Virus record (IMG/VR): IMGVR_UViG_3300050821_005171
Location: 1 to 64,000 of that record
Reading direction: 5' to 3' (one strand)
Source of the DNA: a virus
Length of the DNA stretch: 64,000 bases
The notes below the pieces were generated by a model. That model was not told the DNA's origin. It saw only the letters and a program-made list of their open reading frames with translations, and did not search any database. Positions 1 to 64,000 of the stretch are shown in pieces. The translations under genes were made by a program, and so were the position numbers. Position 1 is the first letter of the stretch; each line of letters starts with the position of its first letter.

Positions 1-126
1 CCCCTCCGGTGGGACACGCTACGCACAATCGCCTTATCCCGGACTGCACGGCTTGCGAGGCCCGAATAATTCCAGACGACTGATGATCCCAAAGCGGCGG
101 AAGTGGTGTCGCTTCTTCCAACATTG
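1..126. other. Window edge, no gene seen
   Basis: This stretch lies downstream of the leftmost minus-strand gene. I see no coding pattern, hairpin or repeat here that I would defend. A short plus-strand open frame crosses it but runs antisense into the HNH gene and has no ribosome site. Confidence 0.4.
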
Positions 127-786
127 CTACGACACCTCAGCTTGCGTTCTCTTGCGCCCCCGACGCCGCTGGTCATATTCTCTTTGCCATTTACGAAGCC
201 GCTCCCTGTTGCGCTCTCTGTACGCCCTGGCCCTGTCCTTATTGCGCGCGTAGCTTCGCCTAGCTATTTCACGATGCCTTTCGGGATTATTATCGCGCGA
301 ACGCTGCATGCGGGCATTGACACATTCCCGGCACAGCCGAGATCCGTTCCCGCCTATTTTTAGATTGTCGCCAGCAAGTTCATGGCCGCGCTTGCAATGC
401 GTTTTTCTAGCGTTAGCTCCCGCTCCACTATTGGATGCCAGGATGTTTTCGCGTTGACTTTTCGCTTCCAGGTGCTGTGGATTTACGCAGGCCCTATTTT
501 CGCACAAATGGTCGACGACAAAACCATGTTGGATTGGACCAATCAGCGCTTCGTAGGATACGCGATGGGCGGCAATGTACCTGTAGGACGCCTTCCCGGA
601 ACACTCCTTGCGGCATCTAAATCTGCCGTATCCCGCTTCCTGCTTGTTGCCAGTCCAAATCCAGCACTGACCGACCACCGTTCCGTGTGTTTTGTCCGGA
701 GATGGCGGATCACGCTCCTCGATCTTCTTCCAGAATCTCTCAGGCAGCTTCGCCCAATCGTCCGGCTTAACGCTCGATCGGTCCAC
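127..786 (-). CDS. HNH endonuclease
   Basis: A 219-residue HNH nuclease of the phage HNH_3 type. The metal-finger core is visible as H74, then D92-H93, C95, N97, C100, N102 and H105. A second cluster (CKRGH followed by CRECVNARMQR, about 135-165) is typical of this family, and the C-terminal 60 residues are very Arg-rich and probably bind DNA. An upstream in-frame extension would overlap the preceding gene, so I chose the GTG at 786, which follows a purine-rich GAAAGAGAGAG. It is the last gene of the ERF unit. Such genes are often free-standing homing endonucleases; a role in packaging or recombination is possible but not shown. Confidence 0.85.
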   Translation of the reverse strand: MDRSSVKPDDWAKLPERFWKKIEERDPPSPDKTHGTVVGQCWIWTGNKQEAGYGRFRCRKECSGKASYRYIAAHRVSYEALIGPIQHGFVVDHLCENRACVNPQHLEAKSQRENILASNSGAGANARKTHCKRGHELAGDNLKIGGNGSRLCRECVNARMQRSRDNNPERHREIARRSYARNKDRARAYRERNRERLRKWQREYDQRRRGRKRTQAEVS

Positions 787-805
787 AGCTAACTCTCTCT
801 TTCGT

Positions 806-1540
806 CTACTTGCTCGCCTTGGCCGCCTCCGCCTTCTTCTCCCGCCACGTTTCGATCCTGTCCTTGAGTTTCTGGAGCGTGTCCAGGATGCCGTTGCAGA
901 GCGTGTCCGGACCGCCGGTCGCAGTCGCGATTTTATCGACCATCCGCACCATCTTTCCATTGAGCTTTGCCAGCTCCTGGAACTCTTCCTTCATGTTCTT
1001 GGTGCGTCGGCGGCCGTTCGTCTCGGGCTTATCCTGCGATCGCCGGGCCTCTGCGGCAGCCAGGGAGCGGGTAATGTTTCGCTCGACGATGTCAATCGCC
1101 GGCTCGACTCGGCCACCTTCACCCTTTTCAAGGGTGCCGGCTTCCTTGGATTGCTCGATCGATCGATTGAGGATTTGGACCTGCTTGTCCGGGTCCTTGA
1201 TCTTGGTCAGCGCCGCCACGGCCGGAGACTCGGCGGCGATCTTATGTGTCGCAGCCTCGCTCTCCTCCAGGTTCTTGAACGTGAGGTAGCGGCTGACCGA
1301 GTAATAGGCGTTGCGGCTGGTCATGCCCCAGCGGCTCTGGCAGTAGTCCTCGAACGTGTCGAAGCCTTCGCGATAGAGCTTGCTTTCGACGATCTCATGG
1401 AGGGCCTTGCCGGCCTTCACCATGCTGTGCTGGAGTTTTTCGATCTCCGACTCACACTTTTCGAGTCGGCTCTTTTCTGTCGTCGTGAGCGGCCCTTCGT
1501 GAACGGCTTCTGCCGGAGCAGTAATCAGATCGGTAGACAT
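806..1540 (-). CDS. Putative HTH DNA-binding protein
   Basis: A 244-residue, mostly helical, charged protein. Around residues 45-90 it has the pattern ALHEI..SKLYREGFDTFEDYCQSRWGMT followed by a helix, which is seen in phage, plasmid and ICE proteins related to KfrA/ParB-like helix-turn-helix regulators. The C-terminal half is a probable coiled coil. It starts 2 bases after the ERF stop, so the two are cotranscribed. Function is inferred only from the HTH-like motif; it could be a replication or partition-type accessory protein. Confidence 0.6.
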   Translation of the reverse strand: MSTDLITAPAEAVHEGPLTTTEKSRLEKCESEIEKLQHSMVKAGKALHEIVESKLYREGFDTFEDYCQSRWGMTSRNAYYSVSRYLTFKNLEESEAATHKIAAESPAVAALTKIKDPDKQVQILNRSIEQSKEAGTLEKGEGGRVEPAIDIVERNITRSLAAAEARRSQDKPETNGRRRTKNMKEEFQELAKLNGKMVRMVDKIATATGGPDTLCNGILDTLQKLKDRIETWREKKAEAAKASK

Positions 1541-1542
1541 GG

Positions 1543-3132
1543 CTAAAACAAACCTTCTTTCTTACCGCCTGTGGCGGCAGTTTCTTTTGCTGGTGCAGGA
1601 TCGGGTTTTTGTTGCGGTGATTCTTTGGGTGCGGCTTCCTTCTTGAACTTCGCCTTCAGGGTGTCGTGCATCTTTCCGAGACGATCGATCTCGCTGTAAG
1701 GCAGCTCTTTATTCTTCATCGCGCTCATGATGAGCTGATGCGTCTCGGCCAAGTCCTCCAGCGTTTTGGCACCCTTCAGCTCGTTTTCGATCAGATCGAG
1801 GACGAACTTATAACTCTCGGGCGACGGCTTGGCGGCAGGCTGCGTTTCTGACGTTGGCGGGGCCGCGACTTTCTCGGGCACCACCACGGGCGTGTCGGAC
1901 TTCTTTTTTTCCTCGGCTTCGCGCACGGCTTTCTCATAGATCGGGCCGAGAGCCACCGTCGGAGAAACCATCGCCTTATTGGCAAGGCGCTCGCCAATCG
2001 CTGCTGCTGCATCGCCGGCACTTGAACCGTGAGGCTTAAGCGGCTCCGGCAGGTCAAGTTTCGCGGGGTCCCCGGTCGGCACAGGCGACTTTCCATCCTG
2101 CTTTTCAGGTGCCACAGGATCGGCAGTCTTCGCCTGTGCCGACCGTCCCGTATGCGGGTCGACCGGCTTGCGATCGTCAGGCATTTCACGAGTCGCCAAA
2201 GAGGGCGTTTTGGCGGGGTGTTTGATTTCTCCGTGCTGGGCGGCATCGTCGGCCCCAAGTATTAAAAGGGCCTTATCGAACGAATCTCCCTGAGCAAGCG
2301 CTTGATCGATCATTGCTTCGTCAATCGCCTGTCCGCTCTTGGCGTCCCTGTGAGTCTCCGCCCACAGCATCAACTTAGCCTTGTCGAGACCTGGATCACA
2401 ATACTGCCAAATCTCGGAAGCCCTCATCATGAGCGGGTGCTTGATGCCAATTACACCCAATTGTCGGCAATAGTCTTTGTAGAGGTCCTTGATCGTCTTC
2501 TCTACAGACAGCTCAGGCGCAGCTCGCTTGGGCTTGCTCCAGGGATTGAGATCGGCGTCAAATTGCAGTCCGCATCCGCCTTCCTTCTTCCAGCAGAAGT
2601 AGTGATTCTGCTCGTCGCTCCAGATCAAGGCGTGCTTGCAATTAGGGCATTCTTCTATTTGCTTTCGGTCGCCGTCGGCGTCCTCAACGTCTTTGGATTC
2701 GACCGGGATGACAAGGCCGAGCAACAGGGCATATTTATAGGCCGCGCTCATGGCCTTGTTGGTCGCCTTATCTCCGCCAAAGTCCATCGCCTCGCCGATG
2801 GTGGTCAGCGTGACTTTTGATCCGTCCGGAGCGACTAACTCTAGGCTGAGCTTGAGGCGAACGAACACGTCATGGCGGTCCTTTCCAGCCTGCGTGACCG
2901 TCTTGATTCTCTCGTGAGCAACTTCTTCATAGGTCGGAATCGCAACAATCCCCGATTCAGCCAGCTTCGGTCCGCAGTGGTTGAGCACCTGATCGATGCC
3001 CCTGAAGCTGTAACCTTGCTGGTCGTTCCTGCGGTCCTTGGCGATTTCCCCGATGCCCTTCTGCACCCAAGAAATACGCTGATAGATGTTCCAGTTCGGA
3101 TCAAGCGGTTCTGCGGACGCCATGTTCTCCAT
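1543..3132 (-). CDS. erf: ERF-family ssDNA-annealing recombinase
   Basis: The N-terminal part (about residues 10-160) carries the ERF superfamily pattern: an opening helix, the GYSFRGIDQVLNH segment, and GEAMDFGGDKATNKAMSAAYKYAL. ERF proteins pair complementary single strands in phage recombination and circularisation. A zinc-ribbon (CPNC..CWKKEGGCG) follows at about 165-190. The rest, to residue 529, is long and low in complexity (Pro/Ala/Lys), ending in a short helical region, so the protein is more than twice the usual ERF length. It is the first gene after the promoter at 3201-3229 and pairs functionally with the RusA resolvase at 61 kb. Confidence 0.85.
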   Translation of the reverse strand: MENMASAEPLDPNWNIYQRISWVQKGIGEIAKDRRNDQQGYSFRGIDQVLNHCGPKLAESGIVAIPTYEEVAHERIKTVTQAGKDRHDVFVRLKLSLELVAPDGSKVTLTTIGEAMDFGGDKATNKAMSAAYKYALLLGLVIPVESKDVEDADGDRKQIEECPNCKHALIWSDEQNHYFCWKKEGGCGLQFDADLNPWSKPKRAAPELSVEKTIKDLYKDYCRQLGVIGIKHPLMMRASEIWQYCDPGLDKAKLMLWAETHRDAKSGQAIDEAMIDQALAQGDSFDKALLILGADDAAQHGEIKHPAKTPSLATREMPDDRKPVDPHTGRSAQAKTADPVAPEKQDGKSPVPTGDPAKLDLPEPLKPHGSSAGDAAAAIGERLANKAMVSPTVALGPIYEKAVREAEEKKKSDTPVVVPEKVAAPPTSETQPAAKPSPESYKFVLDLIENELKGAKTLEDLAETHQLIMSAMKNKELPYSEIDRLGKMHDTLKAKFKKEAAPKESPQQKPDPAPAKETAATGGKKEGLF

Positions 3133-3195
3133 TCTCTATGACGACATGACTGTCAAGACTCAACTCGACTCGGCTCAACGGGACATGACTCGTAA

Positions 3196-3229
3196 GCACA
3201 TTGTTATCACGCGACATTGGCTCTGTCAA
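3196..3229 (-). promoter_or_regulatory. Promoter and operator-like site for the erf unit
   Basis: On the minus strand TTGACA (3229-3224), a 17-base spacer and TAACAA (3206-3201) form a near-consensus sigma-70 promoter. The -10 lies inside a GTGATAACAATGTGC sequence (3210-3196), a member of the GTGCTNACAAYGTGC family found at six other promoters. The transcript would have a leader of about 60 bases before erf. Confidence 0.65.
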
Positions 3230-3238
3230 GCGCTTGCG

Positions 3239-4297
3239 CTACGAATCTTTATTCGAGATCGCGTCGCGACAAGCCTGCACGAACCGCATCGCGTAATGGT
3301 CCGTCGTGAATCGCGCAAGTGCCGCGAGCCGCAGGTTTTCCTGCTGCCCGTGCAGCTCTTCCCATCCGCTTTTCGACTGCGGGATACGCGATATCAAGTT
3401 CTCGGCCAAGTCCTTCGCGTCCAGTTCTGGGTGGACGATCCAACAGTGCGGCGCGAGGTATTGCTGGAAGATTTCGTCGTCAGGCGTGTCGACGACGACG
3501 ATACAGCCGGCCATCGCGGATTCGATGATCTTGGCCAGGGAATACTTGTGCTTGGATGTGCAGCACAGGCTGATCTTGGCTTCTCGCAGAGCGTTAGCGT
3601 AGTCCTGATACTGGGCGTCGCAAGCCGACTCGGACGTCATCCGATAGCCCGGGTGCGGCCGAATCTCGGACTTGAGTCCGTAGTTTTGGATCGCCTCCAG
3701 ATACTTTGACCTGAGCGGGTAAACCTGCGGGCTAAACACGCCAGTCAACAGGCAGTCCGTCTTCCGTTCGGCAAGCGGAACGCCGCCATAGAAAACATCC
3801 GGATTAGCACAATGCGGAATGTGGACCGTCCTGAGACCGAACTTTGTGAATCTCGGCACGTCGTTCCCGTGGTGGCAGATCACGAGCCCCACGCCACGAT
3901 GCTTGCAGATCAGTGCTGCTAAATCTTTTTCCCACCAACTCTCGTTAAAGGAAACGGTTTTTAGGCAAAGCAGGTCTTCAAACCCGATCATGTCCTGCGG
4001 GTTATAAGCCCACGCTACGTCAAAATCGCCGTACTCCGCGAGGTTGTGGGCCACCGACTTCGTGTTGTCCCAGCCCGGGAACCCTGGGCCGGTGATCGTC
4101 ATCTGGACGTCTTCGTGGGCAGCTACGGCGCGGAAATACTCGAACCGGCACCGGGACATCTTGCTAACCCAATACTTTTTTGAACAAAGGGCAGCAATCC
4201 TGAGCTGTGGGTGGCGATCTTTCATTAGTCGCGGCGGATTCTTGGCGTGTAACAAATTTTGGGAAAATACAGCGGGTGGCACGCTCCAGGATTTCAT
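3239..4297 (-). CDS. Glycosyltransferase, CgeB-like GT-B fold
   Basis: A 352-residue protein with the C-terminal half of CgeB/YkvP-like glycosyltransferases: a conserved HPGYR region, then LREAKISLCCTSKHKYSLAKIIESAMAGCIVVVDTPDD, which forms the nucleotide-sugar site in this fold. The start is the ATG at 4297 that overlaps the upstream stop (TAATG); longer in-frame starts would run deep into that gene. It is the most distal gene of the tail/glycosylation operon. Donor and acceptor are unknown; virion or host-surface glycan modification are both possible. Confidence 0.75.
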   Translation of the reverse strand: MKSWSVPPAVFSQNLLHAKNPPRLMKDRHPQLRIAALCSKKYWVSKMSRCRFEYFRAVAAHEDVQMTITGPGFPGWDNTKSVAHNLAEYGDFDVAWAYNPQDMIGFEDLLCLKTVSFNESWWEKDLAALICKHRGVGLVICHHGNDVPRFTKFGLRTVHIPHCANPDVFYGGVPLAERKTDCLLTGVFSPQVYPLRSKYLEAIQNYGLKSEIRPHPGYRMTSESACDAQYQDYANALREAKISLCCTSKHKYSLAKIIESAMAGCIVVVDTPDDEIFQQYLAPHCWIVHPELDAKDLAENLISRIPQSKSGWEELHGQQENLRLAALARFTTDHYAMRFVQACRDAISNKDS

Positions 4298-4509
4298 TAC
4301 GAGAGCGTGGAAACTGGCGTAGTTGATTCCACGACCTCGGACTTGCGCCGCTTGAAGTAAAATGTGAGGCCCAAATCCATGTCGTCCGCGTAGCCGCCAT
4401 TGAGCACTGTGACGAGTTCCCATCCTTCGTCCGACATGCAATCAAGGATTGACTGCCCCCCTTTGAGGCTACCCGAAACCCTCATCGCGCACTCCCATTT
4501 TCCGCTCAT
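4297..4509 (-). CDS. Small DUF4177-like protein
   Basis: 70 residues with the DUF4177 hallmark: a KWE opening, SDEGWELVTV in the middle (29-38) and a C-terminal TFYFKRR strand. This domain is a small beta-sheet protein common in phages and bacteria with no known activity. Its stop overlaps the start of the glycosyltransferase by one base, indicating translational coupling. One copy of the GAAATNATTTC element lies about 145 bases upstream. Confidence 0.7.
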   Translation of the reverse strand: MSGKWECAMRVSGSLKGGQSILDCMSDEGWELVTVLNGGYADDMDLGLTFYFKRRKSEVVESTTPVSTLS

Positions 4510-4632
4510 TGCTTTTCACTCCAGAATTTCATTGGGACAAGCAGGGCGTCTGGCCGAGAAGAGTATCACTGTTCATGCGTGTCTTCGACGAACAAGTTGC
4601 TCATCAGTCGCGGTGCTCAGTGGTCCTTGTGG

Positions 4633-4667
4633 CGTAAAGGGTTACGTGGCCATGCGAAATCCATTTC
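4633..4667 (-). promoter_or_regulatory. GAAATNATTTC-type directional element, variant copy
   Basis: On the minus strand the core reads GAAATGGATTTC (4667-4656), one base longer than the other six copies, followed by GCATGG and a distal AACCCTTTACG block that matches the other copies. It begins 6 bases after the stop codon of the gene ending at 4673. It could serve the DUF4177-like gene and glycosyltransferase, although the distance (about 145 bases) is larger than at other copies. Confidence 0.45.
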
Positions 4668-4672
4668 GGAGA

Positions 4673-4942
4673 TCAGTCTTCAGGCCGCTCGTAGACGACT
4701 CCGTAGCCCAAGATCGTCTCAAAAACATTGATGATCGCAGGCCGACCGATCTTGTTGATGAAGGCGCAAAGAGCAGCCTGTGCCGTAGGTTCTTTGCATT
4801 CGTGCTTTTCTGCTCCGTCTTCGCTCCATTTGCACGGCTCTTCCGGATATTCAACCAGATTTCCGTTCTCGGATACGGCAGCGTAATATCGCTTCTTGGT
4901 AAATGACCTAATGGCAAGTCTCGCAGACTGTGGGCATGGCAA
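4673..4942 (-). CDS. Small paralogue A (EPCKW/FINKIGR family)
   Basis: About 89 residues, not recognised. The C-terminal two thirds match the neighbouring gene at 5181-5438 residue by residue: EPC(K/R)W, EKHEC(K/Q)EP, A.AFINKIGR.AI..VF, G.(V/T)YERP. This shows two diverged tandem copies. The start is uncertain: the frame opens with TTG at 4942, inside the loop of a 12-bp inverted repeat. There is no clear ribosome site. Function unknown. Confidence 0.6.
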   Translation of the reverse strand: MPCPQSARLAIRSFTKKRYYAAVSENGNLVEYPEEPCKWSEDGAEKHECKEPTAQAALCAFINKIGRPAIINVFETILGYGVVYERPED

Positions 4943-4972
4943 GCGTTAACGACACACTCACCATGCCCACAG
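4928..4972. repeat. 12-bp perfect inverted repeat
   Basis: CTGTGGGCATGG (4928-4939) and its exact complement CCATGCCCACAG (4961-4972) are separated by 21 bases. There is no T-run on either side, so it is not an intrinsic terminator. It encloses the presumed start of small paralogue A and could act as an operator or as an RNA hairpin over the start codon. Confidence 0.6.
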
Positions 4973-5180
4973 GTTCGCGAGACAAACGCTGCGGCTGTGC
5001 CCTGACGGCGACACCTTTTGGCACGCCCGCGTCCTAATGCTGGGTCGATTCGACTCGATTGCCGGCATTCGCGCACACGGGAAGTCGTCAGGATCAACCG
5101 CAGATTCGGCTCGCATGGCCGCCGTTTTTCTACCAACACAACTCGCACCCACTACCCCACCCCCCCCATTATCGCTCATA
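4943..5180. other. Gap between the two small paralogues
   Basis: Apart from the inverted repeat, this gap holds an eight-base G run on the minus strand (near 5161-5168) and a minus-strand open frame at 4958-5179 starting ATGAGC, directly after the stop of the gene at 5181. Its translation looks unlike its neighbours, so I leave it uncalled; a frameshift in the G run could hide a real small gene. Confidence 0.35.
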
Positions 5181-5438
5181 CTATTGCTCCGCAGGGCGCT
5201 CGTAAGTCACACCCATGCCGTCAAACGTCATGAAGACGCACACGATCGCCTGCCGGCCGATCTTGTTAATGAACGCTTCGAGCGCAGCTTCTGGATTTGG
5301 CTCTTGGCATTCGTGCTTTTCTCTCTGGCCGCCCTCGTTCCACCTGCATGGCTCTCTAATCCGCTGCGACAGTGGAACGTCCTCTGTATAAAACGTGAGC
5401 CGCAGGGTGAAGTACCGAGTAACGAGTTTGGTTTTCAT
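5181..5438 (-). CDS. Small paralogue B (EPCRW/FINKIGR family)
   Basis: 85 residues, a diverged tandem copy of the gene at 4673-4942 sharing EPCRW, EKHECQEP, EAFINKIGRQAI and YERP. The start is fixed by a four-base ATGA overlap with the methyltransferase stop. The conserved Cys, Trp and His could bind metal, but I know no family. Being in the glycosyltransferase operon it may support the same pathway. Confidence 0.7.
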   Translation of the reverse strand: MKTKLVTRYFTLRLTFYTEDVPLSQRIREPCRWNEGGQREKHECQEPNPEAALEAFINKIGRQAIVCVFMTFDGMGVTYERPAEQ

Positions 5439-6208
5439 GCCGCTTCCTTTACCCATTTGTGAATGCGCCGATGATGGACCAAAAGGCGAAGCCCGCCAAC
5501 CTCGGCCGCAGCCCGACAAATCATGCCGTCATACCAGTCCAGGTTCGCAGACCCGTTGGCCGCCACCAGCAACACGCCCCCGAACGTCAGTAACTGCTTA
5601 CATCTCCACAGGAACGCCTCCAGGGCCTCCTGCGTGCGAGGATTCTCCTGCCAGCGTAGTTTCCGGCAGTCCTGGTGCAAGTGGTGCCTGGGGCCATCCA
5701 TGAGCCTGGAGAACATCTGTTCGATTGAGCCCCGGGAGTTAATTAGGACCGCCGATCCGTGCAGGTCCGGGCTCAGGGCTTCGTTGGACATAAAGTGTTC
5801 AGCGCCGCAGTATCGGACTGGCAGATTCTGCCGTTGCACGATCAGCCGGCAGGCGTCCAGGTAGTTGTCGCCCATCCCGCCGGCCCCGGTTTTAGCATCG
5901 ACACCCAAGATACGGAACCCAAGCATCCGGCCGATCTCAAGCAACTCTCCGGCCCCGGGTCCGAAGTCGATCACCAGCCCAGGCGGGTTCGTGACGAAGA
6001 CTTCCGGCGCGTACTCGAACAGGTAGTTCAGGTGCTCGCCAAGCCTGCGGGTTCGGCTGAGCTTTTTGCGCAACCAAGCGTCCTGCATGAGCACGGAATA
6101 CTGACTGAGCCAAGCGTCGCTTTCAGTCTCCGGGAGATCGTGCAACAGCGGCATCTGATGGCAAAGCTGGGGCAGGCTGATTGCCCCTGATAACACTGAG
6201 CCAATCAT
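5435..6208 (-). CDS. SAM-dependent methyltransferase
   Basis: A class I methyltransferase fold of up to 257 residues. Motif I is VIDFGPGAGELLEIG (about 79-93), followed by an acidic strand end GVDA that should bind SAM ribose. A downstream FGGVLLVAANG strand fits the core sheet. It sits inside a glycosyltransferase cassette, so a sugar or glycan intermediate is a likely substrate. The start is uncertain because the frame overlaps the upstream gene by 86 bases; ATG codons at 6154 and 6097 are alternatives. Confidence 0.75.
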   Translation of the reverse strand: MIGSVLSGAISLPQLCHQMPLLHDLPETESDAWLSQYSVLMQDAWLRKKLSRTRRLGEHLNYLFEYAPEVFVTNPPGLVIDFGPGAGELLEIGRMLGFRILGVDAKTGAGGMGDNYLDACRLIVQRQNLPVRYCGAEHFMSNEALSPDLHGSAVLINSRGSIEQMFSRLMDGPRHHLHQDCRKLRWQENPRTQEALEAFLWRCKQLLTFGGVLLVAANGSANLDWYDGMICRAAAEVGGLRLLVHHRRIHKWVKEAA

Positions 6209-7157
6209 CGGCTAGGCCCTTCCAATTGAAGTGACAATCCATCGTGCGACGCGCCGCGTCCGATGCGACGGTCGCCCAGGTTCGATCCTTCAGCATGGCT
6301 GCAATCTCTTGGTGGAGACATTTCACGACGGTCGCGGCTTCGGCTGCATTGCGGTACGACGGCACCAGCTTGATGCAGCTTGCCCCGATCTCAGATTGCG
6401 CGACGGCGTTAACTTCAGATAGGATTCCGACGTTTGTGCCGATCACCGGACGGCCACAGGCCATCGCTTCCAGAGCGCAGTTCGGGGTGCCCTCTGAGCA
6501 GGACGTGACCAGGAATACGTCAATAGAGTTGTAAAATTTGACCATCGAATCGGTGCTCAGCTTATCCGCCGATGTGTTTGTGACCGGCACAAACTGGACG
6601 CGAGGCTCCAGATCGAACGATCGAATCAGGGGCTGGAGCACTTCTTCGTAGCCCTTGGGAGAGAACGCGGTCTTTGTGCTAGGTTTTCCGCACCAGCCCA
6701 CGACCAACTCTCGGTCCTGAAACGGGGCAGACTTCTCGTGGAAGATGCCGCAATCCACCCCAGTTCGCAAGTAAGCGACGTTCGGGTTGATTTCTCGCAG
6801 GAACGGCACGAGCGAGAGGTTCGGAGTGACGACGCCCTTGTAGAGCGGCAAGATTCGCCGAGAGGTGCGGACGTTCTTGGTCCGGGTTGCCATGCGATGC
6901 TGATACACCGGACTGTTCGGTTCGACTTCGTATTTACAGCCCTCGTTCGCGACTAGCGCCCAGCTTCGCTCAGGATCGGGAGACGAGAACGTAAAAGCCG
7001 AGCAAATGAGATGCTCGGAGTACGACCTGAATGTCGCGTGGCCCAGCTCGCCTTCACACGTCACGCTGACGAGTGGGGAACCATACCGCTGAATGGCTGA
7101 GCACCTACGCCACCAAGCCCAGTTCGGCACATCTGGGACCAAAATTGTGCGAGGCAA
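6123..7157 (-). CDS. Glycosyltransferase, GT4-like
   Basis: 344 residues with a GT-B fold. The C-terminal donor site is plain: DVFLVTSCSEGTPNCALEAMACGRPVIGT, with the E-x7-E-type motif of GT4 enzymes, and an earlier VGWCGKP strand opens the second Rossmann domain. The start is a TTG at 7157 preceded by GAAGGA nine bases upstream. It lies 17 bases downstream of another glycosyltransferase in the same operon. Donor sugar not predictable. Confidence 0.85.
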   Translation of the reverse strand: MPRTILVPDVPNWAWWRRCSAIQRYGSPLVSVTCEGELGHATFRSYSEHLICSAFTFSSPDPERSWALVANEGCKYEVEPNSPVYQHRMATRTKNVRTSRRILPLYKGVVTPNLSLVPFLREINPNVAYLRTGVDCGIFHEKSAPFQDRELVVGWCGKPSTKTAFSPKGYEEVLQPLIRSFDLEPRVQFVPVTNTSADKLSTDSMVKFYNSIDVFLVTSCSEGTPNCALEAMACGRPVIGTNVGILSEVNAVAQSEIGASCIKLVPSYRNAAEAATVVKCLHQEIAAMLKDRTWATVASDAARRTMDCHFNWKGLADDWLSVIRGNQPAPALPSDAAVARSPGD

Positions 7158-7174
7158 ATGCGCGTTCCTTCGGC

Positions 7175-8152
7175 CTAAATCTCGCTGAAATGCTTTGTCC
7201 GATAGTCGAAACTATCGATCGAATCGAACGGTCGACTAGCAGCCTTGGCTTCGATTAGACGACGGAACAACTGGAAAAACCACCTGCTCCGGCCATTTGG
7301 TCCGCTGTATAGGTGATTTTGCATCTGCTGCAAAATGCCGGCGTGGACGCTTTTGGGCTGCCCAATAGCCCACTTGATCGAGAACAGCCACGTATCCAAT
7401 CCTGGGCAACCGTCGTAGATCACATGCGGCTGAGGTGCCCAGTCTTTCACGTTCCCGACGTTCGTGGAAATCGTCAGCAGGCCGCACGCAGCAGCCTCCT
7501 GGAGAAACGATGGGCCGCCACCTTCACTCTCAGAGGCGCAAATCGCCACGCAGCCCGACTGATACCACGCCCTCTGCTCTTCAGGGGTGAATACCTTGTC
7601 GTCGATCTCGTCGATTGGCCTGAAGTCGAAATCGATCCCTTCTCGCTCTAGGACATCGCCGAGCGGCTTAATCACTTCCTGATAGCGCTTCTTCTTTGCC
7701 GGGTTGCTCGATCCGCACCACAAAACACCCGGTGGCCACTTCAGATATGGCCCCCAAAAATCGCTCACCCCGTTTGCTATGTACGATGTTCTGGGACGAA
7801 CTCGCGGGTTCAGGTAGCGATCCGAGCTGTTGAAGATCACCCAGTCCGCGACAGCTTCTGCGTTGCGACATTGACGTTCGTGAGATCGCGTGTCTTTATT
7901 TATCCCGATCACGAGCGGGGCACTGATCCCACATTCACTCCACCAGTTTCTCACAGCAGGCGCTGAGGCATAGTCGAGCAAAAAAATCAAATCAAACGAT
8001 GACAGCCTGTCGCGTAGTCCAGCATCCAGAACTCCAGCTCGCTCAACGTGAAAATCAATCGGGGCACATTGCCACAGGACCAAACTACGATTTGCGTAAG
8101 CCCAACGGATCGGACCGCGCTCTGTTTTTAGTTCGATATCGTGCAAAATCAT
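7175..8152 (-). CDS. Glycosyltransferase, GT-B fold
   Basis: 325 residues. VLWCGSSNPAKKKRYQEVI opens the C-terminal domain, and VAICASESEGGGPSFLQEAAACGLLTISTNVG is the nucleotide-sugar binding segment of GT4-like enzymes. The start at 8152 forms an ATGA overlap with the upstream stop, which is better supported than earlier in-frame codons. It is probably a sequential partner of the enzymes on either side in building one glycan. Confidence 0.8.
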   Translation of the reverse strand: MILHDIELKTERGPIRWAYANRSLVLWQCAPIDFHVERAGVLDAGLRDRLSSFDLIFLLDYASAPAVRNWWSECGISAPLVIGINKDTRSHERQCRNAEAVADWVIFNSSDRYLNPRVRPRTSYIANGVSDFWGPYLKWPPGVLWCGSSNPAKKKRYQEVIKPLGDVLEREGIDFDFRPIDEIDDKVFTPEEQRAWYQSGCVAICASESEGGGPSFLQEAAACGLLTISTNVGNVKDWAPQPHVIYDGCPGLDTWLFSIKWAIGQPKSVHAGILQQMQNHLYSGPNGRSRWFFQLFRRLIEAKAASRPFDSIDSFDYRTKHFSEI

Positions 8153-8874
8153 GACTCTGTACATGCAGCCTCCGCATTCAGAATCTCTCTGCACCTATCC
8201 CGGGCCTGCTGGATGAATTCTTTGTGTCCTGGCTGGCGATACATCGCCGTCGCGCCGTAAGCCCCAGCAAGATGCTGCACGCGATGCTCGATCTCTTCGT
8301 GAGGCTGCTTCAAAAGCATGGCGAAGATGCGATCGGCTTCGCGCCTGAGCAGATCGTCGACACCGTACCGCTCGGAATACTTCAGGAGCACGCTGCCCCA
8401 CTTGCGTGGAAACACAGCGCCCCACCCGACAAGCGTTTCCCAAGCATCGACTTTGCATTCGTCTAGATTGTACTTGCTGCGATTGCTCGGGCGGAAGTGG
8501 CCAGGGCTCAGATAGTTCGCGAGACGGCCCGTCATACAGTACCGGTCAACGAGCGTCATGATGCTGCCCGGAAGACAGTCGTCGTCCTGAACGTAGACCA
8601 ACTGAGTGGGAGCCAGCATCACGGCCACATAGCGACCGAGACATTGCCAGTTTGCGCAGGCCGGATCACCGACGAGGGTGGCATCGGGAAAGTCCGCGAG
8701 TGCCGCCTTGCACTCAGCATGGCACTGGACCCCATTGTGCCATACCAGAAAGTTCGTGAGCCCGAGCCGCTTTGCTTCCGTGAGGATTGGCACGATGTTC
8801 TGTGGGCGGCGATACGTGAGAAGAATGCCGGTCAGGCAGGAGTTGAGGTAGCCTGCTTGGTTTTGGGTTTCCAT
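8149..8874 (-). CDS. Glycosyltransferase, GT-A (GT2-like)
   Basis: 241 residues. GILLTYRRPQNI is a typical GT-A opening strand and YVQDDDCLPG holds the DxD metal/nucleotide-sugar motif at about residue 97. WETLVGWGAVFPR corresponds to the acceptor-side region of such enzymes. It overlaps the upstream gene by 43 bases; the ATG at 8874 has GAGG too close to it, so a later start cannot be excluded. Confidence 0.8.
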   Translation of the reverse strand: METQNQAGYLNSCLTGILLTYRRPQNIVPILTEAKRLGLTNFLVWHNGVQCHAECKAALADFPDATLVGDPACANWQCLGRYVAVMLAPTQLVYVQDDDCLPGSIMTLVDRYCMTGRLANYLSPGHFRPSNRSKYNLDECKVDAWETLVGWGAVFPRKWGSVLLKYSERYGVDDLLRREADRIFAMLLKQPHEEIEHRVQHLAGAYGATAMYRQPGHKEFIQQARDRCREILNAEAACTES

Positions 8875-9563
8875 CCCTCAATCTCGCTCACGTCCGTCAC
8901 GAAGTGCTTAGCCGTGCGAAGATAGTTCAACTCTCCTGTCGGATGCGCGACAGAAGTTGTCCCACAATGTTGACACAACGACGGGCAATGTACCAAGAAA
9001 TTGCGGCCTGTCAACTTACAAAAGGTGCCAACATTGAGATCGCAGCGGATTTTTTGTGTCGGGTTGGGCGGGTCAGCAAGCAGCATTCGGGCTGATTCCG
9101 CAGAGAAAACGAGAGCCAAGGCGCCATAGGCCCGTCTCGGCAAGTCGTCGGGCGGAATCGTGATCCAGCCCGTTTCACCCCCGGCTATCGCTTCGTCAGA
9201 GTGGGCTGAGTTGCAGTAGAGGCTGGCGGCTCCGCATCCGTCGAGACGGCCAGAATCGATCTCGCTAATGAGCCAGTCTCTGGTTCCCGCAGCGAGTTTG
9301 ATGTCGTCCTGAAACTGGACGATCCATTCGGCGTCCAGCGGAGGCCCGAGGCCAATCTCAATCGCCTTACGCAACGCCCCCCAAGGTCCCATGTGAACAT
9401 GGCTGGTCATGGCGAAGTGTCCACCCGGGATGTACGGCAGCACTGTGCCCGGCTCACAGACGAGAGTTGGGCCACCAAAGCCTGCGTCACGCAGGGAGGC
9501 CAGCGTTTCAAGTAGCGTCGGCTGCGGGCGGTTGCACGTCACCACGAACGAGGCCAGTTTCAT
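8832..9563 (-). CDS. Glycosyltransferase, GT-A (GT2-like)
   Basis: 243 residues beginning MKLASFVVTCNRPQPTLLETLASL, a standard GT2 N-terminus. WIVQFQDDIKLA carries the DD metal-binding motif at about residue 82. The start at 9563 lies inside the upstream Cys-rich gene (56-base overlap); longer frames translate the antisense of that gene and are not credible. It is one of two GT-A enzymes beside two GT4-like and one CgeB-like enzyme. Confidence 0.8.
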   Translation of the reverse strand: MKLASFVVTCNRPQPTLLETLASLRDAGFGGPTLVCEPGTVLPYIPGGHFAMTSHVHMGPWGALRKAIEIGLGPPLDAEWIVQFQDDIKLAAGTRDWLISEIDSGRLDGCGAASLYCNSAHSDEAIAGGETGWITIPPDDLPRRAYGALALVFSAESARMLLADPPNPTQKIRCDLNVGTFCKLTGRNFLVHCPSLCQHCGTTSVAHPTGELNYLRTAKHFVTDVSEIEGWKPKTKQATSTPA

Positions 9564-9804
9564 CGGGCTTCTTCTTGTACTCGGCACACGTACAGCATGC
9601 CTTGGTTTTTTTCTCGAATTTGTGCATCGAGCACTCACCGTGGACAGCGCACGTGAACACATGAAACGTCGTCTCTGGGCAACCTCGGCACCCTCGATTT
9701 GCTTTCGGCAAGCGGATTGCTTCCGCACCGCGATGCACGCACGGATGCTCGTACCTGAGCCGTGCAGGGTGATCTGCGAGGGAGTGCCTGAGCCTGCGGT
9801 TCAT
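9508..9804 (-). CDS. Small Cys-rich zinc-binding protein of the glycosylation cassette
   Basis: 98 residues with CRGCPETTFHVFTCAVHGECSMHK and KACCTCAEYKK: eight Cys and several His arranged as two likely zinc knuckles. Such small proteins accompany GT2 genes in planctomycete-type and phage clusters, by recollection and not by search. It starts 4 bases after the giant tail gene and its end overlaps the next glycosyltransferase by 56 bases. Confidence 0.65.
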   Translation of the reverse strand: MNRRLRHSLADHPARLRYEHPCVHRGAEAIRLPKANRGCRGCPETTFHVFTCAVHGECSMHKFEKKTKACCTCAEYKKKPDETGLVRGDVQPPAADAT

Positions 9805-9808
9805 GCTT

Positions 9809-12800
9809 CTATCCTGCGATCGCAACCCTACCGTCTGGAGTCAGTGCTGGCAAGAATTGCGGAGCCGCACCGACAGAATACAGGTTTGAGATTTCGAGTG
9901 CGACCTGCTGAAGAATTCCGGTCTGGGCATCAAACACGTCGGCAACGAGTGTCCCGTTTTGCGCGATAGGGCTTACAGACGTCCCGTTGTAAATTGCATA
10001 TACCTGACTGTCTCCTGGACGGATCAACACGCTTTCAGCGGCCGTAGCAAATCCTGCCCACTGCACATTGAAGTCGTCGTCGATCTTTAGGATACCGGTC
10101 GGAGCACCGAGCGGGAATCTCGTTGGGGCCACGGAGAGGAATCCCTGTCCCGTTACGCCCTGCTGCGAGATCGCTGCCACAAAACTTCCACCAGTCACCC
10201 CAGAGTGGTCGATCATCATTAGATTGAGCGGCCCCGGAAGATTTGCAAACGTAATCGTATGCGTGAAATTCGGGCTCGTGCCAGCCGTCGAAACTGTCAC
10301 CTCTTCCAAACCGGGAAGGACTGCCAATGCACTTTGCACCGTCGGCCCATCGGCGTTGTACGCGAGCTGGCCTGTCGTTTGAGTGTTTCCGTTCGGATCG
10401 ACAAGGCTGATCGTATATGTACCCGCAGTTGGCGTCCCGGTAACTGTCAGCGTCTGGATCGGATACCCCTGAAACTGTAAGAGGCTGATCCCCGTACCGA
10501 CGCCGATGAAGTTGACAGTGATCTCGCCGTTCGCCAGGGTCACATTGTTTCCCTGATTTACGAAGCTGAACGAGTTTGTGACAGTGATCGATCCCATGCC
10601 AGGAAAGGCCCGCAGTGCAGTCTGGATTTGGGCCGCTGTCGCGTTGTAGAGCAAGATCGAAGTCGTGTGAGAGACCCCGCTTTTGTCGACCCACTGGATC
10701 GTATATCCGAGCTTAGCCGAGCCCTGATGCAAGATTGCTGGCGTGAATGTCCCGCCTGTCGTGCCACTTGTGACCGAGATCACCGGCAGCGGACCGGGCA
10801 CGTTTACGAACGTGATTGTGTGTACAAAATTCGGGCTGGTTCCACTTGACGATACCTGAGTGCCAATAAACGCGACACCAAGTGCCTGGATCGCACTCTG
10901 CACTTGAGCCGCCACTGCGCTAAATCCGAGCGGCGTCGTCGTGAAACTGTTGCTGCTCGCGTCGGTGACGGTGATCGTATAGGTGCCAGCCGTAGGAGTC
11001 CCGCTCACAGTCAGGCTTTGCGTCGGGTACGGGCCTCCCATATTCTGGCAATCGCCGCTGATCGTGATTAGCTGAACTTCGACTGATCCTGGTTGCAGCG
11101 TCGACACCGTGAACGTCCCGCCGGTCGTAGAGTTATTCACCGTCATCAAATGCAGAATCGGTCCGCCAAGATTAGTGAACGTGATCGTGTGCGTAAAATT
11201 TGGCGATGTTCCGCTCGTAAGCACCACGAAGTTGGCCATCGCTGGAATAGCCTGGAGCGCGGCCTGCACATCGCCCTGGGTCGCGTTGTAGTTAAGCGTT
11301 GATGTTGTGTGCGGATTTCCTTGCTGATCGGTCCAGCTAATCGTGTACGTGCCACTCGTAGGGGTCCCAGTGATGGCTATTCTCTGGATGGCGTCAACGC
11401 CAGGGGTCGCCACACTGACGGCAAACGTAGCTCCAATCTCTGCCGTGCTGTTGACCACGGTCATTGCATTGATCGTCTGGCCTTCCAGGCCGTAGAACAC
11501 GATCCGATGGCTGAAATTAGGGCTCGTGCCGCGAGTAATCACCACCAAGTTCGGAAGCCCGGTCATAGCCCGCAGCGCAGTCTGGAGGTCAGATTGAGTG
11601 GCGTTGAAATGCAGCGGAGGCGTAGAGACCGGTTGATTTAGCGTGTTAACCCAATCTACGGTATAAGTCCCGAACGTAGGAAACAGCGCCATTGCGATGT
11701 CTTGCATCGGTGGCGCTGGCTTTGTGGCATCCGTGCCGACAACGTAAAGCATCCCATCGCTGCCCACGCAGAATGGCGAGTTCTGCCCGATCGTTAGCGG
11801 CTGGACAGTCACCGTGACAATCGACTGAGGAAAGCTGCCCGGATTGATTACATTCACAAAAAACCCTACGTTCATAGTGCTTTCGGCAATCTGAATCGCA
11901 GGGATTGGCCCTCCCATGTTCACAAACGAAAGCGTGTGGTTTAGCTCTACAGTCGATCCTCCGACCACTCCGGATGTGGTGACGACGGTTACCGCAGAGA
12001 AGCCGGACACCGCTTGGATCGCAGCTTGCACCGTAGCCTGATCGGCGTTGTAAATCAGAGGATCGGTCTCACCTGTGTTTCCAAGCCTATCAAACAGGGT
12101 AATCCGATAGCTCCCGCTAGGGGGGCCTGTGAGCCCAAAGAACGACACAATGAGCAATTGTGTCGCCGTATTGCCGCCGGTTACGGCTCCCACCGATACC
12201 GTAGCGCCCAGCATCGTGCTGGTCGCCGATCCAGCCGGAAACGCACCATGCTGATCGATGTAGGTGACGACGTGCTGCGTGGTTTGAATTAGCACATGGC
12301 CAACACCCGACACGGGAGAAATGCTCGGAGTTTGGAGCGTCGTGGATGCGACCGTGAACACAGAGAAGATGCCGCCCAGCGCCTGGATTGCGTCCTGCAC
12401 CTCCTGCTGTGTTGCGTTCCATTGAAGCGGGCTGGCAACGAATGGGGTGCTGGTTTGGTCGCGTAGCGTGAGTGTCCAGGTCCCAGTAGCTGCCAGCGTC
12501 GGGTTAGTCAGAGCATCGCCGATTGCTAGAAACCCTCCACTCTTGGTCGCCAGTGGCATGCAGTCCGGCCACATCCATGCATTGGTCTCTTCTGTGAATT
12601 CACCTGCTGGCTGAATCGACCAATAATTTCCGGCCGTCGTGCTCGGAGCTGGGACTGGCAAGGTTGTCTGTCCACGCGACGAAAAAATGATTCCGGATGT
12701 CGTGGTCGAATCGACCGTAATGGGCCCAGTCCCTGGAAATCTCCATACCGCGTAGAACTTAGAGCCCGTCTTGTAAACGCTCCCGCTCGATGCCCCAGTA

Positions 12801-15463
12801 GGCTTTTGATCGTATTGTGTGACCTCAGTTCCCCTGGTATACGTGCCTCCAGATAGAAACCCGTCGCTGCCATCACTTTCCAAGACTAGCTCGTTTGGAT
12901 AGCTTGCCGGACTGACCGGGTCCATGATCGTCAGCGTGGCCCCAGTCACGCTATTGGCCGTTTGAATCAGCGGATTGACAGGCAGTCCCAGATTCGTAAA
13001 CGTGAAATTAAACGTAAGGGAATATCCGAAATTGTCTCCGGGCTGACCTGGTTGGCCATTCCCTGCCTGTGCTCCAGTCGGCATGTATCCATTCGTGGAC
13101 GCGAACGCCTCAGTAACCGCCACCGACACGTTTGTCAGTGGCACCCCAGACGCAGTCAGCGCGGTATTTGCAGCAGCGTTATCGGCCGTTGCGTCGATCG
13201 GTCCGATCGTGAACGTATGACTGCTTGCGTCCGTCCAGGAGAGCGTGAATGTTCCATCAACGGTGCAATCCGGGTCCGTGGTGGCGATCGTGACGATTTG
13301 GGTTTGCACGGTCGTGTAAATGAACGGAACATGAGGCCAGTAGAAGGCTCCATTTGCGTTGGTCGCGCAATAAGTGCTTGCGAACCCACCGTAATAGACG
13401 CTCCCGCTCCGTGGTCCCCAGGGCATCACGATCAGTGGATTTTGGTGTGGAATGAGCAGGGTGGGATTATAGAAGAAGTCGTAGTCCTGTTGCCCGAACG
13501 GATCGAACGTCTGCACAACCGAAGGTGCAGCCGCAGCCACGCCGGCCGTGATCCTTGAGACCACGAAATCTCCGGTGTTCGTGCTGTTGGTGATCGAGAT
13601 CAAATTGAGTGGGCCGTTGAATCCACGGAATGTGATTTGGTGCGTGTAATTTGGCACTGTGCCGGTCGACACAACAGTGACGGCGATGATCCCAAATAGC
13701 CCCTGCAAGGCTGACTCTACGTCGCCCTCTCCGGCATTCCAGTTCAACGGCACGGTCGTCAGATGCGCTCCGCTCGGATGGACCCAATTGATATGATATG
13801 TGCCGGATGACGGAGTTCCTGTGATTGCGATCTGCTGGACCTCGTCGACTGACGGCGGTACGTCAACCAGCTCGTATTTCTGCTGAAATGGCGACGTAGC
13901 TACAAGTCCACCTGTCATGTCGACCACATGCAGGCTCTTGATACTCCCCAGAAACCCGGTAAACGTGATCGTGTGCGTGATGGTGGTGTAGTTCGGATTT
14001 GTGCCCACCGTCGTCACGACGTCAGCGGGAGCCCACGGGACCTGTCCTGATGGAACCGTGACGGCCGCCAATGGCGTGGCAAATGACGTTTGCAGGCTCG
14101 CCGCAATTTGAGCCGTCGTGACCGTTTGTTGGTTTGGGTTGTTCCAAGTCGCACGAATCAGGATGTACCCACTGAAAACCAGCACAGGGTTGCCAGTGAA
14201 TGTAATTGTCCACTTCTCGACATTCGATCCTCCAGCCGGAGACATCAGCGTAAACACTGGAGGATTCGAGTTTGGGTATGGCGTTCCATTGACGATCTCG
14301 GTGAAGGCCAAGCCATACATTGGCCCTCCAAACCCCGGGAAAGTGAACGTCAGTGTCGCGGATGGATAGCTACCAGACTGCGTCACGGTCACCGTGGCGA
14401 GTGGCAAAATTGCCTGAATTGCCGCCTGCACAGTAGCGGCGCTGGCATCGTACCGCAGAACACTCGTGACATAAGTCTGGCCGTTCAGGTCCTTCCAATT
14501 GATCTTGTAGGTCCGAGGATCATCGACCTGCGTGATTGCGATTTGCTGGACTTCCGTCGTGCCGTGCGTGATCTCCGTGACAACAAACGTCTCGCCTGGA
14601 AAGGCCGCGTTGAGATCGGCAGCCGTCGTCGCATTCGTGATCGTCATTAGGTTGAGCGGCCCAGTGAGCCCCGTGAACGTCACGGTATGCGTGAAATTGG
14701 GGGACGTTCCTGTTGTCGCGACCGTAGCCGAACCGAAGCCTGGGCAAGCCTGGATCGCGGCCTGCACTGCCGCCTGATTAGCATTCCACTGAAGATCAGC
14801 AGTGCGAAAGGCGTTCCCTGAACCATCCGTGAGAACGATCTTATAGGTGCCCACCGTCCTAGCTGGAGACGTCGGTGAAAATTGCTGGGTCGGCTCACTG
14901 CCAACAGTGACCTGCGCAATCGCCACCTGCATGGCGAAGATTTGATTGCCGACCGTAAATCCGCCGGCCGACGATCCAATGGTTCCCTGGGTTCTCTGGA
15001 AGAACGAGTGAACCTGCCCGATCAGATAGCCACCATTGGGCTTAGCGGCGACTGCAAGAATACCCACCGTCTCGTTGCTGTACGGCGTGCTGTCAGACGC
15101 TTCGCCAATAGGATTCTCGCTGAACAGCGGGTCGTATCGCAGCTTTGGCGCGACCCCGACAACAGTTCCGATGTCTGGGACCTGCCCAACAAGTGGATAT
15201 ACGAACAGCGAGTGATAGGCCGGGAACGGAACATCAATCGCGAGTCCGGCGATCGTCTCGTCGTTCTGGCTGATGTCGAACTGCTCTCCGACCTGAATGT
15301 TCGTGGGTGGACCAGGAGCCAGAGAGGTGGATTTCTTGAGAATCTGCTCGGCTGTCCCGTCTGCGAAGTATCTTGGAGCAAACGTGTTGGCGGTCAGGCC
15401 GCCGTCATTGAACCAGATTTCGATGCCGGTCCGACAGCATAGGCAACTCCAGAACCAAGTCAA
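9809..15463 (-). CDS. Giant repeat tail protein (fibre or tip candidate)
   Basis: 1884 residues built from about 12 diverged units of roughly 90-130 residues. A typical unit reads GTYTISWTDQQGN, then LNYNATQGDVQAALQAI, then SGTSPNFTHTITFTNL.GPI, and ends with the next ITGTPTSGTYT. The (A/D)VQ(A/S)A(I/L)QA helix is the clearest marker. This beta-rich repeat occurs in many large planctomycete surface proteins. A unique N-terminal region of about 200 residues and a middle segment (roughly 680-1010) interrupt the array. The start is TTG in a TTGA overlap with the upstream gene. Position behind tape measure and tip genes suggests a receptor-binding or fibre role. Confidence 0.7.
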   Translation of the reverse strand: MTWFWSCLCCRTGIEIWFNDGGLTANTFAPRYFADGTAEQILKKSTSLAPGPPTNIQVGEQFDISQNDETIAGLAIDVPFPAYHSLFVYPLVGQVPDIGTVVGVAPKLRYDPLFSENPIGEASDSTPYSNETVGILAVAAKPNGGYLIGQVHSFFQRTQGTIGSSAGGFTVGNQIFAMQVAIAQVTVGSEPTQQFSPTSPARTVGTYKIVLTDGSGNAFRTADLQWNANQAAVQAAIQACPGFGSATVATTGTSPNFTHTVTFTGLTGPLNLMTITNATTAADLNAAFPGETFVVTEITHGTTEVQQIAITQVDDPRTYKINWKDLNGQTYVTSVLRYDASAATVQAAIQAILPLATVTVTQSGSYPSATLTFTFPGFGGPMYGLAFTEIVNGTPYPNSNPPVFTLMSPAGGSNVEKWTITFTGNPVLVFSGYILIRATWNNPNQQTVTTAQIAASLQTSFATPLAAVTVPSGQVPWAPADVVTTVGTNPNYTTITHTITFTGFLGSIKSLHVVDMTGGLVATSPFQQKYELVDVPPSVDEVQQIAITGTPSSGTYHINWVHPSGAHLTTVPLNWNAGEGDVESALQGLFGIIAVTVVSTGTVPNYTHQITFRGFNGPLNLISITNSTNTGDFVVSRITAGVAAAAPSVVQTFDPFGQQDYDFFYNPTLLIPHQNPLIVMPWGPRSGSVYYGGFASTYCATNANGAFYWPHVPFIYTTVQTQIVTIATTDPDCTVDGTFTLSWTDASSHTFTIGPIDATADNAAANTALTASGVPLTNVSVAVTEAFASTNGYMPTGAQAGNGQPGQPGDNFGYSLTFNFTFTNLGLPVNPLIQTANSVTGATLTIMDPVSPASYPNELVLESDGSDGFLSGGTYTRGTEVTQYDQKPTGASSGSVYKTGSKFYAVWRFPGTGPITVDSTTTSGIIFSSRGQTTLPVPAPSTTAGNYWSIQPAGEFTEETNAWMWPDCMPLATKSGGFLAIGDALTNPTLAATGTWTLTLRDQTSTPFVASPLQWNATQQEVQDAIQALGGIFSVFTVASTTLQTPSISPVSGVGHVLIQTTQHVVTYIDQHGAFPAGSATSTMLGATVSVGAVTGGNTATQLLIVSFFGLTGPPSGSYRITLFDRLGNTGETDPLIYNADQATVQAAIQAVSGFSAVTVVTTSGVVGGSTVELNHTLSFVNMGGPIPAIQIAESTMNVGFFVNVINPGSFPQSIVTVTVQPLTIGQNSPFCVGSDGMLYVVGTDATKPAPPMQDIAMALFPTFGTYTVDWVNTLNQPVSTPPLHFNATQSDLQTALRAMTGLPNLVVITRGTSPNFSHRIVFYGLEGQTINAMTVVNSTAEIGATFAVSVATPGVDAIQRIAITGTPTSGTYTISWTDQQGNPHTTSTLNYNATQGDVQAALQAIPAMANFVVLTSGTSPNFTHTITFTNLGGPILHLMTVNNSTTGGTFTVSTLQPGSVEVQLITISGDCQNMGGPYPTQSLTVSGTPTAGTYTITVTDASSNSFTTTPLGFSAVAAQVQSAIQALGVAFIGTQVSSSGTSPNFVHTITFVNVPGPLPVISVTSGTTGGTFTPAILHQGSAKLGYTIQWVDKSGVSHTTSILLYNATAAQIQTALRAFPGMGSITVTNSFSFVNQGNNVTLANGEITVNFIGVGTGISLLQFQGYPIQTLTVTGTPTAGTYTISLVDPNGNTQTTGQLAYNADGPTVQSALAVLPGLEEVTVSTAGTSPNFTHTITFANLPGPLNLMMIDHSGVTGGSFVAAISQQGVTGQGFLSVAPTRFPLGAPTGILKIDDDFNVQWAGFATAAESVLIRPGDSQVYAIYNGTSVSPIAQNGTLVADVFDAQTGILQQVALEISNLYSVGAAPQFLPALTPDGRVAIAG

Positions 15464-15894
15464 TTCGGCCCCCCTGTATCACCGGCCGCGCAGGGGTCGC
15501 CACCGATGATCTCGTAGATCGTGCCGCCGCCATTTAGGTCTGTGATGTAAATCCACACATCTCCTGCCAAGTTGGCAATTCGATTGTAAGCCTGAACCTG
15601 TTCCGGTTCGCTGGCCGTAAGCGTCTCCGTGGCGGTGCCATCCGAGTTGACCGTGTAGAGATTGACGGCCTGCGCCTTCAGGGCGTCGTGACGACCAACG
15701 GTTTTTGCCAGAAGGATCGGTTGCGATGACGAGGCAAAGATCGAGAGGATCGTGCCCCCAGCAGTGCGATGCACTTCGCCCTGGCCGACCACTTTTGTAA
15801 TCAGCGAGGATTGGATCGCATCGACGAGCACATTCCAATCGTTGGCCGAGACCGGCTTCCCCATGAACGCTCTCGGCAGCGGCACCATTGTCAT
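15460..15894 (-). CDS. Small tail-associated protein
   Basis: 144 residues, not recognised. The opening PLPRAFMGKPVSANDWNVLVDAI resembles short helical attachment segments at the start of tail-tip proteins, followed by a predicted beta-rich part with IYEIIGGDPC near the end. Joined to both neighbours by four-base overlaps (ATGA upstream, TTGA downstream), so it belongs to the tail-tip set. Function inferred from position only. Confidence 0.6.
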   Translation of the reverse strand: MTMVPLPRAFMGKPVSANDWNVLVDAIQSSLITKVVGQGEVHRTAGGTILSIFASSSQPILLAKTVGRHDALKAQAVNLYTVNSDGTATETLTASEPEQVQAYNRIANLAGDVWIYITDLNGGGTIYEIIGGDPCAAGDTGGPN

Positions 15895-17072
15895 TGGACG
15901 TATGGCAATCCGATCTGGAGTGTGGCCCCTGGCGGAGCGTTGATCGAGAGCCCAAAGTCGAAACTAGAAGACGGATTCCCACCAGTAGGATCGGTATAGA
16001 GGTTGCCCACCGTGAACAGCTTGTAAAAGTCTACCTCTGGAAAAATATCGTCTTTGGTTTGAGTGCTGACCACCCGCTGGTAGTTCGGATCGGTCCCCTT
16101 GGGATGCGTCCTGAAGAAATAGTCCCATCCGGCAAAATCGCTGGCCTCGATCAAGATTTGCCGAATCTGAAACTTAAAGTGCAGGGACCACATCGTGACG
16201 CCGAGTGCATCATTATTTGGATTGACTCCCGTGTTGAATGGATTGGAATCCGAAGGGTTTCCTACTTGCATCGTGGCGTCAGCGCCACAGCCCACAAACA
16301 TGACCGTCCGCTCAGGCAGCCCAAAGAACGGCTTACTATTTAGCGCTCCGACTGACTGCTCGATCCTGCTCCACGGAGGAAGCGGGACGAACTTCCAGGC
16401 AATGTCGACAGTCTGGGTCGGCTCGAACTTGGTGACGTTGACGTTTTGTTCTACGGGGTCATATACGCCATTTATTTGCCACGAAAGACCTGGAGTCGGC
16501 AGCAAAATCGCGTTTGCGCCAAAGTCTGTTTTGAATTCGAGCGCGACGCCTACTGGAATCTGAGGGTCATCGTCGTTTGTGTAATACCGCTTGGTGACAT
16601 ACGAGACGGTGGCCTTGTACCCATTCGTAGGCTTCGGCAGGTTGAGCTGATTTCCGTCCGGGCCTACGCTGGAGTCAGTCCAGCAGATATCGTCAATTGC
16701 ACCCATCGGGACGACGTGGATGTGATCTACAGCCAGCCAAGGCTTTCCAGGAAATGTAGCCGGGAGCCACGTTTGGAAGATGTTTGAACCCGTTCCAGAC
16801 GGGATCGTACCCCACTGATAGCTACCACCAAAATCGATCATGAAGGCATCGATTTGGTCCCACGGCACGATGAACTGCCTCTGGGCGGTCTGCCTCCCCT
16901 CTCGCGGAGTATAGGTGTAGGTAAGACCAGCCGTTTCCAGCAGGCAGTATTGATTTCCACTCACACGCCCGACAACAGTCAGGGCAGATGCGGCCGGAGC
17001 CAGATCACCACACGACGTGTCGATCATCGTGAGCGGATCGGTGTTGTCCGGATAGTGGTGATGTCTTGTCAT
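15891..17072 (-). CDS. Tail-tip or distal-tail protein candidate
   Basis: 393 residues, no recognised family. It is soluble, rich in aromatic and beta-type sequence and without signal or membrane segments. It follows the tape measure gene by 8 bases and precedes the small tail and giant repeat genes, the slot normally used for distal-tail and baseplate hub proteins. A structural role there is inference. Confidence 0.55.
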   Translation of the reverse strand: MTRHHHYPDNTDPLTMIDTSCGDLAPAASALTVVGRVSGNQYCLLETAGLTYTYTPREGRQTAQRQFIVPWDQIDAFMIDFGGSYQWGTIPSGTGSNIFQTWLPATFPGKPWLAVDHIHVVPMGAIDDICWTDSSVGPDGNQLNLPKPTNGYKATVSYVTKRYYTNDDDPQIPVGVALEFKTDFGANAILLPTPGLSWQINGVYDPVEQNVNVTKFEPTQTVDIAWKFVPLPPWSRIEQSVGALNSKPFFGLPERTVMFVGCGADATMQVGNPSDSNPFNTGVNPNNDALGVTMWSLHFKFQIRQILIEASDFAGWDYFFRTHPKGTDPNYQRVVSTQTKDDIFPEVDFYKLFTVGNLYTDPTGGNPSSSFDFGLSINAPPGATLQIGLPYVQ

Positions 17073-17080
17073 TTAGGTGG

Positions 17081-18541
17081 CTATCTCGAAAAACCGAACA
17101 TGGCATTGGCCGCTCGACCGGCCACTTCACGCTTTCCGGCCTCTGTTTGATTGAACCATTCTTGCGCAACCTTCTCGACGGTCCCTAAGATACCTTCGGT
17201 GGCCAGGGCCGTCCGTCGCGCGTCGTCATCGCGAAGCATCGTGTTTTGGATTGCGGCATGGACCTGGGACACGTCCATAACCCCTGACGCTTCCCCTTCG
17301 ATAGCGTTCATTCGCTTTTGGCGAATTTCGTCGAGCAGCTTGAATTTTGGATCGCCAGCCTTTGCGATATCAGAAAGCTGCGATTTCTGCATGAGGTAGT
17401 CCTTTTGGACCAGCAGTCTCTGGTAATCCCTGGGACGCGCCCCCTGCATGAGTTGCTCATTGAAAGCCCTGGATTGCTGCCCCTCAATTGCCGCGAGGCG
17501 AGCCTTCGCCATTGCCGCCTCCTGATTGGCGTCCTGCTCTTCATCGGCAGCCTTCTTGACGTTGGGCGGCTCTGTTTTCATTTGCGTACGCGCATTTGAA
17601 GACAGAAACTTCTCGGCCTGTTCCGGGGTAAGGCCCTGACTTTTGTCGTATGCGCGCCTTCCTAGTATTTCTGCAATGACATCCGGATCACGAGATGCGG
17701 TAACTAGTTTTTCTTGATCGATAGAAAGCTCTTTAGGAAGCCCCTTAATCGAGTCGTATCCACCGGCAGCGCGCTGCTTAATATCAACTCCAAACTGCTT
17801 TGCAATGTCGTATCCGAGGCCCCTGAATGCTGCTTTGTAGTCCACGTTTCCAGTCTGCTTGCTGTAATTTGAGCTGAACATCGTCGACAATTTTTGCCAT
17901 GCCTCACCTGCCGCACCGGAGAACCCACGCCCCGGAATCTGCGTGTTAATGGCCTTGGCCTGCTCCTCGGTGAGTTTTTGGGAGGCGAACTTCGCCCTTT
18001 TCTCCAAATCCGGCATCTCGGCCCTTAGCTGCATCTTTTCAGACTGGAGGGCTGCCGCATCCATCTTCACCGCCTGCATGGAAGCATCCCTACTGACCTT
18101 TTGGAGCTGTAGCCGTTTGTCGAAAATGTCGTTCAGGTTTTCCAGTTCTTGCGACATCTTCTTGAAGGCGTTCGTCTGCTGGTCGGTGAATCCGAGCAGG
18201 CTCGCAAAGGCTGGAATCAACGCCGACGTCAGGCTGACCGCGAGGCCGCCAACAGCCCCCTGCAATGGACCCATGATCGAAAAGACCTGGGCGAAATTGT
18301 TGGAGCTGGCGATCAGCGCACCACGAAGCCCGGTCTGACCCCAGACGGTGATGGCGTCCTGGATTCCATAGGAAAGCTGCTGCATGGCGAGCCCGAATTT
18401 CTTGCCAGCCACAGAGCCATGCTGCATCTCTTCCGACGTTTGCTTGGCCTGCGACTTAACGCGGGCGAGCGCCCCGGTGAGATTCTGCTCGCCCGTCGCG
18501 CCAAACTGGACGCCAATTCCGCCGATAATCTGAGTCGGCAT
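17081..18541 (-). CDS. Tail tape measure protein
   Basis: 486 residues. The N-terminus (GGIGVQFGATGEQNLTGALARVKSQAKQ) and the hydrophobic stretch around 95-130 (MGPLQGAVGGLAVSLTSALIPAFASLLGF) match short tape measure proteins, followed by long charged coiled coil. Length sets tail length in this family, so a short tail of roughly 70 nm would be expected. It follows two small overlapping genes in the chaperone position. Confidence 0.75.
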   Translation of the reverse strand: MPTQIIGGIGVQFGATGEQNLTGALARVKSQAKQTSEEMQHGSVAGKKFGLAMQQLSYGIQDAITVWGQTGLRGALIASSNNFAQVFSIMGPLQGAVGGLAVSLTSALIPAFASLLGFTDQQTNAFKKMSQELENLNDIFDKRLQLQKVSRDASMQAVKMDAAALQSEKMQLRAEMPDLEKRAKFASQKLTEEQAKAINTQIPGRGFSGAAGEAWQKLSTMFSSNYSKQTGNVDYKAAFRGLGYDIAKQFGVDIKQRAAGGYDSIKGLPKELSIDQEKLVTASRDPDVIAEILGRRAYDKSQGLTPEQAEKFLSSNARTQMKTEPPNVKKAADEEQDANQEAAMAKARLAAIEGQQSRAFNEQLMQGARPRDYQRLLVQKDYLMQKSQLSDIAKAGDPKFKLLDEIRQKRMNAIEGEASGVMDVSQVHAAIQNTMLRDDDARRTALATEGILGTVEKVAQEWFNQTEAGKREVAGRAANAMFGFSR

Positions 18542-18545
18542 TCAA

Positions 18546-18995
18546 TTACCCGCCTTGTGCGTTCGGCTCAATCGGTTTGGGATCGTCTTGCTTTGCCGGT
18601 TTTCCGGAGATCGACTCGGTCCAGAATGTGTCTAACTGGTTCCACTGCTCGACGGTCACTTTGGCATAGATCGCATCAGCATCAGCATCCGTGATCGCGT
18701 TATCAAATATCCTGAGTGCGAGCCGGAAATGAAACATCCTCCCTGTGGCCGAATCCATGAAGGCGGCGACTTCTCCCTGTGTGATGATCGTAGAGTTGGC
18801 AAAAATCCTGTACGCCTCGGCGAGCACACGACCGGCGATGTCAGGACCGGCGTTCTTGACTATCTGGGCTGCCAACTCGAACTGTTGCAGATACATCCTC
18901 CGCAACTCTCGCTCGACGTAGACCTGAACCATCAGGCCCGCTGAGCCGAACTTTCGCATCACGCCGTCAACTTCTAGCGGTAGGTTTTGCTGCAT
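18546..18995 (-). CDS. Tail assembly chaperone candidate, second gene
   Basis: 149 residues, helical and acidic near the end (AITDADADAIYAKVTVEQWNQLDTFW). It overlaps the upstream gene by 29 bases in a different frame and precedes the tape measure gene, the usual place of the G/GT-type chaperones. I do not see a convincing slippery heptamer in the overlap, so separate translation from ATG 18995 is assumed. Confidence 0.5.
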   Translation of the reverse strand: MQQNLPLEVDGVMRKFGSAGLMVQVYVERELRRMYLQQFELAAQIVKNAGPDIAGRVLAEAYRIFANSTIITQGEVAAFMDSATGRMFHFRLALRIFDNAITDADADAIYAKVTVEQWNQLDTFWTESISGKPAKQDDPKPIEPNAQGG

Positions 18996-19668
18996 TGGCC
19001 TCTCGTTTTTGGCGGGTCAAATTGCCCAGTATCTGCTCTGCCCTTTGCCTCAATCTTCGATGCTGCTTGCGTGGAATGGTCGCCGGCTTGTTGACCTCTG
19101 ACTCGCTGGCGATCAGCGATCGATACTGAAAGAGCGTCAGCTTTCCAATGTCGGCCAAGCTGCACTGCCCCATGTCGCAGGCAATTTTGAATCCCCGCTT
19201 CCAGTTTGGCATCTCGTTCTGATTGACGGAATTTCTACTGACCTTTGACGCCCACTCAACATCGCTCATCGAATCAAACGCGCTGATCTGGTTGCGGACC
19301 GCCACGAACTCGAAAGCATCATCGTTAGACCACCCGCCAATCAGGTTGGCACACTCAAGCCAACTCTTTGATCCCCGCAATGAGAGCCACAGGCTCATTA
19401 GGATGCCGGGCTCCGTCGACAGCCAGCCCAGAATGTCCGTAAGGTCGATAGACGTCGCCTCGGCGATGGCTGCGATGCGATACTTGCGGTCCTTTTCGTC
19501 TCCCGTTTTAACGGCGGCCATCGCATCAATAAAAGCAGCGCTACGGCCCTGCAATAGATAGTTCTCGATCGCCCCCAGGTCTCCAATCGTAATTGGATGC
19601 AAGAGCACCATGTCCTGCCCCAGCAGAAATGGCACTCCGGCACCGACGGCGCGAGCGAGAGAAAACAC
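18967..19668 (-). CDS. Tail assembly chaperone candidate, first gene
   Basis: 233 residues. The segment HPITIGDLGAIENYLLQGRSAAFIDAMA and the later EPGILMSLWLSLRG resemble phage tail assembly chaperones, which bind the tape measure before tube polymerisation. The start is GTG at 19668 in a TAGTG overlap with the upstream stop. The C-terminal 40 residues are very basic. Confidence 0.5.
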   Translation of the reverse strand: MFSLARAVGAGVPFLLGQDMVLLHPITIGDLGAIENYLLQGRSAAFIDAMAAVKTGDEKDRKYRIAAIAEATSIDLTDILGWLSTEPGILMSLWLSLRGSKSWLECANLIGGWSNDDAFEFVAVRNQISAFDSMSDVEWASKVSRNSVNQNEMPNWKRGFKIACDMGQCSLADIGKLTLFQYRSLIASESEVNKPATIPRKQHRRLRQRAEQILGNLTRQKREANAAKPTARS

Positions 19669-20117
19669 TATGGCTGCTCCGTGCCTCCAGACACGCAACC
19701 CTCGGCCAGCGTTCCGTCAGGGTAGGTCCACTGACCGTGCGTCACCGCCGTCACGCGCACGCTGATCTCGGTAGCCTGATTGATTTCGACCGTCTCGCCG
19801 ATGGTCTTGATGCGGGCCGGTACGATCCAGTGTCGGACGTTGTTCTCGTACAGCAACAGCGTCACCAGCTCGCCAACTTCGATGATGTCGTAGATCGAAT
19901 CGAAGATGTTGAGGATGACGTCGAACGAAACGTCTCCACGGCACTTGCCCAGCGCGGTGAGATTGAAGCCGTTGCTCCCTGAGTGGCAAAACTCGGGAAC
20001 CGTGGCCTCCATGTTGAACTCCCAGCGCCCGACATCAGCCACGTCGCTGGGGTCGATATGGATGAATCCGCACTGGCCGCTGATGTTGCCGTGTTCTACC
20101 GGGGGAGGATTGGACAT
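19668..20117 (-). CDS. Tail tube-like protein
   Basis: 149 residues, compact and beta-rich, with FHIDPSDV-type opening (GFIHIDPSDVADVGRWEFNM) and a strand-rich middle. It lies between the likely major tail protein and the chaperone genes, 30 bases after the former. This is probably a tail tube, tube-domain or tube-capping protein. No direct family match that I can name. Confidence 0.5.
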   Translation of the reverse strand: MSNPPPVEHGNISGQCGFIHIDPSDVADVGRWEFNMEATVPEFCHSGSNGFNLTALGKCRGDVSFDVILNIFDSIYDIIEVGELVTLLLYENNVRHWIVPARIKTIGETVEINQATEISVRVTAVTHGQWTYPDGTLAEGCVSGGTEQP

Positions 20118-20147
20118 CGGAACCCTTTCGTGTCAGGCACCCAAAAA

Positions 20148-20699
20148 CTACATGACTCCGGCCAGGAACAACGTCCAGGCAATGTCTTCGGTACCGCTGT
20201 GCTGAAGCCGCAGAATGTTCGATGAGTTGTTGGCGACTGGCCATCCAGCCAGCCTGTTCGTCATGAAGATGTGGTCGCCGGCTCCGCAGGTTAGTTGGCA
20301 GTCGACATTCCCATTAAACGGGGCATCCCAAGCGTGCCCGGCGCTTCCGGCTCCGCCCACGAGCAGGACTGCATCCGGGTTTAGAACGAAGCCGCCCGAG
20401 CCGTTAGGGGTTCCGTTATTTTGAATGAACAGCATCTTGATCGTGGCGAAGTCAATGACGTCCTCAAAGACGTCCTGAAGCACCCCCCAGAGATTGAGGT
20501 CCGTGATCGGCGATCCGGCCGTCACGACACCTTCTCCCTGATAAGTCATGTTGGCCTGGGCCAGAACGCCACTGTTTCCCTGCGACAGCGTGCATGAGGC
20601 GCTGAGCCTCCCAGCGTTCTGCAACGTCCCGATCAGGGGAATCTTGTTGAAGTTCCACCCGATCGACAGGCCGTGCGTCACCCTGAGAGATGTCGTCAT
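20148..20699 (-). CDS. Major tail protein candidate
   Basis: 183 residues, beta-rich with GLSIGWNFNKIPLIGTLQNAGRLSASCTLSQG and a C-terminal strand region, the look of a tube subunit. It is the first gene after an intrinsic terminator and a GAAATNATTTC element, an arrangement that would give it its own strong transcription, as expected for an abundant virion protein. Identity as tube subunit is inferred from position and size. Confidence 0.55.
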   Translation of the reverse strand: MTTSLRVTHGLSIGWNFNKIPLIGTLQNAGRLSASCTLSQGNSGVLAQANMTYQGEGVVTAGSPITDLNLWGVLQDVFEDVIDFATIKMLFIQNNGTPNGSGGFVLNPDAVLLVGGAGSAGHAWDAPFNGNVDCQLTCGAGDHIFMTNRLAGWPVANNSSNILRLQHSGTEDIAWTLFLAGVM

Positions 20700-20724
20700 G
20701 TCGCGCTAGTCCGGAAGCCTTATG

Positions 20725-20759
20725 CCGCAACGGTTTAGGTTCTGTTACGAAATCATTTC
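20725..20759 (-). promoter_or_regulatory. GAAATNATTTC directional element
   Basis: Minus-strand core GAAATGATTTC (20759-20749) followed by GTAACAGAACC and a TAAACCGTT block. The core ends 49 bases upstream of the tail gene start at 20699 and directly after the terminator, so it sits exactly where a promoter is expected. Confidence 0.6.
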
Positions 20760-20767
20760 TCAAAACG

Positions 20768-20805
20768 AAAAAAGCCGGGGCAGGAATTGATATTCCCGAC
20801 CCGGC
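20768..20805 (-). terminator. Intrinsic terminator
   Basis: On the minus strand a GC-rich stem (GCCGGGTCGGGAA pairing with TTCCTGCCCCGGC, 20805-20774) is followed by six T residues. It ends the neck-gene transcript below the gene at 20853. Confidence 0.85.
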
Positions 20806-20852
20806 CGCACTATCCGCGATGGACGTGAACCGATATCGACACTGCACAGGCG

Positions 20853-21152
20853 TCAGTCAGACGAAACCGGTTCCCCTTCAGTCCCGGTATCAACTGGGCG
20901 ATGGTTACCGCCAGCAACCATTTCCTCAAGGGCGTTCGTGAAACCCCTGAGTCGCTGGTCGCTTACCTTCCTGATCTCCTGAATTGTTCCCTTACTGACG
21001 AGCAGCGTCAATCCCACTGTTCCGTTGAAGTCCCTGATGCAGACTTCGGACAGGATTTGCTGCAATGCTGCGCGGGCCAATGCCCCGAAGTTCCGATTTG
21101 TATCGGTTCCGAGGAGGCTATCGCCAACTATGGTGCCTGGACGTGGCGGCGT
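20853..21152 (-). CDS. Small protein of the neck/tail operon
   Basis: About 99 residues starting MTPPRPGTIVGDSLLGTDTN; a longer frame reaching 21338 would translate antisense to the neighbouring secreted-protein gene, so the later ATG at 21152 is preferred (ATG at 21197 is an alternative). The middle has FGALARAALQQILSEV and a strand GTVGLTLLV. Not recognised. It is the last gene before the terminator at 20.77 kb. Confidence 0.5.
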   Translation of the reverse strand, partial: TPPRPGTIVGDSLLGTDTNRNFGALARAALQQILSEVCIRDFNGTVGLTLLVSKGTIQEIRKVSDQRLRGFTNALEEMVAGGNHRPVDTGTEGEPVSSD

Positions 21153-21423
21153 CATTGTGACGTTGTACCACACCGGAAGCACGCCTGTCGCTCCAGCCAT
21201 TCCAATCCTGACCGCCGAACACGTTGGTGTCGCTCCAGGCCGACAGACGATTATGGCTGTCGTACAAGTCTTCTCCGTGGAAGGCATTTGGCAGCGTGCG
21301 GCCGGCATAGTGGCCATGCATGTACAGGTTCGATCCACCGAACGAATTTGGGACGGTGCGGTCCTGGGCCAGCATGACTCCAGAGGAAGCGACGAACACG
21401 AGCGTTGCGAGAACGGCTCTCAT
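21118..21423 (-). CDS. Secreted protein with internal repeat
   Basis: 101 residues. MRAVLATLVFVASSGVMLAQ is a clear signal peptide ending in a likely cleavage site. The mature part contains a two-copy repeat, RTVPNSFGGSNLY and RTLPNAFHGEDLY, and is rich in His, Asn and Trp. This is odd for a virion operon: it is exported by the host. Short signal-peptide proteins of this style are common in Planctomycetes. Confidence 0.6.
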   Translation of the reverse strand: MRAVLATLVFVASSGVMLAQDRTVPNSFGGSNLYMHGHYAGRTLPNAFHGEDLYDSHNRLSAWSDTNVFGGQDWNGWSDRRASGVVQRHNDAATSRHHSWR

Positions 21424-21476
21424 TTCTGGGCTCCGAATAGGTTGATGTGTAATCACAATGTGCATACACACTGTAC

Positions 21477-21950
21477 CTAATTGTTGCCCTGCTTAACAAC
21501 ATCGTTGCGGCGATTGACCTTGTAGGTCAGCATGCCCTGGTAAATCCCGTCACCTGCGTACCCTGGCGCTCGGCAGATGTGCTCACCGGTGCGGCGACAG
21601 AGCAGCGAGTACCCAGTGTTCGTATCGAACTCAAGTTGGGCATCGTCGTAGATCGACTTGAGCTGATCGATGATCAGGCCGCACTGATCCTTGGGGTCGT
21701 TGACGCCGTCCTCTTTGACGTACACGCAAATCTGGAATACGACGTCCTGGAACTCGCCAAAGTACCCGGAATACGAGCCGCTGGACCACCTACGCGAAGC
21801 TGTACTGACGGGGCTGAACACAGCGTAGGGGAATGGCGTGTTAGCCGGAGCCTCTCCGTCCCAGATGCTTCCGGCCACAATCGAGTCGAGCAGATTGTCC
21901 GTCCACAGGCCAACAATCGCCTTGTCGACCTGCGTCGATGACGACGTCAT
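21477..21950 (-). CDS. Tail terminator candidate (DUF3168-like)
   Basis: 157 residues. The sequence pattern (opening helix, PFPYAVFSPV, a central strand VVFQICVYVKE, then a helix DQCGLIIDQLKSIYDD) is like small tail-completion proteins that cap the tube at the head side. It follows the gp10-like gene and a tiny Lys-rich gene, as in HK97/lambda-type order. The start overlaps the stop of the tiny gene (TAATG). Confidence 0.6.
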   Translation of the reverse strand: MTSSSTQVDKAIVGLWTDNLLDSIVAGSIWDGEAPANTPFPYAVFSPVSTASRRWSSGSYSGYFGEFQDVVFQICVYVKEDGVNDPKDQCGLIIDQLKSIYDDAQLEFDTNTGYSLLCRRTGEHICRAPGYAGDGIYQGMLTYKVNRRNDVVKQGNN

Positions 21951-22051
21951 TAAGACTTGGCCTTAGCCTCTTTGCCCTTGGCGACAGATGCCCTGCGGTC
22001 CTTGGGCTTGTTCTTGGGGCGCGCCGGCTTTGGTGTTGATTGCTCTGCCAT
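21950..22051 (-). CDS. 33-residue Lys/Pro-rich small gene
   Basis: Begins MAEQSTPKPARPKNK and ends KGKEAKAKS; nearly half the residues are Lys, Arg or Pro. It starts 3 bases after the gp10-like stop and its TAA overlaps the next ATG (TAATG), which is good evidence that it is translated. A basic peptide like this could bind nucleic acid or an acidic partner; nothing more is known. Confidence 0.55.
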   Translation of the reverse strand: MAEQSTPKPARPKNKPKDRRASVAKGKEAKAKS

Positions 22052-22054
22052 TGG

Positions 22055-22741
22055 TTAAATCTCGTAATCTGGGCCACTGGGAAGATTGGCCGGGAACTGA
22101 GCGCTGACACTCACGGCACCCGGTGCGACACCCTTGCCGAGCGGGGTCGCCATGATCCGCATGATAGCATCCTGCTCTTCGCTCAGGGTACGCCGAAGGA
22201 ACGATCGCTGGAGGATCGGCTTGCGTCTGGCAAATGTTCGGAGCAGATAGAGCCTGCCGGCGATCGTCACGATTCCGGCCCGTCTCATCAAGGCCCTGTT
22301 GCTGTTGCCCTTCTTGATTCGCCTTCCGCCCTTACCGGGACGCCGAACGCTTTCCATGATCCGAGCCGCGTCCGCAGCGCTAATCGGGATCGTCATGGCC
22401 TTCTTCTTAGTGGGCCGCATGTCGGCCCCAGTGGTGCCGACCTCCTGCCACAGCCCATGCGGAGAGTTAGTGCCAACGATGCCCGAGAAGTTCGTTTTGT
22501 CTAACTGGACGAACATTCGCCTAATAATGTCGCCACTGACCGCCCTGGGATAATTTCCCGGGGCCGACGGCGCTTCGACTGGAGACTGCCCCTGGCTGAC
22601 GTTCTCAATCACCTTCGTGCGGAGATGCTCACAGACTCTCTGTACCCGGTTATTGACCTCGGTTTTGAGAGCCCGTGTGAATTTTTCAGCACTCCAGGTG
22701 AACTTTACGTTGCTGATAATTTGCACAGAGACATCCGCCAT
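22055..22741 (-). CDS. HK97 gp10-like neck protein
   Basis: 228 residues. The N-terminal helix (VNNRVQRVCEHLRTKVIENV) followed by PVEAPSAPGNYPRAVSGDIIRRM and VGTNSPHGLWQEVGT matches the gp10/tail-completion family, in which tyrosine or glutamate at this position packs in the neck ring. The C-terminal half is very basic. It overlaps the upstream glycosyltransferase by 37 bases. Confidence 0.75.
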   Translation of the reverse strand: MADVSVQIISNVKFTWSAEKFTRALKTEVNNRVQRVCEHLRTKVIENVSQGQSPVEAPSAPGNYPRAVSGDIIRRMFVQLDKTNFSGIVGTNSPHGLWQEVGTTGADMRPTKKKAMTIPISAADAARIMESVRRPGKGGRRIKKGNSNRALMRRAGIVTIAGRLYLLRTFARRKPILQRSFLRRTLSEEQDAIMRIMATPLGKGVAPGAVSVSAQFPANLPSGPDYEI

Positions 22742-23478
22742 TCCTGATGCACGATCATGTACGGCCTTCCGAATGGATCAACGTAATCGCCCATCGCGTC
22801 CTTGATGGCCTGGACCCCATATCGGACACCCTCTCCGGTCAGACACAGGTCGGATATCGCTGGGTGGTGGACGTTTTTTCCGAATCCGCACTTCCAGGCC
22901 AGGAAGTTGGCCACGGCTTGATCGGTGTATGTTCGCGAGCAGTTGGCCGTATACGTGAGCAGCGTTTCGTAAAACGCGATAAGGTTCCACTTTGAGCCGA
23001 TGTGCGTCCCGCCGTTGACAACATCTCTGGGCAACAAGTCTCGCCAATCGTGCGGCCTGAACTTCTCCTGATCCTCCCTGTTAAATTGCGAATCGGCGTG
23101 CGTCATTCCTTCCGAGACGAGGTGCAGGCCCTTCATGACCGGGATGTCGACCTGAAACGTAACGTCGCACGAGTCCGTGTGAATGACGGTCTCGTACTCG
23201 CACTTACGCATGAAATCGAGCCGGGCCATATAGCAATCCAGCGCAAATCGGTTCGATTCGCGATCTGGAATGACCTTCTTTTCCCGCTTGAGAATGTGGA
23301 CCCCGGCCCCGTTCAGCATCGTCTCGAACCATCCTGGCAGCTCATTGGTGGCGACGACGTGGTCGCAATCCGTCAGGTTTTGGAGCGACTCGACGTAGCG
23401 CTCCAGACCCTCCCGATGACTGTCGCACCAGTGCGAGCCATGTGCTCCGGCCAAGGTGCATTTCCTATTCATCGCCAT
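22705..23478 (-). CDS. Glycosyltransferase-like protein in the neck operon
   Basis: 257 residues. The order HTDSCDVTFQ (a DxD-like metal site, about residue 98-102), NGGTHIGSKWNLIAFYE and DQAVANFLAWKCG is characteristic of GT-A enzymes that transfer to proteins or glycans. It has a GAAATNATTTC element 42 bases upstream and sits between head completion and neck genes, away from the main glycosyltransferase cassette. Virion glycosylation during assembly is a plausible role. Confidence 0.65.
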   Translation of the reverse strand: MAMNRKCTLAGAHGSHWCDSHREGLERYVESLQNLTDCDHVVATNELPGWFETMLNGAGVHILKREKKVIPDRESNRFALDCYMARLDFMRKCEYETVIHTDSCDVTFQVDIPVMKGLHLVSEGMTHADSQFNREDQEKFRPHDWRDLLPRDVVNGGTHIGSKWNLIAFYETLLTYTANCSRTYTDQAVANFLAWKCGFGKNVHHPAISDLCLTGEGVRYGVQAIKDAMGDYVDPFGRPYMIVHQEWRMSLCKLSAT

Positions 23479-23495
23479 GCGCCGGGAGCCTTTTG

Positions 23496-23530
23496 TAGAA
23501 ACGATTTAAGTGCTATTGCGAAATGATTTC
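23496..23530 (-). promoter_or_regulatory. GAAATNATTTC directional element
   Basis: Minus-strand core GAAATCATTTC (23530-23520) followed by GCAATAGCAC, TTAAA and TCGTTTCTAC. It abuts the stop codon of the gene ending at 23531 and lies 42 bases upstream of the glycosyltransferase start. Confidence 0.6.
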
Positions 23531-23773
23531 TCAGGCGTCTCCGAGGTGCGAAACGGAAGTCGGATACCCTTCCCAGGCATGCGGAACTTTCTCGACGATT
23601 CTTCGGTCCAAGTGGGCCTGGGATTTCTTGGGGCTCCCTGGTTCGCAGATTGCGGGCACCTTCACCACCAGTCGGCCCCCTGCGGCCTTGACCTCGATCC
23701 CTTGGGCTCCGTGGTTTTGGAGCATGTGGGCTCGCAGCCTCTGGGCTGCCTGAATCAATCGTTCGTCTATCAT
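23531..23773 (-). CDS. Small protein of the neck operon
   Basis: 80 residues, starting MIDERLIQAAQRLRAHML, then a strand pair GIEVKAAGGRLVVKVPAI. Not recognised. An ATGA overlap with the head completion gene fixes its start and shows coexpression. It could be a small neck or regulatory protein. Confidence 0.6.
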   Translation of the reverse strand: MIDERLIQAAQRLRAHMLQNHGAQGIEVKAAGGRLVVKVPAICEPGSPKKSQAHLDRRIVEKVPHAWEGYPTSVSHLGDA

Positions 23774-24111
23774 TGCTTGGCCAGAATCTCCTGCAATTCG
23801 GCCCTGTACAATCGCTTCAGTTCGTCGAAGCTGCGGCGGCCAACGACCCAGAAAATGCGAGGCTTCGGCCCGAACAGAATCTGGTCCTTGGGCTGCAAGC
23901 TGTAGATGTCCGCAAGGAAGTACATTACGTTGTCGTACTCGACGCTGGCCCTATCGTAAGGGTCGTCGGATGCCGTGTTGATCGGCTGGATTCTGCACTG
24001 CATCGTTCCGAGCGGTTGCCAGCCGCGAATCGCCGCGCCGGTCGCGCCCTTCGTGATGGCTTGCCTGCGAACCGTGACAGTGTGGATCGACGCGAGCGAC
24101 TGAAGGCTCAT
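23770..24111 (-). CDS. Head completion / head-tail adaptor candidate
   Basis: 113 residues from ATG 24111; an upstream extension to 24189 is possible. The beta-barrel type pattern (TVTVRRQAIT, GTMQCRIQPI, VMYFLADI, DQILFGPKPRIFWVVG) ending in a helix is like gp16/gp9-type stopper proteins that close the portal channel. It is the first gene of the leftward tail operon and next to gp10-like and terminator genes, as expected for a neck protein. Confidence 0.6.
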   Translation of the reverse strand: MSLQSLASIHTVTVRRQAITKGATGAAIRGWQPLGTMQCRIQPINTASDDPYDRASVEYDNVMYFLADIYSLQPKDQILFGPKPRIFWVVGRRSFDELKRLYRAELQEILAKQ

Positions 24112-24236
24112 ATGCGGACAATTATTGCACAGTGCGTTGCCAACCAACAACTTCGGATCGGTTTGCCTTGTCGATTCTGGTAATATCAACTCGTAGATTT
24201 TCTGAATCTGTTGGGTAGTTTTGAGAGGACCTTACC

Positions 24237-24590
24237 ATGAAATTTCTGATCGTTTCGATTGCCGCTCTTGCCTGCCTGCTGCTGGGCACGTCCCAGGTCC
24301 AGGCCCACCATCACCGACATTGTTGCTGCCAGCGCGTGACTGTCTGCGTCGCGGTTCCGGCCTGCCCGTGTGGTGCTGTTTGCAACTGCGGCGCAACGTG
24401 CCCGTGTCCCGGATGTCCAGTGCATCACCCCGAGAACGTCGCTCCGGCGTGCTCAGCACCATCGTGCAATACAGGCCCAGTCGTCGCGACGCCTGCGATC
24501 GTGAAGCCGAAAGTTGTCGCGCCAGTTCCTGAGACGGCAACGCACCACGTCCACCAGAAGCAAAACCCGACCAACCGCACGAGGCACTAA
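24237..24590 (+). CDS. Secreted Cys/His-rich protein
   Basis: 117 residues. A signal peptide (MKFLIVSIAALACLLLGTSQVQA) is followed by HHHRHCCCQR and a region with about 15 Cys in C-x-C and C-x2-C spacing (CPCGAVCNCGATCPCPGC). The tail is Pro/Val-rich. It looks like exported metal-binding or disulfide-rich wall proteins of Planctomycetes. Ribosome site GAGG lies 10 bases before ATG. First gene of the plus-strand island. Confidence 0.7.
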   Translation: MKFLIVSIAALACLLLGTSQVQAHHHRHCCCQRVTVCVAVPACPCGAVCNCGATCPCPGCPVHHPENVAPACSAPSCNTGPVVATPAIVKPKVVAPVPETATHHVHQKQNPTNRTRH

Positions 24591-24705
24591 ACACAAACAG
24601 CGTCACAACTTATCCACTGTAACGCCGAGCTGAACCCGTAACGAATCCACCATCTCTTCGGTGCGGGCCGGCAAGGACAAACAAAAGGACTGGAACCACG
24701 ATGCG

Positions 24706-25044
24706 ATGGACGCAGCAACCAAAGCGCGCCTCTGGATTCTCGCTTCGAGCTTCGCTATCGCAGCGTTCGCCGGGATGGCGGCGTACCTGCGAGTCGCCAA
24801 GTGGGACCGCAGAAAGCTGCCAGAACTGGCAATGGGAGCCGCCTCCGCCCTAGCCAATGGCGGCTGCATCGGCATCATCGCATGTGCTTTCTGCTATTGG
24901 AAATACAACGGCGAACCGGATATGTTCGTCGTGTTCGGGTCAAGTTCCGCCCTCGGGCTTGGCGGATTAGAGATGGTCAACTTCGTACTCAGGATCGTCC
25001 AGCATCACATGACGCTGACGCCGGGCGATCGGGAGAAGAAATGA
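24706..25044 (+). CDS. Holin-like membrane protein, three TM segments
   Basis: 112 residues from ATG 24706 (a GTG at 24661 would add 15). Three hydrophobic helices are visible: LWILASSFAIAAFAGMAAYL, a Gly/Ala-rich GAASALANGGCIGIIACAFCYW and VVFGSSSALGLGGLEMVNFVL, with a charged C-terminus. Size and topology fit class I holins, but no family is recognised. It overlaps the PAS-domain gene (ATGA), so the two are probably translated together. Confidence 0.5.
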   Translation: MDAATKARLWILASSFAIAAFAGMAAYLRVAKWDRRKLPELAMGAASALANGGCIGIIACAFCYWKYNGEPDMFVVFGSSSALGLGGLEMVNFVLRIVQHHMTLTPGDREKK

Positions 25045-25580
25045 TGAGCCCGACGCTTCCCAGAAAGCTGTCTCTGGCCTCGATGGTGCTGTCGGTTACC
25101 ACGGCCATCGGCCTGGGCATCCTGTTCAACGCTCGCGAGAACGACCGCCGCGAGAATCAGGCTGCTGCCAGACTGGCGACCGACGTCAAGAAACAGGCGT
25201 CCGCCCAGGGAAACCTGATTAACACCATCCTATTCGCAACGGACCTCGCGATTGTCACGGTGAGCGATAAGGGCGACATCGTTGGCTGGAATGAGGGGGC
25301 TGTCCGCAAGTTCGGCTATACCCAAGCAGACATGATTGGAAAGTCCCTCGGCACCCTGATGCCGGATGCCCAAAGCGCTGATCGTCACAAGCGGGCGTTT
25401 AACGACCACACAGTAACCGATTGGGTGCGTCGAGGGATTGCAATGGATTGCACAATGCCCACTAAAAGCGGCGGAAAAAGGCACGTCCTGGTATTCGCCT
25501 ACGAAATCGACCAGCCGCCAGCCAAGTTTGCGGCTATCATCCATACCCCGGCGTTCGTGGTGATCAAGGACAAGGGATAG
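25041..25580 (+). CDS. Membrane-anchored PAS-domain protein
   Basis: 179 residues. One N-terminal membrane helix (LASMVLSVTTAIGLGILF) is followed by a short helix and a PAS domain (about 65-170): LAIVTVSDKGDIVGWNEGAVRKFGYTQADMIGKSLGTLM, then RRGIAMDCTMPTKSGGKRHVLVF. No kinase, cyclase or other output domain follows. It is coupled to the holin-like gene by an ATGA overlap. A sensor that modulates its neighbour is an inference; a host-derived remnant is the alternative. Confidence 0.75.
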   Translation: MMSPTLPRKLSLASMVLSVTTAIGLGILFNARENDRRENQAAARLATDVKKQASAQGNLINTILFATDLAIVTVSDKGDIVGWNEGAVRKFGYTQADMIGKSLGTLMPDAQSADRHKRAFNDHTVTDWVRRGIAMDCTMPTKSGGKRHVLVFAYEIDQPPAKFAAIIHTPAFVVIKDKG

Positions 25581-25601
25581 TGGAAGCGGCGGGCCACATG
25601 A

Positions 25602-26099
25602 ATGAAGAACGAAGACGGCGGTTGGACCATCCGGACGCTGCGTAAGTTTTCCATCCAGCAGATCAGAAACCTTGAGAAATATGTTGCGAGGCGGTTCAAG
25701 GACCTTGAGAAGCGGCTCGACCAACGGTGGTCTTCTGACCAGACAGCGATCAGTAAGGTCAATGAAATCCGGCAAGTAGTGAGTGACCTCGGGAACCGAA
25801 TCGAGAGAATGGTCAGTCGCGACGAGATGAATACTCGCATCACCTCGGTGGAAAGCCTGCTCAAAGAAGCGGCGAACACCGCGAAGGCGGCCACGGACGG
25901 CCATTTCTCAATTAACCGGGAGAAGATTGAAAAGAATGAGGCCGCTCTCGGGGCACTGTCGAAGGATGTCACTGAGCTTAAAACCAAGAGCGGCACCGTT
26001 GAGACGGGTTCGCAAAAGATATGGGAGCGAGCCGGTGTAATTATCAGCTTGGCAGTCGCCATAGCCGCGCTGGTGTCGGCATTCTGGAATAGGAAGTGA
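25602..26099 (+). CDS. Coiled-coil protein with C-terminal membrane anchor
   Basis: 165 residues: basic N-terminus, long heptad-like coiled coil (about 15-130) and a terminal membrane helix (GVIISLAVAIAALVSAFW) ending in NRK. The soluble part most likely faces the cytoplasm or bridges to a partner. Similar tail-anchored coiled coils occur in phage lysis regions. No recognised family. Confidence 0.55.
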   Translation: MKNEDGGWTIRTLRKFSIQQIRNLEKYVARRFKDLEKRLDQRWSSDQTAISKVNEIRQVVSDLGNRIERMVSRDEMNTRITSVESLLKEAANTAKAATDGHFSINREKIEKNEAALGALSKDVTELKTKSGTVETGSQKIWERAGVIISLAVAIAALVSAFWNRK

Positions 26100-26103
26100 A
26101 CCC

Positions 26104-26313
26104 ATGAAGGCCGCCACTAAAAATACCCCAGAAATTCAGGAAGCCAGGGCGGTCATCGTGATGCTACTTAACGACCCGCACGGCAACTTCGGCAGCTTGC
26201 AAGTCGTCAGGGAATGCGCGAAGGGCGGCTGCCATCCTCGCGATTGCGAGAATGCTCGTCGGGTGCTCCGCGTCCTCGGGGAGAGCTGGGAAGAAGAATT
26301 GGAGGAGCGATAG
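26104..26313 (+). CDS. Small hypothetical protein
   Basis: 69 residues, mixed helix, with VRECAKGGCHPRDCEN (three Cys and a His that could bind zinc). Starts 4 bases after the previous gene and is followed by a GTG start with GGAGGAG upstream. Not recognised. Confidence 0.5.
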   Translation: MKAATKNTPEIQEARAVIVMLLNDPHGNFGSLQVVRECAKGGCHPRDCENARRVLRVLGESWEEELEER

Positions 26314-26315
26314 CA

Positions 26316-26651
26316 GTGCCGGAATGGATCAGCGGACCTTGGGGAAAGTTTCTCGCATTCATCGCCACGTCGATCGTTTCCGGCGCTGTGGCAGCCGGAA
26401 CCACGGCGGTTCATTTCTACTACGAGACGAAACAGCAAATCGCGGTTCTCAAAGAGCAGATGACTGAAGTGCAGAACCGATTAGAGCTGAGAGTCGCCGC
26501 CAACGAGCGCAAGAGCCTGAAACACGAAGTTCAGATCGCATCGGTTGTCAGGAAGCAGGACCAGATATTCGGCAAAGAAGCCCCGGTGGGCGACGCGATG
26601 CCTCAATTTTCTCCGGTCTCGCCGCCAGCTCCCAGTAAAGGACCGCAATGA
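26316..26651 (+). CDS. Membrane-anchored coiled-coil protein (spanin-like)
   Basis: 111 residues. One membrane helix (WGKFLAFIATSIVSGAVAAGTTAVHF) is followed by a coiled coil (YETKQQIAVLKEQMTEVQNRLELRV) and a Pro-rich end. This is the build of an inner-membrane spanin, though the partner lipoprotein is not identified. The start is GTG at 26316, 5 bases after GGAGGAG of the upstream coding end. Its stop overlaps the next ATG. Confidence 0.5.
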   Translation: MPEWISGPWGKFLAFIATSIVSGAVAAGTTAVHFYYETKQQIAVLKEQMTEVQNRLELRVAANERKSLKHEVQIASVVRKQDQIFGKEAPVGDAMPQFSPVSPPAPSKGPQ

Positions 26652-27073
26652 ACACTGACGACACGACCAAGGCCGCCAACAAAATCGTGGCCTGGATTGG
26701 CGCGAACAAGACCCACGTCTTCGCCGTCGCCGGGGCAGCCCTAGCCGGGGCAGGCTACTTCCTCAAGATTCTGTCCTGGGAGCAGGCGGTCGCCGTCGCC
26801 ACCGCGTGCGGAGGGTTCTCGTGGTTGCAGAACATCACAAACACCCAAACTAAACAGATCAAAGAGGCAACCGGAGACCAAACCGAGCACCTAAACCTTG
26901 CGGCCGACCTGCGCGCCGATCACATCAACGAAGTGTCAGAAACTGCGGCAGCCGCAGCGGTTACCGCCATCCGACCGGACGTCCACGAGGAAGCGGCCCA
27001 CACAAAGATCAAGCAGGCGGTTGCTAAAAAGGTCACCAAACCGCATGCTCGCAAATATCACGAACATCCGTAA
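26648..27073 (+). CDS. Holin-like membrane protein
   Basis: 141 residues. A hydrophobic region HVFAVAGAALAGAGYFLKI and a second weaker one (AVAVATACGGFSWL) are followed by a charged, Ala-rich, His-rich C-terminal half. Size and order fit a two-helix holin; it could equally be another membrane partner. ATGA overlap with the spanin-like gene indicates coupling. Confidence 0.5.
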   Translation: MNTDDTTKAANKIVAWIGANKTHVFAVAGAALAGAGYFLKILSWEQAVAVATACGGFSWLQNITNTQTKQIKEATGDQTEHLNLAADLRADHINEVSETAAAAAVTAIRPDVHEEAAHTKIKQAVAKKVTKPHARKYHEHP

Positions 27074-27101
27074 CCGAACCACTAATTTTTAGGAAAGAAA
27101 A

Positions 27102-27566
27102 ATGTCCGGACCTGTTGGAGCGACCGTTATTGTCAATCCCACCACCTACAAGGAAATGCTGGCTCGCAACGAGTCAGTGTTCCTGAAACAGCACCATTTT
27201 TTCACCAGCGGAATTTTTGCCAGCCATTGGTTCCCGCTCGACAGCGAGGCCCAGTTTGACAGCCTGCATAAGTACGCTGCCAATGCCCTCGCCGCTCAGG
27301 GTTCCGTGGACTGGACGACTGTGGGACGCCCTGGCAATCTTCAGGTGGCCAATCCGCTCAGGGCCAAAGTCCTAGCGGCCGTCATCGCCGGAGAGTACCC
27401 GGGACAGGAAACTGTTTCGGTGCTTTTGTCCGACGCCTTTGAGCTGGTAATCGCGCTTTATCTCGGCGCAGTTCAGACCCAGCTTGCCACGGGCAACTAT
27501 GGGACCACGCCAGATCAGCAGTATGCCCAGGTCCAACTGTGGCAGAACCAAGCGAACGCGGCGTAG
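27102..27566 (+). CDS. Hypothetical protein of the lysis region
   Basis: 154 residues, soluble. It has YKEMLARNESVFLKQHHFF, FDSLHKYAANALAAQGSVDWT and a C-terminal amphipathic helix. The pattern Y-x2-ML..FLK then F..(L/W)H..A..A(L/I)A..(V/L)(D/N)WT recurs in the gene at 28306, so the two may be distant paralogues. AGGAAAG precedes the ATG by 5 bases. Function unknown. Confidence 0.55.
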   Translation: MSGPVGATVIVNPTTYKEMLARNESVFLKQHHFFTSGIFASHWFPLDSEAQFDSLHKYAANALAAQGSVDWTTVGRPGNLQVANPLRAKVLAAVIAGEYPGQETVSVLLSDAFELVIALYLGAVQTQLATGNYGTTPDQQYAQVQLWQNQANAA

Positions 27567-27611
27567 TTTCGGGAGCCCTCATTTTCAGGAATCACGATCG
27601 GCCGCAATTTA

Positions 27612-28097
27612 ATGCCCCGGACAATCCAATGTCTGCCCATGTTCCTGTTGGTGCTAATGCCAATGACTTCTCCGGCACTAGCAGGACAGGGCCGGCAGGA
27701 GATCGTGATTGAAGTCAATCACAACAGGACCGCAGTCTGCAATTGGATCGAGCTTAAGCACCGGCTTGTCGAGGAGAGCACCGGGGCCAAGGTGGTAGCG
27801 ATCGACTACAGCACAGTGATCTTCTCGAAGGAAACTAAATACGGACTAGAGGTGTTCAATCTCCGCAGGTATGGAAGCCTCGGAGATTACCGGGGAAGGT
27901 TCACTTCTAGCCTTCGTGGCAACCTGAGAGACTTCGGATATCGAATTGTCGTCAGCCCGATCTCTGACACTAAAAGCGAAATCCGAATCTTGATGATCGC
28001 CACCTGTGAAGAAACCAGCTCGGTGGCAGTGAATATCGAGCTGCGTAAGTCATTGCGTTTGATGCGAGAGTTTTTGACGCAACATCTTGTGAATTGA
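27612..28097 (+). CDS. Secreted hypothetical protein
   Basis: 161 residues with a signal peptide (MFLLVLMPMTSPALAG after a short N-tail). The mature part is mixed alpha/beta with IVIEVNHNRTAVCNWIELKH and a final helix. Two Cys could form a disulfide. No family recognised. Exported to the periplasm or cell surface if the signal works. Confidence 0.55.
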   Translation: MPRTIQCLPMFLLVLMPMTSPALAGQGRQEIVIEVNHNRTAVCNWIELKHRLVEESTGAKVVAIDYSTVIFSKETKYGLEVFNLRRYGSLGDYRGRFTSSLRGNLRDFGYRIVVSPISDTKSEIRILMIATCEETSSVAVNIELRKSLRLMREFLTQHLVN

Positions 28098-28105
28098 GGT
28101 GTGAG

Positions 28106-28285
28106 ATGCCAAAGGGAATTCTGTTCTGGGTGCTCATGTTGCTGACCCTGATCTTTGGCGTTTTTTGGAACTATCGCGTTCCGGCCGGGCAGCAGCCGAA
28201 CTATGGCGTGCTCGGAATGAACCTGCTCAACTGGGTGCTTCTGGCGCTTCTCGGTTGGGCGGTGTTCGGCTTTGCAATTCAATAG
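28106..28285 (+). CDS. Small two-helix membrane protein
   Basis: 59 residues: two membrane helices, ILFWVLMLLTLIFGVFW and LLNWVLLALLGWAVFGFAI, joined by a short polar loop containing NYRVPAGQQP. GAGGTGTGAG precedes the ATG. It may be a holin, antiholin or membrane accessory protein. Confidence 0.55.
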   Translation: MPKGILFWVLMLLTLIFGVFWNYRVPAGQQPNYGVLGMNLLNWVLLALLGWAVFGFAIQ

Positions 28286-28305
28286 CCACGAGCCCGGACC
28301 TGACG

Positions 28306-28830
28306 ATGAAGTCGTATATCGCTATGCTCCAGCAGACCAAGCCCGAATACCTGAAGCACAATGCGCATTGGTGGAACCTCGGGACCCCCAACTATGGCCA
28401 GCTTGGGGATGAGCACACGTTCAACCGTTGGCACTCTGCCGCAACTCAGGCAATCGCTAAGTATGTGGCGCAGGGACATTCGCTCAACTGGACGCCGGGC
28501 CTGACGTCCTATTGCGCGGCCCTCGTGGGAGTCAAGGGTGACACCAACGCTCTGGGCGACCATACCGCATACGGATTGACGCCGAATGAGTGGAAGATCA
28601 TTGAGTTGGCCTTTGAAGCGATTGTCACGATCGCCATTGTCTTGCTTTTTCCGCCGCTAGGAATCATCGCCGGATTCGTTGCCGAGGCGGCCTGGATCAT
28701 TTGTAAATTCCTGGTGGCGTTAATCATCGCAAATCTGGCCATCGATGTTCTAAGCGGCGCCTATGGGGTCGGCGGTCAAGATTACTCGTCCCAGCTCACA
28801 TCGTGGGCGCAAGAGGCCCCTGCTGTATGA
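28306..28830 (+). CDS. Membrane protein, possible paralogue of the 27102 gene
   Basis: 174 residues. The first half (YIAMLQQTKPEYLKHN, FNRWHSAATQAIAKYV, SLNWTPGL) parallels the gene at 27102. The second half differs: a long hydrophobic pair (IVTIAIVLLFPPLGIIAGFVAEAAWIICKFLVALIIANLA) predicts two membrane helices. Its stop overlaps the next ATG. Function unknown. Confidence 0.5.
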   Translation: MKSYIAMLQQTKPEYLKHNAHWWNLGTPNYGQLGDEHTFNRWHSAATQAIAKYVAQGHSLNWTPGLTSYCAALVGVKGDTNALGDHTAYGLTPNEWKIIELAFEAIVTIAIVLLFPPLGIIAGFVAEAAWIICKFLVALIIANLAIDVLSGAYGVGGQDYSSQLTSWAQEAPAV

Positions 28831-29222
28831 GCAAGCTCGCAACAGTCGTGTTCGTCGCCGCCGTCTGCATCACCATCGTCCACCTTCGTTCAGGGAACCT
28901 CTCCGATCCAGTCCCGGGCCCAGCCCCGATAGTCACAAACAGCCAGGGCGGATTGGCACTCAAGAAGTTCGGCCAGGACGCTGCCAAGGCTTATTTTGAG
29001 CTGGAACGACGCACCAAGTTGCCCAAGGGCGACCCGCAAAAGTTCAAGAGCTTCGGTGAGCAGAAGTCTTTCCTGAAAGCCCAGGGAGCCGTTGCAGACG
29101 AGGACGCTTTCGGCCCTCTCGCCGACCGACTCTCTAAGGCGATGGGCGAAAAATACGACGAGGACAAGCTGGCTGCTGAAGAGCACAAAATCGGCCAGGA
29201 GCTGCTTGATGCCAGCAAGTAG
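28827..29222 (+). CDS. Membrane-anchored or exported helical protein
   Basis: 131 residues. The N-terminal hydrophobic segment (LATVVFVAAVCITIVHL) acts as signal or anchor; the Cys inside it does not make a good lipobox. The rest is charged and helical. Coupled to the upstream gene by ATGA and overlapping the next by 14 bases. Confidence 0.5.
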   Translation: MSKLATVVFVAAVCITIVHLRSGNLSDPVPGPAPIVTNSQGGLALKKFGQDAAKAYFELERRTKLPKGDPQKFKSFGEQKSFLKAQGAVADEDAFGPLADRLSKAMGEKYDEDKLAAEEHKIGQELLDASK

Positions 29223-29430
29223 CGGCACGCCATTCGGCAAAGTACGACTGCTTATCAAGAAGGCCAAAGAGACTCCGGATGGCGCTCACGAGAAATACGT
29301 GGCACTGGCACAACTGAGAACGATAGCGGCGGCACTGATCGAGGCCGCTCCGCACGATGCCCTGATCGAGTTTTGTGAGTTCCTCTGCAAATACAGAGAG
29401 CGAATGGATGCTGCAAATACTGCTCGCTGA
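29209..29430 (+). CDS. Small hypothetical protein
   Basis: 73 residues, soluble and helical, with KVRLLIKKAKETPDG and a C-terminal LIEFCEFLCKYRERM. Start at ATG 29209 overlaps the previous gene by 14 bases; an earlier in-frame start would overlap far more. Not recognised. Confidence 0.5.
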   Translation: MPASSGTPFGKVRLLIKKAKETPDGAHEKYVALAQLRTIAAALIEAAPHDALIEFCEFLCKYRERMDAANTAR

Positions 29431-29863
29431 CGTCACGATCCCGATCCACTGGCCCGCTGGCGGCATTCTTAACCAGCACACGATCACGATCATGCTCTTG
29501 GGCGGAGCGGCGGCGTGGGGCGTCCTGGCGATCCACAATGCGTTTGGGCACGGCAAGAGCTTATTGGAGTCCATCACGCTCGGGATCGTGTCGGCCGAGT
29601 CGCTGCTCGAAGCTGCGTCGAAGGTTTGGCCGGCGGCCAAGGGCGGCGCCACAGAAGCCGAGAGGGATGCGGCTATTGCGTTGCGAGTGTTGCAGATTCT
29701 TGAGCAGCAACGGCAGCAGCCCGACGCTCCCCCTGGACCAGATCAGAAAATACTCCCTAAGCCTTCCCCAGCACCGGACCCCGGCCCGCTCAACCCTCCG
29801 GCAGTGACCCCACAACACGCCGCGTATCTGGCCAATCAAGCTGCACATCAAACCGTCCTGTGA
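29408..29863 (+). CDS. Membrane protein with Pro-rich tail
   Basis: 151 residues. Hydrophobic N-terminal half (TITIMLLGGAAAWGVLAIH) followed by a helical middle and a Pro-rich tail (PPGPDQKILPKPSPAPDPGPL). ATG 29408 overlaps the previous gene by 23 bases. It directly precedes the papain-like protease and may anchor or export a partner; inferred from position only. Confidence 0.5.
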   Translation: MLQILLADVTIPIHWPAGGILNQHTITIMLLGGAAAWGVLAIHNAFGHGKSLLESITLGIVSAESLLEAASKVWPAAKGGATEAERDAAIALRVLQILEQQRQQPDAPPGPDQKILPKPSPAPDPGPLNPPAVTPQHAAYLANQAAHQTVL

Positions 29864-29872
29864 GGTGATGTC

Positions 29873-30721
29873 TTGGCGCGAACTGACTTCTACCTGGGCT
29901 GGAACAAGGACCAGGAGCGGCGTGATCTGCTGTGGAAGAACCACACGCCGTTCGACTGGACGCGACTGAGGGCCGCATCGCCGCTGCCCGAGTTCGATCC
30001 GAGGCCGGTGCTCGCTCCACCAAAAGATCAGATGCAGACTTCGGAATGCGTGGCCTTCAGCGGGGCACTCCTTGGGGAATTGCTGAATTGGATCAAGACG
30101 CAGGGAGCGCTTATCCGATTCTCTGAGCCTCACCGCTACATTACTTCGCAAGAAAGGTCACAGCCACCAACAACAGGAAGCGATGACGGAGCCCTGATCC
30201 AAGGCTCGATTGATTCGATGCGCATGGATGGATTCGCGCTTTCAGAGACGATGCCATTCACTGGGTCTTACGTGCCCCAAGTGACACAAGCAGCGAGGGA
30301 TCAGGGACTACTTCACAAGATCAACAACTACGCCCATATTGATGGATATAATTCCGCCTTTACGTGGCTGTCTCTCGGCATTGGATGCATCCAAATTGGA
30401 ATTCCTGTCTGCGATTCTTTTATGCAGCTCACAGGCAAGGATTGCATCCTCGACGAAAGCGGATTCAAGGGATCGGTAAAGGGCGGACACGCCCTGGCAA
30501 TCATTGGATATGTTGCACGCAAGGACGCACAAGGGCGAAACTACCTGATCCTCCAAAATTCATGGGCAAGTGTCTGGGGTGACCAAGGATGCTGCCTAGT
30601 CGATCCAGCTACATTTGACCGCATTTGCAAGTCCCAAAAGTGCGAGGTCTGGGGGATCACCGATCTCACATCGTATGAAGATGCTTCAGGAAGGCTCGAT
30701 TTCTCGGGGTTTCACATCTAG
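29873..30721 (+). CDS. Papain-like (C1-type) cysteine protease
   Basis: 282 residues. The catalytic set is complete: oxyanion Gln53 and nucleophile Cys59 (DQMQTSECVAFS, spacing of six as in papain), His206 (GGHALAIIGY) and Asn229 (LILQNSWASVWGDQG). There is no signal peptide and only a short N-terminal segment before Cys59, so a pro-inhibitor domain is lacking. The start is TTG 29873, with GAGG 8 bases upstream. Between membrane genes and a lipase, it is a candidate lysis or wall-degrading enzyme; prohead maturation or defence roles are less likely. Confidence 0.85.
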   Translation: MARTDFYLGWNKDQERRDLLWKNHTPFDWTRLRAASPLPEFDPRPVLAPPKDQMQTSECVAFSGALLGELLNWIKTQGALIRFSEPHRYITSQERSQPPTTGSDDGALIQGSIDSMRMDGFALSETMPFTGSYVPQVTQAARDQGLLHKINNYAHIDGYNSAFTWLSLGIGCIQIGIPVCDSFMQLTGKDCILDESGFKGSVKGGHALAIIGYVARKDAQGRNYLILQNSWASVWGDQGCCLVDPATFDRICKSQKCEVWGITDLTSYEDASGRLDFSGFHI

Positions 30722-30730
30722 GCCAAAAAC

Positions 30731-30764
30731 GAAGAGCAGGAGCGTTTCTACCGCCCTGCTCTTC
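30731..30764. terminator. Hairpin after the protease gene
   Basis: GAAGAGCAGG (30731-30740) and CCTGCTCTTC (30755-30764) form a 10-bp perfect stem just after the protease stop. There is no T-run on the plus side; the minus side shows CGTTTTTGG. It may protect the 3' end or act as a weak bidirectional terminator. Confidence 0.4.
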
Positions 30765-30789
30765 CTGGACACCGAAAGGATTGTTTTCG

Positions 30790-31269
30790 ATGCCATTACA
30801 GAGGAATCGTATCCCACTTGCAGTCAGGTTCAAAAGGCACATCAGCGAACGGCTTCCGAACGGATGCATTTTATGGATAGGAACAGTTAACAGCCGAGGA
30901 TACGGATCGATCAATAACGGCTACGGAAAGATGCTCTATGCGCACCGCGTCGCCTGGGAACTGGCGAATGGCCCAATTCCGGCTGGACTTTTCGCCTGCC
31001 ATCGCTGCGATGTCCGACGCTGCGTGAATCCCGAGCATCTATTCCTTGGAACAGTCTCCGACAACCAAGCAGATATGGTTGCCAAGGGACGCAGCAACAG
31101 GGGCGAGAGGCACGGAAATGTCAGAGTCACCGAGCCGATCGTCCGAGAAATTCGGGCCAAATACGCGGCAGGCGGAATCACGATGGTCGAGCTTGCTATA
31201 GAGTATGGCGTTTGCAGAACGAACATCCTTCATATCGTGAACAGAAAATCCTGGAAACACGTAACCTGA
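30790..31269 (+). CDS. HNH endonuclease with C-terminal HTH
   Basis: 159 residues. HNH_3 core: AHRVAWELANGPIPAGLFACHRCDVRRCVNPEHLFLGT, with the second His of the HNH replaced by C-H in FACHRCD. The C-terminal part (VREIRAKYAAGGITMVELAIEYGVCRTNILHIVNRKSW) is a helix-turn-helix of the type found in homing nucleases. AAAGGA precedes ATG 30790. Its stop overlaps the lipase ATG (TGATG), suggesting insertion or coupling between the protease and lipase genes. Confidence 0.8.
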   Translation: MPLQRNRIPLAVRFKRHISERLPNGCILWIGTVNSRGYGSINNGYGKMLYAHRVAWELANGPIPAGLFACHRCDVRRCVNPEHLFLGTVSDNQADMVAKGRSNRGERHGNVRVTEPIVREIRAKYAAGGITMVELAIEYGVCRTNILHIVNRKSWKHVT

Positions 31270-32138
31270 TGTCCGCTCCGATCGACTGCATAGACTGTCG
31301 CCTGCTCCACGCCTGCTGCGTGATCGAGCGGATCGACTACGGCGCATCCAGCATCAATTGGACGGTGCCACCAGTCGACTTCTACGACAAGTCTGGCGAT
31401 GACGGCTGCCTGATCGGCTGCATCCCAGAAGGCGTCGTCGTGGCGTTTCGGGGGACCGAAGCGCCCAACGATTCGTCGGTTCCAGTTAAGCAGAGGCTGC
31501 TCGATTGGTGCTCAGATTTCGAGGCCAACCTTCGGCCGATGGGTACGCTGCCAGGGCTCGTTCACAACGGCTATGCCTCATCGCTTGAGGAACTGTGGCC
31601 GCAGATTGAAGCGAAGCTGATGGAGCTGCTGTCGCCAGGCGCGACAGTCTTCCTCACTGGACATTCAAAAGGCGGCGGAATGGCCGTTCTGGCAGCAGCA
31701 CGCCTCCACATGGAGTGCAGCCACTGGGCAACCGGCATGATCGATGTTGCGACATTCGCGTCCCCAAGGGCCGGAAACGACACGTTTGCCGCAGAGTTCA
31801 ACAAGGCTTTCCCTGCGTGCCGACGCTACGAATTTGGAAACGACCTAGTCGTGCATTTACCACCACACAGCAACGTCATGGCCCTCCTGAATATGTACGT
31901 TGGGGACTTTTCTCGCTGGATTGACGTCGATTACCAGTCGGTCGGCGAGCTAATCTACATAGCTAAAGATGGTGTGCCGGTCTTCAACACCCAGAGCGTC
32001 CGTGGAGAATGGCTGGCAGCCGAACGATTGGCCGGGATTACCGAAATGCTGGCCACCCTTAACTTTGAACAGATCGTGACAAATCACAGAATCGACGCGG
32101 GTTCCGGCTACATGAGAGGGGTTTGCCGAAATGAATAA
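31269..32138 (+). CDS. Class 3 lipase-like alpha/beta hydrolase
   Basis: 289 residues. VVVAFRGTE (57-64) provides the oxyanion strand, GHSKGG (131-136) holds nucleophile Ser133, and FASPRAGN followed by NDLVVHLPP gives the Asp192-type acid; the catalytic His is probably near residue 200. This is the lipase_3 family. No signal peptide. It follows the protease and HNH and is overlapped by the thioredoxin-fold gene. Likely substrate is acyl glycerol or another lipid; a membrane-damage role in lysis is an inference. Confidence 0.8.
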   Translation: MSAPIDCIDCRLLHACCVIERIDYGASSINWTVPPVDFYDKSGDDGCLIGCIPEGVVVAFRGTEAPNDSSVPVKQRLLDWCSDFEANLRPMGTLPGLVHNGYASSLEELWPQIEAKLMELLSPGATVFLTGHSKGGGMAVLAAARLHMECSHWATGMIDVATFASPRAGNDTFAAEFNKAFPACRRYEFGNDLVVHLPPHSNVMALLNMYVGDFSRWIDVDYQSVGELIYIAKDGVPVFNTQSVRGEWLAAERLAGITEMLATLNFEQIVTNHRIDAGSGYMRGVCRNE

Positions 32139-33429
32139 GACAGGAGTTCTTCTCGTCTGCGGAGTGCTCGCACTCGGCTATTGTCTGTTTTCCAAACCAA
32201 CCGAACAACCAGCCTCGGCCAGCCAAAGTGCGACCCCTGAGCAACAGGCTCAACCACAACCCAGCACATTCGACAAATTCATCGCCGATTGGCGCCCTGA
32301 ACATCGCGAGGAAACAAAAGCGCTCGGCCCGGTGAAAGACGCACCCAAAGAGCCGGAGGTCACGCTGCCTAAAGTGCAGGAACTGATCGAAAAGGCCGTC
32401 AAAGAGAAGGCCCAAGAAGACAAGCCTGTGATGCAGGTGATCCCGCAGGCAGAGCCGAAACCACACCATTCAGCGGCCACGAGAAAGATGAGCCGATCCG
32501 AGAGGCTCCTGCACGTTCCGGATGATCCGGCGCCTTCGGCATTTAAACTCACGGTGCTTGAAAAACGCGACATTCCCGTTGGATTCACCGGACCGGTGAT
32601 CTACTCGGCAAGTTGGTGTGAATGGTGCCCAGTTGAAAAACGGGACGTCAGGGCGGCCGGATATGCTTCCAAGTTCCGGATGGTCGAGTTGCGCAGTGAG
32701 TCCGAAGCCAAGTCCCGTCACATGGAAGAGTTGCCGGTCACAGTGTTCTTCCGGAATGGCATAGAGGTCGAGCGAACGACCGGCTACGACGGAACGCAGA
32801 AGCGACTCAACACGATTCTTCGCCACACGGACGCTCTATTCCGGGAAGCGTCATACACTCCACCGCCGGCACCTGGCGTCAAAGGTGACGCCCTCGATGA
32901 CGATCCTGTCGCTCCCGTCCAGCAACCATCATGCTCGACTCCCAAAGCTGCGCCACTGTCAGCCCCGCTTTGTTCGAGCCCGGCAAGCAGCATAGCTGCT
33001 TCGTGCTCGGCCCCTGCAACGACGTACACCGAAGTCCGTTCGTGCGCGACCCCTGACCACCCGGTTCTAGGCTATGTGGCCAACTCGGCTTCGTGTTCAA
33101 GCCCGTCCAGCAGCTACGCCTATGCCGCACCGTCGTGCTCCAGCCCGTCGAGCGTCGCCTATGCTTCGGCACCGGTCACGTATTCGTACGCGCTTCCGAC
33201 CTACAGTTATGCGGCTCCGAGTTGCAGCAGCCCGAGCTATTCGTATGGAGGCGGGAACTGTGGATCGCCCGGAGGTGGCGGTGGTGACGTGCTTGGATAC
33301 GGAGGAGGCTGGGGAAGAAATTACGGCTACTCGCCGAGCTACGGATATGGCGGTGGTTACGGAGGCGGATGGGGTGGCGGAGCATATGCCGGGAATTGTC
33401 CCGGAGGCGTCTGTTATCCTCGCTGGTAA
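32131..33429 (+). CDS. Exported thioredoxin-fold protein with Cys/Ser/Tyr/Gly-rich tail
   Basis: 432 residues: a hydrophobic N-terminal signal/anchor (GVLLVCGVLALGYCLF), a Pro/Glu-rich spacer, a thioredoxin-like domain (about 135-235) with CEWC at 163-166 in VIYSASWCEWCPVEKRDV and a cis-Pro LPVTVFF, then 180 residues of CSSPSSS, SYAYA and Gly-rich GYGGGW repeats. The tail resembles planctomycete surface proteins. It could form or reduce disulfides in a Cys-rich wall. ATG overlaps the lipase end by 8 bases. Confidence 0.75.
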   Translation: MNKTGVLLVCGVLALGYCLFSKPTEQPASASQSATPEQQAQPQPSTFDKFIADWRPEHREETKALGPVKDAPKEPEVTLPKVQELIEKAVKEKAQEDKPVMQVIPQAEPKPHHSAATRKMSRSERLLHVPDDPAPSAFKLTVLEKRDIPVGFTGPVIYSASWCEWCPVEKRDVRAAGYASKFRMVELRSESEAKSRHMEELPVTVFFRNGIEVERTTGYDGTQKRLNTILRHTDALFREASYTPPPAPGVKGDALDDDPVAPVQQPSCSTPKAAPLSAPLCSSPASSIAASCSAPATTYTEVRSCATPDHPVLGYVANSASCSSPSSSYAYAAPSCSSPSSVAYASAPVTYSYALPTYSYAAPSCSSPSYSYGGGNCGSPGGGGGDVLGYGGGWGRNYGYSPSYGYGGGYGGGWGGGAYAGNCPGGVCYPRW

Positions 33430-33448
33430 AAACCAAGGGAACCAAACT

Positions 33449-33670
33449 GTGACGAAAAGCAAAGACTCCGACGCAGTGACGGCTGCCAAGATCACGGCGG
33501 CCAGCAACATCATCGTGGCATACGTCAACGCGGGAAACCAAGTTCGTTTGAGTGGCCACAGCGAGATCGATGTCCTGGAACATCGTGGGTTCACCGGCGA
33601 CCTGCACGACGTTGTTGAAGGCTCGATCGCGACTCTCAAAGAACACCTTTGCGGCGGCACGGAAGCATAA
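33449..33670 (+). CDS. Small hypothetical protein
   Basis: 73 residues, starting GTG 33449 with AAGGGA upstream. ASNIIVAYVNAGNQVRLSGH and a C-terminal helix with one Cys. Soluble, no motif recognised. It lies between two exported or membrane proteins. Confidence 0.5.
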   Translation: MTKSKDSDAVTAAKITAASNIIVAYVNAGNQVRLSGHSEIDVLEHRGFTGDLHDVVEGSIATLKEHLCGGTEA

Positions 33671-33690
33671 CACCAAAAGCGACCGCAATC

Positions 33691-33888
33691 GTGTTGTGGA
33701 AACCAACCCTAACCACCAAGCAACTCTGGAGCCTCTGTGCGTCCCTCGTAATCCTGTGCGTCATGCTGATGATCGGATGCTGCATGACATGGGCCGAAAA
33801 CGTCGGCTTGCGCTACCAGCAGGAACAGACCGCCAAAAAGCTGGATCGCGTGCTGGAGATTGCCGAAAAATTCAACAAGCCCGAGTAA
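33691..33888 (+). CDS. Small membrane protein
   Basis: 65 residues from GTG 33691. One membrane helix (LWSLCASLVILCVMLMIGCCM) with four Cys, then a cytoplasmic helical tail (QQEQTAKKLDRVLEIAEKF). Not recognised. The start could also be the adjacent TTG. Confidence 0.5.
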   Translation: MLWKPTLTTKQLWSLCASLVILCVMLMIGCCMTWAENVGLRYQQEQTAKKLDRVLEIAEKFNKPE

Positions 33889-33902
33889 CGAAAGGACCCA
33901 AC

Positions 33903-34262
33903 ATGAAGCTGTTTCTCGTTCAACTGCTGGCCGAGGTGGCAATTCTGATCGGGATGGCCGATACCTCCCAGGGCCAGGACTACGTCTACCGGGTTGTTCG
34001 TCCGGCGCGTCCCGCCAAAGTGAAGGTCTACGCAACTTACCCATCCTACGGTTACGTCGCACCGGTCGTTTCGGCCCCGGTGGCTGCGTCCTACAGCTAT
34101 GCCTATCCAGCGGCCTACGGCTACTCCTACGCGGCTCCGGTTGCTTACCCGGGCACTTATGGGTACTACGGGTACGGAACGCCAGCCTGGGGCTCGTATG
34201 GAGCTTGGGCCGCTCCTCCAGCATCCAGAGGAGTGGGTTTCAACATCGGGTTTAGCTGGTAA
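33903..34262 (+). CDS. Secreted Tyr/Ala/Pro-rich protein
   Basis: 119 residues. Signal peptide (MKLFLVQLLAEVAILIGMADTSQG) then a low-complexity mature part of YGYVAPVVSAPVAASYSYAYPAAYGYSYAAP type. Proteins of this composition are common in Planctomycetes and rare elsewhere. AAAGGACCC lies upstream of ATG. Possibly interacts with the host surface or mimics it; function unknown. Confidence 0.6.
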   Translation: MKLFLVQLLAEVAILIGMADTSQGQDYVYRVVRPARPAKVKVYATYPSYGYVAPVVSAPVAASYSYAYPAAYGYSYAAPVAYPGTYGYYGYGTPAWGSYGAWAAPPASRGVGFNIGFSW

Positions 34263-34283
34263 CCCACCTTGCAAAAGTGTTGC

Positions 34284-34318
34284 GAAATCGTTTCGCAATA
34301 GAACGCAAGTATTTACAC
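34284..34318 (+). promoter_or_regulatory. GAAATNATTTC directional element
   Basis: Core GAAATCGTTTC (34284-34294) lies in the longest palindrome of the set, TTGCGAAATCGTTTCGCAA (34281-34299), followed by TAGAACGCAAGTATTTACA. It is 64 bases upstream of ATG 34358, the only gene before the next terminator. Confidence 0.65.
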
Positions 34319-34357
34319 AGCAATCGGTAACAAACAACGCGAAGGGACGAAATTAGC

Positions 34358-34717
34358 ATGCCAACCGTCACAATCGACAAAACAGCCCTCGACGCGATCG
34401 TCACGGCGATCACCGGGATGGCCACGGCCGTCGCCACACTTGAGAATGACCTTCAGTCACAAGCTGACAGTGGGGCAGCACTTGCGGCTGCAACCGACGA
34501 CAAGGCGGCCAAGGATGCGGCGGTCACTGCCGATGATGCGGCGCTCCAGACGGCTTACAAGGCCGTCACGGACGCCTTTACTGCGGCCAACATCCCAGTT
34601 CCCCCAATCCCGACGCCAACTCCGCCAGTGGTTCCGAGCCCGACTCCGACCCCGGCGGCACTCCGGATGCGAGCTAAGGGCCTGATCCCCCACGGAGCAG
34701 TCAAGAAGGCACCTTAA
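34358..34717 (+). CDS. Small Ala-rich helical protein, single-gene unit
   Basis: 119 residues. A long Ala-rich helix (about 5-85) is followed by a Pro-rich linker (VPPIPTPTPPVVPSPTPTPA) and a basic end. It has its own GAAATNATTTC element upstream and an intrinsic terminator 48 bases downstream, so it is a monocistronic unit. Composition resembles small virion-associated or coiled-coil proteins; role unknown. Confidence 0.55.
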   Translation: MPTVTIDKTALDAIVTAITGMATAVATLENDLQSQADSGAALAAATDDKAAKDAAVTADDAALQTAYKAVTDAFTAANIPVPPIPTPTPPVVPSPTPTPAALRMRAKGLIPHGAVKKAP

Positions 34718-34765
34718 GCCAGGAACGTCATTCAGCGGAGGCCCTCTGCTGAATCCTGCGGTCGC

Positions 34766-34810
34766 AGCCCCGGCGCGTGCATGGATAGCCGCACCGGGGC
34801 TGTTTTTGTT
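34766..34810 (+). terminator. Intrinsic terminator
   Basis: Stem AGCCCCGG (34766-34773) with CCGGGGCT (34794-34801), followed by GTTTTTGTT. Ends the transcript of the 34358 gene. Confidence 0.85.
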
Positions 34811-34932
34811 GAATCAGGTTGACTATCTGGCAGCCTTCCGGCAGAATCTCCTGCTTATGCACTGGGCTCAATTGATGATCCAAAACTCAGAATCTTCGCG
34901 TTGTTGCCGGCTGGCTACTCGCGATCTCCAAG

Positions 34933-34978
34933 CCCCAGCAATGATACCTGCCCGGTGCATTTGCTGGGGTTTGCTTTT
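34933..34978 (+). terminator. Intrinsic terminator
   Basis: Stem CCCCAGCAA (34933-34941) with TTGCTGGGG (34961-34969), then TTTGCTTTT. Confidence 0.75.
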
Positions 34979-34987
34979 GATAGGACC

Positions 34988-35025
34988 GTAAAAACCAAAA
35001 GCCCGGGGCTTCAGCTCCCCGGGCT
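34988..35025 (-). terminator. Intrinsic terminator, mainly minus-strand
   Basis: Nine-base stem AGCCCGGGG with CCCCGGGCT (35000-35008 and 35017-35025). The T-rich tail (TTTTGGTTTTTA) is on the minus strand; the plus side has only TTCGG. This suggests some leftward transcription from within the non-coding region. Confidence 0.65.
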
Positions 35026-35152
35026 TCGGTTGAATCCATTCCCAAGCACGCTTTTAATCCGCCAAGATCGTAAGGGCTCGGTGTATGTACGATAGACCCA
35101 CTGGAGCCAGCAGTCAAGCCCCATCGACCAGTCTGAACCCAATTTTTACATG

Positions 35153-35187
35153 CGCCCATGCTCACTGAGAGCGTGGGCGTTTTTGTT
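35153..35187 (+). terminator. Intrinsic terminator
   Basis: Stem CGCCCATGCTC (35153-35163) with GAGCGTGGGCG (35169-35179, one wobble pair), then TTTTTGTTT. Confidence 0.8.
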
Positions 35188-35498
35188 TGCGCTCATCATA
35201 GCCCACCTGTTCGGGCAACACGGCATTCAGCAAGTCCTATGGCGACGCCGTTCCTGAGCCCGTAACTGGGGTCACCTTTGGGTGATGGAGAAGGTCGCTA
35301 ACGTGGCAGAGTCCTAGATTTTTGGGGGATAAAGGGGGCGCGCCATGGTTGGCTCCCGGTTGCCTCCTACCAGCGCTCACTGGCATGGGCCAATCGATCC
35401 CACATGGCGCGCTAACCAGCGTCCCATTCCAATTACGGAAGAGTGTTACGCTAGACTTCCATGCAAGTTGAGCGTTCAAACCAGACAAACCGTACACG

Positions 35499-35609
35499 AT
35501 GGAAATTCAGCTCTGGACGATCAACCTCCCAGCTTGGATGCGAATTCCCGTCTTCTCCCACGCAGATCAGACAATCAAGCCACCAGAACGCTCCCAGGCG
35601 CGCGCATGA
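35499..35609 (+). CDS. Possible 36-residue peptide
   Basis: Begins MEIQLWTINLPAWMR and ends KPPERSQARA. Its amino-acid make-up is more natural than that of the other frames here, but I see no ribosome site. It stops 30 bases before the next gene. Weak call. Confidence 0.3.
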   Translation: MEIQLWTINLPAWMRIPVFSHADQTIKPPERSQARA

Positions 35610-35638
35610 CCCCCGGAAATTTTTAGGAGTTGTTAACA

Positions 35639-35857
35639 ATGTCGAGACGAGACTGGACCAGAGACAACTACGGACGGAACATCGATCCGACTGCTAAACC
35701 AGACTGCACTGTGTGTCACGGCCGTGGAGTGCTTATCACCTACCCACCTCCGAGCGGATGGCGGCCGGTTGAGGCAGAATGCTACGGCTGCATCGAGAAC
35801 CGTGACGACGAAAGCAAGCTGGCGACAGAGTACATCGAGCGCCCAAACCGATTATGA
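35639..35857 (+). CDS. Small zinc-ribbon protein
   Basis: 72 residues from ATG 35639, with AGGAG 11 bases upstream. DCTVCHGRG (about 19-27) and AECYGC (about 44-49) make a C-x2-C / C-x2-C zinc site. First of several tiny zinc-binding proteins in this region. Nucleic-acid binding is likely but unproven. Confidence 0.6.
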   Translation: MSRRDWTRDNYGRNIDPTAKPDCTVCHGRGVLITYPPPSGWRPVEAECYGCIENRDDESKLATEYIERPNRL

Positions 35858-35865
35858 TTTCACGC

Positions 35866-35893
35866 TTGCACTGTGCTTACAACGTGCTACAAT
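35866..35893 (+). promoter_or_regulatory. Promoter with GTGCTNACAAYGTGC site
   Basis: TTGCAC (35866-35871), 16-base spacer, TACAAT (35888-35893). The spacer contains GTGCTTACAACGTGC (35873-35887). The ATG of the next gene is only 10 bases past the -10, so the mRNA would be nearly leaderless. Confidence 0.65.
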
Positions 35894-35903
35894 ACGGGCC
35901 GTC

Positions 35904-36515
35904 ATGGATCAAGCCAAACGCGATAAGAAGAATGCGCGAGCCCGCGCCGCGTATCGCAAAAAAGTCGGATACAATCCGCATCAACAGCAACACTGCGTCG
36001 TGTGCGGGAAAGGATTTATTAAACGTAATGGCAACCAAATCATTTGTTCTGGCCGATGTCGTCGCAGGCGCGAAAAAGAATACTTCATAAACCGCCCAGG
36101 CCGCGTCGCCGCCCGCGCCGCCCGCGCCGCAGGCTACCAACGGACCTGCAAGTTTTGCGGCTCGGATTTCATCGCACATCATGGCAATAAAGTCTCGTGC
36201 GAGACGTGCCAGTTATCTGGAAAACGAGAGCGCTGCAACAAGAGGGGGCAGCGCAATCCACTGGCGATTCGTTTCAGAAGCTGGATGCGCCAGCGTGGCG
36301 TATCCAATTCATCATTGTCTGCTGCCGAACGAAATCAATTACGATCCCTCTTCGAGCAGCAAGTAAAGGAAGAGTTATGCCTACGGAAGTCAAGAAGGGC
36401 ACTCAAAAAACTGCGAATCCTGTTCAACAAGGGACAGGTAAGCCCCAGTGCCTTGAAATCGCTAAAGCAGGAATTAGCACCGGAAGCCAGTTCGCAACCT
36501 TCATGTCCCGACTGA
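35904..36515 (+). CDS. Zinc-finger protein, two tandem fingers
   Basis: 203 residues, strongly basic. Two similar fingers are seen: HCVVCGKGFIKRNGNQIICSGRC (about 29-51) and TCKFCGSDFIAHHGNKVSCETC (about 80-101), joined by an Ala/Arg stretch. The C-terminal half is basic and helical. This looks like a DNA- or RNA-binding protein. It follows the promoter with almost no leader. Its last 139 bases overlap the next gene, which is unusual. Confidence 0.6.
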   Translation: MDQAKRDKKNARARAAYRKKVGYNPHQQQHCVVCGKGFIKRNGNQIICSGRCRRRREKEYFINRPGRVAARAARAAGYQRTCKFCGSDFIAHHGNKVSCETCQLSGKRERCNKRGQRNPLAIRFRSWMRQRGVSNSSLSAAERNQLRSLFEQQVKEELCLRKSRRALKKLRILFNKGQVSPSALKSLKQELAPEASSQPSCPD

Positions 36516-36670
36516 TGTCCGACCTGATCGAGGGCAGCATCACGCCACAGGTCGGCAACGCGGCCGTGAACGCCGGTGGCAAGCTGCTGAAGGTCGTCGA
36601 GATGCAGTACCGGTACGGCAAGTCCACGCCGGGCGGTGCTCCACGACCAGAGCTGAATTTGCTGAACTAA
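36377..36670 (+). CDS. Small phage protein
   Basis: 97 residues from ATG 36377 with AAAGGAAGAG upstream. GSQFATFMSRLMSDLIEGSITPQVGNAAVNAGGKLLKVVEMQYRYGK looks like a conserved small helical domain seen in phage genomes. It overlaps the zinc-finger gene in another frame and is followed by an intrinsic terminator. Confidence 0.6.
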   Translation: MPTEVKKGTQKTANPVQQGTGKPQCLEIAKAGISTGSQFATFMSRLMSDLIEGSITPQVGNAAVNAGGKLLKVVEMQYRYGKSTPGGAPRPELNLLN

Positions 36671-36691
36671 CAGCATCTGGCCGTGAGCGAA

Positions 36692-36720
36692 ACGGGCGGG
36701 AAACCGTCCGTTTTTCTTTT
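36692..36720 (+). terminator. Intrinsic terminator
   Basis: Stem ACGGGCGG (36692-36699) with CCGTCCGT (36704-36711), tetraloop GAAA, then TTTTTCTTTT. Confidence 0.85.
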
Positions 36721-36723
36721 CAC

Positions 36724-36752
36724 TTGCGTTGTGCTGACAACGTGCCTACAAT
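36724..36752 (+). promoter_or_regulatory. Promoter with GTGCTNACAAYGTGC site
   Basis: TTGCGT (36724-36729), 17-base spacer, TACAAT (36747-36752), with GTGCTGACAACGTGC at 36731-36745. It starts immediately after the terminator. The ATG at 36760 lies 7 bases past the -10, implying a leaderless message. Confidence 0.7.
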
Positions 36753-36759
36753 GCCGTGT

Positions 36760-36957
36760 ATGAACTTCCTGGTGCTCGCCAAGTGGACCGACATCGACTT
36801 CCTGCGTCACAGCGCATGGTTCCTAGTCGAGACGATGGAAGCTGCCGAGAGCAGCAAGCATAAACTGTGGATCGACGGGAACGATATCGATCAGTTCTGG
36901 GTTGTTCCTGTCAGTGGGGCCGTGGACCTGTGCAGGAAGAATGTCGAGGGCACATGA
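36760..36957 (+). CDS. Small hypothetical protein
   Basis: 65 residues, MNFLVLAKWTDIDFLRHSAW onward; acidic and aromatic. The start follows the promoter so closely that upstream in-frame codons would lie within the -10 box. First gene of the long unit running to about 40.4 kb. Not recognised. Confidence 0.55.
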   Translation: MNFLVLAKWTDIDFLRHSAWFLVETMEAAESSKHKLWIDGNDIDQFWVVPVSGAVDLCRKNVEGT

Positions 36958-37151
36958 CCAAATCCAGGTACGCAATTTGTGTGCTAGTGGCCATCGCGAT
37001 CTTGGAGTTGGTCATGATCCTTGACCGAGACCATGAGATTGAGCGGTTGAAAACAGAGCGGGACCAAATCATTGAGACGGCATTTAACGCGAACGGCGCT
37101 ACGGCCGAATACTACTGCAAGAAGCTCAGGCAGCATGGGATCGAGCCATAA
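36954..37151 (+). CDS. Small membrane protein
   Basis: 65 residues with one helix (YAICVLVAIAILELVMIL) followed by a charged coiled coil. ATGA overlap with the previous gene and a shared base with the next. Confidence 0.55.
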   Translation: MTKSRYAICVLVAIAILELVMILDRDHEIERLKTERDQIIETAFNANGATAEYYCKKLRQHGIEP

Positions 37152-37342
37152 TGGCCAGCGACACCAAGTTCATGACGATGATTGAGTGGGAAGGCCGAGA
37201 CGGATATCGCACGCACGATTTCAATTTCTGGGACTCGATCGAGGATGCGCGACGGTGCCGCGAAGATGCCTGGAACCGATCGCAGACGTCGAGTCGTAAG
37301 GCGGTCAGCGTCGCAATCCTCAAGGTTAAGGTGGTGGACTGA
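37151..37342 (+). CDS. Small hypothetical protein
   Basis: 63 residues, soluble, with IEWEGRDGYRTHDFNFWDSIEDARRC and a terminal strand VSVAILKVKVVD. Starts in a TAATG overlap. No family recognised. Confidence 0.5.
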   Translation: MASDTKFMTMIEWEGRDGYRTHDFNFWDSIEDARRCREDAWNRSQTSSRKAVSVAILKVKVVD

Positions 37343-37343
37343 C

Positions 37344-37775
37344 ATGACGACAACCGACCAAGAAAACATGGACGACGCGCACCAGACCGCATGGCAGCGG
37401 CTCCGAAAGCAGAAAGAACCGCTCAAAACGCTCGCATTTCACGTTGTGTTGTGGATCGTCGTCCTACAGGGATTTCTGATCAATTGGATTGACAGGCGAG
37501 TCTGCACGCTTGAGCAGCAACCAATAACGGCAGTCCGATCCGATGAGCCTCCCGCTCAGCACCCTAAGGCTCCCGACGGATGGGTGATCATCTACCGCAA
37601 CGGGACAACACAAAAACTCAGCAACTATCCGATCATTGATCATGGAGATTGGATCGTTCGCGGAGAGAACGGCGAGATCACTCGCATCCCAGGCATCCAC
37701 GCTTTGGTGCGGCAGAGTGACTTTGATTCGATGCCGCATCTGGTCGGGAAGAAAACGGCGGAGCCCAAGCCATGA
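37344..37775 (+). CDS. Membrane protein with C-terminal beta domain
   Basis: 143 residues: a helix (FHVVLWIVVLQGFLINWI, about 32-49) then a soluble region with WVIIYRNGTTQKLSN and WIVRGENGEITRIPGIHALV. It may be anchored with the domain outside. Coupled to the next gene by ATGA. Confidence 0.5.
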   Translation: MTTTDQENMDDAHQTAWQRLRKQKEPLKTLAFHVVLWIVVLQGFLINWIDRRVCTLEQQPITAVRSDEPPAQHPKAPDGWVIIYRNGTTQKLSNYPIIDHGDWIVRGENGEITRIPGIHALVRQSDFDSMPHLVGKKTAEPKP

Positions 37776-37972
37776 CACACGGAGTCGCCCTGCTAATTGC
37801 TGCTGGAGCCCTTGGGTGTTGGGCAGAACTAATGCAGATTTCGTCTAGGGTTAGGCGATCCAAGCACGATTTCGCTTACTACTTCGTTCTTTGGTCGGTT
37901 TGCGCTACCGCTGGGTTCTGCTTGGCGTCCGGGGCCATGTGGTGCATGTTCGGGGAGCCGCAAAAGCTATAG
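37772..37972 (+). CDS. Small two-helix membrane protein
   Basis: 66 residues with VALLIAAGALGCWAELM and YYFVLWSVCATAGFCLASGAMW, five Cys in or near the membrane. Not recognised. Confidence 0.5.
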   Translation: MTHGVALLIAAGALGCWAELMQISSRVRRSKHDFAYYFVLWSVCATAGFCLASGAMWCMFGEPQKL

Positions 37973-38008
37973 ACGCCAGTTTCCGAAACCACTTTTGAAA
38001 GGACCCCA

Positions 38009-38491
38009 GTGAGAATTTTTGTGAAAGTGTTTTTGCTAACCGCGATCGCAGTTTTCTACTTGGCCGCAACCTCCCAGGCCGGCGTCCCGCTCATCACGTC
38101 ATCCAATGTTCCAAACGGGACACTCAGCGGCACCGACGCAGCGCTGAACGGCGGGATCACCATCCAAAATATCGGTGGCACCCAAAGCCCGAAGTGGCCG
38201 ACACAAACCTGGATTCTGTGCGTCGACTTCACCTACTTCGACGCGTACATGAACCCGCTTCCGGGGTACACAAACGGCGCTGATGAACTCACGTTTGGCA
38301 TCTTGCCGAATCCGATCCAAGCCTACAGTTCAGGCTGCACAGATCAGATCGTCGATCCTGATTCACCTTACGGTTGGGTGTACTGCCGGATGGACTTCAT
38401 GGTCTGCAATTACGCGCCGGGCTACCTCAATGTGCTTTACACCTACCCGGACTACAGACTCATCGACAACACTGGCGCTACGCTCCACTAG
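38009..38491 (+). CDS. Secreted hypothetical protein
   Basis: 160 residues from GTG 38009 after AAAGGACC. Signal peptide (VFLLTAIAVFYLAATSQAG) and a beta-rich mature domain with four Cys (ILCVDF, SSGCTDQ, VYCRMDFMVC), likely two disulfides. No family recognised. Confidence 0.55.
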   Translation: MRIFVKVFLLTAIAVFYLAATSQAGVPLITSSNVPNGTLSGTDAALNGGITIQNIGGTQSPKWPTQTWILCVDFTYFDAYMNPLPGYTNGADELTFGILPNPIQAYSSGCTDQIVDPDSPYGWVYCRMDFMVCNYAPGYLNVLYTYPDYRLIDNTGATLH

Positions 38492-38501
38492 GGGGGCTTA
38501 A

Positions 38502-38681
38502 GTGAAGGTCAAGGAACAACCATTACCCAAGGGCTTTAACTGCCACATCTGTGGCAAGTGGAACGACTTTGGTCCGGTAGTGCTTGCGTCATGGAACGAC
38601 ACGATCATCGTCAAGTGCCATGCGTGCCCGGCGAAATCTAAAATCAGACGCGGCAAGGTCGAGCCGATCAGGGAGAAGTGA
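38502..38681 (+). CDS. 59-residue zinc-ribbon protein
   Basis: GTG start at 38502 after GGGGGG. FNCHICGKW (about 12-20) and VKCHACPAK (about 41-49) form the zinc site, followed by a basic tail. The stop overlaps the next ATG (TGATG), which supports translation. Shorter than most annotation cut-offs. Confidence 0.55.
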   Translation: MKVKEQPLPKGFNCHICGKWNDFGPVVLASWNDTIIVKCHACPAKSKIRRGKVEPIREK

Positions 38682-38962
38682 TGAGCGACGAAATTTTAGA
38701 CGAAGCGCTTAAAGCTGGTGGCCCATCGCTTGTTGAGATCATAAAACTCCGCCGAAGAGTCAGCGTCCTTGAGTCCCGTGAAATCGACGGTATTTCTCCC
38801 AGGCTCTACCTGATCGGCCAAATCTTGCCAGCTCTACTCACAAACCCTCCGTGGAGACACCAACAGTACGGCGCTGTTGTGAAGCAGGCTGTGCAGATCG
38901 CAGACCTGGCGCTCGCTGAGTACGATAAACCACAACCCGAAAGGAATCCCGATGCTGGTTGA
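38681..38962 (+). CDS. Small helical protein
   Basis: 93 residues, MSDEILDEALKAGGPSLVEIIKLRRRVSVLESRE then a second helical part. Overlaps the next gene by 11 bases. No motif recognised. Confidence 0.5.
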   Translation: MSDEILDEALKAGGPSLVEIIKLRRRVSVLESREIDGISPRLYLIGQILPALLTNPPWRHQQYGAVVKQAVQIADLALAEYDKPQPERNPDAG

Positions 38963-39269
38963 ATTCAAGCGGGTCCATGACCCGAAGACGAAAGAGGATC
39001 ACGGTGATGCCGTGATGGTTAACCCTGAATTCGTCGAGTCTGTCAGCGAGAGACCGACTTCGTCAGGGCTCATCACCGGGCAATACTCGACGCTTAGGAT
39101 GGCGTCCGGGAACACCGTCGTGGTGGAGGGCCATTGGGAAGACGTCGACATGGCCCTGCGCGGCAACAAAAGCGCCGAGACACCCAAGCCGGCCCACAAG
39201 CAGGTTACCCTTAGCGATGGAACAACCACCGTAACGTTTCCAGCCAAGCCGCAGGATGACTTCCGATGA
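38952..39269 (+). CDS. Small beta-rich protein
   Basis: 105 residues with GAAAGGAATCC before ATG. VMVNPEFVESV, TVVVEGHWEDVDMAL and TTTVTFPAK. Not recognised; the pattern resembles small flagellar-FlbD-like or ribosome-associated folds only superficially. Confidence 0.45.
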   Translation: MLVEFKRVHDPKTKEDHGDAVMVNPEFVESVSERPTSSGLITGQYSTLRMASGNTVVVEGHWEDVDMALRGNKSAETPKPAHKQVTLSDGTTTVTFPAKPQDDFR

Positions 39270-39745
39270 GCAGGATCGCCGATCCGGATATGGAAGACAC
39301 AGATGCTGACCGTCCACTAGAACAACTCGCTTGTCCGCTCTGTGGTGAGTATCTGGAGCCATCCTCATCGAAACAGTGGGCCACTTGCCCAAAACTGCAC
39401 GGCAAGCTAATGCAGCAGATGAGCCCACAGGAGATCGAGCTGGTTGAGATTGCCCGCCTACCGAAAACCGGGCAGCGCGTCATGCTCGGAAAGTTCGATG
39501 TGGTACGGATCGAGAGGGAAAGGCCGGAAGGCTTCCCGATCAATCTCAATGCGACCCAGAACTTGATGTACGACCTGTTCACGGCCCGCAAGAAAGCGAC
39601 GCCGGGCCACATCCTGCTCAAGTGCCGCTTAAAGAAGCTGCCTAGGCAATTCTGCCGGATCGGGGATCAGGCGTTTGAGTTGCTGAAGCCGATCAAGCTG
39701 AAGAAGAATGCCCGTGGCAAATGGGTGCGGGACTCAAGAAAGTAG
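39266..39745 (+). CDS. Zinc-ribbon protein
   Basis: 159 residues with CPLCGEYLEPSSSKQWATC (about 23-41) as a possible zinc site and a basic C-terminal half containing RKKATPGHILLKCRLKKLP. Overlaps its neighbour by ATGA. Role unknown; nucleic-acid binding is likely. Confidence 0.5.
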   Translation: MSRIADPDMEDTDADRPLEQLACPLCGEYLEPSSSKQWATCPKLHGKLMQQMSPQEIELVEIARLPKTGQRVMLGKFDVVRIERERPEGFPINLNATQNLMYDLFTARKKATPGHILLKCRLKKLPRQFCRIGDQAFELLKPIKLKKNARGKWVRDSRK

Positions 39746-39750
39746 ACCCA

Positions 39751-40032
39751 ATGGCGCGCCGACGTAAGCAAAAGTTCAATGTCTATCGCAACGGCAAGAT
39801 TCACGTCTGTAAGGTGCAGTGCGAGACTTGCATCTACCGCCCTGGTAACAAATTTCACCTGGAACCCGGCAGGCTCAAGCAGATGACGCAGGACTCGCTC
39901 AAGAAAGACACGGCCGTCATTTGCCACGACACGCTCGGTGGCGACAATGCCGTGTGTCGAGGGTTTTTCGATCGGTTCAAAACCACCCCACTGCAACTCG
40001 CTGAGCGACTGGGTGTGATCGAGGAGGTTTGA
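39751..40032 (+). CDS. Small Cys-rich protein
   Basis: 93 residues with HVCKVQCETCIYRPGNKF and VICHDTLGGDNAVCRGFFDRF. The four to six Cys resemble a small metal-binding domain of phage proteins (CxxC..P, then C..C-x-GF). ATG 39751 chosen over an earlier in-frame codon inside the upstream gene. Confidence 0.55.
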   Translation: MARRRKQKFNVYRNGKIHVCKVQCETCIYRPGNKFHLEPGRLKQMTQDSLKKDTAVICHDTLGGDNAVCRGFFDRFKTTPLQLAERLGVIEEV

Positions 40033-40242
40033 GTGCCCAAGCCGGAAATCAAAGCCGTCCCCAAGAAAGACGGCGTCACGATCAACGTAGGTTTCAACGA
40101 AGAGGCCGGTCAGGTCGTCCTGCAATTCGGTCGGCCGATCGCGTGGCTCGGCCTCGACCCACAGGAATGCACGACGGTGGTCAATAACATGATCAAGGCG
40201 TGCCGGCAGATGCAGGCTCGGGCGAAGCTTAAAAAGGGGTAG
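40033..40242 (+). CDS. Small hypothetical protein
   Basis: 69 residues from GTG 40033, immediately after the previous stop. VTINVGFNEEAGQVVLQFGRPIAWLGLDPQEC then a basic helix. Not recognised. Confidence 0.5.
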   Translation: MPKPEIKAVPKKDGVTINVGFNEEAGQVVLQFGRPIAWLGLDPQECTTVVNNMIKACRQMQARAKLKKG

Positions 40243-40245
40243 GCG

Positions 40246-40449
40246 ATGAGTAATCGGCAGTCGGCAAGCACCAAGGCTGTTTTTGGAAAATGCCCACATT
40301 GCGGCGACAGGTACAATGCCCAGGACTTACGGGACGGTAAAATCCCGACTCATGACTATCCGCGTCCGTGCCGATCCGTGTGCCCGGGCTCTGGGCAGCC
40401 GCCGAGATCGCTGTACGACAGCCGTCCGCTCGGAAAGGACATGCAGTAA
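40246..40449 (+). CDS. Small zinc-binding protein
   Basis: 67 residues with KCPHCGDRYNAQDL (about 15-28) and RPCRSVCPGSGQPP (about 41-54): two C-x2/3-C pairs. Last of the run of tiny zinc proteins before the amidotransferase. Confidence 0.5.
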   Translation: MSNRQSASTKAVFGKCPHCGDRYNAQDLRDGKIPTHDYPRPCRSVCPGSGQPPRSLYDSRPLGKDMQ

Positions 40450-40452
40450 GCC

Positions 40453-41286
40453 ATGTGCCGCTGGTTGCAATATCAGGGACCCCAAATCCCACTCGCTACA
40501 CTAATCACCGAGCCAGAGAACTCGCTGCTCGACGAGGCGCTTGGAGACCCCAAGGGCGGCGAGCCAACAGAGACAACCAATGCGGACGGATTCGGCGTCG
40601 GCTTCTACACGAGCCTGCCGGAGCCCGGAATCTTTCGCACGGTTCATCCGGCTTGGAGCGATCCAAACCTGCACAACCTGTGCGCGCACATCAACTCCAG
40701 AAACTTCATGGCCCACGTTCGAGACGCTTCTCCTGGGATGGCCGTCCAGGAGTCCAACACGCAGCCCTTCTCGCACGGCAAATGGCTATTCTGCCACAAC
40801 GGTGAGATCAATGGGTTCGAGAACGGCACATTCCGTAGGGACATTTTCAATCTGATTGACGACGGATTGTTTAACGCGATCAAGGGCACGACTGACTCTG
40901 AGTTGATGTTTTATCTCGCACTGAGCCTTGGGTTGGACAAGGACCCAATTGCGGCGCTCGTCGCGATGGTCACAAACATCGAGCAGTTGGGCGGTATGCA
41001 CGGCGTCAACTACCCGGTCAATGCCACGATCGGCCTGAGCGACGGCAAGGATATCTATGCCGTCAGGTACGCTTCCAATGGCCACCCACCGTCGCTATTT
41101 CACACGAACGACGCCAAGAGTCTGGGTCGGATCAGTCCGCGACTGGCCGAGAATTACTCCCAGGACATGCGCATCGTTTCGAGCGAACCTGTCACCGGGT
41201 ACGCTTCTGGGTGGACCGAGGTCCCGCGCGGAACCGTCGTGAAGATCAGCGGGTTCGACGTCGAGACGAGAAGGTTCCGGCCGTAG
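40453..41286 (+). CDS. Class II glutamine amidotransferase (YafJ-like)
   Basis: 277 residues. Processing leaves N-terminal Cys2 (MCRW) as the nucleophile. The fold markers NADGFGVGFYT (about 43-53), AHVRDAS (95), NTQPF (108) and FCHNGEING (117) are all present. The protein has the GATase domain alone, with no synthase domain, so it resembles YafJ-type enzymes that hydrolyse glutamine or a gamma-glutamyl compound. Unusual in a phage. Possible roles are supplying ammonia or altering a host signal; the substrate is unknown. Confidence 0.85.
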   Translation: MCRWLQYQGPQIPLATLITEPENSLLDEALGDPKGGEPTETTNADGFGVGFYTSLPEPGIFRTVHPAWSDPNLHNLCAHINSRNFMAHVRDASPGMAVQESNTQPFSHGKWLFCHNGEINGFENGTFRRDIFNLIDDGLFNAIKGTTDSELMFYLALSLGLDKDPIAALVAMVTNIEQLGGMHGVNYPVNATIGLSDGKDIYAVRYASNGHPPSLFHTNDAKSLGRISPRLAENYSQDMRIVSSEPVTGYASGWTEVPRGTVVKISGFDVETRRFRP

Positions 41287-41289
41287 TCT

Positions 41290-41324
41290 GAAATGATTTC
41301 TGAATCGACACTAAGTCTTTGCTT
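41290..41324 (+). promoter_or_regulatory. GAAATNATTTC directional element
   Basis: Core GAAATGATTTC (41290-41300), beginning 4 bases after the amidotransferase stop, followed by TGAATCGACAC and TAAGTCTTTGC. It is 47 bases upstream of ATG 41348. Confidence 0.6.
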
Positions 41325-41347
41325 CATAACAACATAAGGTGACCGCG

Positions 41348-42004
41348 ATGGATCGTCATGGGCTCAGTGAGCGGCCGGCAAAGATGCGTGGCCTGAAGGT
41401 TGACGAGCGGGGATACCCAGTCCCCTGGTTCGTTGCCGAGATCGACGGCAAGCCGGACTTTCGGGTGATGAACCCAGTCCGGTTCGTGAAGGCGATCAGT
41501 CAGAACCTGTGTTGGATTTGCGGCAATCTCATGGGCACCCAGAAGACGTTCGTCGCCGGACCGATGTGCGGCATCAACCGCACCAGCGCTGAGCCGCCGT
41601 GCCACTTGGAGTGTGCTCGCTACGCCGCGATCAACTGTCCGTTCCTCAACAACCCAAATGCGCTGCGTCGCGAAGATGACTTCACCAGGAACACGCTCGA
41701 AACACTGGGCGGCATCTCGATCCCACGCAATCCCGGAGTCGTCATGCTCTGGCAGACTAGGACTTGCTTCCCATTCGATGATGGCAACGGCAAGCCGCTG
41801 ATCTGCATGGGCGAGCCGTTCAATGTCGAGTGGTATCGAGAGAGTCGGCTTGCGACGCGAGAGGAGGTGATCGAGTCGGTAGAAAGCGGCTTTCCGGCGC
41901 TGGCGGCCATCGCCAGAACAGAGCCGGGTGCCATGCAGGACCTGCTGGACGCGCGTAAGCAGTTCGAGAAGTATCTTCCGGCTGCTACATCACCCAGCCA
42001 TTGA
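41348..42004 (+). CDS. Conserved Cys-rich phage protein
   Basis: 218 residues from ATG 41348 after AAGGTGA. LCWICGNLMG and FVAGPMCGINRTSAEPPCHLECARYAAINCPFL form a distinctive Cys/His cluster (about 55-100) that I recall from uncharacterised phage and actinobacterial proteins. Likely a metal-binding enzyme or processing factor. Single gene behind a GAAATNATTTC element, convergent with the head-tail connector gene (20-base overlap). Confidence 0.65.
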   Translation: MDRHGLSERPAKMRGLKVDERGYPVPWFVAEIDGKPDFRVMNPVRFVKAISQNLCWICGNLMGTQKTFVAGPMCGINRTSAEPPCHLECARYAAINCPFLNNPNALRREDDFTRNTLETLGGISIPRNPGVVMLWQTRTCFPFDDGNGKPLICMGEPFNVEWYRESRLATREEVIESVESGFPALAAIARTEPGAMQDLLDARKQFEKYLPAATSPSH

Positions 42005-42794
42005 TCCGCTTGAAGCGGCTTAGGTATCCGGAGGCTCTTGGCGGGATGAACGGGTTGTCAATCACACCCTTGGCATCCGTGGCTTGTGGATAGCCGTACC
42101 CGATCGAGTAGTCGCCTAAACGCTCAGAGTTAATCCGGCCGCCCTGAGACATCGCAATCGGGTCCAGGCCACTGTTTCCGGAGATCGCGTTCACCACGGC
42201 CCAATTTGCTTGGATCGTCAACAAGGTTCCAAGCCTGATGTCGCTTGCATCAAGCCGGTAGTCCTCGACGTCGCCCCGAAGCTCACGATCGGTGTAGCCT
42301 GCGACGTAAACCACCTTGATCGATCCGACTTCGGCATTCCAGGCCCAGTTGATCCGCACCAACTGGCCGGTGGAACTGAACCCATCGAACTCGACGTCCA
42401 GGTAATAGTCGGTGCCCAGCACCAAGTCATCAGTGACCGGGAACCCAAGCGGGTTCTGTCCTGAACGCCCCGAGCGGTCCGTACAGACGCTTACGATCGA
42501 ACGGACGGGCAACTCTGAGAGTTGCAGGATCGTGCCACTGTCGGCGATGTGGTAGGGCGACAAATAGCTCCGAATCTGGTCCCGCATGTCGGCCGGGTTG
42601 GCCATCTTGGGCAGATATTCGGTGTACTGCGATTGGATAATGCCCGATAGCAGCTCGGCGCGGATCGCACGCTCGCAGGAGCCCTTAACGGCTTGCAGGA
42701 TGCCCATCTGGTGATCGGTCGCAGTGGTGGCCATCCCGCAGAACGAGACGCACTCAGCGAACGTCACGAGTTCCTTGATGGACTGGGCGGACAT
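41985..42794 (-). CDS. Head-tail connector (gp6-like)
   Basis: 269 residues. VVYVAGYTDRELRGDVEDYRLDASDIRLGTLLTIQANWAVVNA is the hallmark helix region of gp6-like connector proteins that ring the portal; the front half contains the strand pattern of that family (LVRINWAWNAE). ATG 42794 with AGAAGG upstream. It ends the leftward head operon, whereas the next neck genes lie 18 kb away. Confidence 0.65.
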   Translation of the reverse strand: MSAQSIKELVTFAECVSFCGMATTATDHQMGILQAVKGSCERAIRAELLSGIIQSQYTEYLPKMANPADMRDQIRSYLSPYHIADSGTILQLSELPVRSIVSVCTDRSGRSGQNPLGFPVTDDLVLGTDYYLDVEFDGFSSTGQLVRINWAWNAEVGSIKVVYVAGYTDRELRGDVEDYRLDASDIRLGTLLTIQANWAVVNAISGNSGLDPIAMSQGGRINSERLGDYSIGYGYPQATDAKGVIDNPFIPPRASGYLSRFKRINGWVM

Positions 42795-42795
42795 G

Positions 42796-42933
42796 CTACC
42801 TTCTCAGCCTTCTGATGACCCAGACGACACAGGCAAACGCGGCGGCAATAACGAGCGAAACAATCAGAACGGGAATCACAAGCATGGCCACAATCTCGGC
42901 CACTGTGTTCCAAAGCGCTTGCTGTGGTGTCAT
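42796..42933 (-). CDS. 45-residue single-helix membrane protein
   Basis: MTPQQALWNTVAEIVAMLVIP opens a long hydrophobic helix (about 14-38), then RRLRR. Its start overlaps the upstream stop (ATGA) and its end lies 1 base before the connector ATG, so it is part of the operon. A membrane peptide within head genes is unexpected; it may act on host membranes. Confidence 0.55.
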   Translation of the reverse strand: MTPQQALWNTVAEIVAMLVIPVLIVSLVIAAAFACVVWVIRRLRR

Positions 42934-43244
42934 GGTAAACACTCGCCGTTCGTGATGTTTCCATGCCAGTGCCCGGATTCACTGGCGTCAATTGACGGGG
43001 TTACGGTCAATCCATCAGGGAACGGTCCCTCAATTTTCCAAGCAACGCTTGGTTTCGGAGGAACAACTACAGGATTGTGATGAAGGCTGTCTCCGTCTCC
43101 GAATTCTTTCACGAGAATGTCGAAAATTTTCCCCCTGTCCATTGCCACGTTTTTGCATGTCAACCATGCAGCTTTGCAGTGCGGACAAAGGAACACGAAA
43201 ATGTTCGGGTGGACCCATCTCGGCTGAAGGTCGCTCAGCTTCAT
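42930..43244 (-). CDS. DUF6527-like Cys/His protein
   Basis: 104 residues. FLCPHCKAAWLTC (about 18-30), PSVAWKIEGPFPDGLTVTPSI and SGHWHGNITNGE match the layout of DUF6527 proteins. These are short beta-rich metal-binding proteins of unknown role. Overlaps both neighbours by four bases. Confidence 0.6.
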   Translation of the reverse strand: MKLSDLQPRWVHPNIFVFLCPHCKAAWLTCKNVAMDRGKIFDILVKEFGDGDSLHHNPVVVPPKPSVAWKIEGPFPDGLTVTPSIDASESGHWHGNITNGECLP

Positions 43245-43657
43245 ATCGAAATCAACCCACCGGGCGTCCTAAGCACATGCACTATACCAAGCTGAACGCT
43301 CTTAATTGCGTCAAACGGGGCCGTCTCTGTCGCATCCACGACACTGATCTCTGCATCGAATGCTCCGGGCCAGACCACAGACTGAAGGTCGGCCTGGGCC
43401 ATCCTGATCGTCACCTTGGCCGGTGCTCCCTCTGGACTGCCGCCCAAGTCGTTGACGGTCACGACCGAATCGTTTGCATTGGGGCCATCTGTAGACAGGT
43501 CCAGCAACGGGGCTCCGGTCCCCCAACTCAACTTAAACCGGACCACGTCGGCGTCTTCCAGAACCACCCCTGTGACGCCGTCAGCCTCGTACAGCGACGC
43601 CGAGAAGTCGATAGTCCTGTTTTGGTATACGTTGATCTCGAAGCTGCGTGGGGCCAT
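43241..43657 (-). CDS. Beta-sandwich virion-associated protein candidate
   Basis: 138 residues, predicted beta-sandwich of about ten strands: FEINVYQNRTIDFSASLYEADG, VVRFKLSWG, AKVTIRMAQAD, FDAEISVVDA. Such folds occur in BppU-like and head decoration proteins. AAGGCTCTCTGGG precedes ATG. Head-module position supports a structural role. Confidence 0.5.
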   Translation of the reverse strand: MAPRSFEINVYQNRTIDFSASLYEADGVTGVVLEDADVVRFKLSWGTGAPLLDLSTDGPNANDSVVTVNDLGGSPEGAPAKVTIRMAQADLQSVVWPGAFDAEISVVDATETAPFDAIKSVQLGIVHVLRTPGGLISI

Positions 43658-43668
43658 CCCAGAGAGCC

Positions 43669-43881
43669 TTAAACGGTAGTCGGTGCCGCAGTTGCTGAAG
43701 GTGTGGTTTTGGAGATAACCTCACGGCCACACGAGCACTGCCAGATGAACGAGACGATCTGCCCGTCCCTGATTGGTAATCCCTGTACCCAAGTATGGGC
43801 ATGTGTCGCAGCGCTGCCGGTTGCTGTCTGCCCGGTGAGCCCCTGGACCGGGTTCAGCGGTGTTTGTGCTCCAAGTGCCAT
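43669..43881 (-). CDS. Small hypothetical protein
   Basis: About 70 residues from ATG 43881 with GGGGATAG upstream; longer starts run into the hairpin. THAHTWVQGLPIRDGQIVSFIWQCSCG suggests a small beta domain with one C-x-C. Not recognised. Confidence 0.45.
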   Translation of the reverse strand: MALGAQTPLNPVQGLTGQTATGSAATHAHTWVQGLPIRDGQIVSFIWQCSCGREVISKTTPSATAAPTTV

Positions 43882-43896
43882 AACTATCCCCATTAA

Positions 43897-43934
43897 GCAA
43901 AGCACCCGGCTGAGGTTTTGCAACCGGCCGGGTG
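43897..43934 (-). terminator. Strong hairpin, probable terminator
   Basis: CACCCGGC (43903-43910) pairs with GCCGGGTG (43927-43934), with an inner GGTT/AACC extension. On the minus strand the tail CTTTGCTTAA has few T residues, so it may terminate only partly. Confidence 0.5.
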
Positions 43935-44016
43935 ATTCGCAGTTGGCAGGAGAGTTTTCACCAGTGAGATTTCGCCCACAGGCAACACCTTTCGGTGTAA
44001 CCCACCTGTGTTTCCG

Positions 44017-44412
44017 TTAGTTGGACGTGATGTTTGCGCCGAAACTCTTCTTGTCGCACAGGAGCGTCACGCCGAACGTGAACGACGGGCTCGTACCGGC
44101 GATGGTGGCCACGGGTTGCACGTAACGCTTTGTGCGTCGCAGCGACCGGGTCACCTGCACGCCGGCCGCAGTGACGGCCGCCGGGGCGAAGTCCCCGATC
44201 GCAGTGAACGTGCCGTTGCTCGTGTCGCACTCCGTCAACGTGAGGGTGAGCGTCGGGGTCGTGCCCGTCGCCGTTCCCACGTTGATGATCGCCGTCACTT
44301 CCGGGTCGCAGCCCTGGAAGTCGATCGCACTGCCCGTCCCCGTGGACGTGAGGGCCTGTGATCCGAAACCGTTCCCGACGACCATGTTGTTCGGGATGTC
44401 GTTCTGTCGCAT
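44017..44412 (-). CDS. Head decoration-like protein
   Basis: 131 residues: AIDFQGCDPEVTAIINVGTATGTTPTLTLTLTECDTSNGTF, then RYVQPVATIAGTSPSFTFGVTLLCDKK. I recall this beta-rich pattern (duplicated strand pairs around a Gly-Thr-Ser-Pro loop) from phage capsid-associated proteins next to the major capsid gene. AAGGAATAAG precedes ATG. Two genes downstream of the capsid gene. Confidence 0.55.
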   Translation of the reverse strand: MRQNDIPNNMVVGNGFGSQALTSTGTGSAIDFQGCDPEVTAIINVGTATGTTPTLTLTLTECDTSNGTFTAIGDFAPAAVTAAGVQVTRSLRRTKRYVQPVATIAGTSPSFTFGVTLLCDKKSFGANITSN

Positions 44413-44475
44413 GGCTTATTCCTTGGTATCCAGAAACTCAGGTCTAACGGGTGATTCGGGTTATGGCCCGGCGGT

Positions 44476-44991
44476 CTACTTTTCGCCCCTGGCCTTCATC
44501 ATTTGGTCCATGACAGTCTTGGCAACTGACGCCGCAATCACAGAGATATTCTCGGCCGTCATGCGGTTGTCGACAGGCAGGTCAACGGGTGGTTCGTCAG
44601 TCTTTCGGACGTCCAGGATCGTGAACATATAGTTCAAGAGCCCCTTGGGCCACTCGTGCTCTTTGTTCTTCACCAACCAGTCGTTGTGCATCTGGATCAG
44701 CCCATTGACCGTGGTCCCCATGATGGGGTCGGTCTCTTGAACTGCCGGAACGAAGTCGCCGGTCGGCTGGGAGTTGTTGCGCCCAACCAAGGCCGTGTCC
44801 TTGATGTTCTTCCAGCCATGCTGCCCCGGAGTGGCCCTGTGGGACCTCCACGCGACATTCGGGCCGATCTGGAGCACGACTCGGTACGTCTTGTCGTGCG
44901 CGACAAACTCAATGGGCCGGAGGTCCTTCGACAACTTTGCCGGAGGAAGCTCGCGGACACCCGTGAGTGTCGCCGTCGCTGAACCGCTCAT
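44476..44991 (-). CDS. Hypothetical protein next to the capsid gene
   Basis: 171 residues. YRVVLQIGPNVAWRSHRATPGQHGWKNIK and a middle helix-rich part; the C-terminus is an amphipathic helix (ISVIAASVAKTVMDQMMKA). Not recognised. Between major capsid and decoration-like genes, so probably head-related. Confidence 0.5.
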   Translation of the reverse strand: MSGSATATLTGVRELPPAKLSKDLRPIEFVAHDKTYRVVLQIGPNVAWRSHRATPGQHGWKNIKDTALVGRNNSQPTGDFVPAVQETDPIMGTTVNGLIQMHNDWLVKNKEHEWPKGLLNYMFTILDVRKTDEPPVDLPVDNRMTAENISVIAASVAKTVMDQMMKARGEK

Positions 44992-45092
44992 TTGTCTATC
45001 CCATCATGGACAAGAATCGCTTCAAATTAAGGCGAAATTGAGTCTATTTGCGATCACTGTCCTGTTTTCGTCTATTCCACAATTGACACAGA

Positions 45093-46598
45093 TTACGAAT
45101 TGACCAGCGTGTCGATGTACCCGAAGGACATCTCGTGCCGAGGACCGGCGTCGATGTACTGGGTGCCGCGCATCGTCGAGATGCGCTGAGCGAACTTACT
45201 CGCGTCGCTGTTGGTCACGACGAGATCGATGATCCCGGCCCGGCCGATGATCCACTCCGGGCCAACGCCGCCCAGGACGATCGTCAGTGTCGTTCCGCTG
45301 CTCTTGACGCGGTTGATCGGAATGTTGGTCGAACCGAAGACCGGCCAACCGTTCAGGCCCATGTCCACCTTGCCGCCACCAACAGTGTTGGCGGAGATGT
45401 TGAACATGAACCGTCCGTTGGTGTCGGTCCGGGTAATCAAACCGCCCCACAGGGTGTTGGTCATCGCATAGAAGAAGCCGCGATCGACCGGGGCATTCTG
45501 GTCGGCGATTGCCGCGAACAATCGTGCGGGGTCCTGGGGAGAGAACGTGTCTCCAGTGGCGCCAGTCACTCCGGCCACGACAAGGTTCGTGTTGGCGTAG
45601 TTGATCACGCCCGTGATGGCGTCGCCGCCCGAACCGTTGATCTGGTCACGGTCGGTCTTTTTGGCCATGTCGAGCGTGAATTCCATCCGTAACCAGGCTT
45701 CGACAGCAACCGACGTCGCAAACTTAATCAACTCTTCCGGGATGTCGACCAACCCTGAGTACGCCTTGGCCTGCAAGAGCAGGAAGGCAGTCTGCGGCGT
45801 GCTGGCCGTGACGGTCTGCCCCTCGGAGTAGGCTGCGATTGTGGTGGCCTGCGTCACGCGCGGGAACCGGATCGAGCCCTGGGGCGGCAGGTCGATTTCC
45901 TGGGCTCCGGCCCGAGCGAATACTTCACGCGGACGGAGCAGCTCGATCAGCTCGCCCTGACCCGGAAAGGCGACCAACGCACCACCCGAAGTCGAGATGC
46001 TGGCCGAGAGCGTCTTTTCGAGACGTTCGCTGCCGGATCGGCGTGCAATCCATGCCAACTCGGCCGGGTCGTACCCATCGGTCGAGCCATGCGACATGTC
46101 GCGGCACTCTTTGACAAGCTGCACCGGAATTCCGGGGAGCTTTGTCGACTTGTGGGTGCCAGGGTCAATGACCTCGAACTCCTGCGTCGGCATGTGATCG
46201 CAGGACAGCGGCATCGCGAACCCGTTGCTGTCCGGGATGGCCATACCTGACTCGCGGTACGCCTTGTGGAGCCGAGTGGAGAGGTCCAGTTCCGGCTTGG
46301 CGTATTCCTGCCAATCGGAGAAGTTGTTGACGCGCTTGCAGAGAGCGGTCGTCATGCGGGCCATCGAGAACGGCCGGCTGGTCATGATCGACTCGCCTGT
46401 GCGAATGCCAGGGGCACCGGTCATCCAGGGCGTCTGGACCTGTTCGGCCTTTTCGAGCCGCTGATTGATGGACTCGACTTTGGCGTCCAGCCCCTCCATG
46501 CTGTCGAGGGCCTTATTCAGCCGGGCCAATTGTGCGGTCCGGTCGGTCGCCGGGGCGGCAGGAGCGTCAACAACGGCGGTCGGATTCTGGTCGGACAT
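45093..46598 (-). CDS. Major capsid protein, HK97 fold
   Basis: 501 residues. About 110 N-terminal residues form a charged delta-like coiled coil (QLARLNKALDSMEGLDAKVESINQRLEKAE), the rest has HK97 features: GGALVAFPGQGELIELLRPREVF, FPRVTQATTIAAYSEGQTVT, SGLVDIPEELIKFATSVAVEAWLRMEFTLDMAKKTD. AAGGGG precedes ATG 46598. The delta region is probably cut off by the protease during maturation. Confidence 0.85.
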   Translation of the reverse strand: MSDQNPTAVVDAPAAPATDRTAQLARLNKALDSMEGLDAKVESINQRLEKAEQVQTPWMTGAPGIRTGESIMTSRPFSMARMTTALCKRVNNFSDWQEYAKPELDLSTRLHKAYRESGMAIPDSNGFAMPLSCDHMPTQEFEVIDPGTHKSTKLPGIPVQLVKECRDMSHGSTDGYDPAELAWIARRSGSERLEKTLSASISTSGGALVAFPGQGELIELLRPREVFARAGAQEIDLPPQGSIRFPRVTQATTIAAYSEGQTVTASTPQTAFLLLQAKAYSGLVDIPEELIKFATSVAVEAWLRMEFTLDMAKKTDRDQINGSGGDAITGVINYANTNLVVAGVTGATGDTFSPQDPARLFAAIADQNAPVDRGFFYAMTNTLWGGLITRTDTNGRFMFNISANTVGGGKVDMGLNGWPVFGSTNIPINRVKSSGTTLTIVLGGVGPEWIIGRAGIIDLVVTNSDASKFAQRISTMRGTQYIDAGPRHEMSFGYIDTLVNS

Positions 46599-46623
46599 CG
46601 CATAACCCCTTCTGGTGCTGAAC

Positions 46624-48111
46624 CTACGGGCACTCGCCGCAGGCAACTTTGAGCCGTGTGTCTACATTTTCGACACGCTCGACGACACGGTTAAAAACCT
46701 TGGCTGCTCGTTCTAATGCGGCGTCGAGCAACTCGTCGTTCTGCTCGCTGTCCCGCTTCTCCAACTCGTTATCCAGGGTTTCGAGAACGCCGCGTTCGTC
46801 GTCGTCCTTGTCGCCTGGATAATCCGGCTCTGTGTTTCGCTTCTTCTTGCCGACAGCCGGGCCTTTACCACCCTCTTCCTCTGGCTCCAGGTCGCCTTCC
46901 AGCGACTCTCCGTCTAGAGGTTTGGGGCTGCCAGCAAACCCTTTGGCCATTGCTTTGTGCATCATGGCCATGTGTTTGTGGTACTGGGCCTGCATGTTGG
47001 CCATCGCTGTTTTGTGGGCCTTCTCCAAATCACCGAACAAATGCTCGGGATTGTCGAAGCCGCCACCAGCCACATCGTGTCGAACCTGCCCGGCCGGAGC
47101 GTTGGGAACTTCTCCCGGACGCCGCGTGTCGTGCGGGTTCTGCCTCGGCACATCCCGGGACGGGTCCACGTCCTTGTTGGTGTGCGTGGCATACAGCGAA
47201 CGGTATCCAGAAGCCCCAGGAGGGATGTCGCGGTCGGGGTCAACGTCCTTGTTGATTCCGCCGGGAGCAGGCTTCTTGGGCTTCTTAAGGCCAGGATTGT
47301 CGGAGGTCTCTGGCTTGGCAGCAGGAGAAGCCCCAGGCGACAGATAATGCGGCATCTTGCCGTCCGGCCCCGGCTTCGTGTTTGCAGTTCCTGTCGGGGC
47401 ATCCTCAGGGTGCTCGTCGGTGCCAACCGGGAGCTTATCGGCCCCAGGCTTGGCCCCCACGGGCATGTCTTCACCTTCCGCGCCGAGTTGCGGTGCGTTT
47501 CCTCCGGCACTGTGCGCATCGATCACATGGTCGGCAATTCCAGCCAGTGCCTCTTGGACTTCGGGCGGGAGATTCTGGAACCAGTTCGCATTGGACACCG
47601 GAGACGGGCCTGTGGCCGGGGCACCATCCCCATCGGTGCCAGGATCACTTGTCAGCCCTGAGCCTTGCTCGGCGACCGAAGGAATGTCACCGACTTCGAG
47701 TCCAGCCGCATCCGCAAGCGCAGTAACGTGTTGCAGTGCGTCTTCCGGTAGGTCGTCGATCATGTCCATCAGCGACATGACGTGAGCTTCGGGGGTCATC
47801 TCTGGGGACTGGGCGAGCGTTCCGGCCACGGGAGAATGACCCTGGGGCGGCTTGCCGCGAGGGATGTTCGCCTGGGGGACCGCCTTGTTGCGGTAGACCA
47901 TCCGCTTGGACAGTGCGTCGAGGCTCTTACGAAGCTCTTGGCGGGCTGCCGAGCCCTCTTCGGTGTCTCGCTTCACGAGCACGAAGCGGGCCTCTGGGAC
48001 GGCCGGCTTGTCGACGATCGAGATGTCATCGACAGTCACTCCGGACAGGCGGCGACGAAGTTTAACCGGCATTCCTGCCGTGACTCCGGGTGCCATGTTC
48101 GGGTTGGCCAT
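46624..48111 (-). CDS. Scaffold candidate with XkdF-like N-terminal segment
   Basis: 495 residues. The start LRRRLSGVTVDDISIVDKPAVPEARFVLVKRD resembles the end of XkdF-type protease domains (VSIVDKPA). The rest is Pro/Gly/Asp-rich and disordered, with a His/Met-rich helix (AQYHKHMAMMHKAMAKGF) and C-terminal coiled coil. Between protease and capsid genes, this matches a scaffolding protein. A terminator precedes it upstream. Confidence 0.6.
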   Translation of the reverse strand: MANPNMAPGVTAGMPVKLRRRLSGVTVDDISIVDKPAVPEARFVLVKRDTEEGSAARQELRKSLDALSKRMVYRNKAVPQANIPRGKPPQGHSPVAGTLAQSPEMTPEAHVMSLMDMIDDLPEDALQHVTALADAAGLEVGDIPSVAEQGSGLTSDPGTDGDGAPATGPSPVSNANWFQNLPPEVQEALAGIADHVIDAHSAGGNAPQLGAEGEDMPVGAKPGADKLPVGTDEHPEDAPTGTANTKPGPDGKMPHYLSPGASPAAKPETSDNPGLKKPKKPAPGGINKDVDPDRDIPPGASGYRSLYATHTNKDVDPSRDVPRQNPHDTRRPGEVPNAPAGQVRHDVAGGGFDNPEHLFGDLEKAHKTAMANMQAQYHKHMAMMHKAMAKGFAGSPKPLDGESLEGDLEPEEEGGKGPAVGKKKRNTEPDYPGDKDDDERGVLETLDNELEKRDSEQNDELLDAALERAAKVFNRVVERVENVDTRLKVACGECP

Positions 48112-48128
48112 GCTTGGTCCCTAAAACG

Positions 48129-48166
48129 AAAAAAGCCGCACTGGATAATTGGTAATCCAGAGCGGC
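48129..48166 (-). terminator. Intrinsic terminator
   Basis: Minus-strand stem GCCGC.CTGGAT with ATCCAG.GCGGC (48166-48135) followed by six T residues. The surrounding AAAACGAAAAAAGCCG is nearly identical to the terminator at 20.77 kb. It ends the two-gene unit at 48201-48750. Confidence 0.75.
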
Positions 48167-48200
48167 TTTAACGCTACCGCAGCGAAGAAGAATTCAGATT

Positions 48201-48416
48201 TTAGCCGAGTTGATCCTTATCGATCGTTACTCGGACGTTGCCGGCCTTTCCGCCGTTGATCGGAACCCGCACAGCAACAGCTCCGCGATGTCCCATTTTC
48301 ACAAATTCAACGATGGCTTCCGTGATTGCCTTGCGAGCCCTGGCTATCACCGCCTCGTTGTGCGAATCCACTTCATCATCGCGCAGGCAAGAAACCTGTT
48401 GGCTCACAAAATTCAC
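48201..48416 (-). CDS. Small hypothetical protein
   Basis: 71 residues from GTG 48416. A helix (NEAVIARARKAITEAIVEFVKM) and strands (GAVAVRVPINGG, NVRVTIDKD). Downstream of the 48463 gene and upstream of the terminator. Not recognised; small DNA-binding or virion accessory protein are both possible. Confidence 0.5.
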   Translation of the reverse strand: MNFVSQQVSCLRDDEVDSHNEAVIARARKAITEAIVEFVKMGHRGAVAVRVPINGGKAGNVRVTIDKDQLG

Positions 48417-48462
48417 CGCACGTCAAGAGTGTTGATTAAAAACTCAGGGAAGTCAATGGATT

Positions 48463-48750
48463 TCAGTCTCGAAGTTCAACCGGAGATTGTTCATACAACG
48501 ATTCGAGCCTGTCGTTTGCCCGCTCGATAATGGCTGCGGCCTGTGGTGTCAGGTCCTCTGGATAGCAGTCGACATGCCACACCCCATAGTCCCAAAACTT
48601 GCCGCCGAAGCCCAGATTTCCCTCAAATCGGTACTCAGTGCAGTCCTCGGCGACATTCAGGCAGAATGACTCGCGATCGTGCTCCTGAGCATCGCACTCC
48701 TCGACCAGGACGTTGTAAATTTCGTTGGCCCAGGCTCTGGGAATGTTCAT
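48463..48750 (-). CDS. Small hypothetical protein, element-controlled
   Basis: 95 residues from ATG 48750; longer frames would begin inside the GAAATNATTTC element. AWANEIYNVLVEECDAQEHDRESFCLNVAED, then GVWHVDCYPEDLTPQAAAIIERANDRLESLYEQ. Acidic with three Cys. Role unknown, but it opens its own transcription unit between protease and scaffold genes. Confidence 0.55.
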   Translation of the reverse strand: MNIPRAWANEIYNVLVEECDAQEHDRESFCLNVAEDCTEYRFEGNLGFGGKFWDYGVWHVDCYPEDLTPQAAAIIERANDRLESLYEQSPVELRD

Positions 48751-48784
48751 TTTTATTTGGTCGCGGTCGTCTGGAAGCGTTGGA

Positions 48785-48819
48785 ATGTAAAGACTTGAGA
48801 GCGACTCCGAAATCATTTC
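48785..48819 (-). promoter_or_regulatory. GAAATNATTTC directional element
   Basis: Minus-strand core GAAATGATTTC (48819-48809) within the perfect 17-base palindrome TCCGAAATNATTTCGGA (48822-48806), followed by TCAAGTCTTTACAT. It lies 59 bases upstream of ATG 48750 and starts right after the protease stop. Confidence 0.65.
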
Positions 48820-48822
48820 GGA

Positions 48823-49698
48823 CTACACAGCAGGACTGGCGAACCCATCTGCTCCGATCGAAAAACCACGGAATTTACCAGCCAGGATGGCTTGCCTGAC
48901 CTCTGGATCATAGACCCTAAACGCAGCGAGCCACGTTCCTTCAGAGATAGGCACGCCGTTCACGACGTAATTTGGCGACCTGACGATATAACTCTCGACG
49001 AGCGGGCAGGATCGCTTGGAGAGCACAACTTTGTGCATGACGCCTGCGCGCTGACAGTCCTCGACGTAGGCGTGTGCGGCCAGTTCGATCTCACCCGCAT
49101 CGATCATGTCACCCTGCTTATCAACACGGTCCGGAACGAGAATCGGGCCGAGAATGTACGTGTAGTCTGGCGTGCTGTCCACCTTAGTGAACTCTGACGT
49201 CATCTCGGCGTGTGCCGCAACCTGTCCCGAGCCAGATGCCGCAAGGGCCGGTGCTGCTTCAGGTGTTTCTGTTGCCACTTCGGTGTCCTCCGATTCTGAA
49301 TCCGGTAGTTCGGCTGGCACCTGTGCCAAGCCAGGGTCGATAGTGATCTGCCCATCAGGCCCCACGCACACCCAGGTAGACCCGGTCCCCCAGTCGTTCG
49401 GCGCCGCCGTGCCGACGCTGATCCTGTCCGGGTGGATGCCGAGCGCCTGGGCGACGCCCTGTTTCCAAGGATAGTCAAACTGAGCAGCATCACGATCCGG
49501 CTTGAGTACCACGCGGGCAATTTGCTGGGCACGATCGTAAAATAACTGTCCCTGGTTGCTCGGTCCGCAGATGACATTGATGCTCGCCAAAAGAGTGCGG
49601 GCTACGTCTTCGGAGTGAGACTTTCGCAGGATCGCTTTGTGGAGCTTGCGACGCACCTTGCGTTTCTGTCGATTGGCTTTGCGAATCTGATCCTGCAT
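48823..49698 (-). CDS. XkdF-type prohead protease
   Basis: 291 residues. The domain at about 165-290 has ILGPILVPDRVDKQGDMIDAGEIELAAHAY, MHKVVLSKRSCPLVESYIV, ISEGTWLAAFRVYD and GKFRGFSIGADG, which is the XkdF putative serine protease family. H and S/E positions of that family are recognisable but the catalytic set is not certain. The N-terminal 160 residues are an extra region with a short basic start. GGAGTAAACA precedes ATG. Confidence 0.8.
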   Translation of the reverse strand: MQDQIRKANRQKRKVRRKLHKAILRKSHSEDVARTLLASINVICGPSNQGQLFYDRAQQIARVVLKPDRDAAQFDYPWKQGVAQALGIHPDRISVGTAAPNDWGTGSTWVCVGPDGQITIDPGLAQVPAELPDSESEDTEVATETPEAAPALAASGSGQVAAHAEMTSEFTKVDSTPDYTYILGPILVPDRVDKQGDMIDAGEIELAAHAYVEDCQRAGVMHKVVLSKRSCPLVESYIVRSPNYVVNGVPISEGTWLAAFRVYDPEVRQAILAGKFRGFSIGADGFASPAV

Positions 49699-49701
49699 TG
49701 T

Positions 49702-52329
49702 TTACTCCAGCACCGAGGTCACTGTACACCGACAGTTCACCCGATTCTCAGGTGACAAGCCGGGGTCACCCGGAAATCTAGCTCGCTCACCATTACTGAG
49801 AATGAACAGGCGACCTTCTCCGACTTGGGTGCCGTCCTCGTCGAGCACCACCCAATGGCCACCACGCTGCACGATCATTTGGCCAGCGACTTCTAGGTGC
49901 ATCTCGCGAGTGTTTCTATCTCGGATTGCCACCCACTGACGGCCTTGAACTATGTTGCGAGCGATGAGGTCCTCCTGAACGCTCCACTGCCCTCCCGCAA
50001 GCGCTGCTGTGATTTCCGTTCTCGCAATTCTCTCGGCTCGCACCTCGTTGAATAGGTTCTCCGAGTCCTCTGAGATATAGGTGGCAGTGTCCTCTGGCGT
50101 CCAGCCTTCCTCGATCGCACGCAACAGGATGTCACGCAGTCTCTGTCGCGTCGTGCCTGTTACGTTTGACCGCCAATACTGAGCGTTAAAGTCCTGGGCG
50201 AGCGTGTGCCTAATGCGCTTCACCATAGACGGGGGTATCTCCATAAACCCCTTGATCCGTCGCGATGATTTCGGCTCAGCAACCTCAGCTTTCTCAAATC
50301 TGCTGACGTGTCTCAGTTCAAGCTGAGCGCCAATGATTGCCGCATCGAACATCGGTTCCACAGCGGCGTCGAGCAGCAGCGCCTCTGATCGGCCCGGAGG
50401 TAACAGCACCCAAGCACTGTCAGGATTCACGGCCTTGGTGAGTCTCACGGTGCCGTTATCACCAGCAGGGACTAGCGATTTTGTGATACCGGAGAACGTC
50501 TCATACCGACTAATCACTTCGGACTTCTGCGTCTCCAGCGCTCCCAGTAGTGCCTCAGTGAATGGAGCCACCTGGGACTCGTGGGCGGCCTCCCACTCTC
50601 GCACCAACCGGTCCACCTGCTCTGACTTGAACAGCCGGCTCCGCTTCTTGGGCTCGAACATGGGATGTCTAGGCTTGTTTGGATCGCGAGCGTATCGAGG
50701 TGGAGACTCGACTGGAACTTCTTCTTGATCTCCGCCGTAGCCAAGATCACCCCCCTTCGTCGAGCTAACGTCCCGCTCGCCAAATGCGATCAGGTCGTCT
50801 AGCGACTGGCGCTCAGGACCGAGGCGAACCTTCTCCTGCCGTCCAAACAGTGGCGGCTTGCCGTTGCTGGGCGCGTGGCCGTTTCCATTGGCCGAGCCGT
50901 TCTGGCCATCCTGCCCTGGGGCCTTGCCGCCGAACGTAGTTGGCTTGGATGGCGGGGTATGGTTCTGTGACGCACCATCCGGGCTCGGCTGTCCCTCTCC
51001 CGGTTTGGCAGCAGCCACGATCCCGGGTTGCGGTTCGCCTTCGTCGTTGCCCCACTCGGCCATCTCGGAGCTTTTGGGGACGATCGGGCGCTTGCCACCA
51101 CGGCGGAACGGTTTCTTCTGGAACAGTAACTCGCGAACCTCGTTCTGATCGAGGGCTGCCCCTTTGATGCCCAGGTCGACCGCTTTGTGGATCAGTTCGA
51201 TGTCGCTTGGGACCACTGGAGAGAAGTATGCGAAGCAGTCGCCCGCAGGTTCAAATTCGCGCACAAGGCTGCGGGTAATGTGGGCTGCGTTGTGCTTCAG
51301 GCGGGGGTTGATTGTGTTTTCTGCCCATGCCTGAATAGCTGATTCCATATTGCTCCGGTTCGCATCGGCCACAAGGCCCACGACAGCTTTTGGCACTCCA
51401 AAAGTTGCTAATGTCATGGTTAACGTCGTATCGAGTGAGGCGCGAAAATCCATTTCTTTCACGCTTGACTGTTGCATCATCGGCTTCAAACCAGAGTGTG
51501 TAATCATCGGCCGCCCGCTATGTTCGACGAGCGTGTGCTGATTGATGATCTGGTTGTAAACCTGCTTCACCTGTGGCTCTGTCAGTGTCTTATCAGTGCT
51601 GAAAATCTGCCCAGGTGGTGCATAGTTCTGGAACTGATTCCGCAGCCGATCGTAGATCGTCATCTCGATGTCGGTCGTGTTGCCGCAGTGCCACAACGTC
51701 GGCGAGCCGTAGAACCTGCCGTTGCCGTACCAATCCAGGTTCGGCTCCATGAACTCGACGATCTCACTGGCAGGCAGGATTACCGGACGCTCAGTGTGCC
51801 ACAGATTCCTGATCTCGTATGCCTCGACATACTGCGTTCGGCTGGGAATCACCCGCACGAACTGCGAGGGCATTGGCCACACTTCTTTGGTGGTGCCGAA
51901 CAAATTACGGCCCTTCCACCAATAGGCGTTGCCCGTGAGCATCTTCCAGCCCTCGGTGTAGAACCACAGGTCCCACTCCGTGAACCTGGGATTCACGTTG
52001 AAGAAGAGCTGGCACAGTGGGTGATTGGAGGGCAATGGCTCGACGACCGTACCCGACTTCTTCGGGATGCGGCGGAGCATCTTGATCTCTTGCATCGCCA
52101 TCTTGCGGGCAATGGCCCCGGAGGCGATGAACACCGAGTTGCGGTTGGCTCGCAGGAATGCGTTGCGGTCGATCAGCCACTCGGCGCGGGTGTGCCGGTG
52201 GACAGGGCCGACCATGATCTCGGCGAAGTCGGCTGTGGATTTTTCCACGCGGACAGGGCGAGCGTTCCGGCCGCTGAGGGTTTCGGCGCGGCTGAATGCA
52301 TGATCTAGTGTGGCGCTAAGCGTCGTCAT
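49702..52329 (-). CDS. Portal protein fused to MuF minor capsid domain
   Basis: 875 residues. Residues 1 to about 430 are an HK97-type portal (LPSNHPLCQLFFNVNPRFTEWDLWFYTEGWKMLTGNAYWW; MDFRASLDTTLTMTLATFGVPKAVVG). A Pro/Gly-rich linker follows, and from about 700 a MuF/SPP1 gp7-type domain: AERIARTEITAALAGGQW, WVAIRDRNTREMHLEVAGQ, FPGDPGLSPENRVNCRC. Usually these are two genes. ATG 52329 overlaps the upstream stop (TAATG). Confidence 0.85.
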   Translation of the reverse strand: MTTLSATLDHAFSRAETLSGRNARPVRVEKSTADFAEIMVGPVHRHTRAEWLIDRNAFLRANRNSVFIASGAIARKMAMQEIKMLRRIPKKSGTVVEPLPSNHPLCQLFFNVNPRFTEWDLWFYTEGWKMLTGNAYWWKGRNLFGTTKEVWPMPSQFVRVIPSRTQYVEAYEIRNLWHTERPVILPASEIVEFMEPNLDWYGNGRFYGSPTLWHCGNTTDIEMTIYDRLRNQFQNYAPPGQIFSTDKTLTEPQVKQVYNQIINQHTLVEHSGRPMITHSGLKPMMQQSSVKEMDFRASLDTTLTMTLATFGVPKAVVGLVADANRSNMESAIQAWAENTINPRLKHNAAHITRSLVREFEPAGDCFAYFSPVVPSDIELIHKAVDLGIKGAALDQNEVRELLFQKKPFRRGGKRPIVPKSSEMAEWGNDEGEPQPGIVAAAKPGEGQPSPDGASQNHTPPSKPTTFGGKAPGQDGQNGSANGNGHAPSNGKPPLFGRQEKVRLGPERQSLDDLIAFGERDVSSTKGGDLGYGGDQEEVPVESPPRYARDPNKPRHPMFEPKKRSRLFKSEQVDRLVREWEAAHESQVAPFTEALLGALETQKSEVISRYETFSGITKSLVPAGDNGTVRLTKAVNPDSAWVLLPPGRSEALLLDAAVEPMFDAAIIGAQLELRHVSRFEKAEVAEPKSSRRIKGFMEIPPSMVKRIRHTLAQDFNAQYWRSNVTGTTRQRLRDILLRAIEEGWTPEDTATYISEDSENLFNEVRAERIARTEITAALAGGQWSVQEDLIARNIVQGRQWVAIRDRNTREMHLEVAGQMIVQRGGHWVVLDEDGTQVGEGRLFILSNGERARFPGDPGLSPENRVNCRCTVTSVLE

Positions 52330-52664
52330 TAAGCGACATTCAGGTTAGGGCCACCCTGGGACGGCATCTGGATCGACGTAGGGCCGCTCTTGGGGGCACT
52401 GAGCAAGGCGATCTCAGCTTCCAGACGTTCCCGGTCACGGGCTAGGGCTAGTGAAAGCTGATCGACGGTGAGGCCCTGTACCTTGAGCTTCATGTTGGCC
52501 ACTTCCAGGTCAACAGACAGCTCTTTGATCCGAGCGGCATCACCCTCGGCCTTCTCGTCGAGAATGCTGATCCTGTCCTCGTAGCGCTGCTTGATCCGCT
52601 CGAATTCTTGGCGTTCGCGGCGTCGGCGCACGAAGCGGGCCAGACGATATAAGACCTTGAGCAT
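52329..52664 (-). CDS. Coiled-coil protein
   Basis: 111 residues: basic start (RLARFVRRRRERQEF) then a heptad coiled coil, with a disordered end. No family recognised. Immediately upstream of portal and coupled to it. Confidence 0.5.
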   Translation of the reverse strand: MLKVLYRLARFVRRRRERQEFERIKQRYEDRISILDEKAEGDAARIKELSVDLEVANMKLKVQGLTVDQLSLALARDRERLEAEIALLSAPKSGPTSIQMPSQGGPNLNVA

Positions 52665-52695
52665 CAGGACATTGTGATTGACGGGGCCTGATGCG

Positions 52696-52914
52696 TCAAC
52701 GCGAAGGGGCCGGATACTGGTGATCGTCGGATTGAACCAGCTTCACTTCAAGCTGCTCGACCTGTTCGGTGAGCTTCTTTTCGTCGTGGGCCAGCATGTT
52801 GATGTCGGCTTCATGGCCCTCGATCTCGGTGCGGCATTTGCGCAGCTTGCGGCGAGCCTCGATCAGTTTGGTGCGAATCTCATCTGACGAGTGTTTGGTG
52901 CCAATCTCGCTCAC
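52696..52914 (-). CDS. Small coiled-coil protein
   Basis: 72 residues from GTG 52914, overlapping the methyltransferase stop (GTGA). A coiled coil (ARRKLRKCRTEIEGHEADINMLAHDEKKLTEQVEQLEVKL) of unknown role. Could be a small scaffold or terminase-associated subunit, since no small terminase subunit is otherwise visible. Confidence 0.5.
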   Translation of the reverse strand: MSEIGTKHSSDEIRTKLIEARRKLRKCRTEIEGHEADINMLAHDEKKLTEQVEQLEVKLVQSDDHQYPAPSR

Positions 52915-53729
52915 TTTACAGCGCTCCGCTTCCTGCGTTTGCGGACCACTGGCACTATCGGGTCCTGGTTTCTTGCTGGGAACATGGCCCCCTTTGCGAT
53001 CCGCTCTTCGATCGACTTGCACGTCTCTTTCGAGATGTCGATCGTCGTACAGTTTCGGCCCAGCGCGTTGGCCACAACGATCGTTGTGCCAGAGCCACCA
53101 AACGGATCAAGAACGCGATCGCCTGGATTCGTATAGGCCAATATCAACCGGCGAAGATAGTTCTCTGGGAGCTGGTTCGGGTGCCCCTTGCGCCGCTCTT
53201 GGTTGTTGCCTTGGACACGTCCCCAGAATTCACCATCACTAGGTACTCCCCAGACTGTCCCAGGAAGCCGCATGCCGCCATTATCGTAGTCATCGATACG
53301 GCGGTCTCCGTAGATGGATGCCCGGTCGCTCGGGACGAGGACTGCTTCTGGATTCCAAGTGAAATCCTTGCTCTTTGCGAAGACAAGGCAGTGGGCATGG
53401 CCGTTGATCCAATTGCTGCGTCCGCATTGTCCGAAGCGGTAGTGCCAGAGAATCCAGGCGATTCGCTTCATGCTAAAGGTCACAGCATTCTGGACGTACT
53501 TGACGGCCAGCTCGTCGTTGCCGTGCAGGCACAGCACTCCGTCGTCAGATAGCGCGTCCCAGCAGGCGTAAATCCATTGCGCAGTAAAAGTATCGAAATC
53601 CGGGCGAGAATCCTTGTAGCCGATGTACGGGTGCCCGATGTTGAATGGCGGATCGGCGAAGATGAAATCGAACTTCCCAAGCGACGGGATTAGGTCGATG
53701 CAACTTCCGCAGAGGACTGTCGCTTGCAT
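52911..53729 (-). CDS. DNA (adenine-N6 or cytosine-N4) methyltransferase, beta class
   Basis: 272 residues. Motif IV DPPF is at 26-29 (FIFADPPFN) and motif I is near the end (LDPFGGSGTTIVVANALGRNC); this circular order defines the beta class. Target recognition lies between. It probably protects phage DNA against host restriction. GGAG precedes ATG 53729, 7 bases after the RHH gene stop, so it is coexpressed with that putative regulator. Confidence 0.9.
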   Translation of the reverse strand: MQATVLCGSCIDLIPSLGKFDFIFADPPFNIGHPYIGYKDSRPDFDTFTAQWIYACWDALSDDGVLCLHGNDELAVKYVQNAVTFSMKRIAWILWHYRFGQCGRSNWINGHAHCLVFAKSKDFTWNPEAVLVPSDRASIYGDRRIDDYDNGGMRLPGTVWGVPSDGEFWGRVQGNNQERRKGHPNQLPENYLRRLILAYTNPGDRVLDPFGGSGTTIVVANALGRNCTTIDISKETCKSIEERIAKGAMFPARNQDPIVPVVRKRRKRSAVK

Positions 53730-53735
53730 TGGCTC

Positions 53736-53936
53736 CTACTTCTTCGCGGATCGTTTGCGAGGCCCAGCCATCCGGTCCATCGCCTTGTCAAAATCCCGCA
53801 CAGCCATCTCGATGATGGCCGTCCTCGTCAGGCCCTTGTCTATCGCCCGGCGGTTCAGGATTTCCAGGCAGCCGGCCGAGAGTCTGTAGGTCGCGTGTTT
53901 TTTGCCCGACTCGCCGTTAGCGACAGCAGATTTCAT
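53736..53936 (-). CDS. Ribbon-helix-helix regulator
   Basis: 66 residues: YRLSAGCLEILNRRAIDKGLTRTAIIEMAVRDFDKAM is an Arc/CopG-like strand plus two helices. AAGGGTGAT precedes ATG. It is the first gene of the head operon and coupled to the methyltransferase; autoregulation at the promoter upstream is likely but unproven. Confidence 0.65.
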   Translation of the reverse strand: MKSAVANGESGKKHATYRLSAGCLEILNRRAIDKGLTRTAIIEMAVRDFDKAMDRMAGPRKRSAKK

Positions 53937-54139
53937 CGATCACCCTTGATGGTTCTATTTGCGTGCATCTACAGTGAGTCCTGTTGATAAGAGGCAAAGG
54001 GAGCTGAAGTTACGCTTCATTTGTGGTGCTACCTCGGCCCATTGCAGGCAGACGGACAAGTCACGTCCACCGCAAGCCGGGGCTGAGTGCTGGCAAGTGT
54101 CGTCGTAAACCAGCTCCCCGTTGCCTCTGTTAGATAGTC

Positions 54140-54168
54140 ATTGTGGCACATTGTGAGCACAAATGCAA
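54140..54168 (-). promoter_or_regulatory. Leftward promoter with GTGCTNACAAYGTGC site
   Basis: On the minus strand TTGCAT (54168-54163), 17-base spacer and CACAAT (54145-54140), with GTGCTCACAATGTGC at 54160-54146. It fires toward the RHH/methyltransferase/portal genes with a long leader of about 190 bases. The terminase ATG (54163) lies inside its -35 box on the other strand. Confidence 0.6.
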
Positions 54169-55923
54169 GACCCACTTGAGGAACTTAGGCACCTTAGCGA
54201 AGAAGAGCAGGCTCAACTAGCCGAATATGCTTGTGCAATTCAGGAGGCCCAGGGCGGGGACCCACGCAATTACGTGATGCTGCAATGGCCCGATCTGATT
54301 CTGGACACGTTCCAGTGGGACATGCTGCTGAGTCTGTTTGATCCAGCAATTCGCTCAACGTGGGTTAAGGGGAACACGGGATGTGGCAAGGGGGCCGCAT
54401 CGGCCATCGGCATCTGCGCGTACTACGACGTGTTCGAGGACGCAAAGATCGTCATTACGAGCAGTTCGGTTGAGCATGCGCTTCGCGTCATGTTCGCCGA
54501 AGTGGCAAAGTTCTACAAAATGGCCAAGTACCGACCCCCGGGAATAGTGCTCGCTGAATCTGTGCGGGATCACGAACAGCACAGAATTGATGTGGTGAAT
54601 CCTGAGAAGGACGAAGGTTTTTCCGGAGCACACGGAGAGCATCTCCTGATCGTGATCGACGAAGCAACGAGCTTCATCGACTCACGGTTTGCCCTGGCAA
54701 TGACGCAAGCCAAAAAGTTGCTGGCAATTGGGAATCCGCGAACGCTGGCTGGCGTCTATCGCATGGCCTTCGGTCGCATCGATCCCAACCGCACACATAC
54801 AGCAATGGGGCAACATGGACCACAGCGACTCATCAGCATTCCTGGATCAATTTGCATGAATGTTCGGGAGAAGCGATTGGCCTCTCCTGTTGGGCCTCCC
54901 GGCGGTATGGAGATCAGGGGCCGTAAGTTCGAGTACGGCGAGAGAATCCCAAGCGATTTCTATCAGGACGTGAAACCGATCATTCCAGGGCAAACGGCCT
55001 ACGACGAATATCTCGCACTGCTAAATGATCCTGACCCGTTCGTCGTGAAGGTGTTTTGTAAAGCGGAGTTTCCGGACGAAGATCCATATACCCAGTTAAT
55101 CTTGGCGTCGTGGCTCGATCGGCACTGCAAGTATTGGGGCGAATCGGTTAAAGCGTATCGTGACGGAACTGGAGATATCGATGACCTTCTTCCGGTCACG
55201 GTTTTTGGATTGGACCCTGCCAGTACGCTGACCGGAGATGCCACGGTTTTGGCAGCCGGAGGGCCGAAAGGAATTCGCTGCATATACACGCGAAAATTCG
55301 CAAAAACGTCACAGGTGGCCGCCTGGGCAATCGAGCAAATAGAAAGGGACTTTGGAATCAGCCTTGAGTCCGGCTGCTTTCCAATTTCGATCGACTGTGA
55401 TGGTCTCGGTCGTGGGGTGGTCGATTACATGACGGACAAGGGAGTCGCCGTTATCCCCATCATGGGCAACAGCACACCGCTCTACGACATCAAAAAGTAC
55501 GGGAATAGGCGTACTGAGATTTACTCAGAGCTTGCTAAGCGACTTAGCCCTGATGACCTTTTCGCCGATCGGCCATACGCCATCCCTGAAGACGGACTGC
55601 TCAAGGAAGAGCTGTGCGTGGCTGAGAAAGAATTCATCGGCAACGATGGGCTGCGTTATAGGCTGACACCGAAGGATAATCGCGGAAACAAGAACATCAG
55701 AGGCATCAAACAGCGCATCGGACGATCGCCAGACCGCTCAGACGCAGTCGCCCTGTGCCACGCAGCACTGATGGAATGGGAAGAGTCGCAAGGGATTTGC
55801 CATCAATTAGACCCCTCCGCATTTGAGCCTGATATGTCCTGGTCGGACGAAGAGTCCAAGAGGCCCCAGATCGTCGAAGATTGGTGGAAACCTACCACTG
55901 ACAAGAACAAGCCAATCAAGTAA
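54163..55923 (+). CDS. terL: Terminase large subunit
   Basis: 586 residues. Walker A-like GNTGCGKGA (70-78) is a variant of GxxGxGK(S/T), Walker B is LLIVIDEA (161-168), and the C-terminal nuclease domain has VFGLDPA (about 346-352) and IDCDGLGRGV with further Asp at PDRSDAV near the end. The ATPase pumps DNA and the nuclease cuts concatemers. It is transcribed opposite to the portal operon. The start is ATG 54163. Confidence 0.85.
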   Translation: MQDPLEELRHLSEEEQAQLAEYACAIQEAQGGDPRNYVMLQWPDLILDTFQWDMLLSLFDPAIRSTWVKGNTGCGKGAASAIGICAYYDVFEDAKIVITSSSVEHALRVMFAEVAKFYKMAKYRPPGIVLAESVRDHEQHRIDVVNPEKDEGFSGAHGEHLLIVIDEATSFIDSRFALAMTQAKKLLAIGNPRTLAGVYRMAFGRIDPNRTHTAMGQHGPQRLISIPGSICMNVREKRLASPVGPPGGMEIRGRKFEYGERIPSDFYQDVKPIIPGQTAYDEYLALLNDPDPFVVKVFCKAEFPDEDPYTQLILASWLDRHCKYWGESVKAYRDGTGDIDDLLPVTVFGLDPASTLTGDATVLAAGGPKGIRCIYTRKFAKTSQVAAWAIEQIERDFGISLESGCFPISIDCDGLGRGVVDYMTDKGVAVIPIMGNSTPLYDIKKYGNRRTEIYSELAKRLSPDDLFADRPYAIPEDGLLKEELCVAEKEFIGNDGLRYRLTPKDNRGNKNIRGIKQRIGRSPDRSDAVALCHAALMEWEESQGICHQLDPSAFEPDMSWSDEESKRPQIVEDWWKPTTDKNKPIK

Positions 55924-55993
55924 AATGCGGGCAGAAAGGCGGCCGCTATTCCGCCTCCTGCCCTGTCCACAACATGCTTTAAGGGAGCACGTC

Positions 55994-56743
55994 ATGTCTG
56001 GAAATCAGTCTACAGGTCGCGCCCGAAGAGAACCACTCGTAAAAGTTGGCGACCGATATGAACGGCTCGTTGTGACGTCCGTATCGCACATGAAAACGAG
56101 TAGCGGGTGGAGATGGTTTGCATCAAGCATTTGTGATTGCGGGAATGCAAATACATCACGCGACGATTCTTTAGTTAGTGGTAAGGTCCGTAGTTGCGGA
56201 TGCCTACAGCGAGAATCTGCCGGAGCGATAAATCGCAGCCACATGCTCTCGAACAGCCCGACATATTCAACTTGGGCCAACATGCTAACGCGATGCACAA
56301 ACCCCAAGTTTGAAGACTGGGACCGATACGGCGGACGGGGAATTAGGGTGTGTCAGGCTTGGTTTTCATTCGAGGCATTCTTGGCAGACATGGGCGAGCG
56401 CCCGTCTCCGTCCCACAGCCTCGATCGCTATCCCGATCAGAACGGCAACTACGAACCGGGAAACTGCCGCTGGGCTACTGGAAAAGAACAATGCCGAAAT
56501 CGGCGTGACAACAATCTCATCACCTTTAACGGAGAAACGAAAACTGCCGCAGAATGGTCCGAAATCACCGGAATCACGCCATCTACACTAAGGGCACGAA
56601 CCAGGGCCGGATGGCCTGCCGATAAGTGCCTCACGACTCCAGTCCAGAGTGCGGGATCACGGAGCAGCGGAAAAGGGACCCCGCTATCTGTCTCCGAAAT
56701 GATTTCGCAACAGCACCCAACTCAAGCACCGGCAACAAATTAA
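55994..56743 (+). CDS. HNH-family endonuclease (AP2/HNH homing-type)
   Basis: 249 residues. CDCGNANTSRDDSLVSGKVRSCGCL precedes THE SPTYSTWANMLTRCTNPKF, DRYGGRGIRVCQAWFSFEAFLADMGERP, HSLDRYPDQNGNYEPGNCRWAT and EQCRNRR motifs that define this widespread phage family. AAGGGAGCAC precedes ATG. The last 40 residues have no pattern and read through the next GAAATNATTTC element, suggesting insertion beside that promoter. Confidence 0.8.
   Translation: MSGNQSTGRARREPLVKVGDRYERLVVTSVSHMKTSSGWRWFASSICDCGNANTSRDDSLVSGKVRSCGCLQRESAGAINRSHMLSNSPTYSTWANMLTRCTNPKFEDWDRYGGRGIRVCQAWFSFEAFLADMGERPSPSHSLDRYPDQNGNYEPGNCRWATGKEQCRNRRDNNLITFNGETKTAAEWSEITGITPSTLRARTRAGWPADKCLTTPVQSAGSRSSGKGTPLSVSEMISQQHPTQAPATN
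56696..56730 (+). promoter_or_regulatory. GAAATNATTTC directional element
   Basis: Core GAAATGATTTC (56696-56706) followed by GCAACAGCAC and CAACTC. It is inside the last codons of the HNH gene and 51 bases upstream of ATG 56758. Confidence 0.55.
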
Positions 56744-56757
56744 AGGCACCGCGACCA

Positions 56758-57084
56758 ATGGCCACCGATCAATCCGACCCACTCGGAGAAGTTGCCTACA
56801 CGGCAGAGATGCTCGTCCCAGACTCTGATCAGCCGTGCGACTGTGACGTCCCAGGGCAGGCCCCGTGTATGCCACCGCCTCCGGAAGAGTCGCACGTCTA
56901 CCGCCGTCCGACTGGAATGCGACTGAGGGAGCTTGTGGCCCTGTTGCATTCCCACTTCGACAATGAGCAAGGCGAGATCGATAGCGACCGGATCGTTCAA
57001 GTCTTTGCCGTAGAGCGCGGCATGAATCCGCTCCGGAGACTGGAGATTATGGACGGCGTTCTGATTCTGTCGCCGGATTGCTGA
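56758..57084 (+). CDS. Small acidic protein
   Basis: 108 residues with DQPCDCDVPGQAPCMPPP (four Cys) near the N-terminus and a helical second half (MRLRELVALLHSHFDNEQGEID, RIVQVFAVERGMNPLRRLEI). AAAGGCACC precedes ATG. Possible metal site; no family known. Convergent with the next gene. Confidence 0.5.
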   Translation: MATDQSDPLGEVAYTAEMLVPDSDQPCDCDVPGQAPCMPPPPEESHVYRRPTGMRLRELVALLHSHFDNEQGEIDSDRIVQVFAVERGMNPLRRLEIMDGVLILSPDC

Positions 57085-57107
57085 GCGCGCAGGCCGACTG
57101 CACACTC

Positions 57108-57329
57108 CTACCTGGGAATCACTTTATTGATGTCGTCCGAAGTCGGAGCTTTGCTCATGATGGCGGACATCAACTCCCAGGCCACGCTCCGCTCTATGCA
57201 GGCATGCTTCAGATCGCCGCTCTTGTCATGCTTAGTGGCGTTGGACACGGCCTGGGCGAACTTTTTCACCAGCTTCACGAGCGCTTCATCATCCATGACG
57301 ATTGGATCGGCCTTGCGTGCTCTCGTCAC
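57108..57329 (-). CDS. Small hypothetical protein
   Basis: 73 residues from GTG 57329 (GTGA overlap with the previous gene). Helical, with LVKKFAQAVSNATKHDKSGDLKHACIERSVAWELM. Not recognised. Last of four genes of a leftward unit. Confidence 0.5.
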   Translation of the reverse strand: MTRARKADPIVMDDEALVKLVKKFAQAVSNATKHDKSGDLKHACIERSVAWELMSAIMSKAPTSDDINKVIPR

Positions 57330-57541
57330 AGCTCTTTCTCCCGACGTTTATCGGCAAGCAGCATCTCGATCCTGCGCCTGCGGCCGATGATGAGCCCCAG
57401 GGCCAGCAGTCCGTATTCCTTGTCGGTGGCCCCGTCTGGGGTCCAGCCTTCCGTGTTGAAAATCTCTGTGTCACGCACGAAATCCTCAAGCTCTGCCCTG
57501 AGCCGCGCGTTCTCGGTGGCGAGTTCATGTTCAATGGTCAT
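57326..57541 (-). CDS. Small helical protein
   Basis: 71 residues: coiled coil start (ENARLRAELEDFVRDTE) and a basic end (GRRRRIEMLLADKRREKEL). ATGA overlap with the upstream gene. Unknown role. Confidence 0.5.
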   Translation of the reverse strand: MTIEHELATENARLRAELEDFVRDTEIFNTEGWTPDGATDKEYGLLALGLIIGRRRRIEMLLADKRREKEL

Positions 57542-57864
57542 GGCTGAACCGCCTTCGGCAGTTGATGATCTGCGAGAATTTTTCCGTGGCTGATGATGCG
57601 GTCGATCATCCAGTCGTAGCCGTGGAAGCCCTCTGACTTTTCCATGAGCGCTCGCGCCTCATCGGCATCAACAGATTTAACGCTGACGCGTGCGTACCAA
57701 CCGTCACCGAAGTCGTAGTCATAGCTCGGTTTCTCCAGGATGCGGTCAGCGTCTCCCGGGGCCAAGGTTCGCACTTCCGCCCACAAGCGACCACCTCCGG
57801 ACCACTTGCCGTCCCAGGCGTTATTTCCAGGCATCGTCAGGATGAATGCGATTTTCGTGCTCAT
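57538..57864 (-). CDS. Conserved small phage protein
   Basis: 108 residues. MSTKIAFILTMPGNNAWDGKWSGGGRLWAEVR and FGDGWYARVSVKSVDADEARALMEKSEGFHGYDWMID form a pattern I recall from many phage hypothetical proteins. Compact alpha/beta. Function unknown. Confidence 0.6.
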   Translation of the reverse strand: MSTKIAFILTMPGNNAWDGKWSGGGRLWAEVRTLAPGDADRILEKPSYDYDFGDGWYARVSVKSVDADEARALMEKSEGFHGYDWMIDRIISHGKILADHQLPKAVQP

Positions 57865-57867
57865 TTG

Positions 57868-58239
57868 CTATTCCAGCTCCCTCAGCGCAAAGGCCCGTGG
57901 CGGCTTGGCCAGGGCCAGCTTCTCAACACTCTTGTCGGTCAAATGGTACTTATTTTTGTTTCGCTCTTTGCCCTTGATCGACATCCGTTTCAGGCCCCCA
58001 TCCCGCACCAAGTTCTGAAGCCGACAGTACCAGTGGGAGCAGTTTTCGTTGCCCCGCGTGGTCGGCTCCATGCTCGGGGCGATCTTCAGGATGGTGTCCC
58101 TGATCTTGTGCCACGTCATCCACTTGTCGGAGTTTTCGGGCTGCATCATGGCTGTTAGGATCAGCCAGCGCATTGAGCCCCCTAACTTCTCTGGCCAGTT
58201 GGTTGAGTGGCGGATTCGTTTTGAGCGGGACACTTCCAT
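57868..58239 (-). CDS. Winged-helix-like protein
   Basis: 123 residues from ATG 58239 with GGGAG upstream. The end NLVRDGGLKRMSIKGKERNKNKYHLTDKSVEKLALAK resembles a wing followed by a helix of MarR/HTH-like folds. First gene of the leftward unit from the promoter at 58263-58291. A regulatory role is plausible. Confidence 0.5.
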   Translation of the reverse strand: MEVSRSKRIRHSTNWPEKLGGSMRWLILTAMMQPENSDKWMTWHKIRDTILKIAPSMEPTTRGNENCSHWYCRLQNLVRDGGLKRMSIKGKERNKNKYHLTDKSVEKLALAKPPRAFALRELE

Positions 58240-58262
58240 TGCGTTTCTCCCTGACGTGACGT

Positions 58263-58291
58263 AAAGTAGCACATTGTAAGCACGCTGGCAA
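58263..58291 (-). promoter_or_regulatory. Leftward promoter with GTGCTNACAAYGTGC site
   Basis: TTGCCA (58291-58286), 17-base spacer, TACTTT (58268-58263), with GTGCTTACAATGTGC at 58283-58269. About 24 bases separate the -10 from ATG 58239. Confidence 0.6.
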
Positions 58292-58307
58292 GTGACGTGG
58301 AGCAGTG

Positions 58308-58604
58308 ATGCGACAGCCGATGCTTCCATTCGCGGAGATTAAACGTGACGCCGAGATCGAGGCTCAGCAGTCTAGGCGACATACCATCCACGCCCTGCTA
58401 TTGGTTTGCTCGTTCGTTGCGTTTTTGTTCGTGATGTTTCATGTCGAAGTTCCGATTTATTGCAACTATTGCCATCAGAAAGTGGGTGGCCGTTGCGTAG
58501 CCGCGTGGCTGGTTACTCGGGCTGAATGCCGCTCCGACAACACCTGCCACTGGAAATGCTTCTGGGACCGAAACCCGCCCCCACCCGATCCGAGACCACA
58601 TTGA
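58308..58604 (+). CDS. Membrane protein with Cys-rich outer domain
   Basis: 98 residues. A membrane helix (IHALLLVCSFVAFLFVMFHV, about 27-46) then YCNYCHQKVGGRCVAAWLVTRAECRSDNTCHWKCFW with seven Cys. Divergent from the promoter at 58.27 kb. The start could also be the preceding GTG. Function unknown. Confidence 0.5.
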   Translation: MRQPMLPFAEIKRDAEIEAQQSRRHTIHALLLVCSFVAFLFVMFHVEVPIYCNYCHQKVGGRCVAAWLVTRAECRSDNTCHWKCFWDRNPPPPDPRPH

Positions 58605-59281
58605 CAGCACTTCCGTCACCACCGATCACGATCAAGCGCCGCATCAACCGGCACCGGCTGAGCACGTCGCCCTACCTCGCATCCACTCTGGCCAATACCC
58701 CAGAGCACGCCTTCCTGCTCCCAAAGGTGGCCCTCAAGAACAAGGTGATGGCCGGTGACTCGATCTGGGTCGCCGAAGACTGCTGCGTGAAAACCACCCC
58801 AGCCGGCATCCCTGGCACTTTCGATGCAGCCTTAACGTACCTGGATTGCCAGCAGCAAATGGTCCGTGGCGTCTCACAGAGCGACGTGCGGGGCTTCCCT
58901 TTGGGTTACGAGTTCGCTATCCCATCCCACAGGATGCGCGAGTGGATGCACCGCACCGAGTTGCTCGTGATGAAGTTCCAGGTTTACAGGATACAGCAAA
59001 TCCCCGATGAGCACCCAGCCGTGATGGGGGCGATTCCGTACATCAAGGACGAGCTAAACATCACGGCGATCGACGGCCACGACAGGCGCAAACACAACAT
59101 CAAAGACTGTGGCAAGATCACGATGCGGCAATGGATGCTCAGGGCGTTTTGGGACTCCGAGTATCCGCAACTTGAGTTGAAGTGGGGCAAGAATCCTTTG
59201 GTGGTGGCACTGCTCGTGAGCACGACGCTTAACAAGTGCCAACAACAGCAACGCAGGCTTAGATCGGCGATAGTTGGATGA
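58601..59281 (+). CDS. ASCH-like protein candidate
   Basis: 226 residues from TTG 58601 in a TTGA overlap. NKVMAGDSIWVAEDCCVKT (GD..W..E motif) and VYRIQQIPDEHPAVMGAIPYIKDELN resemble ASCH/PUA-like domains, which bind RNA or modified nucleotides. The rest is unplaced. Evidence is pattern only. Confidence 0.45.
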   Translation: MTALPSPPITIKRRINRHRLSTSPYLASTLANTPEHAFLLPKVALKNKVMAGDSIWVAEDCCVKTTPAGIPGTFDAALTYLDCQQQMVRGVSQSDVRGFPLGYEFAIPSHRMREWMHRTELLVMKFQVYRIQQIPDEHPAVMGAIPYIKDELNITAIDGHDRRKHNIKDCGKITMRQWMLRAFWDSEYPQLELKWGKNPLVVALLVSTTLNKCQQQQRRLRSAIVG

Positions 59282-59484
59282 GTATCGAGAATAAGATCGA
59301 CGACTTGAATTACGAACGGTCGTGCGAAGAGGCTTACGAGAAGCTGGAATCCATCGCGCGCCGCGCAGTGAAGTTGTTGCGTGACTTCGGCGACGGTGAC
59401 GCCGACAACCTTGGAGAAAATCTTCACAACATGAAATCCTGGGCCAGAGAGGTAGACCGCTTCTTGGAAGGTGATGATATTTAA
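59278..59484 (+). CDS. Small helical protein
   Basis: 68 residues, acidic helices (EEAYEKLESIARRAVKLLRDFGDGDADNLGENLHNMKSWAREVD). ATGA overlap with the previous gene and TAATG with the next. Not recognised. Confidence 0.5.
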   Translation: MSIENKIDDLNYERSCEEAYEKLESIARRAVKLLRDFGDGDADNLGENLHNMKSWAREVDRFLEGDDI

Positions 59485-59675
59485 TGAGCGACCCACAAAA
59501 GCAGATTGAGTTTGAAATCCCTCCACCGGGCTCGATCAGCAGCGCCGATCTGCACAGCCTGATCGAACAGAAGCTGGAGAGCACGGCTCCGGCAGGCAAG
59601 AAGGACCTAGTGTCGATGCACATCGAAACCCAAGCCAAGTTCGTTTGCAAGGTGATCTATGCCGAACGAAAATGA
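59484..59675 (+). CDS. Small hypothetical protein
   Basis: 63 residues, IEFEIPPPGSISSADLHSLIEQKLES then a helix. Coupled to both neighbours by overlap. Not recognised. Confidence 0.5.
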   Translation: MSDPQKQIEFEIPPPGSISSADLHSLIEQKLESTAPAGKKDLVSMHIETQAKFVCKVIYAERK

Positions 59676-59925
59676 CGACGATCCTCGCTGGGAAGAGTCC
59701 GATTTAGACCTCAGCAGCTTGACCGAACAGCAACCGATCACGCTGAGCGACGAGCCGATCGGCGACGCTCACTGTCCGCACTGCTTGTCACGACAGGAGA
59801 AACTGCCGGGGCTGTGGCTCGAAGATCAGTCGACGGCGTTCGGGTACGTGTGCGAGAATTGTGGGAAGATCATGCGCGTCGAAGTTTTTTTCACGCCTAC
59901 ATTTCGCATATCAAAGAACGAGTAA
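59659..59925 (+). CDS. Zinc-ribbon protein
   Basis: 88 residues with HCPHCLSRQ (about 39-47) and GYVCENCGKIM (about 61-71) as zinc pairs and an acidic N-terminus. Possibly nucleic-acid binding or a transcription-associated ribbon. Overlaps its neighbour upstream by 17 bases. Confidence 0.55.
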   Translation: MPNENDDDPRWEESDLDLSSLTEQQPITLSDEPIGDAHCPHCLSRQEKLPGLWLEDQSTAFGYVCENCGKIMRVEVFFTPTFRISKNE

Positions 59926-60465
59926 ATGGGCCGCCGCCCAGTTGACACAGAATCGCATCGCAAGATCACATGCCCAAGCTGCTGCCGAGAGCATTGGGTC
60001 GTAAAAGACATCAAGCAAACTCGCGCGAACATGCTCTGCGAGCGATGCTCTCCGCCCAAGTGCTGCCCCAAGTGCGGCCAACGCTTCAAGAAGGCCCATC
60101 AATGCAAACGGGCCGATCGCGATGTGCTCTATGCCGAGACGCACCTCCGGCCACTTAGCCCGCTCAAAAGCATCGGGCCAAAGGACGTTCACCGATTCTG
60201 CTCGATCGAATGCAATTTCGACTCGAATCACCTGCACGTGGGCGACATCACGAACAAAAGGGCTATAGTCGCACACTGCAATAGACGGATGATGGCAACC
60301 AGAGTCGTGAAGTATGTCCCGCTGTCAGTCTGGGGTGTCCTGGAAGCTGGCGACAAGCTGGGGCGAACCTACCACGGACGTTGGTGTCGAAGGTGCTATG
60401 CACTCGTGCTGAGACTGCTTGGCGACCAGACTGATTTCCGGGTTTCGATCCACGAAAAGCCTTGA
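59926..60465 (+). CDS. Multi-zinc-finger protein
   Basis: 179 residues with four Cys pairs near the N-terminus (CPSCCREH, LCERCSPPKCCPKCGQRF, HQCKR) and more at CSIECNFD. The C-terminal part is basic with YHGRWCRRCYALVLRLLG. Probably binds nucleic acid. Adjacent to the csrA promoter. Confidence 0.55.
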   Translation: MGRRPVDTESHRKITCPSCCREHWVVKDIKQTRANMLCERCSPPKCCPKCGQRFKKAHQCKRADRDVLYAETHLRPLSPLKSIGPKDVHRFCSIECNFDSNHLHVGDITNKRAIVAHCNRRMMATRVVKYVPLSVWGVLEAGDKLGRTYHGRWCRRCYALVLRLLGDQTDFRVSIHEKP

Positions 60466-60490
60466 CGGGTTGAGTGGCACAACATACATA
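60462..60490 (+). promoter_or_regulatory. csrA promoter
   Basis: TTGACG (60462-60467), 17-base spacer, TACATA (60485-60490). No GTGCTNACAAYGTGC site. It lies within the stop region of the upstream gene and gives a leader of about 40 bases before csrA. Confidence 0.55.
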
Positions 60491-60538
60491 TCGGCCACGG
60501 GACGTTTAATTCTCACGAACGAATCACGGAGGTGTCAA

Positions 60539-60784
60539 TTGTTGGTTTTATCGCGCAAAAAGGACGAAAAAATCATCATCGGTGACAACATCACTGTGAT
60601 GGTGGTCGCGATTGTCGGTGAAAAAGTGAGGCTCGGGGTCCAAGCCCCCAAGGAAATTACGGTTCACAGGCAAGAGGTCTACGACGCCATCAAGCGGGAA
60701 CAGTCAGGATTGTGCCTGCCAGAGATCAAGCCTTGGCGCGCAACCGACGCTTTGCCTGAATCGCAGCAATCTGCTGCTCCCTGA
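60539..60784 (+). CDS. csrA: CsrA/RsmA carbon storage regulator
   Basis: 81 residues: MLVLSRKKDEKIIIGDNITVMVV, then VRLGVQAPKEITVHRQEVYDAI. Leu4, Arg6 and the VHR Arg (position 44) of the RNA-binding surface are conserved; the tail after 55 is extra. CsrA binds GGA hairpins and controls translation and mRNA stability. The start is TTG 60539 with GGAGG 6 bases upstream, and the leader contains two GGA sequences (ACGGGACG and ACGGAGG), the second overlapping the ribosome site, as in autoregulated CsrA genes. Confidence 0.9.
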   Translation: MLVLSRKKDEKIIIGDNITVMVVAIVGEKVRLGVQAPKEITVHRQEVYDAIKREQSGLCLPEIKPWRATDALPESQQSAAP

Positions 60785-61178
60785 TCTCTCTGGGCTCCGA
60801 AAACGTCAAGCAGTGGGCCGTGAGTAGCTCGTTTATGGGCGGCTCGCGGCCCACGTCGAATACCAGCCCGGCGATCTCGGCAGCTTGGTCAAGAGCGACT
60901 TCCGGTGCCCCGATCCAGATGTTGGCCAGAGGAAACTGCATCTCCTCGGACCCCAGGGAGGCCCAGTAGGCCCCGTCGTGCTCCAGGACGTTAATGCAGT
61001 ACCAGAGCAGCCCCTGGGCGTCACCTGTGGCCAGCAGGAGCGTCAGGCGGCCATTCTTGGAGGCTTGGGCCAGGATCGCGTCGATCTCTGGAAAGCTGGC
61101 CTGCCGGACCAGCTCATCGAACTCTGTGACGCGCTTCAGGCCGATCTGGAGGTATCTCCAGGGCTTACCGCTGCGCAT
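60726..61178 (-). CDS. Small hypothetical protein convergent with csrA
   Basis: 150 residues from ATG 61178 (overlapping RusA by 14 bases). LTLLLATGDAQGLLWYCINVLEHDGAYWASLGSEEM and a helical rest. Its 3' end overlaps the last 59 bases of csrA on the opposite strand. Not recognised. Confidence 0.5.
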   Translation of the reverse strand: MRSGKPWRYLQIGLKRVTEFDELVRQASFPEIDAILAQASKNGRLTLLLATGDAQGLLWYCINVLEHDGAYWASLGSEEMQFPLANIWIGAPEVALDQAAEIAGLVFDVGREPPINELLTAHCLTFSEPREIREQQIAAIQAKRRLRAKA

Positions 61179-61638
61179 TAGCAGTGAGTTCCGTCTGTGT
61201 CGTGTACGGAATCGCCTCAATCCTAACTTCGACTCTGGCCGGCTCTCCCCACGATTTTCCTAGGGTCTCAGCAAAGATTTGGGAATCGTCTCGCCAGATA
61301 ACCCCAGTCAATGCGTCTTCAACCCCCCGCGCCAATTTGAGAACATCGGGACGTTGAACATGGAAAAGAGGAGCCGATCCGCGATAGTCGCCATTGCTCT
61401 TTAGGTGCGATTTTGGACGCGGTAAGTAGAATTCCAGATACAGTCGTACTGGCCCATCAATCAGACTCTCACACGTAAACGCCTCACGCGCAGCCGACGC
61501 GACAGCATTCTTCCAGTCCCGTGAGTTGGGATTCGCATCCGACACGGCGACGCCGATCTTCCCATCACGTTTCTTGAATGGGAACGCTCGCTTGCTACCT
61601 GCTGGCTGCGGCTTGCCATACACGACGAATTGGATCAC
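61165..61638 (-). CDS. rusA: RusA-family Holliday junction resolvase
   Basis: 157 residues: VVYGKPQPAGSKRAFPFKK, LYLEFYLPRPKSH, RPDVLKLARGVEDALTGVIWRDDSQIFA. The acidic residues after RPD and the WRDDSQI end match RusA, which cleaves four-way junctions during recombination and packaging. Complements ERF at 2-3 kb. Confidence 0.85.
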   Translation of the reverse strand: MIQFVVYGKPQPAGSKRAFPFKKRDGKIGVAVSDANPNSRDWKNAVASAAREAFTCESLIDGPVRLYLEFYLPRPKSHLKSNGDYRGSAPLFHVQRPDVLKLARGVEDALTGVIWRDDSQIFAETLGKSWGEPARVEVRIEAIPYTTQTELTANAQR

Positions 61639-61651
61639 GTTTCAGGTGCTC

Positions 61652-61693
61652 CAAAAGAAAAGGGGCCGGTGCCAACCACGCAGCACCGGCCCC
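61652..61693 (-). terminator. Intrinsic terminator
   Basis: Minus-strand stem GGGGCCGGTGC with GCACCGGCCCC (61693-61662), 11 perfect pairs, followed by TTTTCTTTT. It ends the single-gene unit of the 61756 gene. Confidence 0.85.
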
Positions 61694-61696
61694 GAA

Positions 61697-61764
61697 TCCC
61701 AAAACCACTTGCATCAAGGCCCTAGTCTACTCCCAAAACCACTTGCATCAAGGCCCTAGTCTAC
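61697..61764. repeat. 34-bp tandem duplication
   Basis: A 34-base unit starting TCCCAAAACCACTTGCATC occurs twice head-to-tail without mismatch (61697-61730, 61731-61764). The second copy overlaps the last codons of the 61756 gene, so the first duplicates that gene end. Perfect identity implies a recent event. Confidence 0.9.
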
Positions 61765-62280
61765 CTGGGCATACAATTCGCAATCAAGCTCGATCCCCTC
61801 GAATGCGCGTCGCACGGTCTGTTGCGTGCCGGGCGGCAAGATTGGCAGGAGCCGTCTGAGACAGTCTGCCAGCACGATCGCCATTCCGGCCGCAATCTTG
61901 ACCGGATCGTTGTTCTCATTGTGCATCGACGCGATGCCGCCCCGCTCAAACAGCATCGAGGACCGCAGCATCTGATGCTGAATCTCTTCGTTGATCGAGC
62001 AGCCTTCGGGGTGGCCCTCGACATCGTACAGCAGCAGTGCCGTGGCGGCTGTGGATTCACGGGTCGCTTCGATCACGGCCCGACTGATTCTGTTGAATTC
62101 AACCGGCTTATCTTTTGGTCCTGGAAGCATGGTGGCGTCAGCTCCACTTTGGTTGCAATGTGGGCACTGCCAATAGGTGCTGACATGAACACGACCATCC
62201 GGCATCTCTTGCCGCGAAGCGCGCACTGCGATCAGGCAGCCGCAGCCTTCGCACAGCTTTGTTCGCTCCGGATGGTCCAT
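61756..62280 (-). CDS. Zinc-ribbon protein, single-gene unit
   Basis: 174 residues with KLCEGCGCLI (about 8-17) and YWQCPHCNQSG (about 37-47) as a zinc ribbon and a helical remainder. The promoter's -10 lies only 6 bases before ATG 62280, implying leaderless translation. The gene ends in the tandem repeat and terminator. Role unknown. Confidence 0.6.
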   Translation of the reverse strand: MDHPERTKLCEGCGCLIAVRASRQEMPDGRVHVSTYWQCPHCNQSGADATMLPGPKDKPVEFNRISRAVIEATRESTAATALLLYDVEGHPEGCSINEEIQHQMLRSSMLFERGGIASMHNENNDPVKIAAGMAIVLADCLRRLLPILPPGTQQTVRRAFEGIELDCELYAQVD

Positions 62281-62286
62281 GCTTCA

Positions 62287-62314
62287 ATGGTAGCACGTTG
62301 TCAGCACTGGTCAA
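62287..62314 (-). promoter_or_regulatory. Leftward promoter with GTGCTNACAAYGTGC site
   Basis: TTGACC (62314-62309), 16-base spacer, TACCAT (62292-62287), with GTGCTGACAACGTGC at 62307-62293. Confidence 0.7.
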
Positions 62315-62964
62315 GAGTTTGGCAGGGTATGGTAACCGGACTGCTCAGCAAGTTCGCCTTGGCTCATAGCCGGCATTCCAACGAATAGCTCGCGAATCTT
62401 GTATGCTTCGGAGTCGGGCACTGGAGTCAACTCGAACCTCCGAACGATCGTGTTTCCTTCTCGCCTGTCCGGTGCCTGACAAGTGGCCCTGAGCGAAATT
62501 CTGACTGGCCGACGCTCTGCTATGTCGAGCGGGTCGATCACATCCTGGATGCCGTGGTCAATCTGCGGCACAGAGAGTCCGGTTAGCTCGCGGTGTTCTT
62601 TGTTGTGCGAGATCGCCAGAACTCCGGCCGTGGCCCAAGAGCCCTTGTGGGCCAGCAGTGGGCGACACATCGGGCCAACGTCTCGCCAGTGGGCCTCCAT
62701 CGATCGCCGAAAACCGGGCAGCGTGCGATCGAGCGTGTCGGTCATGTCCGTAACGAAAACCATCGGGACCGCTTCGGATTTTCCGATGTTGTCGATTCTG
62801 ACGTAACAAATCTCGAACTGGTCGTCGTACAGCAGCGGACTTAGCGCGATCGCTGGGCTCGGACTACGAGTCAGCAACAGGCGCAACCCTCGCGTCATGG
62901 CGATCAGGATGGCGAAGAATGCCAAGAGGATCACGAGCATGCCAGAGAAGTGAATCAGGTCCAT
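62311..62964 (-). CDS. Membrane-anchored hypothetical protein
   Basis: 217 residues from ATG 62964 (AAAGGA upstream; ATG 62973 is an alternative). One N-terminal helix (GMLVILLAFFAILIAMTRGL) and a beta-rich soluble part with FEICYVRIDNIGKSEAVPMVFVTDM and VRISLRATCQAPDR. It resembles host proteins with an exposed domain, but no family is known. Consensus promoter 25 bases upstream. Confidence 0.55.
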   Translation of the reverse strand: MDLIHFSGMLVILLAFFAILIAMTRGLRLLLTRSPSPAIALSPLLYDDQFEICYVRIDNIGKSEAVPMVFVTDMTDTLDRTLPGFRRSMEAHWRDVGPMCRPLLAHKGSWATAGVLAISHNKEHRELTGLSVPQIDHGIQDVIDPLDIAERRPVRISLRATCQAPDRREGNTIVRRFELTPVPDSEAYKIRELFVGMPAMSQGELAEQSGYHTLPNS

Positions 62965-62988
62965 AAAGCACATTTCCTTTGTGCTGAC

Positions 62989-63017
62989 ATCGTAACCACG
63001 CCATCAGCCGGCGTCAA
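62989..63017 (-). promoter_or_regulatory. Leftward promoter
   Basis: TTGACG (63017-63012), 17-base spacer, TACGAT (62994-62989). A partial GTGCTGACATCGTAA sequence lies over the -10 in the opposite orientation. Confidence 0.6.
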
Positions 63018-63296
63018 CTACGGAGTATCGAAAAACGCACGCTTCACTGGACGCTGGGCCTTGGCCTTCTTGGCTTTCTTCTTCTTCGGTTTAGACGCCT
63101 TGGGTTGACCTGGAAAACCGACCAGTGGGCCTGTACTTGAAAGCATTTCTGGGACTCCGTTTGGATATTGTGGCTGGCCAAAATCTGAAGCTGTTCCGAA
63201 TAGCTGGCTGTAGGTCACTCGCGCGCCCAAGCTCGTGACCGCAAGTGCGTATCCAGGCAGTAACGGATTGCTCACGTAGCGTGGCTTACGGCTCAT
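63018..63296 (-). CDS. Small protein with RAFFDTP tail
   Basis: 92 residues. Its Lys-rich segment (KASKPKKKKAKKAKAQRPVK) is followed by the C-terminal RAFFDTP shared with the neighbour gene. Overlaps the upstream stop. Possibly a virion or DNA-binding protein; the shared tail suggests a common binding partner. Confidence 0.5.
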   Translation of the reverse strand: MSRKPRYVSNPLLPGYALAVTSLGARVTYSQLFGTASDFGQPQYPNGVPEMLSSTGPLVGFPGQPKASKPKKKKAKKAKAQRPVKRAFFDTP

Positions 63297-63681
63297 CAAA
63301 GAATGCCCTGTGTTTCTTGGGCTTGGGCTTCTTGTCGGCCAGTTCTCTCGGCATGGACGACACGGTTGAGGCTGGCTTCCAATTCGATCCTGGGCTAGTG
63401 CGCTGCACGGTCAGGTAGACGCTAAGAAGATCGCCTGATCGAATCGACATTTCGACGTTCATTCGAGACAGCATGAAGTCGCCGACCTTGTCGCCTCCCT
63501 GCTGGATGCTAACCGTGCGTCCAAACGCAGAATTAAGTTCGTGGGCACCGGCGGCCGTGCATTTTCCTTCAAGATCAATGGTTTGATCTGGATTCGTCGC
63601 TCCGCCCCTAAAAGTGACGCTGTCAATCTCCACCCAGATGCCGTCGATCGTTATCAATTGGCTCGGATGCGGCTGGCTCAC
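63286..63681 (-). CDS. Beta-rich protein with RAFFDEP tail
   Basis: 131 residues: TIDGIWVEIDSVTFRGGATNPDQTIDLEGKC and VGDFMLSRMNVEMSIRSGDLLSVYLTVQ, then KKPKPKKHRAFFDEP. The short end motif matches the next gene. ATGA overlap with the upstream gene. Not recognised. Confidence 0.5.
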   Translation of the reverse strand: MSQPHPSQLITIDGIWVEIDSVTFRGGATNPDQTIDLEGKCTAAGAHELNSAFGRTVSIQQGGDKVGDFMLSRMNVEMSIRSGDLLSVYLTVQRTSPGSNWKPASTVSSMPRELADKKPKPKKHRAFFDEP

Positions 63682-63989
63682 GACTCAACTCTCAGCGTCA
63701 GGTCAGGGAAGCCCTGGATGCTCAGGGTGACCATGTCGGCGGTCACAGACACCTTCTCCACTTCGCGCGTGATTAAATGCAAGATCGTGAGCATGGGGCG
63801 GCTGCCGTTGAATGCCAGCACGATCTGATCTCCGTTCATCTGAACGCTCATATCGAGCTGGCCCTGGCACTGGAGCGAGGCATACTTCATGTCCACGCCA
63901 CCCGGACTGAACAGGGCCTCCAGGAACTTGGTGGCCTTCCGGATCGTGTCCTGTATCTGGCTAAGCGGCGGGAGCCCCGGCAGTTGCAT
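63678..63989 (-). CDS. Small beta-rich protein
   Basis: 103 residues: KYASLQCQGQLDMSVQMNGDQIVLAFNGSRPMLTI and VTADMVTLSIQGFPDLTLRVE. First of the three-gene leftward set at the window edge, though more genes may lie beyond it. Not recognised. Confidence 0.5.
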   Translation of the reverse strand: MQLPGLPPLSQIQDTIRKATKFLEALFSPGGVDMKYASLQCQGQLDMSVQMNGDQIVLAFNGSRPMLTILHLITREVEKVSVTADMVTLSIQGFPDLTLRVES

Positions 63990-64000
63990 ATTTTGGCTTG

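What the first reader, a model, noticed from the sequence alone, without database searches (positions are those of the whole stretch)
4633..56730. Seven copies of a directional element with core GAAATNATTTC upstream of selected genes
Cores at 34284, 41290 and 56696 (plus) and 20749, 23520, 48809 and 4656 (minus). On the coding strand each continues asymmetrically as GC/G-A-A-Y-A-G-N-A-C, then AA and often GTCTTTAC, and four reach 15 or more palindromic bases. Each lies 42-64 bases before a start codon (about 145 for the variant at 4656) and two directly follow terminators or stop codons. The targets include a likely major tail gene, single-gene units and a glycosyltransferase. A phage-specific late promoter or activator site is the simplest reading.
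Basis: partly seen in the sequence, partly recalled or inferred. Interest (0 to 1): 0.8.

Follow-up and report, generated by a model that had tools for sequence, protein, structure and literature searches.

The report
Repeated 62-base phage promoter-like element
An uncultured phage carries eight scattered copies of the same 62-base directional DNA signal, most of them directly in front of a gene; it most likely works as a phage-specific kind of promoter, and no clear copy turned up outside this phage in the searches made.

Summary
Six sites in the window share an ungapped 62-base element: T(-2), dyad GAAATNRTTTC (1-11), A14, G18, AA24-25, a looser TCnTT 27-31, AA39-40, A53 and CGCGA 55-59 (GGCGA in one). 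Its pattern matches 6 times, against 0 in 100 shuffles. A profile from the six finds an unseen copy outside the window at 76531 (32.7 bits; best of 20 random sequences 17.7). Scored on columns 15-59 alone, without the dyad, each of seven copies ranks among the top 7-8 of 157,312 positions. The 4656 copy is a degenerate eighth. Six copies have an ATG at columns 53-75. One copy sits directly behind a strong terminator and makes up 62 of the 68 bases left before the next gene. At two places that could be tested, copy and gene are absent from syntenic relatives. The element has no RNA structure and no TTGnnn/TAnnnT pair, although the phage has five sigma70-type sites of another kind. Best reading: a phage-specific promoter needing a phage factor (an encoded sigma factor or a dyad-binding activator). 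'Late' is unproven. Searches of public collections gave only chance-like matches.

The parts
34281..34342 (+). class II element, upstream of 34358-34717 (119 aa); a strong terminator follows that gene
   Evidence: hairpin before the T-run near 34802, -28.0 kcal/mol (not in the list)
41287..41348 (+). class II element filling the whole gap between the stop at 41286 and the ATG at 41348
56693..56754 (+). class II element, overlaps the 3' end of a 249-aa ORF (55994-56743) and precedes 56758-57084
20701..20762 (-). class II element between an intrinsic terminator and gene 20148-20699
23472..23533 (-). class II element starting on the stop codon of 23531-23773, upstream of 22705-23478
48761..48822 (-). 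class II element right after the stop of the protease gene, upstream of ORF 48463-48750
4608..4670 (-). degenerate class II copy with one extra base in the dyad
   Evidence: 17.0 bits (best random sequence 17.7); 17.5 bits on columns 15-59, next place 8.5
20768..20806 (-). intrinsic terminator (hairpin and T-run) directly upstream of the 20749 element
   Evidence: fold -23.5 kcal/mol, z -2.82, 4 of 200 shuffles as good; not in the list of the consensus scan
48463..48750 (-). 95-aa ORF behind element 48809, absent at this place in relatives
22705..23478 (-). 257-aa ORF behind element 23520; no homolog in four relatives or in phage records
34358..34717 (+). 119-aa gene, single-gene unit behind element 34284
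41348..42004 (+). 218-aa gene, partial homologs in Rhizobium and Mycobacterium phages
56758..57084 (+). 108-aa gene behind element 56696
20148..20699 (-). 183-aa gene behind element 20749, phrog_22694 (unknown function)

Best explanation
The 62-base element is a phage-specific promoter ('class II'). Its dyad TNNGAAATNATTTCNNA is bound by a phage-directed factor, either the phage's own sigma factor or a dyad-binding activator, which brings RNA polymerase to a core that lacks sigma70 hexamers. Two geometries fit: (1) start at the conserved AA39-40, dyad over the -35 region, AA-TC-TT near -10, and a leader of about 20-35 bases; (2) start at A59 in CGCGA, dyad near -53 like an upstream activator site. 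It serves single or added genes rather than the main operons. Shown here: the element, its register, orientation, placement, the terminator before one copy and the two insertions. Inferred: that it starts transcription, which factor binds it, and when.
For: Pattern 6 vs 0 in 100 shuffles; independent copy at 76531; leave-one-out without the dyad recovers 7 of 7 good copies; a scan of 113 upstream regions without prior motif puts it first (17.33 vs maxima 15.8, 15.8, 16.2 in 3 shuffled sets). The 20749 copy lies behind a -23.5 kcal/mol terminator and is 62 of the 68 bases left before gene 20148. The 34284 gene is followed by a -28.0 kcal/mol hairpin with a T-run. At 41290 the gap between genes is exactly the element. 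RNA fold z-scores of the 8 copies, 0.17, 2.04, 1.95, 1.09, 0.94, -0.88, 0.42, 0.56, speak against RNA structure. 0 of 7 copies hold TTGnnn-16-18-TAnnnT, while 4 of 5 class I sites hold it at 15-18 spacing and the fifth nearly so. The record encodes a sigma factor at 63961-64806 with regions 2 and 4.
Against: No transcript data exist here. The sigma factor keeps the RpoD-like WWIRQ and RERVRQ motifs (sequence; contact roles recalled), which would predict TTG/TAnnnT rather than this element. The fixed CGCGA at the start codon is not explained by geometry 1. In 3 copies (41290, 56696, 23520) Shine-Dalgarno-like bases lie within the element (read by eye), which speaks against geometry 2 there. The 76531 copy is antisense inside the first codons of a predicted gene, and 4656 has only a 12-codon ORF at the usual distance. 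The 20749 copy heads a run of further genes on the same strand, so not every target is a single gene. No relative carries the element, so conservation between phages could not be tested. The consensus scans did not list the two terminators used as evidence; they rest on folding.
Confidence: 0.57

Rival explanations
1. A start-associated element acting on translation: an mRNA leader read by a phage or host factor near the start codon, as proposed for cluster K SAS.
For: In the six good sense copies CGCGA (GGCGA at 23520) touches the ATG or lies up to 15 bases before it; several copies lie inside gene runs where read-through could supply mRNA.
Against: No RNA structure; CGCGA is not a general start feature (within 20 bases of 7 of 113 starts, 4 of them class II, 3.2 expected); Shine-Dalgarno match no better than in other genes (mean 3.50, n = 6, against 3.79, n = 107); a terminator lies right before the 20749 copy; the dyad points to DNA recognition.
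Confidence: 0.14
2. An operator for a phage repressor or a host regulator.
For: The core GAAATNATTTC equals the middle 11 bases of the E. coli IclR operator TGGAAATNATTTCCA (PMC8222616 and PMC13273656, passages). A small HTH protein at 75370-75603 matches HTH_3 and HTH_IclR, both below cut-off.
Against: The flanking G/C of the IclR operator is absent: column 0 is never G and column 12 never C in 7 copies; no place in the record matches that operator with fewer than 2 mismatches; no IclR C-terminal domain; an operator alone does not need 45 conserved bases on one side, and no sigma70 pair underlies it in 7 of 7 copies examined.
Confidence: 0.12
3. A mobile cassette end or recombination site: each [element + gene] unit moved as a module and the sequence marks the joint.
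For: Dyads begin 0-5 bases after an upstream stop codon in 4 of 8 copies; [48809 + 48463] and [23520 + 22705] are missing at the syntenic places in relatives; a recombinase-like gene lies next to 76531.
Against: Orientation and distance follow gene starts in 6 of 8; copies are only 51% identical outside the dyad, with sharply invariant positions, as expected of a bound signal rather than of recent copies. The downstream ends of the units were not compared for a shared joint.
Confidence: 0.12

Closest known systems
Start-Associated Sequences and Extended SAS of cluster K mycobacteriophages (PMC3203893, passages)
   Same: Dispersed, directional, in front of a subset of genes; inverted repeats upstream plus a conserved part at the start codon; upstream stop codon sometimes within it; a rare copy on the opposite strand; function unproven.
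   Different: SAS is a 13-base GGGATAGGAGCCC with a Shine-Dalgarno core; ESAS repeats are 17 bases with variable spacer. Here one rigid 62-base block with an 11-base core dyad and CGCGA; the SAS sequence is absent (0 matches at 1 mismatch, 1 at 2).
P2 late promoters activated by Ogr (PMC3931495, passages)
   Same: A dyad marking several transcription units of one phage, read with a phage activator.
   Different: TGT-N12-ACA is absent from 7 of 7 copies examined; no Ogr family match above cut-off (best E 0.083).
E. coli IclR operator (PMC8222616, passages)
   Same: Same 11-base core GAAATNATTTC.
   Different: Flanking bases differ, and the long one-sided extension has no counterpart.
Moron (accessory) loci of prophages (PMC7067206, passages)
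   Same: Extra genes inserted in a conserved gene order; here with a shared element, and in one unit a terminator.
   Different: One shared, non-sigma70 element on several such units of one phage is not described in the passages seen.

Membership tests
Cluster K SAS/ESAS | 13-base GGGATAGGAGCCC at the ribosome-binding site | tested here: not met
   0 matches at 1 mismatch, 1 at 2
Cluster K SAS/ESAS | inverted repeat upstream of a start-associated conserved part, on a subset of genes | tested here: met
P2-type late promoter | TGT-N12-ACA | tested here: not met
   none in 7 copies examined
P2-type late promoter | Ogr/Delta zinc-finger activator encoded | tested here: inconclusive
   PF04606 best E 0.083 (59659-59925), below cut-off; other zinc ribbons score alike
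Host sigma70 promoter | TTGnnn, 16-18 bases, TAnnnT | tested here: not met
   0 of 7 copies; class I sites at 15-18 spacing 4 of 5 strict, 5 of 5 with C allowed at the first -10 base
Single-subunit phage RNA polymerase promoter | such a polymerase encoded | tested here: inconclusive
   no PF00940 match, but the family rang in none of the control genomes and the record may be a fragment
IclR operator | TGGAAATNATTTCCA | tested here: not met
   best 2 mismatches; flanking columns
Phage sigma-factor promoter | sigma factor encoded by the phage | tested here: met
Phage sigma-factor promoter | that sigma factor starts transcription at the element | not testable with these tools
   needs in vitro transcription
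Moron unit | gene absent at the same place in relatives | tested here: met
   2 of 2 places where synteny allowed a test; the other 6 copies could not be tested
Moron unit | expressed in lysogeny, of use to the host | not testable with these tools
   no host or expression data

The most novel reading that the evidence does not exclude
The phage keeps an 'accessory regulon': unrelated added genes each arrive or are kept with one ready-made 62-base promoter, read by a phage sigma factor or activator of new specificity whose upstream box is a palindrome, so that scattered genes switch on together, apart from the host-type class I promoters.
Probability: 0.25. Interest if true: 0.72.

Novelty: new variant of a known kind. 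Interest (0 to 1): 0.52.

Why it matters
It gives a compact, testable case of a phage that marks scattered genes, some of them clear additions, with one common signal distinct from its host-type promoters. If confirmed, it would show how newly gained phage genes are put under common control and offer a search rule for such genes in phages without close relatives. It also parallels the still unexplained SAS/ESAS elements.

Tried and rejected
Looser pattern in viral contigs: 10 loci with one match each, 34-49% GC, best profile score 17.2, which is no worse than the 4656 copy's 17.0; judged chance because each stretch held has a single match and nothing else in common with this phage was seen. 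Stricter patterns in viral contigs: 0; the second matches all 7 good copies locally. The collection may leave out this phage and its nearest kin, as the tool states. Genome contigs pattern: one match in a Peribacillus contig, 39% GC in the stretch held, 22.4 bits on the 63-column profile; judged chance. blastn of one copy (20749) in phages and one copy (48809) in plasmids: no match. Stretches of about 2.7 kb around homologs of the 41348 gene in two Rhizobium phages and one Mycobacterium phage carry no element. Rfam at gathering score: none in the window. Sigma70 consensus scans: 5, 8, 8 and 4 found against shuffle means 7.1, 7.3, 5.0 and 9.1 (window 1-3500 not scanned). Dropped on checking: my reading that the capsid operon has its own sigma70-like promoter at the same place as in relatives. 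L012 and L014 have TAGACA-17-TARACT there; this phage shows no such pair at that place by eye or in the scan. Also dropped: calling the ORF 55994-56743 an HNH gene as a fact; Pfam gives no match.

Literature: SAS, late promoter and leaderless (no paper), phage sigma and palindrome, Ogr, moron, mobile promoters, the core letters. No listing showed this element; most subscription papers are not held. Passages only were seen of PMC3203893, PMC12699233, PMC5780444, PMC3931495, PMC7067206, PMC8222616 and PMC13273656; of PMC4331800 only the listing.
Full report
What was checked. The window is bases 1-64,000 of a 78,700-base virus record; the rest was fetched as L001. No end repeats are reported, so the record may be a fragment. 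No near relative was found among phage records: megablast of 45,000-64,000 gives nothing, tblastn of the terminase gives nothing, capsid and portal proteins give only distant hits.

The element. The six window sites align without a gap from two bases before the dyad to a CGCGA (GGCGA at 23520) at columns 55-59. Numbering the dyad 1-11, the columns that never vary in seven copies (the six plus 76531) are T-2, G1, A2, A3, T5, T8, T9, T10, C11, A14, G18, A24, A25, A39, G56, C57 and G58; columns 4, 7, 15, 27, 28, 30, 31, 40, 53, 55 and 59 agree in six of seven. The 4656 copy fits once one extra base in its dyad is allowed for.

Is it chance? The dyad alone would be weak evidence. The long pattern has 6 matches against 0 in 100 shuffles. 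A profile from the six, run over the whole record, finds one more copy at 76531-76576 at 32.7 bits against a best of 17.7 in 20 first-order random sequences; 4656 follows at 17.0, which is not above that control. Leave-one-out on columns 15-59, which the choice of sites by their dyad did not touch, places each of seven copies among the top 7 or 8 of 157,312 positions, a count that includes the copy itself and the six training copies. On the same columns 4656 scores 17.5 and the next place 8.5. A scan without prior motif over 113 upstream regions also ranks the element first.

Where it lies. In the six good sense copies an ATG follows on the same strand at column 59 (41290), 61 (20749), 63 (56696), 53 or 59 (23520), 70 (48809) and 75 (34284). 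By my own gene map, 1.29% of all positions and strands lie 58-75 bases before a same-strand start; this range was chosen after seeing the sites, and 23520 meets it only with its second ATG. The median gap between same-strand genes is 16.5 bases (106 gaps), whereas at 41290 the gap is the element itself. Dyads of four copies begin 0-5 bases after a stop codon. The element at 20749 begins 5 bases after the T-run of a terminator (-23.5 kcal/mol, z -2.82, 4 of 200 shuffles as good). The 34284 gene is followed by a -28.0 kcal/mol hairpin with a T-run near 34802. The consensus scans did not list these two. Copy 56696 overlaps the end of a 249-aa ORF, and 76531 lies antisense over the first codons of a predicted gene.

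Comparison with relatives. Four contigs with a capsid protein 50-54% identical were found. None of the stretches held, 48.8 kb together and all around the head genes, holds the element (best 33-column profile score 5.5); the average density here would give about five, but the head region here has only one to three, so the absence is suggestive, not strong. They share gene order. A homolog of 48201 follows the protease directly in L014 (E 2.6e-6) and L016 (1.8e-4), and weakly in L012 (0.017), but here [element 48809 + 95-aa ORF] stands between. Homologs of 22055 follow 23770 directly in L012 and L015, but here 23531 and [element 23520 + 257-aa ORF] stand between. So at both places that could be tested the element comes with an added gene; the other six copies could not be tested.

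A second class as yardstick. The unbiased scan also showed CTTGnnn...GTGCTNACAAYGTGC-YACAAT at 35858+, 36716+, 62281-, 58257- and 54134- (38.8-47.9 bits with a profile trained on these same five; next place 8.7; best of 10 random sequences 14.6). These look like sigma70-type promoters with an embedded operator. None coincides with a class II copy. Seven class II copies examined have no TTGnnn/TAnnnT, TGT-N12-ACA, sigma54 or T4-late box. So the phage appears to use at least two kinds of signal.

Mechanism. RNA folding gives z-scores from -0.88 to 2.04 in the 8 copies, so no structure beyond shuffles, and CGCGA is no general start feature of this phage, which lowers a translational role. The terminator before 20749 calls for a promoter in the element unless it is read through. 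The record encodes a 281-aa sigma factor with regions 2 and 4 and little between them; host-type promoters first and phage-factor promoters later is a common phage scheme (recalled). Yet its DNA-contact motifs look RpoD-like (recalled roles), so a separate dyad-binding activator is about as likely. I could not choose between start sites near column 39-40 and near 59.

Comparison with the known. The anatomy is closest to cluster K SAS/ESAS, whose function is also unproven (PMC3203893, passages; PMC12699233, passages, still asks for experimental verification). The dyad equals the centre of the IclR operator (PMC8222616, passages), but flanks differ and no IclR C-terminal domain is encoded. Membership in none of these is claimed.

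Verdict. A real, well-defined cis-element family in one phage; promoter reading 0.57 (lowered by 0.01 on checking, since the capsid-promoter argument fell away); not shown to be late; only chance-like matches elsewhere in the searches made.

Noticed in passing
35858-35899 +, 36716-36757 +, 62281-62322 -, 58257-58298 -, 54134-54175 -: Second motif family CTTGnnn..GTGCTNACAAYGTGC-YACAAT: sigma70-type promoters with a 15-base operator between the hexamers; in three the second hexamer ends 6-10 bases before an ATG (possible leaderless genes).
   Followed up: partly
L001 961-1806 (record 63961-64806, -): Phage-encoded sigma factor with regions 2 and 4, a short linker in place of most of region 3, and basic ends.
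   Followed up: partly
61697-61764: Two perfect tandem copies of a 34-base sequence at the 3' end of gene 61756-62280.
   Followed up: no
63018-63681 and L001 2041-3053 (-): Four small proteins end in a common tag RAFF(D/E)xP, perhaps a docking peptide.
   Followed up: no
9809-15463 -: 1884-aa tail-type protein gene with several diverged internal repeats (families D1-D4).
   Followed up: no
48100-48180 -: A strong terminator (z -3.70) right before the scaffold gene start, inside the head operon; L012 and L014 have a promoter-like TAGACA-17-TARACT in the matching stretch, and L012 and L016 a hairpin with a T-run near it. This suggests attenuation or antitermination.
   Followed up: partly
24237-42004, mostly +: A block of about 17.8 kb lies between head and tail genes that are adjacent in relatives L012 and L015.
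   Followed up: partly
55994-56743 +: A 249-aa ORF that looks like a homing-endonuclease type by eye but has no Pfam match; its last codons are encoded by the class II element itself.
   Followed up: partly

What the first reader, a model, noticed from the sequence alone, without database searches (positions are those of the whole stretch)
24706..33429. Possible lysis cassette built on a papain-like protease and a lipase
I find holin-like and spanin-like membrane proteins, a complete papain-type protease and a class 3 lipase, but no lysozyme, amidase or transglycosylase anywhere in the window. Planctomycete walls are rich in crosslinked protein over a thin or unusual peptidoglycan, so a protease plus lipase would be a sensible lysis route. 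A thioredoxin-fold exported protein next door could open disulfides.
Basis: inference. Interest (0 to 1): 0.7.

Follow-up and report, generated by a model that had tools for sequence, protein, structure and literature searches.

The report
Phage protease–lipase cassette without recognisable endolysin
An uncultured phage carries a tight operon of membrane proteins, a papain-type protease, a lipase and an exported thioredoxin-like protein but no recognisable wall-cutting enzyme; the protease belongs to a phage peptidase family that in other phages sits beside the holin in the lysis cassette, so a role in bursting the host is plausible but unproven.

Summary
The sequence features are real. 29873-30721 encodes a C1 (papain) peptidase with an intact Gln/Cys/His/Asn set; 31269-32138 a class 3 lipase with Ser/Asp/His; 32131-33429 an exported protein with a weak thioredoxin match. 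They end a tightly packed + strand operon from 24661 in which 13 of 18 proteins have a hydrophobic segment (shuffled mean 4). Holin calls are weak; a spanin is suggested by topology only. No peptidoglycan hydrolase was found in the window or the rest of the 78.7 kb record, which may be incomplete.

New evidence: the protease falls in PHROG 16701, whose members lie directly beside the holin in annotated lysis cassettes of five cultured actinophage lineages (Gordonia, Arthrobacter), in two of them with lipolytic lysin B. A conventional wall enzyme is always present there, and other lineages carry the protease far from lysis genes.

The whole block (24.2-42.0 kb) is an antisense insertion between head-completion and connector genes that are adjacent in two relatives. 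That also fits an accessory or lysogenic-conversion island.

An envelope-attack role is the best single reading (0.4); lysis by protease plus lipase alone is not excluded (0.15). The planctomycete host is unproven, and published planctomycete sacculi are lysozyme-sensitive.

The parts
24237..24590 (+). first ORF of the block: short exported Cys/His/Pro-rich protein (signal-like N terminus)
   Evidence: hydrophobic segment 3-21; sequence
24661..25044 (+). holin candidate, 127 aa, 2-3 TM
   Evidence: phrog_785 holin E 0.0045 over residues 20-114; PF16083 13.2 bits, below cut-off
25041..25580 (+). membrane-anchored PAS-domain protein
   Evidence: PF13426 E 5.9e-8, PF00989 E 1.4e-7; N-terminal TM
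25602..26099 (+). coiled coil plus C-terminal TM, XhlA-like topology
   Evidence: phrog_937 hemolysin E 0.0064; TM 144-162
26316..26651 (+). N-terminal TM plus coil, inner-membrane-spanin-like topology only
   Evidence: no family above cut-off
26648..27073 (+). small membrane protein
   Evidence: no family above cut-off
27102..27566 (+). unknown protein, possibly a distant paralogue of 28306-28830
   Evidence: local alignment score 58 against shuffled maximum 57
27612..28097 (+). exported protein with signal-like N terminus, unknown
   Evidence: no Pfam hit
28106..28285 (+). 59 aa, two TM segments, small holin-like protein
28306..28830 (+). membrane protein with two C-terminal TM segments
   Evidence: no family
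28827..29222 (+). signal-anchored protein, unknown
29408..29863 (+). membrane protein, stop 9 nt before the protease start
29873..30721 (+). C1 (papain-type) peptidase, no signal peptide, no pro-domain recognised; Q53 C59 H206 N229
   Evidence: PF00112 E 8.7e-13; phrog_16701 E 3.5e-9; actinophage-family HMM E 1.1e-10; hhalign E 8.7e-26 between the two families; residues
30790..31269 (+). HNH endonuclease gene between protease and lipase, probably a homing insert
   Evidence: PF13392 E 1e-15 in the set that holds it; assigned by inspection of the sequence
31269..32138 (+). class 3 lipase, no signal peptide; Ser (GHSKG), Asp (GNDLV), His (NHRID)
   Evidence: PF01764 E 2.6e-21; phrog_21992 E 3.4e-12; PDB lipases E 7.8e-9
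32131..33429 (+). exported protein: N-terminal TM or signal, thioredoxin-like domain with CEWC, long Cys/Ser/Gly/Tyr-rich tail
   Evidence: PDB thioredoxins E 0.0045; CEWC at residue 163, 10 Cys in the tail; Pfam silent
41985..42794 (-). head-completion gene, right border of the antisense block
   Evidence: homologues in L003 and L031, E 3.7e-36 and 3e-32; head-tail adaptor phrog_442 in its set
23770..24111 (-). connector gene, left border of the block
   Evidence: homologue in L031 directly after the head-completion gene, E 1.5e-10

Best explanation
The 24.66-33.43 kb operon is an envelope-attack (lysis-type) module. Membrane proteins, among them a probable holin, open or mark the inner membrane; a holin-dependent papain-family peptidase of PHROG 16701 and a class 3 lipase, neither with a signal peptide, then reach the envelope and cut proteins and lipids; an exported thioredoxin-like protein may reduce disulfides. 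Shown: gene content, intact catalytic residues, operon packing, membership of the protease in a family that lies next to holins in other phages. Inferred: timing, export through a holin, the substrates, and any role in lysis. Whether this module works alone or together with an unrecognised or missing wall hydrolase is left open.
For: Same peptidase family as proteases directly beside the holin in five actinophage lineages (hhalign E 8.7e-26; HMM hit in this record E 1.1e-10). Lipolytic lysin B in two of those cassettes. Operon packing with overlapping or near-overlapping genes. Excess of membrane and exported proteins. Weak holin and XhlA matches. No other recognisable lysis enzyme in 78.7 kb. 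Relative L007 combines a PHROG 16701 protease, small membrane proteins and an exported trypsin-like protease in its head-tail region, on the strand of the late genes.
Against: The block is antisense to the late genes and absent at that site in L003 and L031. It holds more membrane and exported proteins than a lysis cassette needs, including a PAS-domain protein. Holin and spanin calls are weak. Proteases of this kind in Streptomyces, Mycobacterium, Xanthomonas, Stenotrophomonas and Burkholderia phages are not near annotated lysis genes. No functional study of these proteases was found.
Confidence: 0.4

Rival explanations
1. Accessory or lysogenic-conversion island: the antisense + strand block is expressed from its own promoter, perhaps in the lysogen, and its membrane and exported proteins, PAS protein, lipase, protease and thioredoxin-like protein change the host surface or secretome.
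For: Antisense insertion absent at that site in L003 and L031; many exported or membrane proteins; PAS domain; class II glutamine amidotransferase at the far end; serine recombinase genes suggest a temperate phage; variable gene content at the equivalent region of L007 and L003.
Against: Protease and lipase carry no signal peptide, unlike typical secreted conversion enzymes; the protease family sits beside holins elsewhere; no consensus promoter was found at the left edge, which is not informative for an unknown host.
Confidence: 0.3
2. Accessory to a conventional lysis system: the phage has a canonical endolysin that is too diverged to be recognised or lies outside the record, and the protease and lipase only help, as in Gordonia phages.
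For: Every actinophage lysis cassette seen with this protease also holds lysin A or a metallo-endopeptidase. The record is linear and may be incomplete. An exported 517 aa protein at contig 67787-69340 looks like a glycoside hydrolase by eye.
Against: Profile searches for seven wall-hydrolase families gave nothing at E 1 while controls rang; the 517 aa protein matches nothing.
Confidence: 0.2
3. Intracellular enzymes of takeover or counter-defence: the protease degrades host proteins in the cytoplasm and is not a lysis enzyme.
For: No signal peptide; family members in several phages lie among nucleotide-metabolism or unknown genes.
Against: Position among membrane proteins, 9 nt after one of them; five lineages beside holins.
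Confidence: 0.1

Closest known systems
PHROG 16701 'cysteine protease/peptidase' of Gordonia phages Aleemily, Lilbeanie, GMA2, Sixama and Arthrobacter phage Mufasa8
   Same: C1-type peptidase family; next to membrane proteins; lipolytic enzyme in the same cassette in Aleemily and Lilbeanie
   Different: There lysin A or a metallo-endopeptidase is present and the genes follow the tail genes on the same strand; here no endolysin is seen and the block is antisense to the late genes
Mycobacteriophage/Gordonia phage lysin A - holin - lysin B cassette
   Same: Holin plus a lipid-cutting enzyme
   Different: Lysin B is a mycolate-cleaving esterase (general knowledge; reviewed in PMC6116114, seen here as title and abstract only); the enzyme here is a class 3 lipase and the wall cutter is missing
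Bacterial C1 family peptidases (Priestia, Microvirga, Leptospira, Deinococcus plasmids) and PDB 3ois, Lpg2622
   Same: Same C1 family and catalytic set
   Different: 24-33% identity to the plasmid proteins; those are not in phage operons
Class 3 lipases of Cylindrospermopsis phages
   Same: Lipase_3 in a phage genome
   Different: Lies next to a dCTP deaminase gene, not in a lysis-like operon

Membership tests
Peptidase family C1 / PHROG 16701 | significant profile match over the catalytic core | tested here: met
   PF00112 E 8.7e-13 above cut-off; phrog_16701 E 3.5e-9; hhalign E 8.7e-26
Peptidase family C1 / PHROG 16701 | Gln, Cys, His, Asn in order with papain spacing | tested here: met
   Q53 C59 H206 N229. 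In relative L007 the Asn position is not conserved (YCWTDAWG)
Peptidase family C1 / PHROG 16701 | proteolytic activity | not testable with these tools
   needs expression; the structure model had pLDDT 28 and was not used
Class 3 lipase | GxSxG nucleophile with Asp and His | tested here: met
Canonical holin-endolysin-spanin cassette | peptidoglycan hydrolase | tested here: not met
   over the held 78.7 kb only
Canonical holin-endolysin-spanin cassette | holin | tested here: inconclusive
   phrog_785 E 0.0045; PF16083 below cut-off
Canonical holin-endolysin-spanin cassette | spanin pair with outer-membrane lipoprotein | tested here: inconclusive
   inner-spanin-like topology only at 26316-26651; no lipobox protein noticed by eye
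Canonical holin-endolysin-spanin cassette | late expression with the virion genes | not testable with these tools
   antisense to late genes; no expression data
Thioredoxin fold | CxxC and cis-Pro in a thioredoxin-like domain | tested here: inconclusive
   CEWC at 163, LPVT at 201; PDB thioredoxins E 0.0045; TIGR01068 E 0.024; Pfam silent

The most novel reading that the evidence does not exclude
The phage lyses its host without any dedicated peptidoglycan hydrolase, by a holin-released papain-type protease and lipase with an exported thioredoxin-like protein, that is, by taking apart the protein and lipid parts of the envelope.
Probability: 0.15. Interest if true: 0.85.

Novelty: new variant of a known kind. 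Interest (0 to 1): 0.45.

Why it matters
Double-stranded DNA phages are expected to break the wall with a peptidoglycan hydrolase. A phage with a protease-lipase module and no recognisable hydrolase would test whether that step can be replaced. Independently, I found no tested function for the proteases that sit beside holins in cultured Gordonia and Arthrobacter phages, and they can be deleted in laboratory phages now.

Tried and rejected
Relatives of the protease and lipase in IMG/VR: none found; exact peptide patterns find only close relatives. Prophages with this capsid in bacterial genomes: none, so the host stays open. An attempt to reach planctomycete genomes through an Isosphaera plasmid gene failed. 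Structure models of the protease (pLDDT 28) and of the 517 aa exported protein (pLDDT 36) were too poor to use, and no fold search was made. The 517 aa protein as a hidden cellulase-type enzyme: not confirmed. DUF1353 in L007 was considered as a possible lipid-cutting enzyme because of its HDWLY motif, but its PHROG is named tail assembly chaperone, so this was dropped. BetterKatz gp29 (PMC4982276) is called cysteine protease-like and an endolysin; whether it belongs to PHROG 16701 was not tested. The protease being a CHAP or NlpC/P60 wall hydrolase was rejected: it matches C1 and not those families.
Full report
What is there. The window is 64 kb of a 78.7 kb virus record; the remaining 14.7 kb was read as L002. 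It is a tailed phage: terminase large subunit at 54163-55923 (+; weak tblastn matches to phage terminases), portal fused to a Mu F-like domain 49702-52329 (-), head maturation protease 48823-49698, capsid protein 45093-46598, head completion 41985-42794, connector genes 21477-24111, tape measure and tail genes to the left, and ERF, RusA, sigma factor, CsrA, DNA methylase and serine recombinase genes.

The observation. In the + strand operon 24661-33429, the protease and the lipase are both complete. The protease has Q53, C59, H206 and N229; the lipase has its Ser, Asp and His motifs. The last gene encodes an exported protein whose middle part matches thioredoxins weakly. Genes are packed with gaps from -23 to 68 nt; the protease starts 9 nt after a membrane protein gene, and an HNH gene sits between protease and lipase. 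By a simple hydropathy rule 13 of 18 operon proteins have a hydrophobic segment, against a mean of 4.0 and a maximum of 8 in shuffled sequences; the count includes one segment inside the protease that is probably not a membrane span. Holin support is a near full-length but weak match at 24661-25044 and an XhlA-like match at 25602-26099 that may be no more than a coiled coil. A spanin is suggested by topology alone.

The missing endolysin. Six-frame searches for seven wall-hydrolase families over the whole record and three relatives gave nothing at E 1, with positive controls in each case. This does not exclude a new fold or a gene beyond the ends of the record.

What the protease is related to. 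The relative L007 (IMGVR_UViG_3300037484_000448; capsid 54% identical) has a papain-like protein at 14053-14706. That protein has matches in 44 cultured or named phage records. In Gordonia phages Aleemily, Lilbeanie, GMA2 and Sixama the order is lysin, lysin, hypothetical (or putative lysin), cysteine protease, holin, followed by membrane or hypothetical proteins, with lysin B closing the cassette in Aleemily and Lilbeanie; in Arthrobacter phage Mufasa8 it is holin, metallo-endopeptidase, hypothetical, holin, peptidase. In Streptomyces BillNye and Shaeky, Mycobacterium CRB2, Xanthomonas XacN1, Stenotrophomonas RAS14 and the metagenomic GX15bay it is not near annotated lysis genes. The window protease belongs to the same PHROG family 16701 as L007 and Aleemily (E 3.5e-9, 1.5e-43 and 1.6e-64), its family profile aligns with theirs at E 8.7e-26, and a profile of theirs finds it in this record at E 1.1e-10. 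Being immediately next to a holin gene in five of about eleven lineages is well above what random placement among roughly 60-650 genes would give, but the Gordonia lineages may share the arrangement by descent or exchange, so I give no probability. The family profile matches C1 peptidases of known structure, so these are C1-type enzymes; the substrate is unknown.

Where the block sits. In L031 the homologues of the head-completion gene (window 41985-42794), the connector gene (23770-24111) and the gp17-like gene (21477-21950) follow each other within 1.9 kb; in L003 the same stretch is 2.1 kb, with the connector gene there recognised by position and by eye rather than by BLAST (ORFs). In the window the first two are 17.9 kb apart and the + strand block, antisense to both, fills the gap. 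In L007 a different insert of about 13 kb, on the strand of the late genes, lies slightly upstream and includes the protease, small membrane proteins and an exported trypsin-like protein. The region is thus a variable island in this phage group.

Interpretation. The combination of a protease family known beside holins, a lipase, membrane proteins and no visible endolysin makes an envelope-attack module the best single reading, at about 0.4. The antisense position, the absence in relatives, the PAS protein and the surplus of exported proteins make a conversion or accessory island a strong rival at 0.3. In every lysis cassette where this protease was seen a conventional wall enzyme is present, so an accessory role beside an unseen endolysin is also likely. 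A phrase search of the held papers found nothing on planctomycete phages.

Shown: sequences, motifs, family membership, gene order, synteny break, absence of known hydrolase families in the held record. Inferred: holin function, timing, export, substrates, lysis.

Noticed in passing
L002:7787-9340 (-), contig 67787-69340: Exported 517 aa protein that looks like a glycoside hydrolase by eye (ENENP, TEYG motifs) but matches nothing in Pfam, PHROGs, PDB, phages or plasmids.
   Followed up: partly
window 3239-4225, 6123-7064, 7175-8164, 8149-8874, 8832-9563, 22705-23478; L002:6542-7462: Up to seven glycosyltransferase-like genes; Pfam group 1 glycosyltransferase families matched two proteins of the left-hand gene set, the rest are by eye.
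   Followed up: no
window 25041-25580: A PAS domain behind a single N-terminal membrane segment in a phage operon of membrane proteins.
   Followed up: no
window 32131-33429, 33903-34262; L013:1559-1876: Exported proteins with Cys/Ser/Gly/Tyr- or Pro/Tyr-rich tails recur in this phage and in L007.
   Followed up: no
window 40453-41286: Class II glutamine amidotransferase about 40% identical to plasmid-borne bacterial genes.
   Followed up: partly
L013:3969-5483: Relative L007 encodes an exported trypsin-like protease with a collagen-like tail (PF13365 E 2.5e-13).
   Followed up: partly
window 9809-15463: 1884 aa protein with recurring beta-rich units of roughly 80-90 aa by eye, likely a tail fibre; not analysed as repeats.
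   Followed up: no
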